A stretch of DNA of 64,000 bases, taken from Hypomesus transpacificus. Lineage: Eukaryota > Chordata > Actinopteri > Osmeriformes > Osmeridae. How positions within the stretch are numbered: position 1 is the first letter of the stretch; each line of letters begins with the position of its first letter. The translations under genes were made by a program, and so were the position numbers. Of this stretch, positions 1 through 64,000 are shown one piece after another. The notes beneath the pieces were generated by a model. The model had not been told where the DNA came from, searched no databases, and saw only the letters and a program-made list of their open reading frames with translations. The stretch is from positions 11,944,366 through 12,008,365 of the forward strand of contig NC_061060.1 of NCBI RefSeq assembly GCF_021917145.1. The letters run 5' to 3'.

Positions 1-1460
1 GTGATGACGAGAGAACATCCGAAGCCCCAGGGGTGTCCGTGGGTATGGGGATTCTGCTGTTGACGTCATCAGCAGCACTACTCCCGTGTTCTTTACACCT
101 CTCGGATTTTACCCTGCGTTCTGTGTTTGTCTTTGGCTACTGAGGTGGTGATTACATGGATTGGCAGTGGTGTGACAGCCCCAAGGCGAACTTGCAATAG
201 ATATCCCCACTGTGTGTCTGTTGTGTGTGTTGTGTGTTTCTAGAACACTGTAGGCTTGTGAATATTTGTACTGTGATGAATTGTACAACAGAAACCATTC
301 TACCTCAACCCCTATCCCTCACTGGCCTTACACTGGCTGTGTTTCAGTTAATAACATTGGTATATAACACACACTCACACATATATATATATCCAAGTTT
401 CACCGTTTCTTTATCTGTTCTTCCCTCTCATCCACTCTCTGTCTCTTTACTAAAAAACATTTCGAGCAAACGAATTTAGGCTCATTTAAAACTGTTTACG
501 TCCGAGTTCTCTAAAAGGTATTTAATAAGACCAACACATCAGGCACCATTTTTTCCTCTTTCAGTTCCCAACTCAGCCAAGAGAAGTAGCTCGATGTCTG
601 TCTCCTCTCCTCTACTATTTACTGGGCCAGCTACTCTGTTAACTCATGTTTCTCCCTCTCTCCTTCTTCAACCCTTCATTGCTCTGCTGCGCTTGTCCTC
701 TTCCCACCCCTCTCCTCCTGTATATCTCTCTTGTCTCTGTCTGGACATGTCAGTTGCATAACAGGTAATGTTACTGTCTCAAATTCCCTCCACTAAACCA
801 CCACCACCACTACTACCTCACACATTCTTTCTCTATCTCTCTCTCTCTATTTCTTCTCCCTCGCTCTTTCTTTCTCACTCCCTCTGTCCCTCTTGTCATT
901 CTCTCACTCTCTCTGTCATTTTCTCTCTGTGTTTGTCCATTCCTACCTACCTCTATCATTCTATTGTGTATTCTAGAAGTATTTTTGGCTCTCGGTTGAT
1001 CTCTCTCTCTCCTCTCTCAACTCTCTCTCGCTGTCTCTCCCTCTCTCTGTCATTCTCTCTCTGTCCTCTCCCTCTCTTTTCCTCTTTGTCATTGCTCATT
1101 ACTTTCCTTAGTAGTTTCCTCTGGCTCTTATCTCAGTTGCTGCACATTTCTCAATAACTTCATCATTCTTTCACATAGACAAACACGCGTGAACCGCCCC
1201 ACACACAACCACAAACACACTTGAACCGCCCCACACACAACCACAAACACACGCATCCCCAGCTTGCATTAAATGCTCGTGGAATGTACTGTATTTGAGT
1301 TTTGCAGATATCAGTAATGCTGTCTAGGAAAACGAGGTTGGTCAAATAGCTACACCAGGTTGCTGTATCTTTGTGTTGTATGCTGTATGTTGCTGTAGCA
1401 GATGGATGAGAGTGTTGACTAATATGAATCACTAAAATATATTCATGTATTGTCTTGAAG
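1..1460. other. Upstream flank or intron of ssh3; no exon identified
   Basis: No coding exon could be supported here. The stretch is pyrimidine-rich, especially 810-1090 where CT/TCTC runs dominate, and it holds short repeats such as the duplicated 'ccacacacaaccacaaacacac' block near 1198-1245. The slingshot exon at 1461 starts in phase 0 after an acceptor, so at least one upstream coding exon must lie either in this stretch unrecognised or, more likely, left of the window. The open frames here are low-complexity and resemble no protein I know. Confidence 0.5.
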
Positions 1461-4400
1461 GATGAAAGCATTCCAAGAAGAGGAAGACTTCAGAAAAGGT
1501 AGACTTCTCGCAGAAGTCTAGCTGAGATAAACATGTCCATGTCTTGTCTACATGGACAATTAACCAGAATATACAGTGCCCTCCAAAAGTATTGGAACAG
1601 TGAGGCGAATTCCTTTATTTTTGCTGTAGACTGAAAACATTTGGGCTTGACATCAAATAATGAACGTGAGACCAGAGATCAACGTTTCAGCTTTTATTTC
1701 CAGGTATTTACATCAGGATCTGATGCACAACTAAGAAAATATCACATTTTGTTTGAATCCACCCATTTGTCATGTGAGCAAAAGTATTGGAACAGATATA
1801 CTTAAAACATATTTAAGTGAATAAGACTTAATATTTAGTTGCAAATCCTTTGCTTTCAATAACTGCAGCAAGTCTGTGACCCATTGACGTCACCAAACTT
1901 TTGCATTCTTCCTTTTTGATGCTTTCCCAGGCTTTCACTGCAGCCTCTTTCAGTTGTTGTTTGTTTTGTGGGGTTCCTCCCTTCAGTCTCCTCTTAAGCA
2001 GGTAAAATGCATGCTCTATAGGGTTTAAGTCTGGAGATTGACTTGGCCAGTCTAATACCTTCCATTTCTTGCCCCTGATGAACTCCTTTGTTGTTTTGGC
2101 AGTGTGTTTTGGGTCGTTATCTTGCTGCATGATGAAGGCTCTGCCAATCAGTTTGGTTGCATCTTTCCTTAAATTGGCAGACAAAATGTTTCTGTAGACT
2201 TCCGAGTTCATTTTGCTGCTGCCATCATGTGTTACATCCTCAATGAAGATTAATGAGCCCGTCCTAGAAGAAGCCATGCAAGCCCAAGCCATGACATTAC
2301 CTCCACCGTGTTTCACAGATGAGCTTGTGTGTTTGGGATCATGAGCAGTTCCTTTCTTTCTCCAAACTTTAGCCTTTCCATCACTTTGGTAAAAGTTAAT
2401 CTTTGTCTCATCAGTCCATAAAACTTTGTCCCAGAATTTTTGAGGTTCATCTCTGTACTTTTTGGCAAATTCCAGCCTGGCCTTCCTATTCTTCTTGCTA
2501 ATGAGTGGTTTGCATCTTCTGGTGTAGCCCTTGTACTTTTGTTCATGAAGTCTTCTGCGAACAGTAGATATTGATACCTTCACTCCTGCCATCTGGAGGT
2601 TGTTGCTGATCTCACTAACAGTTGTTTTAGGGTCTTTCTTTACAGCTCTCACAATGTTTCTGTCATCAACTGCTGATGTTTTCCTTGGTCTACCTGTTCG
2701 ACGTCTGTTACTTAGTACACCAGTAGTTTTCTTCTTCTTCAGGACATTCCAAATGGTTGTACTGGCTATGGCCAATGTTTCTGCAATGGCTCTGATTGAT
2801 TTTCCATCTTCTCTAAGACTCACAATTGCTTGTTTTTCACCCAAAGACAGCGCTCCGGTTTTCATGTTGTTTTCACCTCTGAATACAGTCTGCATAGACA
2901 AAACCTATCTTACCCAATCTGAACCTGAGTGTAGACATTCAGTGGTATTTATTGATTGAATAATGTATGTAATAGGACACACCTGGGCAACAAAACACAC
3001 CTGTCAGTCATATGTTCCAATACTTTTGCTCACGTGACAAATGGGTGGGTTCGAACAAAAAGGTGATATTTTCTAATTTGTGCATCAGATCCTGATGTAA
3101 ATACCTGGAAATAAAAGCTGAAACGTTGATCTCTGGTTTCACATTCATCGTTTGATGTCAAGCCCAAATGTTTTCAGTCTACAGCAAAAATAAAGGAATT
3201 GGCCTCACTGTTCCAATACTTTTGGAGGGCACTGTATATATAATATACTGTTTGTCAGAATAATATGTAAAATTGAAACATAATTTTATGTTCTTCTATA
3301 GTATTAGATGGTTCTAACTTCTGTCTTCCTCATTCCGAAAATAGAGAGAGCTTCCTTCTGGTTAAGGGTGCTGTCCTCCTATTGGAAGAAGGAGACAGGG
3401 AGGGGCCTAATGAGGAGACCTCACCCAATCAGGCGGAACCCCCCGAGGTGGGAGCCAGTGCTTCAGACCGGCAGCATTGCCACCTACATGCCATGGTGTC
3501 CCTGCTGAGACCAGAGGATAGCATCAAACTGGTGAGGCTTCCTCATCATCAGTTGTTGCATTGTTACACCTCTGCAGTGTTGACAGAGTTGTCGGCAATG
3601 TGTTGATAAAAATGCCTTTTTAGACTGAAGTGACTCCCTCTACTCTGTGTTTTGGCTCTCTCCCCGATTTCGTTTTTGTCCTCCACATATCTTCCTCCAA
3701 TCTTATCACCCCCTCCACTTCCTTCATCTTGAATCTCCGTCACTATGACCTTATTCCTTCTCCCCTCCCCTCCTCTCTCTGTCACCCTCCCTCCCTTCTC
3801 TCCCTTCTCTCTCGTCCTCTCCCTCTCACTCTTTCCCTCCTCTAAACCACTGCCACTACCTCACCCATTCCTCTGTGTCTCTCTCTCCTCTCTCTCTCTC
3901 TCCCCTCTCTCTCTGGCTCCTTGTCGCCATGCCTCCCAGGCGGTGAAGTTGGAGTCGGTGAGTCCGGTCAGGGTGAGGTACCTGATTGTGGTCTCCACCC
4001 TGGGGAACAAGCAGGAGAGTGTTCTGTTGGGAATGGACTTCCCCAACAGTGACAGGTGAGAAGGGAGAGGAGGATGTGGAGAGGAGGAGCACAGAGAGGA
4101 GGAGCACAGAGAGGAGGAGCAGGGAGAGGAGGAGCAGAGAGAGGAGGAGCAGAGAGAGGAGGAGCAGGGAGAGGAGGAGCAGGGGGAGGAGGAGCAGGGA
4201 GAGGAGGAGCACAGAGAGGAGGAGCAGGGAGAGGAGGAGCAGGGAGAGGAGGAGCACAGAGAGGAGGAGCAGGGAGAGGAGGAGCAGGGAGAGGAGGAGC
4301 ACAGAGAGGAGGAGCACAGAGAGGAGGAGCACAGAGGAGGAGCAGAGAGAGGAGGAGCAGGGAGAGGAGGAGCACAGAGGAGGAGCAGAGAGAGGAGGAG

Positions 4401-6537
4401 CAGGGAAAGGAGGAGCAGGGAGAGGAGGAGCAGAGAGAGGAGGAGCAGAGAGAGGAGGAGCAGGGAGAGGAGGAGCAGGGAGAGGAGGAGCAGGGAGAGG
4501 AGGAACAGAGAGAGGAGGAGCAGGGAGAGGAGGAGCAGGGAGAGGAGAAAGGAGATTGGCGAGGGGGAGACGAGGACAAGGAGAGAGGAGGAGGTAAGAG
4601 GGTAGAGAGTACGGAAGAGGACATAGGAAAGGAAAAGGAGGGAAGAAGGGGAGGAGATGGAAGGAAAAGGAGCATGAAGATGAGGTAAAATAGGGAACTG
4701 CACGTCCTTATCAAAATATTTGTGTTTTTTTTCTCTCGTGTCTCTCTCCCTCCCTCTTAGCGACCAGTGCACCATAGGCCTCGTCCTACCAGTATGGAGC
4801 GACACACAAGTATACCTGGACGGCGATGGGTAAGTAGAGGTATAGAAAGATGGAGAGGTCAAACGAAAGATACACGAGAAGGAGGAAGTAGCCGGGCCTG
4901 TTCTTCTGTCATGTTTGTGTCCTGGAGTCTAGCCAGAGACAATATACTCAAGATACTCATCATCTCGCTGTTTATCTAATCAAGTCGTACCACTGAGTTC
5001 TGTCTGTGTTGGAGCCTACTGTACGTCACCTCCTTGGATAAACATCAAACAGCATGTGAATTTGCTATTCATTCACCCAATGACCAACCTAACAACATAT
5101 TCAAGCCAGAGGCTTTAGATTTGATGGGAGGGCATTTGGCAGGGCAGGGCAGTCACCAGGGTTCTGGTGTTGACTGTAGTAGTCTGCAGTGTCGTAAAGG
5201 CTCGTTACAAAAGGACGACTGGGGAGAAATACTTGAGTCATGGGCAGACTGGAAGGGTATGGGATTTGTCAGTATGATCCTTGATCCAGGTCGGGCCTTG
5301 TTTTTTTCCGTCAAGGAAAGCAGATCGAGAGCCTCGGGAACTTTCAGAAACGTTAGCGGGGGAGGTTTGTTTCGGAGGGTGAGAGTTAGGCTCGGGTTCG
5401 TTTGTTTCGGAAGGTGAGAGTTAGGCTCGGGTTCGTTTGTTTCGGAGGGTTAGAGTTAGCCTCGGGCTCGTTTGTTTTGGAGGGTTAGTTAGCCTCGGGC
5501 TCGTTTGTTTCGGAGGGTGAGAGTTAGGCTTGGGTTCGTTTGTTTCAGAGGGTGAGAGTTAGGTTTGGGTTCGTTTGTTTCGGAGGGTTAGAGTTAGCCT
5601 CGGGTTCGTTTGTTTCGGAGGGGTCTCGTCTGAGCTTTTGATTCTGTGAGTGAGGCTGAGGAGGACATTGTGTTCCCCAGGGGTTGAGGTGAGGGCTAAC
5701 TGCGTTAGCTCTCGTGACGTTGGGTTCCCTGTGGTGGCATCCGCGTGAGACCCAGCTCACGTGGAGGTCATGGGGCTCACATGCTGCCCTCGTTCGATAC
5801 CCAACCCCTTTGATCTGCAGCCATGTCGCACACCCTCACACACACCCACACACCATCAACCTCCCACACCGACACGCACCCGTGCTGCCACCAACAGGGT
5901 TGGTGTGCGCCCGCCAGAATCTGTCTGCAAAGCTGGCTCGCGCCTCCCAATGGCACGAAGCGCGTCTCTTCTTTCTCCGTCGCGCTCGCTCGCTCTCTTT
6001 CTCACACTCTCCTCCCTCTCCCTTGCGTTCCTCCTCACGTTATTTTCACTTTCGTGTTTCTCTCCCCTTTTTTTTCTTCCTATTACACCTATTTTCTTCC
6101 CTTCTCTCTGTCACTCTCTATTTTGCTCTATCTTTCTCTCTCTTTGTGGTGTAACTGGTGGTTAGCTGGTAGTTTGAATTGCCCAAAAAAGATATATTTG
6201 AAGTCAAAAGTCTCTCTGTGTGTGTGTTTCTCTCTCTCTCTCCAGAGGGTTCAGTGTGACGTCAGCAGAACACACCAAGATCTTCAAGCCCGTGTCCATA
6301 CAGACCATGTGGTGAGTTGGGACCCGGCAGACACGCACAGCTCACCTCCACCGCTTCCTCCTCCAGCCCCGCCCCCCTACAGGACGAACCCCACCAATCA
6401 GGCGACCCCGTTCGCGTCCGCGCGTCCATCGGGCTTCGTCAGCTCGGCAGTCTTTACAGGGGTCTCCTATGGATAACCCAGGGGTCGTAGGGCGGGGGCA
6501 CCAGACGAGCTCAGTTGAACCCAGATGGTGTGTTTAT

Positions 6538-6573
<36 letters not shown>

Positions 6574-7144
6574 TGGGGGGCAGGTCGGTGCTGCAGGCGC
6601 TGCATGGCTGCTGTGAGCGAGCCGTGAAGGGGGCGGTGATCCCTGGCTGTGGGCTGGACTGGGCCAAACACTACCAGCTGCACGTGGAGTCAGACCGCCT
6701 CTGCCTCAACGAGTGGGGGGCCATGACCGACCTGGAGTCCGTCCGGAGGGACAGCGCCGGGCCCAGGTGAGGGGGGGCGCTGGGGGGGGCACCAAGGGCC
6801 GTTCGTATTCAAGGTCGCGAAAGGTCATTCGCCCAGCCAGCTGTGTCACTGTCTGAGCCCCCTTGCTTACCCCCTTTCTTTCTCTCCTCCCCACACCCTC
6901 ACCCCTGTCTCTCACACACTGCACACACACACCTGTGTCTGTGTACAGCTCGTCAGACCGAGTGTCGGTGGAGAGGCAGATCAAGGATGAGCTGAGAGCC
7001 ATCATGAGGACAGAGGACCTGGAGAGTATCACCTCCAAACAGGTAAACACGTGAACACGTCCCTCAGAGACTGAGGGAGGGAGGGACGGGACACAGAGAG
7101 CCCCTGTGCAAGGAATGAGGAGAGGGACGAGTGGAGAGGGGGAT

Positions 7145-7197
<53 letters not shown>

Positions 7198-7301
7198 TGA
7201 ACAGAGCCAGTGTGAAAGAGATGAGGAAAGGGAATAGTGGGGAGAGGGATGGCAGATGGATGGAGAGAAAGAGATTCTAGTGGGAAATCAGAGAGAGGGA
7301 T

Positions 7302-7344
<43 letters not shown>

Positions 7345-7397
7345 TGAACAGAGCCAGTGTGAAAGAGATGAGGAGAGGGACGAGTGGAGAGGGGAAT

Positions 7398-7434
<37 letters not shown>

Positions 7435-10400
7435 TGAACAGAGCCAGTGTGAAAGAGATGAGGAGAGGGACGAGTGGAGAGGGGGATGACAGAGAGAGAG
7501 AGAGAGAGAGAGAGATGGTGAACAGAGCCAGTGTGAAAGAGATGAGGAGAGGGACGAGTGGGGAGAGGGATGGCAGATGGATGGAGAGAAAGAGATTCTA
7601 GTGGGAAATCAGAGAGAGGGATGACAGAGAGAGACACAGCGTTCAGTCACCCCCCTACTGGCTACCCATCACGGCCCGCATCAGATTCAAGACCATGGTA
7701 CTGACCTTCCGAGCGGTAAACGGGACTGCACCTGTCCCCATCCAGTCTAGTCGTCCAGCCTTACACCCCCACCCGCCACCTACGGTCTTCTTCTGACTAC
7801 CGTCTGGTGGTCCCACCTCTCAAGAGCTCTTCTCCTGTCTGGCCGCCCAATGGTGGAATCACCTACCCACCTCCATCAGAGACACTGACTGTCTCCCCAC
7901 CTTCAAGAAAAGGCTAAAGGCGCACTTGTTCCGGGAGTGCAATGCCGTGCAACAACAAAGGATAATGTTGTATTGTAATTACACGTGTAACTACATGCTC
8001 CTCTGGTTCTATCCATTGGCATTTATTTGCTTTTCACAATGTATGCTTCATGTTTTGGCCGCCCGCAATTTTTTGGGGCGTTGTTTCGTTGTTTATGGTC
8101 ATTGACCTTTGCACTTTTTCGTGTGTGTGTGTGTGCAGGTGCGCAGCTCCCTGGAGACTCGACTCGGCCTCGACATGAAGAACTACAAGGAGTACATCGA
8201 CAACGAGATGATGGTTACCATGGCGCAGATGGACAAACCCTCCAAGATCTTTGACTATCTCTACCTGGTGAGTGAAGCCTTCACTTCCTGCAGTGAAAGG
8301 ACAGCTTCCTGTTAGGACTCTGATAATATTAAGATAGGGGGAGAGAGGCCTTCTGGTTATGCCATTCCGTTATTTATATAAAAACAAAACATTACAATAT
8401 TTACACCATTAAATTAAGTATAAGCGCTACAGCTAAATAAAGAAAATTTGACCGAATAGATGACAAAGAACATTTTGATGTTTTGCTTTAGCCTTCACAA
8501 CCCAAGTCTCAGATTCTAAACAGTCTCATTTTAAACCAGTCTCAAAATATATTTCACTGACAGCCAGGGGAGTAGACAGGAAGTGTGCCGTGGGCCAAGA
8601 CGAGGTCATGAGACTGTTACTTCCTCTTTGCCAGAGCTCTTTGTTGGCAGTTTATTGACAGATGGCACCGCCTCCTTCAGAATCCTGTCTCAAGGCTCTT
8701 TCTGCTTTCAGGGCTCCGAATGGAACGCGGCTAACTTTGAGGAGTTGCAGAAGAACAAGTGAGTGTCGTTGGTTTCGGTGGTGTGTGCGCGTGCGTGCGT
8801 GCGTGATTGCCGATTGTTTGTCCGCGTGGCCAGCCGCTAACCCCTCTGTCGCCGCAGCGTGGGCTACATCCTGAACGTGACGCGGGAGATTGACAACTTC
8901 TACCCCGAGGCCTTCACCTACATGAACATCCGTGTGTACGACGTGGAGGCCACGGACCTGCTGCCCCACTGGAAGGACACCAACACCTTCATCAACACCG
9001 CCAGGTCACCTCCCCTTCCTCCTCCTCCTCTCCCCTCTGACCTGCTTCGTAACGGGCCCAATGAGGGGACCCCCATGTATAATCAACCCATTGGAGATAT
9101 GTCGGCCTCCGCCTGTTGTGATTTTGACTGCTGCGCTTCCCTCTCGCCGCTACAGCTCTCTCGCGGTCAGCTCTCTCGTTGTCATGACGTTCCCCCCCCC
9201 CCCCCCCCCGCCCCCTGCAGGCAGAGCGGCCAGGCCGTGCTGGTCCACTGCAAGATGGGCGTGTCTCGCTCGGCGTCCACGGTGATCGCCTACGCCATGA
9301 AGCTGCACCAGTGGCCCCTGGACGTGGCGCTGGCGTACGTGCGAGACCGCCGGCCCATCGTGCACCCCAACGACGGCTTCACCAAGCAGCTCCACACCTA
9401 CGACGGCATCCTCAAAGCCAGGTCAGGACTGGGGGGGGGGGGGCTGGAGGTGTGTGTGTGTTTGGGGGGGGGGGGGGGATGGGTGTGTGGATGAGGTGTG
9501 TGTATATATGTATGTACCCGTTTGTGTGTGTGTGTCTTCCAAGACCTGATGGTGTGTGTTCTTTGCTCCCCCTTCCTGCAGCCAGCAGCGCCACAGCCTC
9601 CTCTGGAGGAGGAAGTCCCGAGACCAGAGGAGGCTGTCGCTGCACAAGAACGAACAGGGGGAGGGGGAGAGCGAGAGCGAGGAGGGGGAGGAGGAGGAGG
9701 AGGAGGATCTGGAGGGAGAAGGAGGAGAGTTGGAGAGTTCAGATGAAGCAGACGAGGATGACGAAGGGCAAGGGGAGGAGGTAACAGGAAATTAAAAGAT
9801 CTTGCGATGTGATGATTTTTCATTCGACAGGAATGAGGTCTCTCACACGCCTTGTTCCCTTGTCTCGCCCAGGTGTTCGTCCGAGATTCCGCTCCCCAGT
9901 CCGGGCCCGGCGAGAACGCTCCGCCTCCTGAATCGTCCCCAGCCAATCCCACCATCACTATTCAGGACAGCGACAAGGTAGCCAATGGGCAGCTTCGCTT
10001 CACACGAACCTGCTGAAAAGACCAGTAGCCATTACATTGTGTACTTTTATTTTATTTTTTTTACGTTTTCCCGCCTCTTTCTTTCTCCCTCGCTCCAGTT
10101 GTCTCGAAGTGGACGGATGAACCTCTTCTCTCTCATGCAGTCCATCAGCGAATGGGATGAAGAGGAGCGGGGGAATGAGCTGGTACGAGAGTCAAACTGA
10201 CAGGGGATGGTTAACAGCCTACCTTTCACACCTGAATTGTAGAGGACGTGTCACCGATTATTCTCCGATTCCCCTTCCATTGTTTTAGTTGACTGCCTGT
10301 CATCGGAGGTCGCCGGGGCAACGGAGGCGGAGCCAGGGAAGAAGGGGTCTGATCCACCAGAGGGCGTGCGTAGACGTTTCACCTGAGCCGCGCAGCCAAT

Positions 10401-10480
10401 CAGGCTCCAGGAAATCCGAGGAGGTGGGGCTTATAAAACCTGGGACGGGTGGAGAAGAGGAGGAGGAGGAGGAGCAGTAA
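1461..10480 (+). CDS. ssh3: Slingshot protein phosphatase (ssh3-like), 5' end missing
   Basis: Slingshot phosphatases remove the inhibitory phosphate from cofilin/ADF and so promote actin turnover. Exons read: 1461-1498, 3345-3531, 3940-4055, 4761-4829, 6246-6311, 6584-6766, 6949-7042, 8139-8267, 8712-8758, 8858-9004, 9221-9421, 9582-9780, 9873-9977, 10099-10182, 10289-10480. All phases agree and give 618 residues up to TAA. In order come the N-terminal SSH region (LVKGAVLLLEEG..., LLGMDFP, GLVLPVWSDTQVYLDGDGG), a DEK_C-type module (about residues 220-294), then the dual-specificity phosphatase domain with FDYLYLGSEWNAA and the signature HCKMGVSRSAS (catalytic Cys near residue 369 of the visible part). 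A Glu-rich acidic stretch follows. The short C-terminus and RGRLQKRESF near the start fit SSH3 (human about 659 aa) better than the much longer SSH1/SSH2. The paralogue choice is inference supported by synteny. Confidence 0.9.
1575..3234 (-). mobile_element. Tc1/mariner-type transposon, apparently full length
   Basis: The element sits in the ssh3 intron between 1498 and 3345. Both ends begin CAGTGCCCTCCAAAAGTATT (the right end in reverse complement) and are flanked by TA, the Tc1/mariner target. The terminal inverted repeats are long, about 210-230 bp each (1575 to about 1795 and about 3005 to 3234), and include matching internal blocks such as the one around 'gatctctggt', so this is the IR/DR layout seen in fish Tc1 elements. 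The two arms differ at only a few positions and the transposase frame is open, which suggests a fairly young copy. Confidence 0.95.
1828..2865 (-). CDS. Tc1-like transposase (DD34E), intact frame
   Basis: This frame of about 345 residues catalyses cut-and-paste movement of the element. The start is placed at the Met of MKTGALSLGEKQA, typical of Tc1 transposases. An upstream in-frame Met would add 12 residues (to 2901). Paired helix-turn-helix DNA-binding modules come first (SIRAIAETLAIASTTIWNVL, then a GRPRKTS hook and a second HTH). The catalytic core follows: the first Asp in WTDETKINFY, the second Asp in QQDNDPKHTAK and the Glu in SPDLNPIEHAFYLLK, with DD34E spacing. The length equals the family norm and there is no stop or frameshift. 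Whether it is active cannot be told from sequence alone. Confidence 0.95.
   Translation of the reverse strand: MKTGALSLGEKQAIVSLREDGKSIRAIAETLAIASTTIWNVLKKKKTTGVLSNRRRTGRPRKTSAVDDRNIVRAVKKDPKTTVSEISNNLQMAGVKVSISTVRRRLHEQKYKGYTRRCKPLISKKNRKARLEFAKKYRDEPQKFWDKVLWTDETKINFYQSDGKAKVWRKKGTAHDPKHTSSSVKHGGGNVMAWACMASSRTGSLIFIEDVTHDGSSKMNSEVYRNILSANLRKDATKLIGRAFIMQQDNDPKHTAKTTKEFIRGKKWKVLDWPSQSPDLNPIEHAFYLLKRRLKGGTPQNKQQLKEAAVKAWESIKKEECKSLVTSMGHRLAAVIESKGFATKY
4076..4545. repeat. 15-bp purine-rich minisatellite in ssh3 intron
   Basis: About 30 copies of a 15-bp unit close to GAGGAGGAGCAGRGA begin some 20 bases after the 4055 splice donor. Because the unit length is a multiple of three, long open frames run through it on both strands (ERRSR-type and LLLLS-type repeats). 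These are artefacts of the repeat, not proteins. Variants alternate cacaga, cagaga and caggga in blocks, showing higher-order duplication. Confidence 0.9.
5365..5622. repeat. 35-bp tandem repeat in ssh3 intron
   Basis: About seven copies of a 35-bp unit are arranged head to tail. Each contains TTCGTTTGTTTCGGAGGGT followed by GAGAGTTAGGCTCGGG. Copies differ by single substitutions and one is a few bases shorter. The array lies between the exons at 4829 and 6246 and has no recognisable coding content. Confidence 0.85.
6540..6572. repeat. (GT)n microsatellite next to a splice acceptor
   Basis: A run of GT dinucleotides ends about 10 bases before the acceptor CAG at 6581-6583 of the ssh3 exon 6584-6766. 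It takes the place of a normal pyrimidine tract, so the acceptor is preceded by purine-rich GTGGGGGG rather than pyrimidines. Confidence 0.8.
7122..7632. repeat. Compound GA microsatellite and 85-150 bp satellite in ssh3 intron
   Basis: Four units share the core ATGGTGAACAGAGCCAGTG (at 7194, 7341, 7431 and 7515), each preceded by a GA run of different length. A second block containing GGCAGATGGATGGAGAGAAA occurs twice (near 7250 and 7572), so the array is a higher-order duplication. Frames open through it are repeat artefacts. Confidence 0.85.
7642..7950 (+). mobile_element. LINE reverse-transcriptase 3' fragment (CR1/L2/Rex-like)
   Basis: In frames broken by shifts the sequence reads YWLPITARIRFKTMVLTFRAVNG, then KSS..PNGG.THLP-type residues and 'caagaaaaggctaaaggcgcacttgttc', which corresponds to an FKKRLKAHLF end. 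This is the conserved tail of fish non-LTR retrotransposon ORF2 (HWLPI..RI.FK...LT.KA). Only the last 100 or so codons remain, which is normal 5' truncation. It directly follows the GA satellite in the ssh3 intron. Confidence 0.7.
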
Positions 10481-12330
10481 AGAGAGGAGCAGGGCGACAG
10501 AGGAAAGGGTAGATTGTTGTAATTGAAAGCGGAGGAGAGACACTAAGAGGTTGTGCGGTCTAATGTATTCTGCCCTTATCACCCAAAGATATTACGACTT
10601 CATGTTTAACTACTTTAACTTCATAGTACATCTTAGCTATAGTCATATTTAAGCTTCATGCCTTTTTCACATCTTTTTGCACATTACGTTCCCTCAGATC
10701 GTTTTGGTTGTGATGTCAACCTAATATATGTTTCTACAGTATTATGACTCGAGAAAATGTACAACCAAAGCCTAGTATACACTTAGTTAGATATAGTGTC
10801 CATAGAAGGCAGACAAGTGGGTTTGTGTCTGTACTCTTGTAGGCTTTGTATATCAGCATCCCACCACATAGTTGTTCCTCCCTCTCTTCACCGCTTCTCA
10901 AATGGTTTATCGACAACTATGCAATTGTTATATTTCAGCGTCTATTTTACTCTGTGAATATGAAGCTATATGCTGCCAGATGGAGTGGTCACTTTACACA
11001 TTTTAATTTCCCGTTTTCTTGTATTTTTCTTCTTAAATGCACATGACACAGGCTATATGTATTTTATCTTCCTATGTCATTCTGAGAACCCCAGTCAATA
11101 TTTGTTCTGTTCGTTCACCTCGTTTTGTGTGTATTGCTTTATGATCAAATCTTGAATCATTACGTCATCAGTTGAAGCCTTATTAAAATAAGTGCTGAAA
11201 TGAGTGAGAAACAGAAAATACCAAGTGACTTTAAAAGCTGCGCTTTGTGGACCAAGTTTGGACCTGTTAAATGGCACAAGACCAAAGGGTATGCCAATGT
11301 ATCTTTTCCTGTGCCAATTAACTTTTTTGATTATATATAGACAAATATTATTAGTATATTTGGGCAAGATCCTGTTCACTCTCTTAAACATGATGGTTTT
11401 TTGTTGAGTTTATTTTTTTTTATCACTGATTTCATGTCATTTTGCTCAACCTTGCTTTTTCGAGTGCCTTCAATGTGGGACCACGGTTCCCAGGAACACC
11501 CTAAACCCTAATTATTGTATTCTATTTATAGTATTCCTTTGGCTGTTTCTCTATGAGGTGGTGGCTTTCCGTATCAATCACGGGTGTATTACTGTATGCG
11601 TTGAGTGCTGTTCATATTTAGGCGTGCTCAGGGCGTGGCTGGGGTTTGATGCAGTACGATGATAGTTTTCCTAAATGCATGGACTTTTGCATGTTTTAAG
11701 GTCCTTGCCATTGATGGCTGGAGTGCATGGCCTTTAGGCCTGTTTGGGATGTGCTGCATATATGCTTGTATATTAGTTCAGGGGTTAACGTGCAAACTTT
11801 CCAAATGTGTATGTTTGTGTGCATACAATGTGGACTGGGTTTAGGGAAAGGGGGGGGGGGGACCTGTTTATCAAGTAGTTCATAGAAACTCTTGGCAGAT
11901 ATTTTGTTTTTGGTTCTTTATGCTGGCATCCTCATTGATCCAGATATTTGTACGTTATGCTTTTGAACTTCTCTACGATGGAAAATACTCGTACATTCAC
12001 TCATGAAATATAGCACTTGTCTGCATCTATCGGAACTCAATCGGAAGATGTGTTGGCAGCCCACACAAATTCAACGGACGTCTCGATGTTTGAGCCAAGC
12101 TTTTAATCTCTGGACGGATCTGAAACTGGGTAGCCTTGATTGACACAAAGACGACGACCCACCGCCTGAGCCGTATCACCTGCTGTATCGCCATCACGGT
12201 CTACACTCGTCTACGCGTCACCTGTGAAGCTCTGGGGAGCCGGTGGTCGCACACTCCTTTGTTTTCCAAGCCTGCGTGGTTTACAGTGTGTGTGAAAGAT
12301 CGATCAATAAAGGATGACATTGAAACGACA
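10481..12330 (+). other. ssh3 3' untranslated region
   Basis: After the ssh3 stop no further exon is seen. The stretch is AT-rich, without known repeats, and runs to an AATAAA at 12306-12311. It is read as a 3' UTR of about 1.85 kb by inference. A G run at about 11849-11860 is the only low-complexity tract. Confidence 0.55.
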
Positions 12331-12360
12331 CGGCCATGTTCGTCTGTCTGCTTCTTTATT
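12306..12360. promoter_or_regulatory. Converging poly(A) signals of ssh3 and mrpl18
   Basis: AATAAA on the + strand (12306-12311) serves ssh3, and AATAAA on the - strand (plus-strand tttatt, 12355-12360) serves mrpl18. The hexamers face each other about 43 bases apart, so with cleavage 10-30 bases downstream the two transcripts end at the same place or overlap slightly. Confidence 0.6.
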
Positions 12361-12659
12361 GACGTTTCATATCGACATAAATATAAAATATTGGTACACT
12401 TGATGAGGAGGGGGTTGCATTTTGACGTCGCCAGCCGAGATGAAAACCACCGCTCACAAACCGTAATCCTGGCGAAGGCAGACCTCAGCCCCGCGCTGCT
12501 CTTGAGATGCGTCTTTCGAGTGTCGCCGAGCAGTGCTGAGTGTCTTTGACGTTCTGACGTTAAAGTGTGAAGCTATGTACAGACTACGTAGAAATATGTC
12601 CGTCTTCACAGATACAAGCACAAAGCACAGCCGCTCCTGAGGTTTGTGGGTCGTCGATA

Positions 12660-14097
12660 TTATATCCCGATGTACTTCCTCCGTGGTTCGCTAAGCGTGA
12701 CTCCTCCCTCTTTCATGGCTGTCCGGAAGGACTGAACCTGGAGCAGAGAGACGGATTTACACATAGGACCCTCACCCTGTCTTAACATTACTGCAAACGG
12801 AAATAACGTTGTCAATGCCTTCAGACGCTACACTCGACGTGAATATTAATGATAGCAGTCCAGGTCGGCCAACTACTAGCCTGGTAAGGCAGACCATTAC
12901 GCCAACTGGTGTGGTTATGTGAGCTCATGAGGTTGGGATGGTTACACTATATCTATGAGTGTAGCACACAGAATAGGGGGTCAGATGGCTGAGCGGTTAG
13001 GGAGTCAGGCTATTGATCAGAAGGTTGTTGGTTCGATTCCCGGCCATGCCAAATGACGTTGTGTGCTTGGGCACTTCACCCTACTTGCCTCGGGGAGAAT
13101 GTCCCTGTACTTACTGTAAGTCGCTCTGGATAAGAGCGTCTGCTAAATGACTAAATGTAAATGAATAAACCCAGAGTGGGTAACCATTGTCTCTCTGGAT
13201 CTCTTCTCCTTCCTGTACTCACAGCATTGGAGCGGTACTGCCAGGGGATGGCTCTGTAGACCATCCTGGTGATGCCAGCCTTTTGGCATCTCTGGGCCAA
13301 AACCTCGCCTACGGCCTGACACGCTGCCACACAGCGGGTGGAACCTAGCTCCCGCTTCAAGGCCCACTCCTGGGTGGAACACGTTAGAATAGGAACTTGA
13401 GAGTTGGAAGAGAACACCTCGGCTGTCACGTGGTGCTGGCTGCGAGAGAACACCAACCTGCGGAGAGGTAAGTGAGAAGGATGAGGAGGGTGAAGTGAGG
13501 GAGAAATGAAAGGGGATATGAAATGCGAATTAGACTTCCACTGGCAGCACTTACCCAGGGTACGTCGCGCATGCACAGATTTGACATTGCGAAAGTTAGC
13601 CTTGTAATAACCATGTCCACATTTCTCACACACACGTACACACACAAACCTGTGGTAAAATTCTCGATGGGGCCAAATCGTTTTCCATCCTCTGTCTTTG
13701 ACCCCGAAAGCCATTAGCTCCAGGTTCCGCGGGTTTCTGTTAACGAATGTCGGGTTTACCGCTTCATTGTTGTCGGCTAGAGGCTCCGCAGGCTGTGGGG
13801 CCAGCTGGCTGAAACAACGGGCTGAGGTGCAGGTTGGGTTGTTATGAGACAGAGCAAGATAGGCTTTTACTTTAGCTAGCACCAACAATACATGCACCTA
13901 CACCAACTACATAAATTAATAAAATATATATTTTTTAACAGTCATCACCTGTAGCCTAATCATGTTGTATATCAGACAACGTAACGTTTAGTACCTGATT
14001 TAACACTTAGGCTGGTTGTTGTCCCTAGAAGCCCGTATCGCTGTATTTGACCTAACACGGTCCGTAAATTTCGACATATTTCGCCCAAAACAGCCAT
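12660..14097 (-). CDS. mrpl18: Mitochondrial large ribosomal subunit protein uL18m
   Basis: MRPL18 is a protein of the mitochondrial large ribosomal subunit and is linked in vertebrates to 5S rRNA import. Exons (-): 13995-14097, 13821-13650, 13457-13223, 12737-12660. Phases agree and give 195 residues (human 180). Diagnostic stretches are NPTFVNRNPRNLELM, KDRGWKTIWPHREFYHR, SRSQHHVTAEVFSS, STQEWALKRELGSTR, VGEVLAQRCQKAGITRMVY and the C-terminus EGGVTLSEPRRKY. The first 30 or so residues (MAVLGEICRNLRTVLG...) are basic and amphipathic, fitting a mitochondrial targeting peptide. Exon 3 remains open past its donor and a naive reading would continue into intron, but the true final exon lies beyond the SINE at 12975-13160. 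Confidence 0.95.
12975..13162 (+). mobile_element. tRNA-derived SINE in mrpl18 intron
   Basis: The head carries RNA polymerase III promoter boxes: box A TGGCTGAGCGGTTAG near 12984 and box B GGTTCGATTCC near 13030, as in a Leu/Ser-type tRNA. An unrelated body follows, then the tail 'ctggataagagcgtctgc' and TAAATG repeats, a 3' tail known from fish SINEs that borrow a LINE end. It is inserted antisense to mrpl18. It is not a functional tRNA gene because no acceptor stem closes around the boxes. Confidence 0.85.
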
Positions 14098-16138
14098 TGC
14101 CTCTCGAGTGACCAACAATATTCTACGTTAATTATCAACCCTCGAGGATTATAATAAATAACAAAATGTGTTACATAGGACGTTCACGTTAGCATGTGTA
14201 AGGTTAGCGACATGTTTGACTTTCGGTCCACTTCCGTTGTCAACCGGAATAACATGTTTCTTAAAGTCCACCGACTAAAAGTGCACTGACTGATGCACCG
14301 AATGGCTGAACCAAAGATTCCTATTGAAATATTCTTACATCCATATATATCTATGCTCACTACGACCAGACCTAACCGATATTATAAATTTCATGTTCTT
14401 CATTATAAGTCACTATAAATATGACTTCTTATGGTATGCCTCGAAGGACATCCCAGGCTTACTAAACAAAACGGAATATACTTTCTGTTGTTGTCCCACC
14501 CTGATCTAGACATTAGGTGTGTTCGACTTCATGCAGCACCGGCGGCGCCTTGAAGCTGAGAATGCACATATTTTCACCTGGGGTGGCAGGAGCAGACATC
14601 CCAAGTCTCACGGAAGTTCTGGGAGTTTCCCGCATTTTTATTTTTAATTTTAACAAACCATACATTGCCACATCAATACTCTTTTTGAACATGAATGTAC
14701 AGAACATTTACCAAATTGCATAATAACATCGTAATAAAAAATGCACATTTTATAATACAGAATGAATTACAAGTGAAGTGAAAAGGAAACAGACAAAACA
14801 AGAACAAAAATAAATTGAATATACATATACATTAAATCAATTAAATAATATGACATAAAAGGGGTAGTTCAGTTCAGTTATGGTTTGTTGACATTGTGGG
14901 AAAGTGCTTTAGCATATCATACAATTCTTGTTCTTTTCTTCTGTTTACAATTTTAAGGAGTTATGGTATCATTTAAATTAATATAAGAAAAAAGGAAATT
15001 TGGGGGATGATTTCAAGACTCTGCATACAAACTGTGCAATACATAGTATAACATTGCAACATAAATCATAATTTTGTTTTGCAGTCTCATCACAAATGTA
15101 ACATCATCTCTTGAGATAGAAGCTGGGAATAGTGAGACATTTAGTTTTATCCATTTGTGGATGTCGAGACGAAATGTTTGTTGTACCCTGCATGAGAAAA
15201 ATATATGGTGTGTGTTTTCCACGTCAAATTCACAGAATGAGCAAGTTATCATTAATATCAAAACGAAGCCTAAGTAATTCTTTGGAGGGATATATGTTGT
15301 TCATAATTTTGAAATGTGTTTCTTTCATTTTAGGTGGTATAGGTAGTTTTAGATACATAGTTCTGTTTATTTATTGCACTTTTATCAAATTTGCGCATCT
15401 CATTGTGGGTGGGAGAATATATGTCCTTAAGATTTCCAAAAAGCCTGCAGTAGTAATTCTCTTATATCTTCCCAGAAATGTCTATAAGGTCTCCAGTGAG
15501 ACCGGCTTATTGAGAGAGAGGGGACCAATTACTGCATCTAGTTCTGCATCACAATTATCTTTTCTTTTCTCTTTTGTTGAGGTAGACAGGGAAGCTTAGT
15601 GCGGACGACATCTTTATTAAAGTCCAAAACAACACACAAAGTTAGAATAGTTTCTATTGGCTATGGGACATTGAGTTGTCCAATAGTATATGAGGTCAGA
15701 AAGGCCTGGCAAGACAACCAGGAAAGGCCATAACCAGCACCAGGACTAATGCAAGCAGGTAGATATTCCCAAACCTGTACTGGTGAAGGGAGGTTTAGTA
15801 CACAGGGCATCAAGGGCAGTGCAGTTAGATTCGCAGAAGTGACTGCTAACTGGTGGTGGATAGTCCTAGTACAAAATATTGGATAACCCATCAGAGCACA
15901 AAACATTTTTGTTTTAAAGGCACAAATTCTCAGAGAATAAAACATAAATGTATAAAAACTGGAGAAGGTGATTTGGCTTGCATTCATCCTCAACTCAACA
16001 AAGTAGACCTGAATAATCCTTAGAAGGTGCCCACATATGCCCACAATAAATGATAAATAATTCATACTTATCCATAGAATTCGCCCACATAACAGACATG
16101 TGACCAGACCAAGGTCCCACAAAATCCAGTATTTTCTT
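14098..16138. other. Intergenic, with a decayed LINE 3' end on the minus strand
   Basis: The stretch between the mrpl18 start and the end of Ig-like copy 1 holds the likely mrpl18 promoter (14098-14300) and old retrotransposon sequence. On the - strand 15013-15261 a frame contains C-SF-C-x7-HHIFFSC...IHKWIK, the zinc-knuckle-like end of LINE ORF2 proteins (zf-RVT type). Flanking DNA to about 14520 and 15600 is probably the same element but too decayed to bound. 15660-16138 is 3' UTR of copy 1, shared with copies 3 and 4. Confidence 0.5.
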
Positions 16139-19102
16139 TTACAGGAAGTTCAATTTGTCAGAGTTGTAGACATCTGCAGAGGGGGAAGGGTCTGAGCTGG
16201 GAGAGAAGTCAGTGTGGTGGTTTAGTCTCTGAGGAAGCTTGAACTGAGTCTCAGAATCCGAAGAGAGGAAGTCGAAACCCAGAGAGAACGAAGGAGGATC
16301 CAGTCCTGTGGAGGTGGACACCTGAACAGAGAAAGATAAGAGAGGGAACATGAAACAAGGGGTCAAACTGTGTGGATGGCTTGCATAACATACATACAAG
16401 TGCATGGGGTGACTTTAGATACCTGAGTGTGGGGCTCATCCTTAAGGGTCGTCGTGTCAGTGGACTGGTTTTGACACGTGCCAAAGAGAGAGAGGAGACA
16501 GAAAAACATCCATCAGGTTTAGGTAAATAAACAAACAAACATGAATGTTCGTGGAGTGAATAAGGCTCGATGTGCAGAAGGGGAAAGGATATTATCAGTG
16601 ACCACCTACCGATGGATTGGGGGGAGGAGCAGTGGACTGGTAGGGATACGTTGGGCCAGAGGGTGCAGCGGGGGATATTGTGACGACCGGTTCACTAGCA
16701 TAACTCTGAAAATATGGGGGGCTGGGGTAACTTGGGCCTGAGGGTTGACTGGTCATGTGACAGGTTTCCTGTGAAATGTACGCCAACATGAACAGGAGAC
16801 AAAACCAACATGTTTAGCAATCTAGCTGAGGAACCAAATGACTGGTGCTTTGCCTTCTTCCCTTACCACTTCCCTTATTGACTAGAACACTTTACTTACG
16901 TCTTGGTGGACCACGACCTGCCCTGACCCGGAAGCAGAGGCGTTTCGTTTGGAAGTGTTCCTCTTACAGCAGCACTTCCTCACACAACAACAGATACCCA
17001 CCAGGATAACGACTGAAACTCCCACAAAAACATAAGTCTCCACAGGAACAAGAGCTGAAAGACAGGGAAAGAAAAAATCACTTAGTGTACACTATTGTAC
17101 CTTAAAATATCCCACCGTTAAAATGAGGTGGAGATGGTTTTGTGTGTGGATGTAAATGAAAGTAGAAAAACTGCTGGTATCTTTTACACAACATATGAAT
17201 CTGTTTTGCCACTTACGTTTTACATTCAGCCAAACTACTAATGCCAAGTTGTTGTCCTGGTCTCTGAGCTCAAACTTGCCAGAATCCTGGTTCTCTAAAT
17301 TTAACATTTGGAAACGAAAACCTCTATCCATGATCTCAAGCCTATTTCGGGTGGGATCGTCATACATCTCTATTCCCTTTCTGACCAGAAGTGTGGCCTC
17401 TGGGTCCCCTTCCTGAAAATAGTTGAGGTTGAACTGGGTGGAGTCCAGGAAGAAATTGATGTTGAATGTCTCACCACGTTCCAGAGTGTACCACTCAACC
17501 TGTTCTGAGAGAGAAGAGAAACAAGAGAAAATGTTGAGTAAGAGACGATAGGATAAGAAAAACAACACACGGTATACCGAATGATGACCAACATTTACCA
17601 GACCGTAACAGTGCATACGGTCACATCCATTTTAGGAAGTGAGAGTAATAGGGCAAAGCCTACAATCTGAGACCCTCACCTTCCACTTCCAAATTTCTTC
17701 TGGACAGAAACCGCCCATCGCTCTTTCTGAAGGTATAGTGGCCCTGATGCTTTTGGGTGACACGCGATACCACCCATGAGCGGCTTTCCATCACCCCCAT
17801 GCCCTCTATGCCAGCCTGACTGTCTGTTTGATTCCAGAGTACGACTGGCTCAGAGGATTCTAAAGGCAGAAAGTCCAAGGTAGAAGCTTGACTGACAACA
17901 GTCTGTAAGAACCTAGAACCGTAAGTCAAAACTGCTTTGGAAGAACAATCTGAAAAACAGAGGAAACAATAAGGGTGAATGCGAGACTTCTTAAAAACAT
18001 CCAAATTATTAATGAAGACATTTACAACAACTGACAGAAAATGTGGTCATAATGTTGGGAAAAACCTAACTGGCTTCCCATGAACGAATCAACTGAAATT
18101 TCAATGTAGCTGTAATAAATGCAGGTCCTCTCACCAGTAACTTCCAGTCTGAGGATATCAAATGTAATGCCATCGTCATACATAATAGAGAAAATCCCAT
18201 CGTCGTCTTCTGTTACATCAGGTATTCTCAAGGTCGAGAAGCTGGATTTGTAACGCGGGTCTTTTAGCTGATGGGAATAATTACAATTATTTAAATGTTT
18301 GCATTAAGGGCACATCTTCATACAATGTCCCAGAAGCATGACAACAATATGGAAAATATAGGGAAATAAATTGAATCATAATGTTGTTTTTCAGTAAACA
18401 GGTAGTCTTGCTTGCACCAGACTTTGCAAAATGAGATAGAGATCAATGGCTTATAGAACTAGTTGTTTTGTCAGACTAAAGAATTGTATTCCCATTGTTT
18501 CCTAGTAGGAAATTCCTACCAAAGAAAGCCTGAGAGAACAATTAATCAATTCCATTGAAATAGCTACTAGGTAAGTAAGTAGTGTAAGATCACTGTTCAT
18601 AAGTCATGCAAGTCACTAACTGGGATTTTCACAGGAAAAGGTTAAGGCACAAATGTTTTGCTGTCTCCAGGCACAACCAGGTCAGGCCTTCACACAGTTT
18701 GCCATCAAGAAGTTTATCCAACACTGCTCACCGCCAATTTGTCTAACACCAGTGTCTTGGGTGATCCCTGAGGGTATGATGGCTTGAAGAACAGCTTGGT
18801 AATTATGAAATAGGATTCGAATATTGATGGAATAACATATTCCGTGCCATAACAGACGCGGGCAGTCTCCAAGTAAGCACCTGTCATAGATAATAAATTG
18901 TAATGCAAAAGGGGCTCGACAATTTTATTTCCTGTAAAAAAAATCCAATATGGCTCGAGCTAGCCTATATCTGACAATCACTGTAGCATTGTCAGCTAAG
19001 TGCTACAGTAAGAGCTAACTCAGTAGCACTTAGCTAACTGTCATACTCACCAGCAGCACAGCAACATGAGAAACTAAGCAGAAAGCATACCCAGACAAAC
19101 AT
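16139..19102 (-). CDS. Ig-like type I membrane receptor, copy 1 (unnamed family)
   Basis: I do not recognise a named family. Exons (-): 19051-19102 (signal peptide MFVWVCFLLSFSCCCAA), 18732-18880, 18135-18267, 17680-17949, 17217-17504, 16900-17054, 16610-16768, 16423-16464, 16139-16321. Phases agree and give 476 residues. Three Ig-like modules follow: residues about 18-111 (ending DDGIFSIMYDDG), 112-201 (LWNQTD glycosylation site, HQGHYTFRKSDG) and 202-297 (DSGKFELRDQDNN). Each keeps the D/H-x-G-x-[YF] F-strand but lacks the usual Cys pair. A membrane helix (about 304-322) is followed by CCCVRKCCCKR, a likely palmitoylation and stop-transfer site. The tail of about 150 residues is rich in Pro, Ser and Tyr without a canonical ITIM and ends VYNSDKLNFL. 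It is probably a surface recognition receptor, by inference. Confidence 0.82.
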
Positions 19103-19129
19103 GATCTGCAAGGCTAGAGGCAATTAGAA

Positions 19130-19215
19130 AACAACAACAAGACTACTCTGGGACGATATGTATCCAACGTGGGGTCGAACTCTGGTAGCTCAGGCTGGAC
19201 TAGGTTAGCGTAAGC
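19130..19215 (-). promoter_or_regulatory. Conserved upstream block of Ig-like copy 1
   Basis: The 80 or so bases before the start of copy 1, read on the - strand, include GAGTTCGACCCCACGTTGGA, then ATCGTCCCAGAGTAGTC and TTGTTG. The same block precedes copy 3 (41392-41440) and, less perfectly, copy 4 (49126-49175). Shared position and conservation suggest the promoter/5' UTR was duplicated with the gene. Confidence 0.6.
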
Positions 19216-19699
19216 TGCTTCTCATGATACACCGAGCGTTTCTCGGGGGAGGGGGGGGGGGGGAGTCTCTGCAGGTTTGGATGCCTGCAGGAGGTCCCTA
19301 TGCTAAAAATGTAAGGTACATTTTTATAAGATATAAGATTAACTAATGCCAGGAATAATATTAGTATCATTGGATGAAATGTACTGTCATGTAAAAATTA
19401 CATATTTTAGCATAGGGAGCTTTTGGTAGAAAGGCTTTTTGCTGGGGTGACAGTGCCTGCCATCACACCGAGGTGAAATTAGTTTCATATTCGAGAGTCA
19501 ACAGACATTCATATTCGTAGCCTACCTCCGTTCGGGCTCCGCGTCATATTTAGGGACCGGGGTAAAAGAGTAGACAGTCCGAATGTTTCTTCAATATCTT
19601 TGTCAAAATCAACCATACAAACTTCAAACTTGTTGAACATTCTTCAACTACTAACTACTGAAAAATTGGTCAGCTAGTAGTAGAAGAATGTGAAACGGG

Positions 19700-21195
19700 T
19701 CTGAAGGGTCTCTGATAATTTTTGACAAAGATTTTGATGAAATACTTGAAAATATGTGTTATTATTGATTCATGGGCTATGGGTTCATCAATAATAAACT
19801 TTATCACCAAACCAAATTAGGACAACTTAGAAGTATGTGAAACAGGTCTGAAGTAGGGCTGGGCGGTATGACGGTATATACCGTGCGACGGTAGAAATGT
19901 GTCTACCGGGAGAGATTTGGCTATACCGTTTTAACCGCGGTATACTTTATACTATATTTTTGTATTACACGTGTCAATTAAATGTCTGGTTATTGTATTG
20001 TATATAAGCCATCATATAAATCGCATTATTGCGATATTTAGAATTGTAGTTTACTGTACTACACTACTGTGTAGTTTCACTCGTAGCAATGCTACTTCCT
20101 GCTAGTGTTACTTGTTAGCCTCCTCATTGTAAAATTTGAAGCCATATGATAAAGTTTCCATAGTCGATAAGATAGATAGGTACTTTATTAACCCCCGAAC
20201 GCAAATTATTGTGTCCAGGTAGACAGTTAGCTAGAAAGCTCACGCAGTCCAGAAAATCTTTAATCGATAAGTTGGATATTGTAGCTACAGTACAGTTTGA
20301 GTCTTTTGTTTTTAACTCAAGTGTTGTCTCGTGACAGTTGTTTTTGTTTGTAATAAATCAATAATAGAGTGTGATGATGTACGATATGGTTATTTTGTAC
20401 CATATCTTGATCGAATTTACAGAACAATTTCTATACCTTGATATATACCGTAACCGTGATATAAAATTACTCATACCGTGATAGAAGATTTTGGCCATAT
20501 CGCCCACCCCTAGTCTGAAGTTTCTATGTTCATTTTTCACAAAGGTATTGAGGAAATACTTGAAAATGTGTTTTTGTTGATTTATTGGCTATGGGTTAAT
20601 CAATAATAAACTTCATCACCAAACCAAAGTTTGGAAAACTTTGTGTGCTAGTATTATAAGAATGTGAAACATGTCTGAAGGTTCTATGTTCATTTTTGAC
20701 AAAGATATTGAGGAAATACTGAAATATTTGTGTATTTATTGACCTATTGTTTATGGATTAATCAATAATCAACTTTATCACCAAACCAAAGGTTGGACAA
20801 CTTGGTCAGCTAGTATTGGAATAATGTGAAACAGGTCTGAAGTTTCTGTGGTCATTTTTGGCAAAGATATTGAGGAAATACTTGAAAATGTGTTATTGAT
20901 TTATTGGCTATGGCCCTGGTTAATCAATAATCGTCTATATCACCAAACCAAAGCTTGGACAACTTGTTCAGTTAGTAGTAGAAGAATGTGAAACAAGTTT
21001 GACGTTTCTGTGGTAATTTTTGACAAAGATATTGATGAAATACTGGAAAATGTGTGATTATATTGATTTATTGGCTCTGGGTTAATCAATAATTAACATT
21101 ATCACCAAACCAAAGCTTGGACAAATTGGTCAGTCAGTAGTAGAAGAATGTTCAACAAGTTTGAAGTTTGTATGGTCGATTTTGACAAAGATATT
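19700..21195. repeat. ~161-bp tandem repeats inside the fold-back element
   Basis: Five to six head-to-tail units carry GACAAAGATATTGAGGAAAT and the downstream 'tcaccaaaccaaagcttgg'. The first motif recurs at about 19723, 20538, 20698, 20860, 21021 and 21183, giving steps of 160-162 bp once the hAT insertion at 19854-20512 is removed from the first interval (148 bp). The last unit merges into the right inverted arm. Confidence 0.85.
19854..20512. mobile_element. Non-autonomous hAT element (659 bp) inside the tandem array
   Basis: The ends are TAGGGCTGGGCGGTAT and, in reverse complement, TAGGGGTGGGCGATAT. The copy is flanked by a perfect 8-bp target duplication GTCTGAAG (19846-19853 and 20513-20520), which is diagnostic for hAT. 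There is no transposase frame. Subterminal 'ataccg' and 'cggtat' motifs are repeated in both orientations. Confidence 0.92.
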
Positions 21196-21276
21196 GAAGA
21201 AACATTCGGATTGTCTACTCTTTTACCCCGGTCCCTAAATATGACGCGGAACCGGAACGGATGTACGAATATGAAT

Positions 21277-22639
21277 GGCCGGGTTTCCCAGATCCGTTAA
21301 GAAGCGCTTAACGCTAAGATCTTCTTAAAAACGTTCTAAGAGCGTTCTAGAGCGCCCTTAGATAGTTCTTAAGACGCTCTTAGCGTTAAGAGCTTCTTAA
21401 CTCTATGGAGTCTGGAGCTATTTTGTCCGTTTTTGAGTACCTTTGATTTGGCCTTGATATACTACATAAAGAAATGTTTATCATACCAATGTTTGGTATC
21501 TTTTTTTCAGCACAATCTCACCTACATGACCAGTTAAATTAAGATTTTCACTTTGGCATACTTTTCAACATACTGGACCCAAACAGACACAAAAACACAA
21601 ACTCCGTGTGGAAAAATTATGTTTTTTTGACTATAATACACACACATATGCTCAATCAAGCATTTCAAAAGTTTGAAATTGAAGCACAAGTTGTATATGT
21701 GAACATAAAAAGGTAAAGTTGATTTATAATTAAGCTATTTACAAAGAGAGCAGTTCTATCCATATGCACTGTTATTCATCCATATTTGTCCCATAATAAA
21801 AAATTATTCACAATATTCAAAAAATAAAAAATAAATATATTTTTTTTTTCTCCACTAGATGTCACCCTTGGCTCATTTATAACCTTCTCTTTGACCACCG
21901 CAGAACCTCCGTCTATGCCACAATGGCTCTTTTTTCTCTTTATGTCAATAAAACGTAAAAAAAAAAAAAGATGTATAAGAATCAAAAATCAATATGTTCT
22001 GAGGTATTTGTATTACAGCGAAGTAGAATAGAATAATATAATAAGATAAACGAAAGCAATGAATGTTTTTCTTACCTCTCGTTGTAAACAAAAAATCTTG
22101 GTCGTCCATCTTTTTTTTTTTTTTTGCTCTGAGGTAGAAATAACAAGTCGCCGGCATGTTGGACAGCGTGTCCGACTCATTGCCCCCCAAATAAGTCCAA
22201 ATGTTTAGCTAAACTACTCAAAATACTTCGAAAACTAGTCATAATAAACCAAATTAGTTTTTTCTTAGACGTCTCTTTGTCCTCTCGTTTTCTCGTGCAT
22301 CCTATAGCTATGAGTCAGTAGAATCACCCGTTTTTCTCCGTTTCATTTTTGGACAAAAAACTAGAAAAATATTACAATAAATGCAACGCGCGCATAAAAG
22401 AGCGCATTTTTTGGACGCACTTTTTTCATGGAATTGAAATGATCGTATCTTAAGTTTTACTTGGTGTATTTACACAAACCAAGCACTCAAATGTAGCTTC
22501 AGGTCTGCACTTCCGCATGAAATCGACGGCTGCCCTCTGAGTGTCTTTGTTTATATGCTGCGTAGTCCGAAAGCTGACCTGCGCTCTGATCGCGCCGGCG
22601 CGATCACCGACTCGAAGGACGAATCTGGGAAACCCGGCC
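21277..22639. mobile_element. 1363-bp inverted-repeat DNA element, class uncertain
   Basis: The ends are GGCCGGGTTTCCCAGAT and its exact reverse complement. It interrupts the right arm of the fold-back element. Comparison with the intact left arm shows that AAT is present on both sides (21274-21276 and 22640-22642) but once in the empty site, so the target duplication is 3 bp. Three bases would suit PIF/Harbinger-like elements, but AAT is not their usual TWA, so the class stays open. Inverted GCTCTTAGCGTTAAG-type motifs lie inside the left end. A 63-codon minus-strand frame at the right end resembles nothing I know. Confidence 0.8.
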
Positions 22640-22679
22640 AATGTCTGTTGAATCTCGAATACGAAACTGATTTCACCTC

Positions 22680-23492
22680 AGTTGCCACCACTTGGATGTG
22701 CTAGTGGTCCCACCATGAAAAACACTCGAATCGTATGAAGCAGGAGATTCATTTTAATTTGATTTGGTACAAAGCCACAGTGATAGTGCAAAACAGGGTA
22801 AATGGTGACCAGGCTTACAACCATTCTGTCCCATAATGCTATGTTGTGTCCCCTCTGTCTATGTGACTTGACATTGGATAAAAGCACCAAGATAAACATG
22901 TCAATCTACCAAGTCCATAGGACACCTACAATCAACTTTCAAAATTGCATTCATTAATATGACTGTCACTGTCAAGAGTTCCCTTCTAGGTTGAATAGTT
23001 TACTAAGACAACACATGTAGTTCCCTTTTCATAACTGCCATCTGCAACCAGACTTGAAAAATGGACAGTAAGATTAATCAAAAATAGTAGTAACCGTTTA
23101 CTGAGTTAAAAACAGTAGGAAGTCTTCTTCCTACGACATTCACAATGATGGTAAAATGAAAATGGTCATAGAGGATGTACTAAAAAAGTGTATTTTGGAA
23201 TTTGTTTCGTTCAACAAGTGAGAGAAGAGAAATTCTTAATTTGATCGTAGTTTGCGCGGGTTCGTATCCAACACTCAATGCCATGTTTTAAGGGCTAGTG
23301 CATTAATGAATTCTTTACTACTGTGCACAATAGAAAAACGTTTTAAAACTTTAAAAATTCAAAATAATCACTGACGTGTGTGTATGTGCGTTTTGAGGAG
23401 TGGGGGTGGGGGTTAAAATACAGTAAGAGATGGACAAATCACAATGACTTAACAACAATTTGGCAACTGTTTTTGGCTGGCTATGAGAGCGA
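22680..23492. other. Intergenic / tcirg1 3' UTR
   Basis: Nothing coding is seen. The stretch from the end of the fold-back element to the tcirg1 stop is AT-rich and unique in appearance. Its right part must be the 3' UTR of tcirg1 (minus strand), but no strong AATAAA was found. Confidence 0.5.
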
Positions 23493-26400
23493 TCATACTG
23501 GAGCTTGGGCGTTGATCAAAGAGGAGAAGGAGAAGGGGTTGAGCTTGTAGCCTGTTCCACTGTAGAACTTGTTCTGGAACTCCACCCTGGAGGAAGAGAG
23601 GGATGACCAACCAAAAAACAATATTATATAAAATCTTCTATCCAGCAATTCATCACTATTGAGTCAATTTCATGTCACTTCCTTTTTCTTCCGCCAGTCT
23701 GCAATCTCTCCATCACCAAACCTCCATGTTCTCTTTTCCTCCATCCTTAACTCAACGTTTAAGGTGAGCGGCCAAAACGTAAACACCTCCCTCCCTCCCT
23801 CTCCCCGCCCCCACCACACTTCCTTCTTCCCCGGCTCCCTCACCAGTGCAGGCGCAGGGCGTGCAGGAAGGCCGACAGGCCCTCCATGACCAGCAGGATG
23901 GACACCGACAGCACGGCGAAGAAGAAGAAGATGGCGACGAGCACCACGGAGCCCAGGTAGCCCTCCCAGCGGAGCGCGAGACGCATCACCATCACCCACA
24001 GCACCTCCGACAGCTCTGCACCACCAAGGACAGACATTCAGTCATGTGTGTGATTGTGCACGCACATTAAAAAAAATGGAGGATTGAGTGTGTGTGTGTG
24101 TGTGACTCACGCGCGTGTGCCAGACTGAGTGCCCACAAGCGTAGATAGGAGGCTGTGTTGGAGATGCAGCCTAAACAGTATTCTATAGTGTGGATGGCCT
24201 GGTGCATGAATACATCAGCAGCATCAAACTCCTACAGGGTGGGGGGGGGGGGAGAGAGAGAGAAAAGGAAAGAATATGAGAAAAGACCAGAGAACTGAGC
24301 AAAGAGGAGCGAAGAAACATTGCAACAACAAACGAAAACAAGACCTCAAATTCGACTGTAAAAGAATGTGAAGTTAAGGGTCCCTCTCTTTCACTCTCTC
24401 TCCCCCTTTCCCTCCCTCCCACCCCCTTACCTTTTCCTCATCGTGAGCCCCCCCTTCCACATCCCTCGGTTCCTGTTGAGCGTTGATGGATCCGTTCTCC
24501 GCCAGTAGGGGGCGCCTGTCTCCTTCCTACCCGGAAAACACAGACTCCCATCAGCACCGCCACACGGACAGAGCTAGCATGTGGGAAGCACTGAGCCGAC
24601 ACTGCCTCCAGAAGAGACGAGCGAGGACAAGGAGACGGAGCGAGTCTAACCCTGAGCATGACGCGCCGTCTCCTGCCGTGTGTGAGGTACTGGCAGATGG
24701 GCTTCCCCAGCAGGAGGACCGGGACGGAACACAGAGCCAAGACCACCAGGATCGTCTGCACTGTCGTCTACAGGGAGGGGGAGAGAGAGGGGGTCAGAGA
24801 CGTTCAGAGAGAGAGTCAGAGAGAGAGACAGAGAGAGAGAGTCAGAGAGAGAGAGAGTGAGACAGAGAGATAGTCAGAGACAGAGAGAGCGAGACAGCGA
24901 GAGAAACAGAGAGAGAGACACACAGAGAGAGAGAGAGAGTCAGAGAGAGAGAGAGACAGTGAGGGAGTTTATACCCTGTACATGTACACAATGCGCACAC
25001 ACACGTGCAGACCCGCCCACCTGCCCTTCGTAAAGCGGAGGGTTGTCCTTGTTCTCCGTGAAGAGGAACATGTCTATGAAGTGGATGAGGATGCTGGGGG
25101 CGGTGTTGGACCGATCCGTCCCGAAGGCCAACCACTTGAAGACCACCATGAAGACCAGGTAGCCAAACAGGCAGAGCATGAAAAACAGCTCGGGGAGCAA
25201 CACCAGGAAGACGCTGCTCAGCTTGCCAAAGTGTCTGGAGGAAGGAGAGGAGACCCACCGCGTCAACACGTCTTGCACACAACAGCCACACTAACCGAAC
25301 CGGCAGCCTTCGACGCGTTGAGACGACTCACACGTAGTTGAAAAGGGAGAGGCACACGCCGAACGTCATGTGAATGACGCCGATGATGACGGACATCTTC
25401 ATCTTGTAGGAGTTGAGGAAGGTCAGGTGGTTGGTGGACAGGCCCCAGATCTGATCCGGTTTGCGAGGAGGTGTGTAGCGTGCCAGCAACGTGAGGTCAT
25501 AAGGACATCGAGGTGTGAGGGAGAGAGAAAAGAGAAATCAAGGTCGATGAATGAGAAAGTAGCACGACCAATGGTGGGAGAATCCGAAAGATTGGCGTGA
25601 TAGATGGATGAATGGATGAGGATGTAAGAAAATGCGGTGCCCTACTGGATCAATGCCAAAGGGATAGGGGCCAGTGAAGACTCCAGTTGTGTTTGGGTCC
25701 AGACTTAGAAACGGGTTGTCACTGATGTCCTTAGAACTGAAATATGAAAAGAAAAAAAAAATGAAAAAAAATGAAAAAATACACTCGTCAGACCATGTCA
25801 CAGGGTCACCTGAGGTAAAGCTCTGTGTGTGTGTGTGTTTGTTTCCTTACGTCCAGACTCCGTTCTCAAACATGGGCTGGATGTGCCATGCCGAGTTGAA
25901 GGGGCTGAGGCCACGGCTGAAGCACTCGTTGTAGATGGCCCCCGTGTAGATGGAGAACAGGCCCATGAGCAGGATGAGGTAGCGCCCTCCGAACATCATC
26001 TGCCAGATCTGGACCGCGGGAAGGGAGGGAAGGAGGGAAGGAGAAGAAGAATGCGTGAGGTAGTGGTGGTTTCGTGGAGGGAAACAGAGGATCATCATGT
26101 AAACAGCCAGAAGTCATGCGTGTGTCCGTCCTCACCTCGTTTCTGTTGTTTTGGAGCTTGGGATCCTTCTCCTCCAGGACCATCCACAGAGCTGCCATGG
26201 TCATCAGCAGGCCATGGCCCACGTCCCCGAACATGACGGCAAACAGGAAGGGGAAGGTGATGATGGTGTACAACGCTGCAGCCAGACGACGACAGAGAGG
26301 GGACCGAGGCCCAGGAGAAAGATGGCAGGGACCGAAAAAGAGGACAGAGACATTAACTTCATCTTCTAGAACCCCAATCACCCAAAGGAGTTCCTTGTCT

Positions 26401-29400
26401 TCCTCCCTACAGTGTTAGGAACTTGAGCCACGGTGATTGACTTAGGCGTTGTTACTTGATTGACTTTTTGACGTGGTGAAGGGTACCTGGGTTGACCTCG
26501 CCATAGCTCGCTACGCCATACGCGTCTACGATGTTCTGGAAGCCCGCGGTGAACGAGTTGATGGGAAACAGGGTGGGCGGAGGGGTGGTGGTGGGCAGAC
26601 GGTTGTAGAACGAGTCCACTCCGCTCCCACTCTTCCTCTGGAAAACGAAACAGGATGGAGGGGGGTGGTTAGATGAACACACCTCGATACGTCAATCATA
26701 CTTTTCATTCCATTCACTTGTTTTCCTTCCCTCCTCTTCTCCTTCCCCCCCTGTCCCCTCCCTCCCCCTCTATTCCTCCCTCCTTTCAACCCCCCAGTCC
26801 TCTTCCTCCTCCCCCTTCCATCCCTCCCTCTATTCCTCCCTCCTTCAACCCCTCCTGATCTATTCCTTCCTCCCTCTGTCCCCCCCTCCCTCCCTGAGGG
26901 GCGCCCTGTCCTCACCCCTCCATGTCCCCCCCCCCCCCCCCCGTCCTCACCTCTCCATGACCCCCCCCCCCCGTCCTACCCCCCCTGACCTCACCCCTCC
27001 ATGACCCCCCCCCGCCTGTCCTCACCCCTCCATGTCCTTCCCCCTCCCCCCCCTGTCCTCACCCCTCCCTCCCTGAGGGCGGCCTGCAGTTGGGGCAGCT
27101 TGCTGACAGGACACCAGGCTTCGGCGATGAGGCACTTGTCGGTGACGGAGGGGCTGCAGAGGTTCAGCACGGCCTGCACCGCCTTGCACTTCTGGACCCG
27201 GACCTTCCACTGGGGGAGGACGGCCACGGCCCGCAGCAGCAGCTGCTGGAGGTAGCTCGCCGTCTGCTCCAGGACCTGCCGGGAACACAGGGAGAAGCAG
27301 GGATGGACTTTGGAGTTTTGTCACATTGTGGATCCCTGCTATGGTGGACAGGACATTATTTGAATTTTTATTGTAAACTACAGGTGCGGTTTGTGTAGTT
27401 TGATATAAGATCAAAAGGTTATTTGTTGCAGTTTTGAGTTTATTTATTTTAGTGGTGGGCCGTCGGCGTTAACGTGCTGCGTTAATGTCAAACTCTTATC
27501 GGGCGATAAAAAAAATATTGCCGTTAATCTATTCTCAAAATTGGGTTTGGAGCTGGGTCTATACCACGCAATCCATGATGACTTTCACCTTGATATTTTA
27601 GCGCGGATGTATACCTAGCCGAATTGCACTGTAGGGGGCGAGAACGAGTCTTCGAACCAGTGTGTATGCCTTGTGTATGAAATTACCACATCAAACGTCA
27701 CGTGTTAATATGGATGCAGCTATGAAGCCGCCTGGTTTGCTTCAGGGAAAATTTCTTTTTAAGAAGCTTCCCAATGGAAACCTCGACAAGACTAAGGTTG
27801 TTTGCACCTTGTGCTATGCAGAATTAGTTAACTGTAGGAGTTCTTCCAGTCTCAAATACCACCTAAACGCAAAGCATCCCTTAGCTAACGCGGAAGATGC
27901 CGGGCAAAGCAGTGATGTAGCGCAGGGGAAGAGTCGTCAAACTACTATGTTTGAGTGCAACCGAGGCAAACTTTATCAGCACAGCTTTATCAGCCAAGCT
28001 AATTAATCTAATAAACAGTTAATGAACACAAGTACATCTTATTGAACACAATTTATTTTCATCACCAATTATCATAGTAGAACAGCTTTCTCAAGCAGTT
28101 TGTGATGCATTTTGGAAACAGGAGATGAGCCCCCTGGTCTAATGCCCCACCTGGCCTGAGAAACCCGTTCTCAAAGACTTACTTTTTAGTCATTATTTGG
28201 GTGGTACACATATTCTGAATGCCTTAGGCGGAATTCAAATGAGCCATTTTAATCTAGATTAACGCCAAGATTACATTGAGATTAATCTAGATTTTAAAAA
28301 TGTATCTATGCCCACCACTAATTTATTAATTTTTTACCATTAGTTTAACAGTTAGTAAGACTCACAGAGTTGATGTCTTGAATTCTTCCATCCAGTCCTT
28401 GGAGAATCTCCTCTCGTTCTGTGACACTGCTAGGGTATGCAAAGGTTTGGGTGTGGAAGCTGGGGTGTACGAGAGCATTGGAAGAGAGAGAGAGAGACAT
28501 TAGACGGAGAGTGTGCGCAGAGGACAAACATCGGCTCAAGGTTCCATGCAATTCATCTGCAGGAGAAAAAAAACGACGTCAACAGGTTTACCGACCAATC
28601 ACAAATCTTCTTGACTTTCTGTCCAATCTGATCTCCCCAATAGGAGATGAGGAACACCGTCCACTGCACCATTTCCCCCTGTAATAGACAAACAAACACG
28701 CTTTGAGTTGATCAGTTGAGCGCTCCCATGACTTCAGTGATCACTCCATCCAGCCCAGAAGGCTCTCCTCACTGTGTCAGGATGCTCCAGTCGTTCCTCC
28801 ATCTCTCGGAAGTCCACGATGATGTAACCACGGCACGCTCGCCATAACAACCGCTCAAACGCAGGGACCTTCCATGGGTGGACCACTCCTGATACAAAAC
28901 TGGTGGAGCAGGAGAGGAGAAGGGGGGGATTGTTTTTCTTTTTTTTCTAAAGAGTCAGGCTGAGCTTAACTGTTGATACAGATTGAAGGGAAGGTTTTTG
29001 GTTTATCAGACCTACCTGAGATGAACATCTTGACGGTTGTCAAACAGGCCTGGAGTTTCCGTAGTGGGAGGTGGGCCCTGAAATGGGGAACAAAGGAATC
29101 AGTAGTAGTTCTTAATGTGTACTTCCTGTTTGTGGCAATGGAGAAGTGTGACTAAGTCAGTCTGGGAATAAAACCCTTCAGGTGGAAACTTGTATGACTA
29201 TTAGAGGAGGGGGTGGGCAGGGGTGGGTAGGGGTTGGATATTGGGTTAGAGCTGGAGAGTAATGGGAGTTGTAGTTCTGACCTGTGAGCCAGTAAGGGAA
29301 TGGGTCTGGGTTAGAACTCCTCTGTACTGGCTAAGCTGGGTCTGCTGGGTCTTCAGGCTGGCTCTGTTTCTGGACACCTAAGAGACAATGAGAGAGCGAC

Positions 29401-30360
29401 ACTCACACACACGCACAGCTATCGTCCAGGTTATATCAGGTTATAAGGGATACAAGGTTATCGGTTATGAGGGAGCTGTGGGTTACAAACAGCTGTAACG
29501 TGAAGGAGGATTGACCCTAACCACGTTGAAAAAAGGCAGCTGACCTCTTTCATCTCCTTGGCCAGCCTCTCGCTCTCCTCCTCGATGGTGATCAGCTCTC
29601 TGGGCTGGGGGGCGGGGGGGGTTGGGACGGGGGCGGAGAGGGGGCCCTGCAGCCGAGCGGACCGCTGGATCTCCAGCTCCAGAACATCTGCAGATAAAAG
29701 GGACGTAGGACACGGGAATATGAAAGAAAGATTTGACTGATTCAGCATAAAACAACGTCTTCAATTGTGTTATTTTGTTTCCTGTCTCAGTTCACAAGGT
29801 CAAAATAACAGATGTTGGGTTTCTACTGTGTGTGTATGGTTAAATATAAATACGGTTAAATAAATACATATATATACTCACTGAACGTTTTCTCCAGTTC
29901 CTCACATCGTCTCACCTCCCCCACAAACTTCCTCTGAAAGGAGTTCACGTTGGGATTCAACTGAAGTCCAGAGGGCCAGAAGGAAAATTTAAACACAGGA
30001 GTTAAATTATTGGATTCCATTTACAATGGATTTAAATCACATACTAATTTGAACAAAAAGAAATCCATGATGGAAATCGCAATGCAAACAATTTATATTT
30101 AAACTATGTAATTAAATCATCTGTTCCAAAGATTAGTTTGCTGATTGTATTATGCAACATACTCCCTTTGTGCTTGTCGTAGGCTAGATCAAAGTGATTG
30201 GTTTAGCATTGATGGGGATAGGAGACAGTAGTAACTAACTCACGTCTCTGAACTCCACCAGGCCCAGTTCTCCCAGCTCGCTGACGCAGTTGTAGGCAGA
30301 ACCGGACTGGAGAAAGAGCTGCACCAGGCAGACCTCCTCACTGCGGAACATGGAACCCAT
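23493..30360 (-). CDS. tcirg1: V-type proton ATPase a3 subunit
   Basis: Subunit a of the membrane Vo sector forms the proton half-channels; the a3 form acts in lysosomes and at the osteoclast ruffled border. Exons (-): 30244-30360, 29882-29960, 29545-29687, 29282-29377, 29016-29077, 28773-28899, 28596-28678, 28366-28459, 27063-27275, 26487-26637, 26136-26275, 25851-26008, 25646-25736, 25332-25450, 25021-25234, about 24651-24767, 24431-24526, 24111-24231, 23844-24015, 23493-23586. Phases agree and give 828 residues (human a3 830). It starts [16 protein letters not shown]. The membrane half shows [44 protein letters not shown] and [20 protein letters not shown] with the proton-path Arg. The donor of the 24651 exon is the only weak join. 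A non-coding first exon ending near 31126 is likely. Confidence 0.95.
26700..27075. repeat. C-rich minisatellite abutting a tcirg1 splice donor
   Basis: Irregular units of about 30-45 bp, each close to CTGTCCTCACCCCTCCATG plus a C run of variable length, fill the tcirg1 intron up to the donor of exon 27063-27275. On the coding strand each unit contains GGGGTGAGGACAGG, which is the donor site of that exon. The block at about 26885-26910 even repeats the last bases of the exon (CCTCAGGGAGGGAGGG on the - strand). Confidence 0.8.
27450..28320 (+). mobile_element. hAT element with BED-finger remnant (871 bp) in tcirg1 intron
   Basis: The inverted ends TAGTGGTGGGC and GCCCACCACTA are flanked by 8-bp repeats ATTTATTT (27442-27449) and ATTTATTA (28321-28328), one mismatch apart. 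Near the ends are matching 'attaatctagatt'/'gttaatct' motifs. The length is far below that of an autonomous hAT, so the middle of the transposase is deleted. It is inserted antisense to tcirg1 between exons 28366-28459 and 27063-27275. Confidence 0.88.
27710..28006 (+). pseudogene. Truncated hAT transposase: BED zinc-finger exon only
   Basis: A frame of 98 codons starting [10 protein letters not shown] contains a BED-type finger: C-TL-C, then about 20 residues with [16 protein letters not shown] fingers are the N-terminal DNA-binding part of hAT transposases and of the host ZBED genes derived from them. The frame ends shortly after the finger and the dimerisation and catalytic parts are absent, so it cannot encode an active transposase. 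A short DNA-binding protein is conceivable but unsupported. Confidence 0.7.
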
Positions 30361-32173
30361 CTCCAATTGTGGAACACGGGTGGGCGTTCTACTCAGTCAG
30401 GCAATTGAGGGGAAAAAAGTGACAGAGAACTTGGGGAGAAGGCCGGGAAGAAAAGGAGAGGTGGAGACAGGCAGATACATGCAGAACATGTCAGATGTAG
30501 ACATAGATAGCTAGGCTATTTGAAATGGATTTAAAAGAGCATTAAGGACTAAATCTAAAACTGTTATCTGACTACAACTAGGCTGGAAAGACGGGTGATT
30601 GATGACAGTTGGGAAAAGGGGAAGTGAAGGTTCTCTATTGTCCCTCTGATAAAGATCACATCGCCTACAGTAGGCAACAAGTGTAATTTCCACTATTGCA
30701 AAACAATCTATCTGAAGTTACTGACAACTTTGGATACTTTGAGTCTCAAAATGTGCCTTAACTGCCGAGAAGTACCATAATGCAGTATTTCAAAGACACC
30801 CAAATAAGACACTGAACAAAATCTGCCAGCGACAAACATTTTGAGCGAAAAAAGGTTTCAGTTTTGCTTCATCATAAATAACAGAAAAGTACAGTATTTA
30901 GCCAAGTGTGTTTGCTACAGTTCCATTTACGTCTCATAGCCGAGAAAGTATTTACAAATAAGTAATAAGACGTAGGCTAAGTGTAGCCTACTAAGAATTA
31001 CAAGTAGAATCCCCCGAACAATTTGCAACAACCACAAAGACAGACCACGAAACAGTACAGCAATGTCACTTGTTTTGAAAAGTGGCGTTACAAGCTAGGC
31101 TATGACAAAGCATTTTGAAGTTTACCTGGTTTCTTTTAACTTAGCTCCTCGGTTGTAGTCGACCACACCGATCAGTTGCAATTCGAGTCGTTTACTTGGA
31201 ACGACGAAAAATACTGTTTTTAACCGAGGGAAGGAACCGATCTGGGACTAGTACTGCATTCCCAGTCTGTTCATTTGAGAAGTCACGTTACTTCAGCCTC
31301 TCACGTGATACTGAGTCATTTGGCTGTGTCAACTTTGAAGTTCTAAACATTATCCGGAGATGCATTACAAATTTTAAAATGTCGATGTTGCTGCATTCTA
31401 GTTTTAGTTGTATCAGCTTGTGTTTCAACCTAGTCATTCTGGTATCTGCTGGGGAAGAAAGCCATACACAACATTCCACTGATGACGCAAACTACAAAAG
31501 TTCATACGAAAAGATTATTTATTGGGTGGGTTCAAAACGTAAATAGATATGAAGACACTGCTGCAATGGGAGAAATATAAAAATGTGATTAAGGCTACAG
31601 GACAAAATCTAAAACAAGGGAAAAAGCATCAGGTCATGGGACCACATTGTCCTTCTTCCTATTACACTCACTGCTCACAACTACCCACACAAGTTCTCTT
31701 GCTGAACTGCACCATTAATTATTCGACCTCTAGCGGCACACATTTATTGAGCTAAACATTTAACCCTGCAGAGGCTACAGGTATGTTTATTTCATATGTC
31801 CTATTTAATTCATGGGCATTACAGTCAGGAATTTCACAATACAGGAAAATTGGAGCACGTAAACAGACAGTCGGCAAATGCTTAGTTCACAGATTATTGG
31901 TTGAAATATCGGCATCTTGTTTTTTTTTTTTTTATAATACAGAAAAACAACTTTAGGACTCAAATCCATATCCCATCACCTTGTCTTTTACCTAAACACA
32001 AAGGGGTTCAAACGAGTGTATTTGGTCTTACACAGTGACAGCTTGTGAGACCATAAGATTATTCTCAAAAGTCTTCCCCCCCACTTGTCTTCTGAAAATG
32101 CAAACCAAAGTATTCACTACCTCCCTCTCTCTCAACTTCCCCTCCCATCCCCTCTCTTTTTCCCCTTGTCTGT
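30361..32173. other. tcirg1 5' region and prpf19 3' flank
   Basis: A probable non-coding first exon of tcirg1 ends at 31126 on the - strand (CCAG|GTAAAC) and would begin near 31200, downstream of the prpf19 end. 31200-31760 has no recognisable content. 31760-32173 is probably the prpf19 3' UTR, including a T run at about 31920-31934. Nothing else could be supported. Confidence 0.45.
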
Positions 32174-35100
32174 CTACAGACTATAGAACTTTAGACTTCT
32201 GTCCATTCCAGCAGAGGTTAGGAACTGAGCGTTGTCCCCAAACGCCACCCCAGTTACCAGTCCGGAATGGTCTAGAAAAAAGAGAAAGATAATAACATTA
32301 GGTGTAAAATTAGGAATTTATATTACTTGACAAACATAGATGATTTCTATCATGACTGGTTAACAATAACTCCCAAGGTATGTGACAAAGGCTGAATGTG
32401 TATTTTGCTTACCAGAGAAGTTGAGGACCTCAGACCACTGTTTGCAGATATAGATCCTGATGTCGGATCCACCCACAGCAAGGTAGGTCCCGCTCTGGTC
32501 AAAGACCAGCGACTTCACCTAAAAACGCAAAACACACAGAATGAGGCACAACAAAAAGCGTTGGCCTACATCATTTCCCCCTCAAGACAAAAAAATATAC
32601 TTTCTCCTTCAAAGCAATCCCTTTCGCATATATCTGATATCAAGAGTATATTCTATGGCAGTGAAGAGCACCAGCCCAGGAGGCTACAGAATGGCCGGGT
32701 GTGCTGAATCGAACCTCGTAGTTGTTGTCAAGAGCGAGGGTTTTGAAGTTCTTCAGTTTCCTCAGATCCCACAGCTTCACCGAGCTGTCCTGAGCACCTG
32801 CAGACACAAGGTCAGAGGTCAGGGGACGGGGGGCCCAAACTCTTCATGTTTGTCACATTGCCAAACACCAAACGACAGGGCATGACAAACAGCAGGACGT
32901 TTGGGCTCGGGGGACCCACCCGTGGCCAGGTAGTAGCCGTTCTCGGAGAAGGCGATGGAGGTGACGGGGCCGGAGTGGCCGGGGAAGTTGGCCACGTTGG
33001 TGCGCTCCTTCAGGTCCCAGATCTTGATCTGGGAGTCGGCCGTGCCCGTCCCGAAGATCAGGCCGTCAGGGTGGAACTGGGCGCATGTCAGAGCTGGGGA
33101 CGTGAATAGATGAGACACAGGTATATAGGGGTGAGGCCATTAAACAACAGAAAATTAAATGTTTTGACGTTTTGTTTTTTGGTGGTGGGGGGGGGGGGGG
33201 GGGGGGGGGGGGGTCAAGACAAGTACACAAACTCACCACAGCCAGCGCTCTCATCGGTCACTTTAGTGAGCACCCTCCCAGTTTGGATATCAGAGAAAGC
33301 CCAGTACTGAAACACATTAAAACAAAACAATCCTAAATTGATCCTAAATCAATACTAAATATACATTAAAAGTATACGTTGAATGGGGTGGCAACAGGGC
33401 TTTGTGTCGTCTGATAGTGTGGCAGGCATACCTGATCCTCGGAGGAGCTGAGCAGGTAGTCTCCGGTGGCGTGGAGAGACAGACCGGTCACGGCCGCGTC
33501 GTGAGCTCGCACCACCTGGACGCAGTTGCCCCCGGCGACGGACCACACACGGATGGTGCTGTCGGGAGAGGCAGAGAACACCACAGACTGCCAGAGAGAG
33601 AGAGAGCGAGCGCGAGAATGTGTTAAAAGCATAACCCCATGCATGGCAAGATGATCGGAGAAGTGCTCCAGCGGTGCACCACGGCGAGATGTCGTTTCGA
33701 GGTGCGAGGTTTGGGCTGACGGACGCTTCCTACCTGGGAGGGATGGTAGATGACAGAGGTGACCTTCTTGGTGTGACCCTTGAGGGTGGCCACGATCTGC
33801 TCCTCGGTCTTATCGAACACCACCACGTTCTTGTCAGCCCCGCCTGGCGGTGCGCAGGTAGAGGAAAGAGCATGGGACCAACAACAACAACTAGTCTTTA
33901 ATATTAGCAGATGGGACAGTCACAAAGGAGAGTCATTGGAAAAAAGTAGAGGTGAAGAGGGAAAGGGAGAGAGGCGTACCGGTGAGGACTTTGTTGGTGT
34001 TTGAGGGACAGAGGTCGAGAGACAGGATCCCAGGGACACTGGCACTGTGAAGGCCCTGGGAGATGAAAACACACACACACTCACACCTCAGCACAGGTAG
34101 GACATCACATTGGCCAGCTACACAATCTTGGTTAGACCATGTTATTACACGGTCAAGACAATGCAATCTCATCAAGACCAAGGTAGGTCAAATGAGCAGA
34201 AGGCCTTTTTAGCGCCAAACAAGTTCTAAGTGGTCGGATACTTACAGCATGGGAAGCCACCTGGCGATATTTGCTCAGGTCCTCAGCCCTAACCAGCTCC
34301 TCGGGCACCGTCTTTCCTCTCTGGAAGGAGAAAAAGGGGAGGGACAAAAGGTGAGGAGGCCGAAAGGTTCAGGGTGTGTCTGCGTGAATAGTGTTATGAT
34401 GACGCTACCTTCTTTCTCTCTGTGGTCAGGACGGTGGCCTTGTCTTGGAGCTGAGAAGATACAAAAACAAAGACAAGAAATTAGGACACACTTGAACATC
34501 AGTCCACTTTCAACTGAAGATGGTTGCAGATGTGTGACATCAGAGAGAGAGGGAAGCCAGAGTACAGTCTTACCTTCTGGATGATCTCCGGGGTCATTCC
34601 AACCAGTTCATTAGTCTCCATGGGCTCTCCACCGGCTCCCTGAAAATGAAGGCAGGAGACGGTAAGAACAAGAACACAAGAGATGGGCAGAATCCAACTG
34701 CGGCCCAAGTGTGCGTCACTCACCACAGACGGCTGAGAGGCAGGGAGAGCCTGGGGGGTAATCAACCCGGCCTGGGGCTTCAGTGTGGCGAGGGCTGCGT
34801 ACGGAAGAGGACGAAACGTTAAACATTCTCCCTGACCCACGACACCCCCCCCCCCCCTCCCAATTGGTCCTGTGTCTCACTGTCAATCAACAAAAAGCCA
34901 ACGGTTCATGGAGTCCACCGAGGCGATGGTCTCGCTTACCCTCCCTGGCGGCGGTGACCTCCTTGGTGAGGCGGGCGATGACCCTGCAGGCGGCGTCGTG
35001 CTGGTACAGGGCGTGGCTGAGCTCCTGCCGCGTGGTCTGCAGCTGCTGCCGCAGGGTGAAGCTGTGGAGCATCACCGCGTCCTGCGGTGAGGGGACGGGG

Positions 35101-35952
35101 GAGAGGGGAGGGAGGGAATGAGGCCCGCGCGGAAGGAGGGAACGATCGGAGGATATGAGATCGGTAGGGAGGCGGGAGTGGCAGAAATAGAGGGGGGGGG
35201 GGGGGGGGGCGTGGGATGGATGTGTCGCTTTTGTGCAGGGCTTGTTGTGGGAACTGAGAGGGTCTCCGATGAGCTGAATTAGGAACTCACCCACTCATCT
35301 TGCAGGGACTTGAGGATGGCAGGTATGCTGGTGGCGGACGGAGCCTTTGGTCGGATTGGGTGGGACACTGAAATACACACAATACTGATCAAAAGTGTGC
35401 ACAAACATTTCTAACCCTACATTGCAACCACACTTTCCCAGAACACACGATCCTCCATTTACTTGAATGTACACATCTAGAGTACGCCGTGATGTGGATA
35501 TCCACCTCGTGCCGTCTGTTTACCTTTTATATCTATAAGTTGCTCCTCTGACAGGGGTTGGCCGTTCATAGGATCCGTTCCATTCTCCACTATGTATTTC
35601 TCGATGAGTCGGCGCTCGAAGACTTGGTTCGAGACCGGGGACACACAAGGATGTTCCGGGACCTCATTGGAAACTGAGGGAAAGAAAGCGTTACAATACA
35701 GCAAACGGTTAGCTTTGTTAGTTAGCCAACATGCTACTAAAATACGATAAACTACGTTTAGGAATATATTCATCAAAAGTAAATCATCACGATATCCGGC
35801 AAACGTAAAATACATCGAACTGCCCTGGAAATAAAAAGTACAATTTAGCTATCCAACGTAGCGTCATTGAAATGTGGGTATGAAAACTAGCTTTGTAGCC
35901 AAGCAGAAATAGCCGAAATCAATATGAACTTACTTGCACAAACCAAAGACAT
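32174..35952 (-). CDS. prpf19: Pre-mRNA-processing factor 19 (U-box E3 ligase)
   Basis: PRP19 is the core ubiquitin ligase of the nuclear NineTeen complex, needed for spliceosome activation and also active in DNA damage response. Exons (-): 35934-35952, 35524-35673, 35291-35367, 34940-35081, 34724-34794, 34574-34639, 34409-34450, 34246-34320, 33980-34055, 33734-33843, 33432-33587, 33237-33306, 32920-33093, 32716-32798, 32413-32518, 32174-32271. They sum to exactly 504 residues, the length of human PRPF19. The U-box is at the N-terminus ([19 protein letters not shown]...), followed by the Prp19 coiled-coil helix ([20 protein letters not shown]), then seven WD40 repeats ending [12 protein letters not shown] poly-G run of 33 or so bases sits in the intron at 33188-33213 and beyond. 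Confidence 0.98.
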
Positions 35953-37488
35953 CTCTAAAGTACACGTCTGTCCTTTGCAGCAGAGAACTCTTGGAATATT
36001 TTGCTTTCCAGCCTATAATGATATTAGAAGTACTTTATTTATGTTTTTGTTCGAGTTACAAGTAGCACGCTGTTCTTACATTGCCGCTACAAACACCAAT
36101 GCATTTTGGGATACTATGGGTCCTCCAGTGTTACAGACCCAAACACGATACTGCCCCCTACTGTTTAATAAATGGTAGTCTGATTGCAAGAAAGTTCTGA
36201 TCGGTGTAAGGAAGGCCTCATAATGCAGGGACTACTGCATGTCAAGGAAGACCAGCACACAGCAGGCACTCTAAATTCAGTAGTTTTTCTTGTTATAATC
36301 TCGTATCATTGTTCAGTCACATTAATGCTATGTCACAAAACAAGAACAGTCAGAAAATATATCTCAGTTTAACACAGTAAACAGGGACACTGTTAAGAGT
36401 AAGACAACAGTAAACAATCAACTTATTTTCAGACTATCTGATATATATCTGTATATATACTATATGTGTATACTTGCTCTTCTTAATCTGCCAGTTTAGC
36501 TTTCTATAACTGTATGTTAAGTGTTAATGCGCAAAAACGGGCATTAATGTTTCCGAAAATGTTTACCCCAAAAATATTTCTGATTGTGTTATTTTATTCA
36601 CTAATTCACTTCTTGATCAGAAGTTGCAAATGCATGCAGGTGGCAGTATACAAAGTATATGTATGTAAATATTGTATCACTGTCTTCTTAGCAATGTTTA
36701 ATAACTTATGTTTAAGGAACTTAAGTTCCTTACCATGCACCTACGTTTTACATACTAACTAACTGTAATTCTTAAAAATCTACAGCAATGTTGCCCAGTC
36801 CTGTTCTTGGACACCTACTATCCAGAAGATTCTCTCCAACCCTTTACTAGCACACTAAACTCTAAATATACCAGCTGATCAAATCAGGAGTAGTAACTAC
36901 TTGTGTTGGAGAGATGCTGTTCTCCAAGAACAGGATAGGGCAGCCCTGGACCCATATTTAGCATAATGCTGATCCAGGGTCAGGATCCAGCCTGTCCACA
37001 TGATCTCATACAAAAGGCACAACTGGTCCTGGATCAGTGTTTTTCTACTCGAAGACGCTAGATTAAAGCAGGCCCTAATCTACAATATGACGCACATCGA
37101 CGGCAAATGTACAGCTAGCGTACATGTAAGGTTGTTCCTGAGGGTCTTGAGGTAGGAGGCAGCTGGGCCTGGGCTGAGAAGCATCATGATCAACCTAGGT
37201 CTGCATGTGAATGAGGCATTATACAAATATGTAAAATAAAAAACACATAAAAAACAATTCTTGTCAGTAAAAGAATAAGGGGGAAAAACAATGTTAAAAG
37301 TCCCAGCGCTGCATCACATTGTGCAACTCTAAAACCAGCCCAGCCCTGGGAAGGTCCTGAAGCCGAAGGCACTGTCGTGAGGAAAGCATATTACTACCAT
37401 TTCATTCACCGTGTATGATAGAGATCCTGCATCTCTGTACATTTGTCCTTATGACTCCTCCTCGCCTCTTCCTGCTCCACTCCTGTGT
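35953..37488. other. Intergenic between prpf19 start and Ig-like copy 2 end
   Basis: The prpf19 promoter should lie just after 35952. The rest, to the stop of copy 2, is AT-rich with small direct repeats, for example 'ctggatcagtg'/'gatccagggtcagg' near 36960-37045 (an old fish repeat by appearance). No exon or intact repeat could be bounded, and the right end is presumably the 3' UTR of copy 2. Confidence 0.4.
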
Positions 37489-40378
37489 CTAGAAGAAGTT
37501 GAGCTTGTCTGAGGTGTAAACGCTGCAGGTTCCTGAAGTATCGGTGTCCAGCGGAAGAGTGGAAAAGAAGAATCTCTCCTTAGCCCCCTCCTTCTTGATG
37601 TGGAACTGAGCGCACTCTCCGGACGGGCGGAGGCAGTCGGACGCCCCCGGGACAGAGATGGAGGTCCTCCTCTGCCTGCTGTTTGGGTCCTGAGGGGAGA
37701 AGAAGGTGGGAATGACAGGATGGATGGCACACTGAGGATGGTTTTCTCTTGGTGTGATAACGTTAGGAGAATCGATATGCGGGCAAACAGACACGCGCAC
37801 ACACACGCTCGCAGTACCTCAGCACTCAGCATGTTGCTGGTAGAGGTCTCATCTTTCTTTCTGTCTGTTCTAAGAAGCCCCGGGGACAGCCTGGGCTCTC
37901 TGTCCAAAACTGGGGTGTAGCCCTACACAAACAGATACATCCACTGTAAAACAAAGATGAGTACAAGACCGACTGCATTGACATCCAGTGATCCTACCGA
38001 ACGAACAGGACTGGAGCTCCATTTTGTAGGGGTCATGGGAAGTTCAGGCTGGTTATTTACGCCAGAGTGCTGGGGACTGGGAGGGCTGAAGTCCTGAAGA
38101 CAAAACCAAGACAAACCTTATCATAACCGCTTCCAAATGTAAACTCCAAAAGACCTACTCTCCACTGTGCAGAAGGGTAAAGGTGATGAGAGTGGAATGC
38201 CCTCATCCGTAACCTTTAATGCAACACTGCAAGCCTCCTCTGCTCACCTGCACGTTGATACGAGGTGGGTTGGTAGCCTGGGGGTGGTGAGCCCTCAGAC
38301 CGCTAAGGATCTGGGCAACGCCACAGTTTGGAAAACGTTTCATGAAAAGGATGAAACCAGCCAGGGTCACAAACAGTCCGGAAGGCACCGTTATGGACTT
38401 CAGGACCGCTCTCCACCTGGCCATCTTCTCTGGAGACAGTTGTGGAACACAAGAGCAATAGTTGAGACCCCTGAAGAGGTTTGGCTTTTTCCAAGTCTTA
38501 TGAGAAAGAAAAGTCAAAGTCGGTCCTAGTTTTAGAACCAGAGATACACACTCCCCGACACTCACCAATCACATGGAGGGCGGTAGAAGAAACCAGATTC
38601 CCCTCCCTATCTCGGATCTCATACAACCCATCGTGCCTTGCACTCAGCCTGGAGATGACCACCTCGTCTACCCCTCCGTTCCTGTTGACAGAGATCAGGC
38701 TCCGGTAGCGGGCGTCTTGCTCCACTATCTGCCCGTCACGCATCAGCTGCATGGGGCCGCGGGGAGGGTAAAGGTCAAAGGTGGAGACGGGAGAGTCGCC
38801 ATGGTGCGGGGTGGGGGTGAAAATGAGGTGGGCATGGGGGAGGGGCAGAAAGAGGGGGATGTTTAGAGACTCCTTGGGGAAGTGGGTAACATTAAAGGTA
38901 TGTCCTGCAACCCAACCGAGAGGAGGTGTTGAGGGGTGAGAGAAAATGAAAAGATGGAATGGAGGCGGAAATGAAGAAGAAAGAAATAGGGAGAACAAGG
39001 ACAGGAGGGGAGGTTCAGGATGAAAGAAAAAGAATAGATAGGCACACGTGTTACAAATAGGACCAAAAGCTTCAGTTTGGCATTTTGACTGGCCCGTTTG
39101 GCATCTTCCATGGCCCTCCATCTCTTTCTCATCCCTCCATTCCGGTGCTCACCATGGACGGCGAGGGTGCTCCGAGAGAGGACCTTCCCGTTGTCGTCGC
39201 GGACGGTGTAGTTTCCCTGGTCAGCCTGTGTTACCATCTCCGCCACCCAGACCCTCCCGTCCTGCTGGACTCGACCCCGGCTTCCTACAGCACTCTCAGG
39301 GTCTGACTGGTTCCACAGGACCACCGGCGGGGACTCTGGAGGGGAGCCGCGAGGTAAGAACTCCAGGAGGGAGCCCTCTTTTGGGATGCTGGACTTGAAG
39401 GTCTCCCCATATCCCCGTCTGACGCTTTTTATACAGTCTAAGAAAGGTGGATGAAGGGAGGGGGAGGAGCAGTTGAGCAAAAGAGACAGAGAAGTAGAGA
39501 GAGTGTGTGAAACCGAAAAGCTTTGAAGAAGGATCGAATATCTAAGCATGTGTAACAGGGCCGACGTTGGCTACTCGCTGGGCTCAAACACACCACCTCT
39601 GACTTGCCAAGCGCGACCACTACCAGCTACGCTAACGAAAAGCTAGCTCTTCGTCGACGCGGGTGGCCCCTTATATACTTGAGGACTGAGTTTCACGGAT
39701 TCACACCCGTTACACATGCAGCACAATACATTAGATCAAATTCCACTTTTATCCCTGAAAAGAGGCAATGTACCCAGATGTAAAAGGTTATACCTGAGAC
39801 TGTGAGACGTACAGTCTCATAAGTGAACCCAGAAGGAAGTTTGATCGAGTAGAGCCCCTGGTCACTGTGTGTGACTTCTTTCAGTAGTAACGTCCGGTCT
39901 CTGGTCCATTCGAACCGTGGGTCCTTCACCTATAAAAGTGTAGCAGAGATGCGGACTGCAGACTTGTCACCACCACACACACACATCACACGTACATTAC
40001 ACTCACATCGTTTTTATCCAGTAGCACCCTTCTTGGTCCTGGGGGGTAATTGGGAGTAAAAGTCACTATTCTTGAAGCAGAGTAGACAGGCAAACGGAAA
40101 TGCCGGCCAGCACACACTCTCTGGAAGTCTTCATTCTCAGCTGGGGAAAAGTAAGAGAGATGAAGACATCATTGGGATCAAAAAGCTTTATAGTGGAAGA
40201 ACACATTTACGTCACACTTTAAGGGGCAAGAGAAAAAGAGAGGGCATTCTTATGAAATGATGTGGAAGGAACTTGGTGGTATGGTAACAAACGTTGCAAA
40301 AGCGTTGTAGCAAAAGTGGAACTCACTCTTGGAAAGAGGAATATTGAAGAGAGTACTCAACAGGATAAACAGCAGCAT
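37489..40378 (-). CDS. Ig-like type I membrane receptor, copy 2 (diverged paralogue)
   Basis: This has the same nine-exon plan as copy 1 but a well-diverged sequence. Exons (-): 40327-40378 (signal MLLFILLSTLFNIPLS), 40007-40140, 39794-39929, 39153-39437, 38566-38904, 38248-38429, 37998-38093, 37818-37922, 37489-37689. Phases agree and give 509 residues. Module 1 ends HSDQGLYSIKLPSG, module 2 has VVLWNQSDPES and ADQGNYTVRDDNG, and module 3 has ARHDGLYEIRDREGN and an inserted Pro/His-rich loop of about 30 residues. The membrane helix is VPSGLFVTLAGFILFM (about 331-346) and lacks the Cys cluster of copy 1. The tail is unlike copy 1 except for its end, VYTSDKLNFF. The function is unknown. Shared exon lengths (52-nt first exon) and the C-terminal motif show common descent. 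Confidence 0.8.
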
Positions 40379-41474
40379 GTTCTGTAGGAGCAATGTCAAC
40401 AACGGACATAGTTGTTATATCATATATATGACTTATTCCACAAAAACTAAGGTAGTAGGCCTATGCATACTGTAAGGACACTAACAGTAGTCCATGTATT
40501 ATTATTATGCATCCCCAGTCTCCACTACCACCAAGCCAGCAAACACGGCACATGGTCAATTAATCAACTACACAAGGGGGTGCTGCTAGACTATTTCTCG
40601 GCATTACCATAATTGCAATGGTATGTCAAAGTACCTCATCCAAATAGGCAAATATACTGTACCGAAGCTAACACAATCGAAGACTAAATTAATCGAATAT
40701 CACCAAAACGGTACTTGACAATTCGTTAAACATAATTGTAATAAGATAGCATACTTACCAGCGCGTGACTGCAAAAATATGTTCATTAGTGGGACATTAT
40801 CCAATACCATAGGTCAATACTGTTTATTGGACATTTGTCATCAAATTATCTTTGGGTATAGTGTAATCCTAGCCAGTGGCCAACAGTGCGCATGGGCATG
40901 CAGGCTGTGATGTATTTCTCTGCGCAGGCACTGCCCATTTCCACCAACCCACAGAACCTGAAAACGAAGAGGCACGCCCCATTCCGGACAGTTGCCTACA
41001 CTGAAGCCAGCGAAAACAGCGTCAACAGCTTTGAAAACTTTTAAAACAAAAGTTTTTTTTTTTTTTACTGCAGTCCACAGAATAAATTAGTTTCAATTGA
41101 AAAAATAATGCCACCAGATCATCACGCACGACATATTTTCCTTGTCTATAAGTTCCAATTTTGGAAGAAATTCTACTTATATAAAAAACATAACAAATTC
41201 CAGCATAGGTCATGGTGACAACATTTATGTTTGTGGAAGTAAAACATGTTTGAAAAATACAAGGTCATGGTGATGTAATTCGACCTTTATTTTGAAATCT
41301 GAAATGGCGCTGAATTCACTGTACCAGCCTGAGAAACTCGGTGTATGGGTGTATATGAGAAGCAGCTAACTTTAGATCAGCCTGAACTACCAGAGTTCGA
41401 CCCCACGTTGGATAAATATCGTCCCAGAGTAGTCTTGTTGTTTGGTAATGTAATTGTTTCTAGCCTCGTAGATC
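40379..41474. promoter_or_regulatory. Head-to-head promoter interval of Ig-like copies 2 and 3
   Basis: This 1.1-kb gap separates the divergent starts of copy 2 (-) and copy 3 (+). The right part (41392-41440) contains the conserved upstream block GAGTTCGACCCCACGTTGGA shared with copies 1 and 4. The remainder has no recognised repeat. Confidence 0.5.
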
Positions 41475-44400
41475 ATGTTTGTCTCGGTATGCTTTCTGCT
41501 TAGTGTCTCATGTTGCTGTGCTGGTGAGTATGAAAGTTAGCACTAGTACAGTACTAATGGGTCCCTTTATCGTCCACCTACTGTACTAGTAGCTCTCGAC
41601 GCTCGTTAGAAATGTTACCAAAATGTCGATATAATACAAATTTAAAAACGTGATGTCAGTCACAGCATTGCACTTTAATATATAGATACACACCTATAAT
41701 ATAAAATTCCGGTTTTAAAATCCAATAAGGATATGCTTACAAATGTAGAGCTAATTTTCCTGAATTTAGCAGTTACCGCAGAGCCATAGAAAAAGAATCT
41801 TTTTCAATGGTTCTGAGTTACCGTAGCCAGGGGGCCCCATTACAGTATCGTCCACCCAACCACTTTATGGAGAAATGTCAAGTTTGACGCTGAGGAAGAC
41901 AGCTGCTACACGTATGGTTTTAGAGCGTATTTACATACTCAAATCTCAAAGTAAGAAGCTGTCACTTGTTGTGCAGCAATATAAGATGTGTACATATCGA
42001 TGAGTTACTTTATGTCGTTGCTGCAGCCTGCAGTATATCTTCTTTAAGAAATTAACGGAAGAAACGGTTGTGAACGATACTGGGGTCTGGAACGTTGGTG
42101 AGTTTGGATAGACGATAATGGGGCCGCTTACTCTAGCTAGCTCCCCATATTGAAATCTTTCAACAGGAAATGAAATTATTGAGCCCCTTTTGCATTACAA
42201 TTTCTTATCTATATCAGGTGCTGTCTTGGAGGCTGTCTTGGAGACTGTCTGTTATGGTGCGGAATATGTTATCCCATCAAATTACGAATACCATTTATTA
42301 GTTTCCAAACTGTTCTTCAAGCCAACATACCCCGAGGGATCACCCAAGATACTGGTGTTAGACAAATTGGAGGTGAGCAGTGTTTGAAATTAACTTATTG
42401 ATGGCAAACTGTGTGAAGGCCTGACCTGAGGCCTGTTCCATAAAGCGAATTTACCAAATAAACCAGATTTATGTTAGTTAGTTGGACTCATTTGTAGTTA
42501 ATTCCGTTCCATGAAGCTAGCTTAACGTAGGTCGAACTCAGTTACTACGGTAACTTATGCTTCGAAACTAGCCTGGTCCGGGGCACAACCTTTGTTTTCA
42601 CAACCTTTTCTTGTGAAAATCCCAGTTACTCAGTAAGTGACTTGCATGACTTATGAGGTCAAGAGGTCAATCTTTGGGCCCCTAGAAGTGCACATGTAGA
42701 TTTAGGAATGTGCAGTGTGCAGTCCTTGGAGGAGAGGAGAAGCAGCTGATGGTCTCCAAACTTAGTTATAATCGAATGACCTGGGTGCCGTTTCCCCTGG
42801 ACATACAGTCAGAGAATGTGTACTGTTTAAGGGCATGTTTTGGTGGTTATTATATCTGTACTGTACGGCCATCTATGATATCACTCATGCCGACCACTCT
42901 GCCTGACGTGGTGAGGTGGTCCAAGCAGCTCGACTAATAAACAAAGTCAACTCTTTTTTTATTGTGCTGCTGTCCTTGACTTCTCTTCTGACTGGAAAAT
43001 CATCTTACATTTAATCTGAGATAGCAGCCAGTTCTATGAACCACCTTGAGCTGCAGTTCTTGTATGAAATGTGCATTATAAATAAAGTCTTACTTACTTA
43101 CTTACTGATCTCTAAGTCTGGTGTAAGCAAAACTACCTGTTTACTGGAAAAGCAACATTATGATTCCATTTATTTCCCTATATTTTTCTTATCGTTGTTT
43201 TGCTTCTGGGACATTGTATGAAGATGTGCTCTCAATGCAACATTTTAAATAATTGTAATTATTCCCACTAGCTAAAAGACCCACGTTACAAATCCACCTT
43301 CTCGACCTTGAGAATACCATATGTAACAGAAGAGGACAATGGGATTTTCTCTGTTATGTATGACGATGGCATTACATTTGATCTCCTCAGACTGGAAGTT
43401 ACTGGTGAGAGGAGCTGCATTTATTACATCCACATTGAAACTTCAGCTGTTTCGTTCATGGGAAGCCAATGAGGTTCTTCCCAACATTATGTTAAGGTTC
43501 CAACCCTTATAGCGTCCTCTGTTTTTCAGCTTGTTTTTCCAAAGATGAAGTTGGTTACAGAACTACCTGGCATTTTGACACAGTTGACAATCCAGCTACC
43601 TTAGACTTCCTGCCTTTAGACTCTTCCTCTGAGCCAGTGGTACTCTGGAATCAGACAGACAGCCAGGCTGGCATGGAGGGCATGGGGATGATGAAAAGCC
43701 ACTCATGGGTGGTATTACGTGCCACCCAAAAGCATTAGGGCCACTATACCTTCAGAAACGGCAATGGGCAGTTTCTGTCCAGAAGAAAGCTTGAAGTGAA
43801 AGTTGAGGGTCTCAGATTGTAGGCTTTGCCCTATTGCTCTCACTTCCTAAAAGGTATGTGACCGTATCCACTGTTACGGTCTGGTAAATGTTGGTCATCA
43901 TTCGGTATACCGTGTGTTGTTTTTCTTATCCTATCGTCTCTTACTCAACATTTTCTCTTGTTTCTATTTTCTCTCAGAACAGGTTGAGTGGTACACTCTG
44001 GAACGTGGTGAGACACTCAACATCTATATCTTCCTGGACTCCACCCAGTTCAACCTCAACTATTTTCAGGAAGGGGACCCAGAGGCCACACTTCTGATTA
44101 GAAAGGGAAGAGAAATAGGCTTGAGATGTGGGAGAGAGGTTTTCGTTTCCAGATGTTAAATTTAGAGAACCAGGACTCTGGCAAGTTTGAGCTCAGAGAC
44201 CAGGACAACAACTTGGCATTAGTAGTTTGGCTGAACGTAAAACGTAAGTGGCAAAACAGATTCACATGTTGTGTAAAAGATACCAGCAGTTTTTGTCCTG
44301 TCATTTACATCCACACACAAAACCATGTTTTTTAGATGAGGTCATTCTGACGGTGGGATGTTTTGATATTTTAAGGTACAATAGTGTACACTAAGTGATT

Positions 44401-45336
44401 TTTTCTTTCCTTGTCTTTCAGCTCTTATTTCTGTGGAGACTTACATTTCTGTGGGAGTTTCAGTCGTTTTCCTGGTGGGTATCTGTTGTTGTGTGAGGAA
44501 GTGCTGCTGTAAGAGGAACGCCTCCAAACAAAACGCCTCTGCTTCCGGGTCAGGGCAGGTCGTGGTCCACCAAGATGACGTAAGTCAAGTGTTCTAGTCA
44601 ATAAGGGAAGTGGTAAGGGAAGAAGGCAAAGCACCAGTCATTTGGTTCCAGAGCTAGTTTGCTAAACATGTTGGTTTTGTCTCCTGTTCATGTTGGCGTA
44701 CATTTCACAGGAAACCTGTCACATGACCAGTCAACCCTCAGGCCCAAGTTACCCCAGCCCCCCATATTTTCAGAGTTATGCTAGTGAACCGGTCGTCACA
44801 ATATCCCCCGCTGCACCCTCTGGCCCAACGTATCCCTACCAGTCCACTGCTGCTCCCCCCAATCCATCGGTAGGTGGTCACTGATAATATCCTTTCCCCT
44901 TCTGCACATCGAGCCTTATTCACTCCACGAACATTCATGTTTGTTTATTTACCTAAACCTGATGGATGTTTTCCTCTCTCCTCTCTCTCTTTGGCACGTG
45001 TCAAAACCAGTCCAATGACACGACGACCCTTAAGGATGACCCCCACACTCAGGTATCTAAAGTCACCCCATGCACTTGTATGTATGTTATGCAAGCCATC
45101 CACACAGTTTGACCCCTTGTTTCATGTTCCCTCTCTTATCTTTCTCTGTTCAGGTGTCCACCTCCACAGGACTGGATCCTCCTTCGTTCTCTCTGGGTTT
45201 CGACTTCCTCTCTTCGGATTCTGAGACTCAGTTCAAGCTTCCTCAGAGACTAAACCACCGCACTGACTTCTTTCCCAGCTCAGACCCTTCCCCCTCTGCA
45301 GATGTCTACAACTCTGACAAATTGAATTTCCTGTAA
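41475..45336 (+). pseudogene. Ig-like receptor copy 3, disabled
   Basis: Exon equivalents: 41475-41523, 42218-42372, 43272-43404, 43530-43802, 43978-44243, 44422-44579, 44711-44869, 45011-45052, 45154-45336. The copy is closest to copy 1. Three lesions are visible. CAG has become TAG at 43736-43738 inside the conserved KHQGHYTF of module 2. The donor after 43802 reads TTGAGG where copies 1 and 4 have GTGAGG. Exon 5 has a net loss of 22 bp compared with copy 1 (266 against 288), which shifts the frame before the module 3 core. Everything downstream, including membrane exon, tail exons and the final VYNSDKLNFL, is still clean in its own frame, so inactivation looks recent. Intron 2 carries extra retroposon DNA. 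Confidence 0.88.
42600..43108 (+). mobile_element. Retroposon 3' end with (CTTA)n tail in copy 3 intron
   Basis: Relative to the matching intron of copy 4 (49523-49985), this stretch is extra. It ends 'gtatgaaatgtgcattata' AATAAAG (CTTA)n, a tail form common in fish LINE-derived elements. A 75-codon frame at 42710-42937 lies inside but matches nothing I recognise. The left boundary is uncertain. Confidence 0.55.
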
Positions 45337-46236
45337 AAGAAAATACTGGATTTGGTGGGACCATACCACATTTAGTTATGTTCTTGTCTAGTCACACGTC
45401 TGTTATGTGGCCTAATTCTATGGATAAGTATTCATTATTTTATCATTCATTTATTGTTTAAGCATATGTGGGCACCTTCAAGGATTCTACTGTGTTGAGT
45501 TGAGGATAAGTGCAAGCCAAATCACCATCTCCAGTTTTGATACATTTATATTTTCCACTTTTATATTTTTATTCTCTGAGAATTTGTGCCTTTTTATAAT
45601 TTTTTTGTGCTTGGGTGGATAATCCAATAGTTTGTACTGTGACTATTCACACTAGTTAGCAGTCACTTCTGTGAACCTAACTGTACTTTCTGTGATGCCC
45701 TGTGTACTGAACATCCTTTCACCACTACATGTTTGGGAAATCTACCTGCTTGCCTTATAGCCCTGGTGCTGCCGGTCCTGGTTGTCTTGCCAGGCCTTTC
45801 TGACCTCATATACTATTGGACAACTCAATGTCCCATATGGAAACTTATCAAACTTTGTGTGTTGTTTTTTACTGTGTGTGTTGATATTATTATAACGAGG
45901 ACTTAGCTTCTCTGTCTTCCTCAGAAAAACAAGAAAACTAAGCGCTAATACCTATCACTGATGTTTTTCAGTAAAAACAAAGTTGAAAATACCGACTTTC
46001 GACCACTTGTCTGACTGTGTGTGTTTGAGTTGGCTCGGCCCTCCCTCACGCAGTAGAATTGGTTGACACCACGTGTATGATTGACAGGAACAGAATGTGA
46101 GGCTGATCAGATAATCGAATGTGTGTGTGCACCTTTAGGCTTATATAATTATTTTGTTGTTGTTTTTTGAATTAGTCAATTATTTTAAATACAATTAAAA
46201 TCATTCATTATTACATAATTTAATTTCTATAGGCTA
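45337..46236. other. 3' UTR of copy 3 and flank
   Basis: The sequence is strongly similar to the DNA after the stops of copies 1 and 4 (shared 'ctcatatactattggacaac' near the end), so it is a duplicated 3' UTR. After about 45900 the similarity fades into AT-rich unique DNA. Confidence 0.6.
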
Positions 46237-47321
46237 CAGTGGCGATTCTAGACAAATTTTACTGGGGGGGCCAAGGGGGGGCCAGTGTTTAATCAGAGAG
46301 GCACATAAAAAAACGGAAATGTCACACTAGTGTCACGATTAAAAAGCAGGTGTGATCCTTGGGCTACAGTCACACAGCCGAGAGACAGATGCAGAAAATA
46401 GGTTTTAATAATATAAGCAAGGATAAAATATCCAACACTAAAAGCAGAATGTCTCTGTCCTTTAAAACCAGAAAATAACTCAAAGCCTACAGCTACTTTG
46501 GCATATGTCCACTCCGGTCTAGGAACGCTGTCGGCTCCAAGCAGTACCGTTCCTTTCTTCCCTTGGACCACCGCTTGCAGTGCGTAGGGCGAACCTGCCT
46601 GGACAACGAGAATAATTGGCTACTCTTGATTCGGACGGTGACAAGCAATTGTGTAGGAGAGATTCAGGTAATTACCTTTACGTTCAGCGGACGAGCCGTG
46701 GTTGTGCCTCCGGAGTCTGAAATGGGAGCAGCGGAATTTTGATCGTCGCTTCTCTGTACTCTTGCGTGTGTCCCCGTAGAATCCTCCTTATGTTCAGTCC
46801 CCATTCCTTTTTGTAGGAGTTCCTCTCATTGGCCAACCAATCAGTTGAGTCGTTTAGGGGTGATGGGCTGCTTCTCTGTCAGCTGGGGAGTTCCCTCCCC
46901 CCGTCCTTGTTGTCGAACAGCACACACACACAATACCATGCACACAATCACAGCAAACAATATAAAAATACCACAGCAACCAATATGAAAACACCACAGC
47001 AAACGATGGTCAAAACCCAACAAAAATAGCAGACAACAAGGCTGGCCAACTGGCATCTGTAAAAGAAACAGATGATATTTAAACATCAAATACTTTAATT
47101 TAGCTTTACATTAAAGACATACGGCTCTGGCTCTCCCTTTTCCAGCTCCTCAGCTCAATACCTTGAAAAAAAGGCTGCAATGTCCTTTCCTCGTTTCATG
47201 ATGACTACCAGAAGTAGAAATACGTGTAAACGTTTTTTTTTTCTTCAGGCAGCTCAGGGGGGGCAGGGACATATTTACAGGGACACTGGCCACTGTAGGC
47301 CCCCGTGTAAAACTGCCCCTG
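46237..47321. mobile_element. hAT-type element, 1085 bp
   Basis: The left end is CAGTGGCGATTCTAGAC and the right end, in reverse complement, is CAGGGGCAGTTTTACAC. The flanking octamers ATAGGCTA (46229-46236) and ATGGGCTA (47322-47329) differ at one base, as expected of an aged hAT target duplication. Inside there is no transposase frame. Both ends carry runs of G/C next to the inverted repeat. Confidence 0.75.
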
Positions 47322-47533
47322 ATGGGCTATATATTTTTTTCAATACAGTCGGCTCATCAGATATGCGAGCCAGCTCCCGACGTTCACCAACAAGAAGTTC
47401 ACTACTAGTCGGCTCATTCGCTGACAACCTAGTATGTAGCCTACGAAGATGTCCGTGGCAGAGACTCAAGAGATCTTGAGTGAAGTGTCCCAAGCACCAG
47501 CGAGGAGGTTGGTAGTCAGGAAGACCAGCCAAC

Positions 47534-47870
47534 CAGGGGCAATTCTAGGAGCAGATCATTAGGGGGGCTCAGCCCCCAATGAGAATGTGACATCTGCTAT
47601 GAAATTAATACCTACATCTTCTCTTCTTAAAGGTGCATGACAACACTGGATATTAAACCTGTTTAAAGCCCTTTGAACCTATAATTATTTGTCATCAGTC
47701 ACTAACAGACACGTTTGCAAACTCTTATGTTAGAACACTAAAACGTATTTAAGATTATAATCATTCATAATAATTCAATTGTTGTAATTTTTTGTTATAA
47801 TTTTTATGGGTGCTGAGATTAAATTTAGGTGTGCTTAAGCGCCCCTAAAAAGAGTCTAAAATCGCCTTTG
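47534..47870. mobile_element. 337-bp hAT MITE with perfect target duplication
   Basis: The left end is CAGGGGCAATTCTAG and the right end, in reverse complement, is CAAAGGCGATTTTAG. Both sides are flanked by the identical octamer CAGCCAAC (47526-47533 and 47871-47878). The ends resemble those of the element at 46237, so both were probably mobilised by the same transposase family. Confidence 0.88.
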
Positions 47871-48244
47871 CAGCCAACCCTTTTACATCCCTGACCGTAA
47901 CAGGATTTTTTTTCGCAATGGTTGGATGCAAAAACAACTCCTTTAGAATGCGCTGCAAGCTCTGCGCACCCAAGTAGGCTACCACGAACTAATGGCTTTC
48001 AAAAACTCACCGTCTAATTTGAATAAAAACTATTGATAACATGCCTCTGAAGTTTGACTTTTTGCACCATTACAATACTTATAGGCAACTAGTCATCATA
48101 TCTTCCGCTCCATGAAACACATGTTAATGCTAGTAAGTAGCCTACATGCATCATGGTTCTTTAAGGTATTTGCATTGTACTAAAATGTATTCATTTTCAA
48201 TGGGCATAAACAGGTGCACCCCAAAAATTTTCAACACAGTCAAA

Positions 48245-48415
48245 TCGTCTGGGGAGTCAGGTGGTTGAGCGGTTAGGGAATCGGGCTAGTAATCTGAAAT
48301 TCGCCAGTTCAATTCCCGGCCGTGTCCAATGACGTGGCTTGGGAAAGGCACTTCACCCTACTTGCCTCGGAGGGAATGTCCCTGTACTTACTGTAAATGA
48401 CAATGTAAATGTATG
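48245..48415 (+). mobile_element. tRNA-derived SINE, second copy
   Basis: This is the same family as the copy at 12975. Box A-like TGGTTGAGCGGTTAG is near 48262, a degraded box B GTTCAATTCCC near 48310, then the shared body 'cacttcaccctacttgcctc' and a shortened tail. It lies upstream of Ig-like copy 4. It is more diverged than the copy in mrpl18. Confidence 0.8.
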
Positions 48416-48824
48416 GACCCGGTGACTTCACCTTCAACATCTGCATAATTGCATCATCCAATTCTTCAATTGAGTTTTTCTTTCATGACTCATTAAATCA
48501 TCATCCAGCACTTGGATTATAATCCCTCATTTTACAAAACAATAAAGAACGATTACCTTTAGAAAAAAATGGATTCATACCAATTGCTATAAAAATACAA
48601 TTTTCCTCATTTATGGCTTGACTATCAATGTTGTCAAGAAATTACACTAATATTAATAGGTAACATAACTAATTTCAGCATAGGTCATGGTGATAACATT
48701 GATGTTGGGGGTATTAAAACATGTTTGAAAGAGGGGTGAGAGAGACATGGTGATGTAGTTCAACCTTTATTTTGAAATCTAAAAATGTCGCTGACTGACT
48801 TTACTGCATTAGCCTGCGCAAGGG

Positions 48825-49068
48825 TTTCCCGAAAGCGTCGTAAGCCTAAATGGATCGTAGATTCCATCGTATGACGAATCTTAGTTTTACGGGCCGTACC
48901 CAAACACATCTTGGCTAAAGTGTCTCTCGAAAATTCGTAACTCTATAAAGTGCATAGTTTAGCTTACTCCTTATGAGCATGTTTGGGAAACGCACGTAAG
49001 AAACATCGATGGTTTCGTTTTTTGCTCGTTCGTTGCCACGATCCATCGTTATCGGGAAACGCAGTCCA
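48825..49068. mobile_element. Probable MITE upstream of Ig-like copy 4
   Basis: About 240 bp is bounded by GGGTTTCCCGAAAGC on the left and an imperfect reverse complement (TTATCGGGAAACGC) on the right, with internal GGATCGTAG/CGATCCATCG complementarity, so the stretch can fold into a long hairpin. No clear target duplication was found and the exact ends are approximate. Confidence 0.5.
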
Positions 49069-49201
49069 GAGCAACTCTAATGGATGAGAAGCAGCTAACC
49101 TAGTTCGGCATGAGCTATCCGAGTTCTAGCTAATACACCCCATGTTGGATGAATATCGTCCAGACTAGTCTTGTTGTTTGCTATTGTAATTGTTTCGGAT
49201 C

Positions 49202-52140
49202 ATGTTTGTCTGGGTATGCTTTCTGCTTAGTGTCTCATTTTGCAGTGCTGGTGAGTATGACAGTTGGATACTAAACTGACAACGCTGCAGTTACAGATCC
49301 CCATATTGGAATTTTTCTACAAGAAATTAAATTATTGAGCCCCTTTTGCATTACAATGTATTATCTGTGTCAGGTGCTTTCTTGGATACTGCCCGCGTCT
49401 GTTATGGCACGGAATATGTTTTTCCATCAAAATACAAATCATATTTCACAATTACCAAGCTGTTCTTCAAGCCATCATACCCTCAGGGATCACCCAAGAC
49501 ACTGGTGTTAGACAAATTGGAGGTGAGCAGTGTTGGATTAACTTGTTGATGGCAAACTGTGAAGGCCTGACCTGGCTGTGTCTGGAGACAGCAAAACATT
49601 TGTGCCTTAACCTTTTCCTGTGAAAATCTCAGTTAGTGACTTGCATGACTTATCAACAGTGATCTTACACTACTCACTGCAGATCCATGGCTTACCTAGA
49701 AGCTATTTCAATGGAACTGATTATTTGTCCTCTCAGGCTTTCTCTAGTAGGAAACATTGGGAAGACAATTCTTTTGTCTGAGAAAACAACCAGTTCCATA
49801 AGCCATTGATCTCTATCTCATTTTGCAAAGTCTGGTGTAAGCAAGACTACCTGTTTACTGAAAAACCAACATTAGGATTCCATGTATTTCCCTATATTTT
49901 CCATATTGTTGTCATGCTTATGGGACATTGAATGAAGATGTGCTCTCAATGCAACATTTTAAATAATTGTAATTATTCCCTTCAGCTAAAAGCCCCACGT
50001 TACAAATCCAGCTTCTCGACCTTGAGAATACCTGATGTAACAGAAGAGGACGATGGGATTTTCTCTATTATGTATGTCAATGGCGTTACATTTGATATCC
50101 TCGAACTGGAAGTTACTGGTGAGAGGACCTGCATTTATTACATCTACATTAAAACTTCAGCTGTTTCGTTCATGAGAAGCCAATGAGGTTTTTCCCAACA
50201 ATATGACCCCATCTGCTGTCAGTTGCTGTAAATGTCTTCATTAATAATTTGGATGTTTTTAAGAAGTCTCGCATTCACCCTATTGCTTCTGTTTTTCAGC
50301 TTGTTCTTCCAAAGTAGAATTGACTTACGGCTCTAGGTTCTTGCAGACTGTTGTCAATCAAGCTTCTACCTTAGACTTCCTGCCTTTAGACTCTTCCTCT
50401 GAGCAAATGGTACTCTGGAATCAAACAAACACCAAGGCTCGCATAGAGGGCATGGGGGTGTTTATAGGCTACTCATGGTTGGTAAAGTTTGTCACCCAAA
50501 AGCATCAGGGCCACTATACCTTCAGAAACAGCGATGGCCGGATTCTGTCCAGAACAAAGCTGGAAGTGAAAGGTGAGGGTCTCAGATTGTAGGCTTTGCC
50601 CTATTGCTCTCACTTCCTAAAACGTATGTGACCGATTGCACTGTTACGGTCTGGTAAATGTTGGTCATCATTCGGTATACCGTGTGTTGTTTTTCTTATC
50701 CTATCGTCTCTTACTCAACATTTTCTCATGCTGAGTTTCTCTTCTCTCTCAGAACATGTTGAGTGGCACACTGTGGACAGTGAGGAGAATATCTTCATCA
50801 ATTTCGCCCTGGACTCTAATGAGTGCGACCTCAACTTTTTTCCGGAAGGGGAAACAGAGGCCATACTTTTGATTAAAAATGGAATAGAGATGTATGGCAA
50901 ACCCATCAATGACAAGGTTCGGATACTGGGTCGAAGATCACATTTTGCTTTTAAAATTGCTGATTTAGAGAACAAGGATTCTGGCAAGTTTGAGCTCAGA
51001 GACCAGGACAACAACTTGGCTTTAGTAGTTTGGCTGAAGGTAAAATGTAAGTGGCAAAACAGATTAATCTGTGTGTAAAAGAGACCAGTAGTTTTTGTCC
51101 TGCCATTTACATCAACACACAAAACCATGTTTTTGAGATTAGGTCATTCTGACGGTGGGATGTTTTGATATTTTAAAAAGCTACAATATTGTACCCTAAG
51201 TGATTTTTTTTCTTTCCCTGTCTTTCAGCTGGTATTTATATGTCTACACATATTTTTGTGGGAGTTTTTGTAATTTTCCTGGTGGGTCTCTATTGTTGTG
51301 TGAGGAAGTGCTGCCCTAAGAGGAAAGCCTCCAAACAAAACGCCTCTCCTTCCGGGTCAGGGCAGGTCGTGGTCCACCAAGACGTACGTTAAGTGTTCTA
51401 GTCAATGAGGGAAGTGGTAAGGGAAGAAAGCAAAGCACCAGTCATTTGGTTCCTCAGCTAGTTTGCTAAACATGTTGGTTTTGTCTCCTGTTCATGTTGG
51501 CGTACATTTCACAGGAAACCTGTCACATGACCAGTCAACCCTCAGGCCCAAGTTACCCCAGCCCCCCATATTTTCAGAGTTATGCTAGTGAACCGGTCGT
51601 CACAATATCCCCCGCTGAACCCTCTGGCCCAACGTATCCCTACCAGTCCACTGCTCCTCCTCCCAATCCATCGGTAGGTGGTCACTGATAATATCCTTTC
51701 CCCTTCTGCACATCGAGCCTTATTCACTCCGCTAACATTCATGTTTGTTTATTTACCTAAACCTGATGGATGTTTTCCTCTCTCCTCTCTCTCTTTGGCA
51801 CGTGTCAAAACCAGTCCAATGACACGACGACCCTTAAGGATGACCCCCACACTCAGGTATCTAAAGTCACCCCATGCACTTGTATGTATGTTATGCAAGC
51901 CATCCACACAGTTTGACCCCTTGTTTCATGTTCCCTCTCTTATCTTTCTCTGTTCAGGTGTCCACCTCCACAGGACTGGATCCTCCTTCGTTCTCTCTGG
52001 GTTTCGGCTTCCTCTCTTCGGATTCCGAGACTCAGTTTAAGCTTCCTCAGAGACTAAACCACCGCACTGACTTCTTTCCCAGCTCAGACCCTTCCTCCTC
52101 TGCAGATGTGTACATCTCTGACAAACTGAACTTCCGTTAA
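49202..52140 (+). CDS. Ig-like type I membrane receptor, copy 4, intact
   Basis: Exons: 49202-49250 (signal MFVWVCFLLSVSFCSA), 49374-49522, 49986-50118, 50300-50572, 50753-51046, 51229-51383, 51515-51673, 51815-51856, 51958-52140. Phases agree and give 478 residues. The domain plan equals copy 1: three cysteine-poor Ig-like modules (EDDGIFSIMYVNG; LWNQTN and HQGHYTFRNSDG; DSGKFELRDQDNN), a membrane helix in exon 6 (THIFVGVFVIFLVGLYCCV), a basic Cys cluster, a Pro-rich tail and the end VYISDKLNFR. Module 3 (exon 5) differs strongly from copy 1 in its first two thirds (EHVEWHTVDSEENIF against EQVEWYTLERGETFN), whereas its last 19 residues or so and the whole tail are almost identical. It is expected to be expressed; ligand and signalling are unknown. 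Confidence 0.83.
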
Positions 52141-54910
52141 AAGAAAATACTGTATCTGGTGGGACCATACCACATTTATTTATGTTCTTGTCTAGTCACA
52201 CGTCTGTTATGTGGCCTAATTCTATGGATAAGTATTCATTATTTTATCATTAATTTATTGTTTAAGCATATTTTTGCACCTTTTTAAGGATTCTACAGGT
52301 CTACTTTGTTGAGTTTAGGATATGTGCAAGCCAAATCACCATCTCCAGTTTTTATACATTTATATTTTCCACTTTTATATATTTATTCTCTGAGAATTTG
52401 TGCCTTTTTTAATCTATTATTTTTGCTCGGGTGGATTATCCAATATTTTGAACTATGACTATCCACCACCAGTTAGCAGTCACTTCTGTGAACCTATCTG
52501 CATATATATCTATATCTACCTGCTTGCCTTATAGCCCTGGTGCTGCCGGTCCTGGTTGTCTTGCCATGCCTTTCTGACCTCATATACTATTGGACAACTC
52601 AATGTCCCATATGGAAACTATTCTAACTTTGTGCGTGTGTGTTGTTTTTGATCTAAATATATTACTATAAAGATGTTGTCCACACTTAACTTCTCTGTCG
52701 AACTCAGCAAAACAAGAAACCTAAGCACTAATACCTAATCACTTGTCTTTCAGTAAAAAAAAAAAAAAAAGAAGAAAATGTAGAAAATATATAGTGCTTG
52801 ATCAGTACTCTCATGATGTCATATATGTATTGTCTCGTAATAATTGTAATCTGTTACGGCCGTTAAGTGCAATTAAATAGTGCAACCTCTAGTCATAAAA
52901 TGTACAGTATTTGTGTTCAACCCTATCCCTGGTATCCACACTAGTTCATGTTCGCTTACATTTCTGAATGAAGGCTGTTCACTTACATTTCTGAATGTAG
53001 GCCGTTTGTGATCAACATCAGATTACAGTAAATTCAAGTTATTAGCTATTTTCCTATTTGGTTGTTGAGGAGTAGGAGCATTTATTTGTTTAATACTGGC
53101 GTACAGGTTTTGATCAAAAGTGCTGGTGTTTCTGATTGGCTGATAGGTGGCATTAAACTCTGTAAAACTCAAGATACCAAACCCTCTGATCACAACAGTC
53201 TACTGGTGATACCGAACCCTCTGATTACAACACAACTTTTTCACACTATTATATTCAAGATTTGTATATGTTTATCGTATGCATGAAAATTCCTTGTTTG
53301 TGTGAACTTACATGGTGAATAAAGCCCATAATGATTCAAATTCAGATTTTTCTTGTGATACTAAACCCTCTAATCACAACAGTCTACTGGTGATATGGTT
53401 CTCCTCTTGATCCCTCCCCAGCCACTGTTCCTGATCCAGATGACCCATCCATCTTGGCTCAGGCTGCTGCATCATGGGATAGGATTTCCAGCAGGCCAAA
53501 TTGGCCCCTGTGTTGCAACACTGATAATTGTTTCAAAGGTTTGTAAGCCTTCTTGGTATGAAGAGGTCTGTTTTGAAGGATTAATGAAGGTGACTGAGGA
53601 CACCACGCATGCCCTGTGTGCGGTAAGCATTAGTCAAATAATTTATAACATAGCTAGATACGTCTTATGTTCATTGGGTGTGTGGTGAGTGGTCTATGCT
53701 GATGATGTTGAAGATAATGTTGAAGATGGATGCACCAATGTAAAGATGAAAAAATACAAAATGTATTGCAGAGGTTTCAATCTTAATCAATCGTGGACAT
53801 TCACTGCAGTGAACACGTGGTCAGGACAGGTTGACAAGCGGGCCACTTTCAGACCATTTTAGGAAAGACCAACCAATAAAAAGTGTGAACCTACAGAAAA
53901 CCATGAGCGGTATTCTTTTTGTAGCTTAAAACATGAATACGCTTAAACGGAATGATAGTCGAATGTTAACTGAAACTTGACCATGGCTGAAGGGGCAGCT
54001 CAATGGTGAAGCCTGAGATCAATGAGGGCAGGTTGACATGGACTTCAAGGTCCTTCACATCTGGAATCAGAGACAGGTGTGACTCCTGGTTCGATCTACT
54101 GTCTAAAGGTGCTCAAAGCAACTAAACAGATTGTTGCTCATGTTGTATCATTCTCACCCCCCTGCACTGTTCTGAGTTGCTCGTCCAGAGCATTTGAAAG
54201 CCGGGGAAGAGGAGCAGGAGCTCTTTGTCTCCCTGTCCGTCTCCTCCCTCAGGATGGAGGTTCTGCTCTTGTCAGGCTTGTCCTCCATCTTTGGGGCTTG
54301 TCCGCTGGACAGAGACAGGAGTGTGCTCACTCCTTCGGCCTGGGCAGGAACACCCGCAGGGGGAGTGTGAAGTGGGTGCTCCCAGAGGAGCGATGAGTGC
54401 AGCGGTTATTGAAGCTCCTCTGCTCCTTTCTCAACCTTTACGCAAATGTACTGGTTACATAAGCATTCAACAAAGTTGTTGAATTGGCAAATGATGGTTA
54501 CTCTAATGAGTGTATTTGACTGTGAAAACAGTATTACTGTGGTTCTTCTAACTATATCCATGATGTGTGTCATAACATTTGTTTTATGGTGTAAGAGTAG
54601 CCCTTTTTTTTCCACTACATGAGGTGCTTTCTGCAACTGTAAAACTTTTCTGACCTAGATTCTGACCATGGAATCTTTTTTCAAAGGATTATTCTATCGT
54701 TACAAACAAAGTTTATAATCATCTACAGGAGTAGGCCTATTACAAATGGGGGAAAAAAATATAAGAAATTCAATTGAAAAAAAAATCCCAGAGGTTCCTT
54801 TATTTTGCATAGAAATCGACATCAGAAAGAGACCATCAACAAGGCTGCCACACCAAACACCACCACCTTTCCAAGCTTGTCCATCTGACCACTCCGAACC
54901 ACCTCCCCCA
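52141..54910. other. Copy 4 3' UTR and intergenic
   Basis: 52141-52700 matches the 3' UTR of copies 1 and 3. Beyond that is AT-rich DNA with an A run near 52755 and an AATAAA at 53318-53323 that could end a long transcript. Short repeated phrases 'accctctgatcacaacagtctactggtgatac' occur near 53180 and 53370, a local duplication. Splice-like signals at 53421, 53538 and 54197 do not join into a convincing gene. Confidence 0.4.
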
Positions 54911-55273
54911 TCATTCCTCCCTCTTCTCCACGGTGTTCAGTCGCCCCTCTAGGCTGCTGAGACGATCCTCCACCGTCACTGCCTTTTCCGACCCGGCCAG
55001 ACCCAGCAGGGTGTATCCCAGGACCAGGCCTGTGAGTCGGACCGCTGTGACGTCTGGCCCTGCGCTCCCGTCGCTCACGATGAGCCCAAACACCCACAGC
55101 GCCGCCACAGTCTTCAGCAACCAGAACACCCGCCTGACCACACCCACCAACACACGCAGCACCACGGACAGCACCCAGTAGCCAATCAGAGCCAGAAGCC
55201 CCCACTGTGCCACAGAGGCCACGCCCTCTGGTGAACGGAGGGACTGGCAGGTTGACTAGCGGTGGGGAGAGAG

Positions 55274-55322
<49 letters not shown>

Positions 55323-55326
55323 GAGA

Positions 55327-55390
<64 letters not shown>

Positions 55391-55960
55391 AGAGAGAGGA
55401 GAGAGAGAGAGAGAGAGAGAGAGGGATGTTATAATGGATTACAAAAGATAATCGTCTTCTTTATGTAGTGAGACATTTGGGATTCTCCACCAATTAACAG
55501 CTTTAGTGAACTAAGATGTTCCACCAGGATTGTGTGCAAATAGTCCCTTGGGAGGAGAACCACTAATGTAACCCTCCCAGGGAGAGAGCAGCAGCACATC
55601 TCAGACTGTCTGGGCCTCCCCTCAAAGGTGACATTTGAATGCAGACAGAGGAGCAATGACTCAGCAAAAAGGTGTGTGTGAGTGAGGAGGAGGAGGGGTA
55701 CAACAGCTATTAAAGTCTACAGTAAAGAACATTATGCCAACAGTGGAGGATGAGGTTATGGATGCACATAAAATCATATACACACACAGTTATGTCCTTT
55801 TACCCACCATCAATTCCCGTAACCCTGAGGATCTCTGTCACGTAAACAGCGATGACGTTCAGGCCACTGGCAGCACCCCTCAGCCAAGAACCGGATCAGC
55901 ATGTCTACAAACTGACAGAGCGAAAGAGGTAGATACAGAGAGAGGAAGAGAGAGAGGTAG

Positions 55961-56013
<53 letters not shown>

Positions 56014-57913
56014 GATACAGAGAGAGAGAGGTGGATACAGAGAGAGAGAGATGTAGACACAGAGAGAGAGGTAGATACAGAGAGAGAGAGAGATACAGAG
56101 AGAGAGAGCGAGAGGTGATGATGAAAATCCCAGTTTCGACACTTCCATATTTGTGCATTGATAAGAAGCAGCATTCAGTCTCTCGCCTATCAAGACAGTT
56201 ATTTCAGACATGGCGGGTGCCCAGATTCTCCCTCCACACTCGCAACAGGAAGCTGGCCTACCAAGTTGCCCAGGCCTGGCGAATGACTCCATGGAGAGTA
56301 AATCGAGCGTCTATGCTGCGGCAAGATGCTACCACTGTCAAGCGATACCATTGAATTAGAATGAGAGCAGCTGCAGCCACAAGCTAAGCCGCCTATTAGT
56401 CTCCAAAACTGGGTCCCCCTATATTTGCCTGGTGTTGTCACTGAGTCAATAATTCAGTCATGCCCCTCACATTTGATCAAGTGACTATGGATTTGAGCTT
56501 ATCTTAAGCACTGATTGCTTTAGTCCTTAATCTTGCCGTATCATCGAATCTGCTGCTTCAGCAAAACCACTGTATCAAAAATGGAGCATCAGAGGCCTGT
56601 TGCGGCTCACTGTTGTCTTATGATACTTGGAATGCGCATGGTCCCTCTGAACACAAGGCAAGGACTGTTGGTGCCAAAACACTCGCACGCATCTGTGTAA
56701 TGTTCGTTTTTACGTTACAGAATAGTGTGACAGCTGGGACCCCCCCCCCCCCACACACACACACACACACACACTACTCTATCTCTGGAGAAGCCCCTCT
56801 AAACCTCATATCCTGGCACAACCCCATGCTGCTTAGCTGAGGGTCAAGGATATGGACAGCTAGTAGGGCATAAGTGTCCTGCACCTGTTGCTACCACACA
56901 CACACACACAGTGCATACTGTGTCCAGAGCAAGTGGGGCATTGACAACTGCCAGTCCTTGTTGGCAGGTGTGCAAAGGGTTCACATATATAGTATCTATA
57001 AAAGCACCCTGGTGAGTTCCAACACCCAATGTACCAACTGAGCTTGTGGCTTCAGATACACAAATTCTCATCTGTTACCTCATGTTTACTTTATGACAGC
57101 CTGATGATGTAATTTTGTTAAGCACACGATCACACCGAGTACAGTGACATGTACAGGGCAAACAAAAAAGAAGCTTTGTTTGAAACCCATGCCAGGGTTT
57201 TGGTTAGATTCTGGAACCTCGGGTGTGTTTTCTTACCATGATCCATCGTATAGACGTTCTCCTGACCAACCACTGACTCTAGATACAACACCGCACTCTG
57301 AGGATAGGGAGCCGTAGAGTAGTGTGGTAGGGGCGGAGATGCAGGAATATAAGCAGACAAGAAATTAGGGCAAAGTAGAGGGGGGGGGGGGGCTAGGGGG
57401 GGGGGGTCAGGGGAAGAGATTATCGAGTAGCGGGCCGGAGAAGAGGGGGTGAGATTGGAAAGGGGTCGGGATAACAGAGGAGGTAGGGGAGTTAATAGTT
57501 GAAAAGGAAAAATCGGGTAAGGCTACAGGGGTGAAGTTTTGTCGATTATTCAATTGAGAAATTATTTGGGAGAAAAACATTACCCATTTAAAATATTCTA
57601 GGTTGAAGACCATTAGTTAGATTATGTAAAACGAAATGAAAATGGTAGCAATATTTGGAAATGAATCATGCTTCTAATGCAGGTATTTTACCTCTACAGT
57701 TGACTTAATCACAGTAGTTCCAACAACGGATTCCATGTATCGGTGAACCTCATCGCAAGCCCCAGAGATCATATCTCGAAGACCTACTGACGACGGCGGC
57801 TGATCCTGCCCATAACATCGCTGAGACAAACCGAGCACCAAAACCAGCGTAGATACAAAAACATTTACAAAGGAGTTCGCCGCACGGTTAAAACAATTCG
57901 CGTTAAAAACCAT
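54911..57913 (-). CDS. tmem109: Transmembrane protein 109 (mitsugumin-23), frameshifted exon 3
   Basis: TMEM109 is a membrane protein of the ER/sarcoplasmic and nuclear membranes reported to form a cation-permeable pore. Exons (-): 57692-57913 (MVFNANCF..., signal peptide LVLVLGLSQRCYGQ), 57237-57297 (YLESVVGQENVYTMDH), 55808-55904, 54911-55227 (WGLLALIGYWVLSVVLRVLVG..., three hydrophobic stretches, then a short coiled coil DRLSSLEGRLNTVEKREE). With one base ignored the product is about 231 residues (human 243). Exon 3 begins DMLIRFLAEG and continues, one frame over, AASGLNVIAVYVTEILRVTG: an extra base in the run GGGGTGCTGCC near 55875-55880 breaks the frame. Read literally, the protein stops early. 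Either the base is an assembly error or this allele is disabled. The intron after exon 3 is mostly GA microsatellite. Confidence 0.82.
55272..55425. repeat. (GA)n microsatellite in tmem109 intron
   Basis: About 150 bases of almost pure GA/AGAG repeat broken by 'gaggagag' blocks, between tmem109 exons 3 and 4. A second GA-rich array with an irregular AGAGGTAGATACAG unit lies at 55918-56115, just upstream of exon 3 on the - strand. Frames through them are artefacts. Confidence 0.9.
56160..56850. other. tmem109 intron 2, unidentified repeat-like DNA
   Basis: This intron segment has a higher GC content and longer open stretches than its neighbours (for example a + frame over 55734-56354), hinting at an old transposon, but no family could be named. 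A short C run followed by (CA)n lies near 56741-56775. Confidence 0.35.
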
Positions 57914-59813
57914 GGTTAAAAAAAGATAGGATGATTTTATTCGTACAATGTTACAAAATAATTAGGCTACCACCCCCACAGATCTATGTCTAGACGACGT
58001 TAATGCACTTACACATACAATAATGCATTAAATGAAATAAAAATGGCTTCTGTTGACAAAGCAAGCGATTTACAGTAGCAAAATCTCGGCAAAGCACTAT
58101 GACAATGGGAAATGAAACCTTCCCCTCTTAATATATCAGCATCGAGTGTCGACTAGTTGGGTATTCAATTATTCAGCCTAATCATTCAATATCAACTCAG
58201 CATAAACTTTGGCAAGGTGGCAAATATCAATCCAGCGCGCGACAAGGACGTTAGAATCCTAACCCTGACTATATTTGGTAGTAAACTGACTAAAAATAGA
58301 ACTAGTCGCGTAAATTATATCTTTCCTTGTCTTTCAAAATTCCAGCCAGCCAGATAACACCCCACTCGCGACAACGCAAAGTATCACCGTTGTTTTTTTT
58401 GTTGTAATGTGCGTAAAAGGAGTCCGCGCTGACGTAGATTTGCTGACCAAGTGTGCTCGGGTCTACTAGCTTAGTGATACAATTTTAGATCCGTTTTTAT
58501 AGTCCTTTGTCCAACCTAGTTTGCATCAAGCGCGACGCGACGACGGCCGATCTAGCAAAAAATATTTTTTTCACTGGCGACTTTGTGTGGCACTCCTTCC
58601 CCCCAAGCGTTCCTGCATTTCTCTTCTTGAAGGCAAACAGGTCTGTGATCCGGTTTTTAGGGTGGTTGTAAAAGGGGTGGGCATGGAGGGTGGTATGCAT
58701 GAAGCATTAAGAGATTTGCCTTCTGGGACTTGTGGTTTATTCATTTCAGGGTCATCGGGGTCATAAAGAATGTAGTCTGGGCTGCCCTAGACTAGTATAC
58801 CATATGTCTCAGACATAGACCTCAAATTCCCACCAGCATGATCCCATCTACCCCGCTACAATATGCATTGTAATACAGTAACAACACCAGTTTGTGAACA
58901 CACCACCCAAAATTCTAAAAAATGTCTCAATAAAACCTAGAAGAGTCATTATGTAACTTTGTTGGCAGTTTAATGACTTGCAGAGCAGCGTTCACACAGC
59001 ATCAGTTGCAGGTATCCATAGCACAGCACATCATGGCCGGATGAGGCAGCATTTAATAATACAAAAAAAAACAAGAAAAACAACAGACAAGTGAACAACA
59101 ATTGGATATATTGTTCATCATCGTCATCATCCTCATCACCACAGACACACAGGTCACAGACAGAGCATGATGAGAGCTCACTACTGATTTTGTTCATCCC
59201 TCTCCATGTCCGCGTCTCTCCCCGACATCTATCTAATGGGTGTAAGGTGTCTCTAACTCAGCCCAGGAGCAGAAGGAGCACTGGGGGGAGAAGGAGGCCA
59301 AAAAAGAGGAGCTCAATTCAGCCCATAAAAAAAACAGTCTGTATATTTGTGTCACGGGAAAATTCCTTCTGGTTGGAGGGAAGGAGCGCAGGGCGCTGAT
59401 AGGTTTGCTTTATGCCCCTTGACTTCCTCCCAAAACAGCAGACACCGAACTAGCGGTCCCGGGTGGAAATACTCGGTCGACTATGAAAAGGCTCCAAGTC
59501 TCTGTCCGGTCCTCCAGGCTGTGGACAGGGCCAGGGGATGACCGGCTCAGAGACGCGTATCGAGGAGCCAAGTTAGGGGCGAGCTACCACAGTCTTCAGT
59601 CTTTCTTGAATTCCTCTCAGGCAACAGAGTGGACCACCAGCTAGCGATCATTCACCATCTTCACCTCGCGATCTCTCCGTTGAGACGTCAGGGTTGTGTC
59701 CGTCACAAGGTGCGGGTGGGGTTGGGGGGTGGGGCAAAGAGATCGGATGGAGAAAGAAGCTTCTGGACACTACAGATCTCCCCCCACTCCTCCCAGTCCT
59801 CCCCCGCCACACG
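57914..59813. other. Intergenic: tmem109 promoter side and rnf20 3' UTR
   Basis: The tmem109 promoter should lie directly above 57913. No exon is seen between 57914 and 58960. From about 58965 to 59813 is probably the 3' UTR of the rnf20-like gene (minus strand), including the trinucleotide-rich 'tcatcatcgtcatcatcctc' near 59115. Confidence 0.45.
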
Positions 59814-61513
59814 CTATCCTATGTAGATGCGGTGGAAGTCGTTGGCGCCGAAGGCTGCGTTGCACTTGGGGCACTTCCTCTGCCGGGTGTCGTAGCGCGT
59901 CTTGACGCACTCGAAGCAGAAGACGTGGAAGCACTTGGTCAGGACGGCGTCCTTCACCCGCGAGTTGCAACACGGGCAGGTCAGACGAGCCTGGTACAGA
60001 GAGGGGGGGTGTGTGTGTGTGAGTGTGGAAGAATGCAAACGTTAGGAAAAGGATTATAAGCAAGTGATGCCAATGCATTTTTCCCCAATATCGAGAGTTT
60101 ACATGTATGGACATACACACATGCGGGCACACACGCACACACACATGTATCGACACACACACACACGTTGTTCACACACACCTTGTACTCGTTGATCTCC
60201 TCGTTCAGGATCTCGTCTCCGTTGCGGACGTTCTCCGCCGGCTTCTTGGCCTTCTCGATCTTCCTCCTCAGCTTCGAAATGTCCTCCTGAAACACACGCA
60301 CACCGCGACAGTAGTACAGGGGAAGCACCGACATTCCAGAACGCGGCACCCTTAAAGCAAACGTCTGTGTTCCCCTCTGTGTGTGTGCGAATGTGGCAGA
60401 TGTGGCACCTGCGCGCGGCGGGAGTTGAAGGACTCCTTCTCCCTGGAGATGCTGTTCTCGATCACCTCCTCCCTGACGGTGCTGAGTCTCTGCTGCACCT
60501 GCTCCAGCTGGGCGCGGCCCTCCTCCGACAGCAGCAGGGACTCCTGGGCCTGGAGGGCCACGCGGGAGAGAGGAGAGAGACGGGGTCAGACGGGAGATGT
60601 GCACACGGCGCCGCAAGAGAAGGTTTCCTCCTTGAGCGGCTGTGCGTGTGTGGGAGTGCTACCTTGCGTTTGTTCATGTCCAGGGCCTGGGTCCTCAGAG
60701 CCAGCTCCCTCTCCGCCGTGCCGATGGTGCCCTGCAGGAGGCGCTCCTTCTCCTCCAGCTTCTTCACCACCTGCAGCTGGGCGTCCACCTGGGAGAGGGG
60801 GGGGAGAGGGGGAGAGACGACAGGGGATTAGATGATGCGTCGAGGATGAGAGAGAGGTGGAAGTGGGGGTGAGCTCAAAGATGGGAGAGCGCGAGGGTGA
60901 AACGTGGGGATGAAGAGAGAGAGGTGCCAAAGGTCAGGTGCTGTGAGACCACTCCTTCTTAAACGACTCGCTCGCTCGCTCGCTCTCTCTCTCTCTGTCT
61001 GTCTCTCTCTGTCTCTCACCTTTACTCTCCCTACCTCTCGTCCCTCCCTTCCTCTCTCTCTCTCCCCCCCTGTCCACCTCTCCCTCTCCACCCCCCTCTA
61101 ACTGTCCTCCCTTCCTCTCCCTTCTTCTCCCTCTCCTGTACCTCTCCTCCCATTCTCCCCCCTCTCCCTCTCCTCCCTTCCTCTCCCTTCTTCTCCCTCT
61201 CCTCTCCTCCCTCTCTCCCCCTCTACCTCTCCCCCCTCTCTTCTCCTCCCCTCCTCTCCCACCTGGGTCTTGAGGGTGAGCAGCTGGTCGGCCAGCTCCT
61301 CCTTCTCCTCCTTGAGCAGCTTGTGGATCTGGTTGGACTTGATCCTCTCGCTCATCAGCTTGAAGTTGGCGTCGTCCTTCTCCCGCAGCTGCTGCATCAG
61401 GCGGATGTTCTGCTCCTGCATGTCCTCAAACGCCTGGCCCGTCACGTCCATCTCGCTCAGCAGTGCGTCCTCCTCCTGGCCGTGCGCACACACACATACA
61501 CATACATACACGT

Positions 61514-61544
<31 letters not shown>

Positions 61545-64000
61545 TGCATGTTCACACACACACACACATGTGCACGCACACACACACACACACGTTCACA
61601 CACATACATGTGCACGCACACACATGTACACACACACACATGTTCACACACACACACACACATACGTGTGCACGCACACACACACACATGTATGTGCACG
61701 CACACACACACACACGTAAAAACACACACATACATGCACAGAGTTAGAGCTAAGGACAGCAGTGGTAAACTGGCATAGGGCAGTAAGGAGGGGTGTGTGG
61801 GGGTGTGGTGGTGGGGCAAACCGTTAAAGGTCACATGAAATGCTGTTTTTGGATGCTTTTGTATAGGCCTTAGTGGTCCCCTAATACTGTATCTGAAGTC
61901 TCTTTCCTGAAATTCAGCCTGAATTATAGCCACTACGAGTAGTCCCACAATGACCTTTCCTCAAGATGCGCTGTTTCTGTGTCTGTAGCTTTAAATGCTA
62001 ATGAGGAGGACAGGCGGCACCATGTGCTAATGTTTACAGTGGATGTATAGCAATGGCTCGTAGACCCGTTGCTGTAAGATGCCTTGAATTTTGCCCATTC
62101 TCATCTGATCACCCTGGTTTACAGAGATGCACACTCATAGTAATTTCAATGAGGAAAAAGGCGACCCGCGCCATAACAACAGCAGAACGGTTATCCAAAT
62201 AACAAAGATGTGTACAACACTCGCGTTACAGCATGTGTATTCACACACATACTTGATGCTACCTACCTACCTTTACATTAGCGACAGTAACTCAGCTGTT
62301 AGCTGCAAAGGTAATGTTACAGCCACATCCTAAGGGTAGCAAACTCGGTAGCCATATACAGTAAAGCAACAAAATGATATAGCGTTAGTTAACTTGTCCG
62401 AGGTTTGTAGCTGGACCAAGGAGAGTTAATACTGATCCAGAATTTTATTTCAGCAAGGCCAGCTTTGTATTACCTCATGTTGAGGAAACAGTCGTGGCTG
62501 AAATGTTAGGCGCAGACATACAAAACTTTGGGAAGTTGTGTCGGCGCATTATCAGAGAAAAAAAATCTCCACTGTTAAAATACTTTTGTTTTCCTTTGTA
62601 CATCGAAACTGAGCAAATTTAATGCTTCAAATCGTTTGCAAGCCATCATCTGCTTTGACCGCCCAGATAATCTGGTCCGCCCATGAGAAACTGAGCTATG
62701 ACCGTGCAAGTGTTTTTATCCTCTGGGCGGGCAAAGCAGAGAGAGGTGAGATTTTCTAACTGAGCATTTGAGCTTTTGATTTTCTCAAAGGCGGAGAAGA
62801 ATACCCAGGGCTTGGTTTACACCTAGCGAAATGTTCTTGCCACTGGGGGGACCAAAGGCAGGCTAGGGGAACTCATATTAATGTTAAATAACCTCCTAAA
62901 GTAAGGTTTTCATGTCATGTGACCTTTAAAGTTGAGGATGGGGAAAAGTAAAAGCATCCATAAAAAGGATGTACACACACACACTCTCACCTGCTTAGCC
63001 AGGGAGAGCTTCTTGTTGAGGATGTCTATCTGCTCCTCCACAGAGCGGATCTTCCTCAGGGCCTCCTCGTCAGCCATCTTCTTCCCCTCCCTCCTCTCCC
63101 TCTCCTCCAGGTCCCTCAGTCGCTGCTTCAGCTCCTCCGCCTGGACACACACACAGACAGACACACACACACACCCGCCCGTTCAGTCAACTCTGTCAAC
63201 GTACCTCGATAACAAATCAGGTGTGTGAGCGTGTGTTGGTGTGCACCTCTGATTTGGCCTTCTTCTCTGCAGCCATGAGCTGCACCTTGTCCCTCTGTTC
63301 TTTAGGCGCGGAGCGGTACATGTCCAGTAGCAGCTTCATCTCTCTCTGGGACTCCTGGGCCTTCCTACACACACACACACACACACACAGCACAGCACAG
63401 CACGCAGCCTTTATCAGCACCGCCATCATCATCGCCTTTAACTTCATCATCATCTTCATCACCACCACCATCTTCATCACCACCACCTACTTAAGCTCCG
63501 TCCTGACAATCTTCAGCTGCTCCACCTCCTTCCTCTTTGGTCCTCCAATCGCAGGCGGCCGCTCGCCGGCCACCTCCTCCGATTGGTTGCTACTCCCGGC
63601 CTTCTCCTTCTCCTCCTTCGCGGCGCCGCCTCCCCCGCGCAGCGGCCTTTCCTTCTCCTTCTCTCGCTCCTTCTCCTTCTCCTCCTTCTTGACTTTCTCG
63701 TTCTCCTCTTCCTTCACTCCGTCTGCCTCCGTGCCCGGCTCGGTCTTCACAGAGGCTCCTGCAGAGAAGACGAGAGAAGCAGAGAAGGAAGGAGAGAACA
63801 GGGTGGTTAGAGGTTAGAGGTTAGAACAACAGCAACAGGGTCAGAATTAGTCAGGAAAACCCAATACAAATCTAAAGATCTAGAAAAAAAACTGTTAGAA
63901 AGCCTACTGCACAATAAGAGGTCAATGACTTGGGTCCGAAGGTGGAATATAGGATCCTACCTGTGCTGGTGGGAGTGGCCGATCCATTATCGGACTCCGC
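59814..64000 (-). CDS. rnf20: Bre1-type E3 ubiquitin ligase (rnf20-like), 3' part of gene
   Basis: RNF20/RNF40 monoubiquitinate histone H2B in the nucleus during transcription. Exons seen (-): 63961 to beyond the window edge, 63491-63758, 63247-63364, 62991-63140, 61263-61475, 60663-60788, 60409-60549, 60182-60286, 59814-59990. Phases agree for 445 residues. Most of it is coiled coil ([60 protein letters not shown]). The final exon is the [33 protein letters not shown], then [28 protein letters not shown] and the terminal IYIG favour RNF20 over RNF40. A Lys/Glu-rich linker (63600-63750) is longer and more charged than I remember for mammals. The N-terminal half lies off the window. Confidence 0.9.
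60960..61258. repeat. CT-rich tract in rnf20 intron
   Basis: A pyrimidine-rich intron stretch of TCTC, CTCCCT and CCTCTCC units ends at the acceptor side of neighbouring exons. No structure beyond low complexity is seen. Confidence 0.75.
61480..61738. repeat. CA-rich compound microsatellite in rnf20 intron
   Basis: About 250 bases of CACACA with interspersed TACATG/GTGCACG variants, beginning five bases upstream of the acceptor of exon 61263-61475 (read on the - strand). Internal blocks such as CATGTTCACACACACACA repeat several times, indicating minisatellite-type duplication on top of the dinucleotide. Confidence 0.85.
61828..62925. mobile_element. TTAA-site DNA element (piggyBac- or Kolobok-type), 1098 bp
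   Basis: The perfect inverted ends AGGTCACATGA and TCATGTGACCT are each flanked by TTAA (61824-61827 and 62926-62929). There is no transposase frame, so it is non-autonomous. It lies in the rnf20 intron between exons 61263-61475 and 62991-63140. Confidence 0.85.

Follow-up and report, generated by a model that had tools for sequence, protein, structure and literature searches.

A 64-kb stretch of the genome of the fish Hypomesus transpacificus (contig NC_061060.1, numbered C1 here, positions 11944366-12008365; the whole stretch is called the window below) holds four homologous gene copies, A and B on the minus strand and C and D on the plus strand, that belong to a family of putative receptors with three immunoglobulin (Ig)-like modules. 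The family is defined by its anatomy and by a C-terminal motif confined in this genome to its members A to E. The sequences support a receptor-like, unevenly diverging family, and near-identical tails combined with one diverged extracellular unit hint at a role in recognition. We give about an even chance to the reading that the family works at the cell surface in recognition or adhesion, its extracellular modules being variable and its docking tail constant.

Gene models of the four copies

The exon models of A to D were deduced from the sequence alone; the span 16139-52140 of the window runs from the stop codon of A to the stop codon of D. Genes A, B and D each consist of nine exons and eight GT..AG introns with a frame open from ATG to stop, and their intron phases are identical (1,0,1,1,1,0,0,0). 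In all three, module 1 is encoded by exons 2 and 3, modules 2 and 3 by one exon each, the membrane segment by exon 6 and the tail by exons 7 to 9. Gene A (16139..19102, minus strand, 476 aa) is intact, with exons at 19051-19102 (signal, 52 nt), 18732-18880 and 18135-18267 (module 1), 17680-17949 (module 2), 17217-17504 (module 3), 16900-17054 (membrane) and 16610-16768, 16423-16464 and 16139-16321 (tail); its protein ends in ADVYNSDKLNFL. Gene B (37489..40378, minus strand, 509 aa), also intact and the most divergent of the window members, has exons at 40327-40378 (signal, 52 nt), 40007-40140 and 39794-39929 (module 1), 39153-39437 (module 2), 38566-38904 (module 3), 38248-38429 (membrane) and 37998-38093, 37818-37922 and 37489-37689 (tail), and a protein ending in CSVYTSDKLNFF. 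Gene D (49202..52140, plus strand, 478 aa) is intact with exons at 49202-49250 (signal, 49 nt), 49374-49522 and 49986-50118 (module 1), 50300-50572 (module 2), 50753-51046 (module 3), 51229-51383 (membrane) and 51515-51673, 51815-51856 and 51958-52140 (tail), and ends in ADVYISDKLNFR.

Gene C (41475..45336, plus strand) is a pseudogene with homologues of all nine exons (41475-41523, the signal exon, 42218-42372, 43272-43404, 43530-43802, 43978-44243, 44422-44579, 44711-44869, 45011-45052 and 45154-45336) and three disabling lesions: a TAG at 43736 interrupts the reading frame, the donor after exon 4 (after 43802) reads TT instead of GT, and exon 5 has lost 22 nt, which shifts the frame. The intron after its signal exon is 694 nt long, compared with 170 nt in A. 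The original prediction of three full genes and one pseudogene on a common nine-exon plan, with a signal exon of 49 or 52 nt, a split module 1, single-exon modules 2 and 3, a membrane exon and tail exons, is therefore borne out. The resemblance among the copies is not due to chance: intron phases (in A, B and D) and the C-terminal motif are common to them, and the family profile has matches in the Protein Data Bank (PDB).

Relatives elsewhere in the genome

The genome (437 Mb, 376 contigs) was searched for relatives. The search with A located an intact gene, E, on contig C2 (L023:2833-6668), open over 476 residues, with the intron phases of A, B and D and an additional phase-2 intron within module 3. 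This module is thus split in E (L023 4009-4162 and 5219-5379), and apparently also in G (L044, see below), and is unsplit in A, B, D and F; the extra intron is a gain or a loss within the family. A DNA pattern for VYxSDKLNF had five matches in the genome, namely A, B, C, D and E, and a reversed-pattern control had 0. All five end in this motif and the phases are common to the four genes in which they were checked (A, B, D, E). The search with B gave weak matches on contigs C4 and C2, which together with a neighbouring C4 match from the A search led to two further genes, F (L043, contig C4) and G (L044, contig C2), modelled by eye. Both have three modules in the order found in A to E and a membrane span, and both lack the VYxSDKLNF end. 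The F/G profile aligns to the A/B/D/E profile over 249 columns covering all three modules (E 5.6e-23, score 156.1), compared with 18.6 for the best of 50 column-shuffled controls and 15.9 for a reversed control. By these comparisons, A to E are one subfamily within a wider family of putative type I membrane receptors, and F and G are its distant relatives.

Further weak genome matches were obtained with A (contigs C8, C76, C10, C24 and C1 at 7.64 Mb) and with B (C15 and C23); since these seven lie beyond the modelled set, the family comprises at least seven loci (A to G). The module-3 search of the genome returned B itself and one weak match on contig C158 (E 1), and a module-2 pattern matched 40 stretches in viral contigs, none of them confirmed. 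The tail of G (minus-strand frame from about 2618 of L044) carries a long proline-rich repeat in which PPPVIKSS occurs many times.

Uneven divergence and mosaic structure

A, C and D arose by recent duplication. The duplicated block around A (15572..19225, minus strand) matches 49084-52712 around D at 84% identity and, in pieces, 41348-45868 around C; the A-D match extends from 123 nt before the ATG of A to 567 nt beyond its stop codon. As had been anticipated, this local duplication has diverged unevenly. Between A and D, introns 4, 6, 7 and 8 differ by 3.4, 3.8, 2.8 and 0%, intron 2 by 6.9%, and introns 1, 3 and 5 by 19.5, 8.8 and 12.4% (7.3% for the eight introns pooled). For the exons the differences are 6% (exons 2 and 3), 13.7% (exon 4), 21.2% (exon 5, module 3), 16.8% (exon 6) and 1.3, 4.8 and 6.0% (tail exons 7 to 9). 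When A, C and D are compared together, differences amount to 0-6% in the tail exons and in introns 4, 6, 7 and 8. The module-3 exon of D (50753..51046, plus strand), 21% from that of A, is flanked by introns that differ by 3.4% (before) and 12.4% (after), and the module-3 exon of A (17217..17504, minus strand) is a mosaic element, 5% from C and 21% from D. Between A and D, module 3 is more divergent than introns 4-6 taken together when all sites are counted (Fisher p 8e-9), and also at synonymous sites when set against introns 4 and 6 (Fisher p 1e-4). Of the 42 alignment columns at which module 3 differs, all but one precede the last strands, so that the divergence ends inside exon 5 and not at its end; since introns 1, 3 and 5 diverge as well, the escape is not neatly exon-bounded.

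At informative sites among the three copies, A agrees with D in exon 2 (21/30) and with C in exons 5 and 6 (69/88). A mosaic test over the whole alignment gave chi2 189 at 420 sites (0/5000 permutations as high), including intron 2, which an insertion in C makes hard to align; the count was therefore run on exons only and gave chi2 79.3 at 208 informative sites, again with 0/5000 permutations as high, under permutations that assume independent sites. This heterogeneity among sites makes the copies mosaics. Module 3 and the membrane exon of D, and exon 2 of C, apparently come from a different, older lineage. The pattern fits concerted evolution of much of the gene together with an ectodomain segment that may have escaped gene conversion or been imported, and the A/C/D trio offers a natural case for how one protein module escapes gene conversion.

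The dN/dS ratios between A and D are 2.29 for module 1, 1.02 for module 2, 1.10 for module 3 and 1.86 for the membrane exon, 1.23 for the ectodomain (Fisher p 0.22 against 1) and 0.47 for the tail (not significantly below 1), with p 0.085 for ectodomain versus tail; in none of the regions computed is the ratio significantly above 1. Diversifying selection was rejected as a demonstrated process, since the ratios are not significant and synonymous sites diverge as well; the strong divergence of module 3 at synonymous sites points to an old or imported origin for much of that module, and not to recent positive selection.

The main rival to a recognition or adhesion receptor is relaxed constraint: as redundant duplicates of a B/E-type gene, A, C and D would be drifting to loss, and the divergence of D would be drift. 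We consider this improbable, though better placed than the other rivals. It would account for the state of C, already a pseudogene, for an ectodomain dN/dS near 1 with 1.86 in the membrane exon, and for the divergence of introns 1, 3 and 5, but A and D remain fully open despite about 114 estimated ectodomain differences, the tail ratio is 0.47 (though not significantly below 1), and drift alone fails to give an exon six times as divergent as the intron that precedes it, synonymous sites included.

Immunoglobulin-like modules

Single sequences gave little in library searches. In Pfam, ten window frames had one weak V-set match and one frame with three weak non-Ig matches, full-length A had four weak non-Ig families, and full-length B had Ig_3, I-set and V-set, all below the cut-offs, and one unnamed domain; NCBIfam had no match for B. 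In the PDB, the B ectodomain had eight matches (best E 0.047) and F had two, twitchin (E 0.32) and a flagellar protein (E 1.2), with no Ig chain below E 0.3. None of the single proteins A, B, D, F and G rises above the Pfam Ig cut-offs, and E exceeds the V-set cut-off (31.7 bits versus 26) over a 27-residue stretch of module 1. Because single-exon Pfam and PDB searches were nearly empty, family profiles were used. With the profile of A, B, D and E, 47 of 51 PDB matches (E up to 10, best E 5.1e-6) were Ig-superfamily chains, the other four being two JAK1, one SRK8 and one RACK1 chain; with the module-2 profile the count was 20 of 24 (best E 5.4e-4), the others being two CobS and two ArtA chains. 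With the six-row family profile the best E was 2.3e-7, and among the best 60 of 139 matches all 60 were Ig-superfamily chains, the closest of those listed being VEGFR (VEGFR2), ROBO (ROBO2), contactin (contactin-2), JAML and neurofascin. Matches were sorted as Ig or non-Ig by molecule name, and since the PDB is rich in Ig chains and the profile searches had no shuffled control, the E-values carry the argument and not the Ig shares. Profile similarity to the immunoglobulin superfamily is thus found both in E, over the V-set cut-off, and in the family profiles; judged in this way, the modules are Ig-like, weakly so for most single proteins and clearly for the six-row profile. This upholds the original prediction of Ig-like membrane receptors that match no nameable family, and by the libraries searched (Pfam, and NCBIfam for B) neither A to E nor F and G would belong to a named one.

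The canonical B-F cysteine pair, common in Ig domains and not obligatory, is absent from all three modules; the D-x-G-x-Y-like corner of the F strand is retained, with another residue in place of the cysteine. Two ectodomain cysteines are invariant in A, B, D and E. The first lies in the early part of module 1 and the second directly behind its last strand, and neither is at the F strand as the alignment is read here. Across the six rows one ectodomain cysteine is invariant, F and G keeping just the second of the pair. In A to E the two module-1 cysteines may pair with each other instead, as an A'-to-G staple. Modules 2 and 3 are alike (hhalign E 6.3e-6, probability 85%) and module 1 is weakly like the others (E about 0.002, probability 13-16%), which is what is expected of repeated domains. 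The first domains of CD2/SLAM-type receptors are V-like without the canonical disulfide; the present family differs in that all three modules lack the pair and module 1 is split by an intron in A to E.

The profile neighbours, which are growth-factor-receptor and adhesion or axon-guidance Ig proteins (VEGFR, ROBO, contactin, JAML, neurofascin), also suit a structural role in epithelial or neural adhesion, in which extra copies would serve particular tissues and no conflict with pathogens would be involved, as do the scarcity of immune signalling motifs and the conserved C-terminal motif. These neighbours are, however, too distant to carry function, and in our judgement mosaic copies and the divergence of module 3 would be unusual for structural adhesion proteins. 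We rate this explanation below relaxed constraint and unlikely.

An ordinary V-set search did not reveal the family among the candidates scored: of its 848 genome candidates, none of the 150 scored and listed lies in the window. Those 150 include clusters of ordinary V-set exons on C1 (3.28-3.34 Mb), C4 (0.29-0.37 Mb), C10 (6.6-6.9 Mb), C17 (7.67-7.73 Mb) and C25 (5.83-5.91 Mb), some of which may be classical fish immune receptor clusters.

Membrane span and cytoplasmic tail

In the membrane spans of A, B, D and E, as placed here, there is no D, E, K or R; the first residue of the D span is histidine. No ITIM match is present in the tails of A, D and E, and the B tail shows a single ITIM-like sequence, SGYTPV, where two of its exons join; no ITAM half is present in the tails of A, B and D, and that of E has one ITAM-half-like YTGI. 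Cysteine clusters adjoin the membrane in A, D and E, and PPxY motifs number two in E and none in A, B and D. The ectodomain modules share 21-40% identity when A or D, B and E are compared, and the constancy of VYxSDKLNF over such divergence suggests a fixed cytoplasmic partner for the tail. The tail was also considered as a PDZ ligand, which was judged unlikely because the last residue, the one after SDKLNF, varies (L, F, R or S).

Novel immune-type receptors (NITR) have one or two extracellular Ig domains and mostly an ITIM or a positively charged membrane residue (PMC2442602). DICP, LITR and NILT are named as families in PMC7867084. The present genes resemble NITR as fish type I membrane proteins with an Ig-type ectodomain, in clusters with species-specific expansions (PMC2442602), but their three modules fall outside the one or two Ig domains given there, and A, D and E have neither ITIM nor charged membrane residue, B having the ITIM-like SGYTPV with an uncharged span. 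Immune receptors of the NITR/DICP/LITR kind, signalling by ITIM/ITAM or a charged membrane residue, would explain the Ig-like modules, the cluster, the pseudogene and the mosaic copies, as well as SGYTPV in B and YTGI in E. They are unlikely here, given the tails of A, D and E without ITIM and of A, B and D without ITAM half, four spans without charge, absent canonical cysteines, and a window empty of the scored V-set candidates. The original proposal of recognition receptors, if taken in the immune sense, is not supported by the sequences: the A and D tails lack ITIM and ITAM half, the spans are uncharged and the ectodomain dN/dS is not significantly above 1. Gamete-recognition receptors, with ectodomain divergence driven by egg-sperm coevolution, would fit the uneven ectodomain divergence and are very improbable.

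Proposed mechanism and comparison with known systems

By sequence, A to E have a signal exon, three Ig-like modules, one membrane span and a cytoplasmic tail ending in VYxSDKLNFx. In the recognition or adhesion reading, the modules would fold as V/I-set-like sandwiches without the canonical B-F disulfide in their core; the outer ones would attach to a partner carried by another cell or by a microbe, and the tail would relay binding with its tyrosine-bearing C-terminal motif as the one fixed docking site. Gene conversion would keep the copies similar, and module 3 would come to differ through selection or an imported segment, as in rapidly evolving recognition or adhesion families, CEACAM among them. 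That the most divergent module adjoins the membrane and not the tip, where ligands usually bind, speaks against this reading.

For ruminant CEACAM32, PMC7042247 describes conversion in an Ig-superfamily gene family that affects the leader exon and introns and spares the Ig-coding exons of one member, a pattern similar to the one seen here. The two cases differ in that introns 1 (19.5%) and 5 (12.4%) are not homogenised between A and D, the canonical cysteine pair is absent, and the tail is another one. CEACAM1/6 chains occur among the distant PDB matches of the six-row profile, below VEGFR2, ROBO2, contactin-2 and others.

These genes probably stand in public annotations as uncharacterised proteins. 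B may resemble si:dkeyp-77h1.4, a zebrafish-named, uncharacterised gene. In Table 1 of PMC7918649, a gill study, si:dkeyp-77h1.4 ranks second among the genes whose expression is raised in Antarctic notothenioids, with a fold change of 494 and no known function, and Table 1 of PMC5418189 lists it as one of nine genes under positive selection on two branches of killifishes. Literature searches for the SDKLNF tail and for Ig-like tandem genes by prpf19 in teleosts found nothing, one for DICP with ITIM found nothing relevant, and among the matches listed none mentioned the family beyond these two tables (PMC7918649, PMC5418189), subscription journals lying mostly outside the search. If B is this gene, one known from a gill-adaptation table (PMC7918649) and as killifish-selected (PMC5418189) would gain an architecture and testable parts. 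The most specific form of the proposal, an undescribed fish receptor family with all three Ig modules free of the canonical disulfide (possibly with an A'-to-G staple in A to E), a private C-terminal docking motif, and clustered copies that swap and diversify the membrane-proximal module under concerted evolution, for recognition at barrier tissues such as gill, is tentative and, taken whole, rather unlikely to hold.

Neighbourhood of the cluster

Of ten neighbourhood frames searched, seven matched Pfam families. Between A and B lie the gene of the V-ATPase 116-kDa subunit (a subunit), in two frames, and a U-box gene, which we presume to be PRPF19; after D lies a BRI3BP-family gene, presumably TMEM109. 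The interleaving with housekeeping genes that had been noted for the cluster is therefore real. A RING gene lies at the right end of the window, and a dual-specificity phosphatase and a transposase lie to the left of A. In human, the corresponding synteny block would lie near CD5/CD6/MS4A, as originally noted.

The transposase frame (1828-2904, minus strand) is open over 358 aa and of the Tc1/mariner type (HTH_Tnp_Tc3_2, DDE_3); a frame on its opposite strand (2549-2959) has a near-identical counterpart adjoining E (L023:8600-9007). Between A and the V-ATPase gene, positions 19467-22682 contain nested inverted repeats, with outer arms of 43 nt (91% complementary) and inner arms of 134 nt (95% complementary), which look like stacked non-autonomous transposons.
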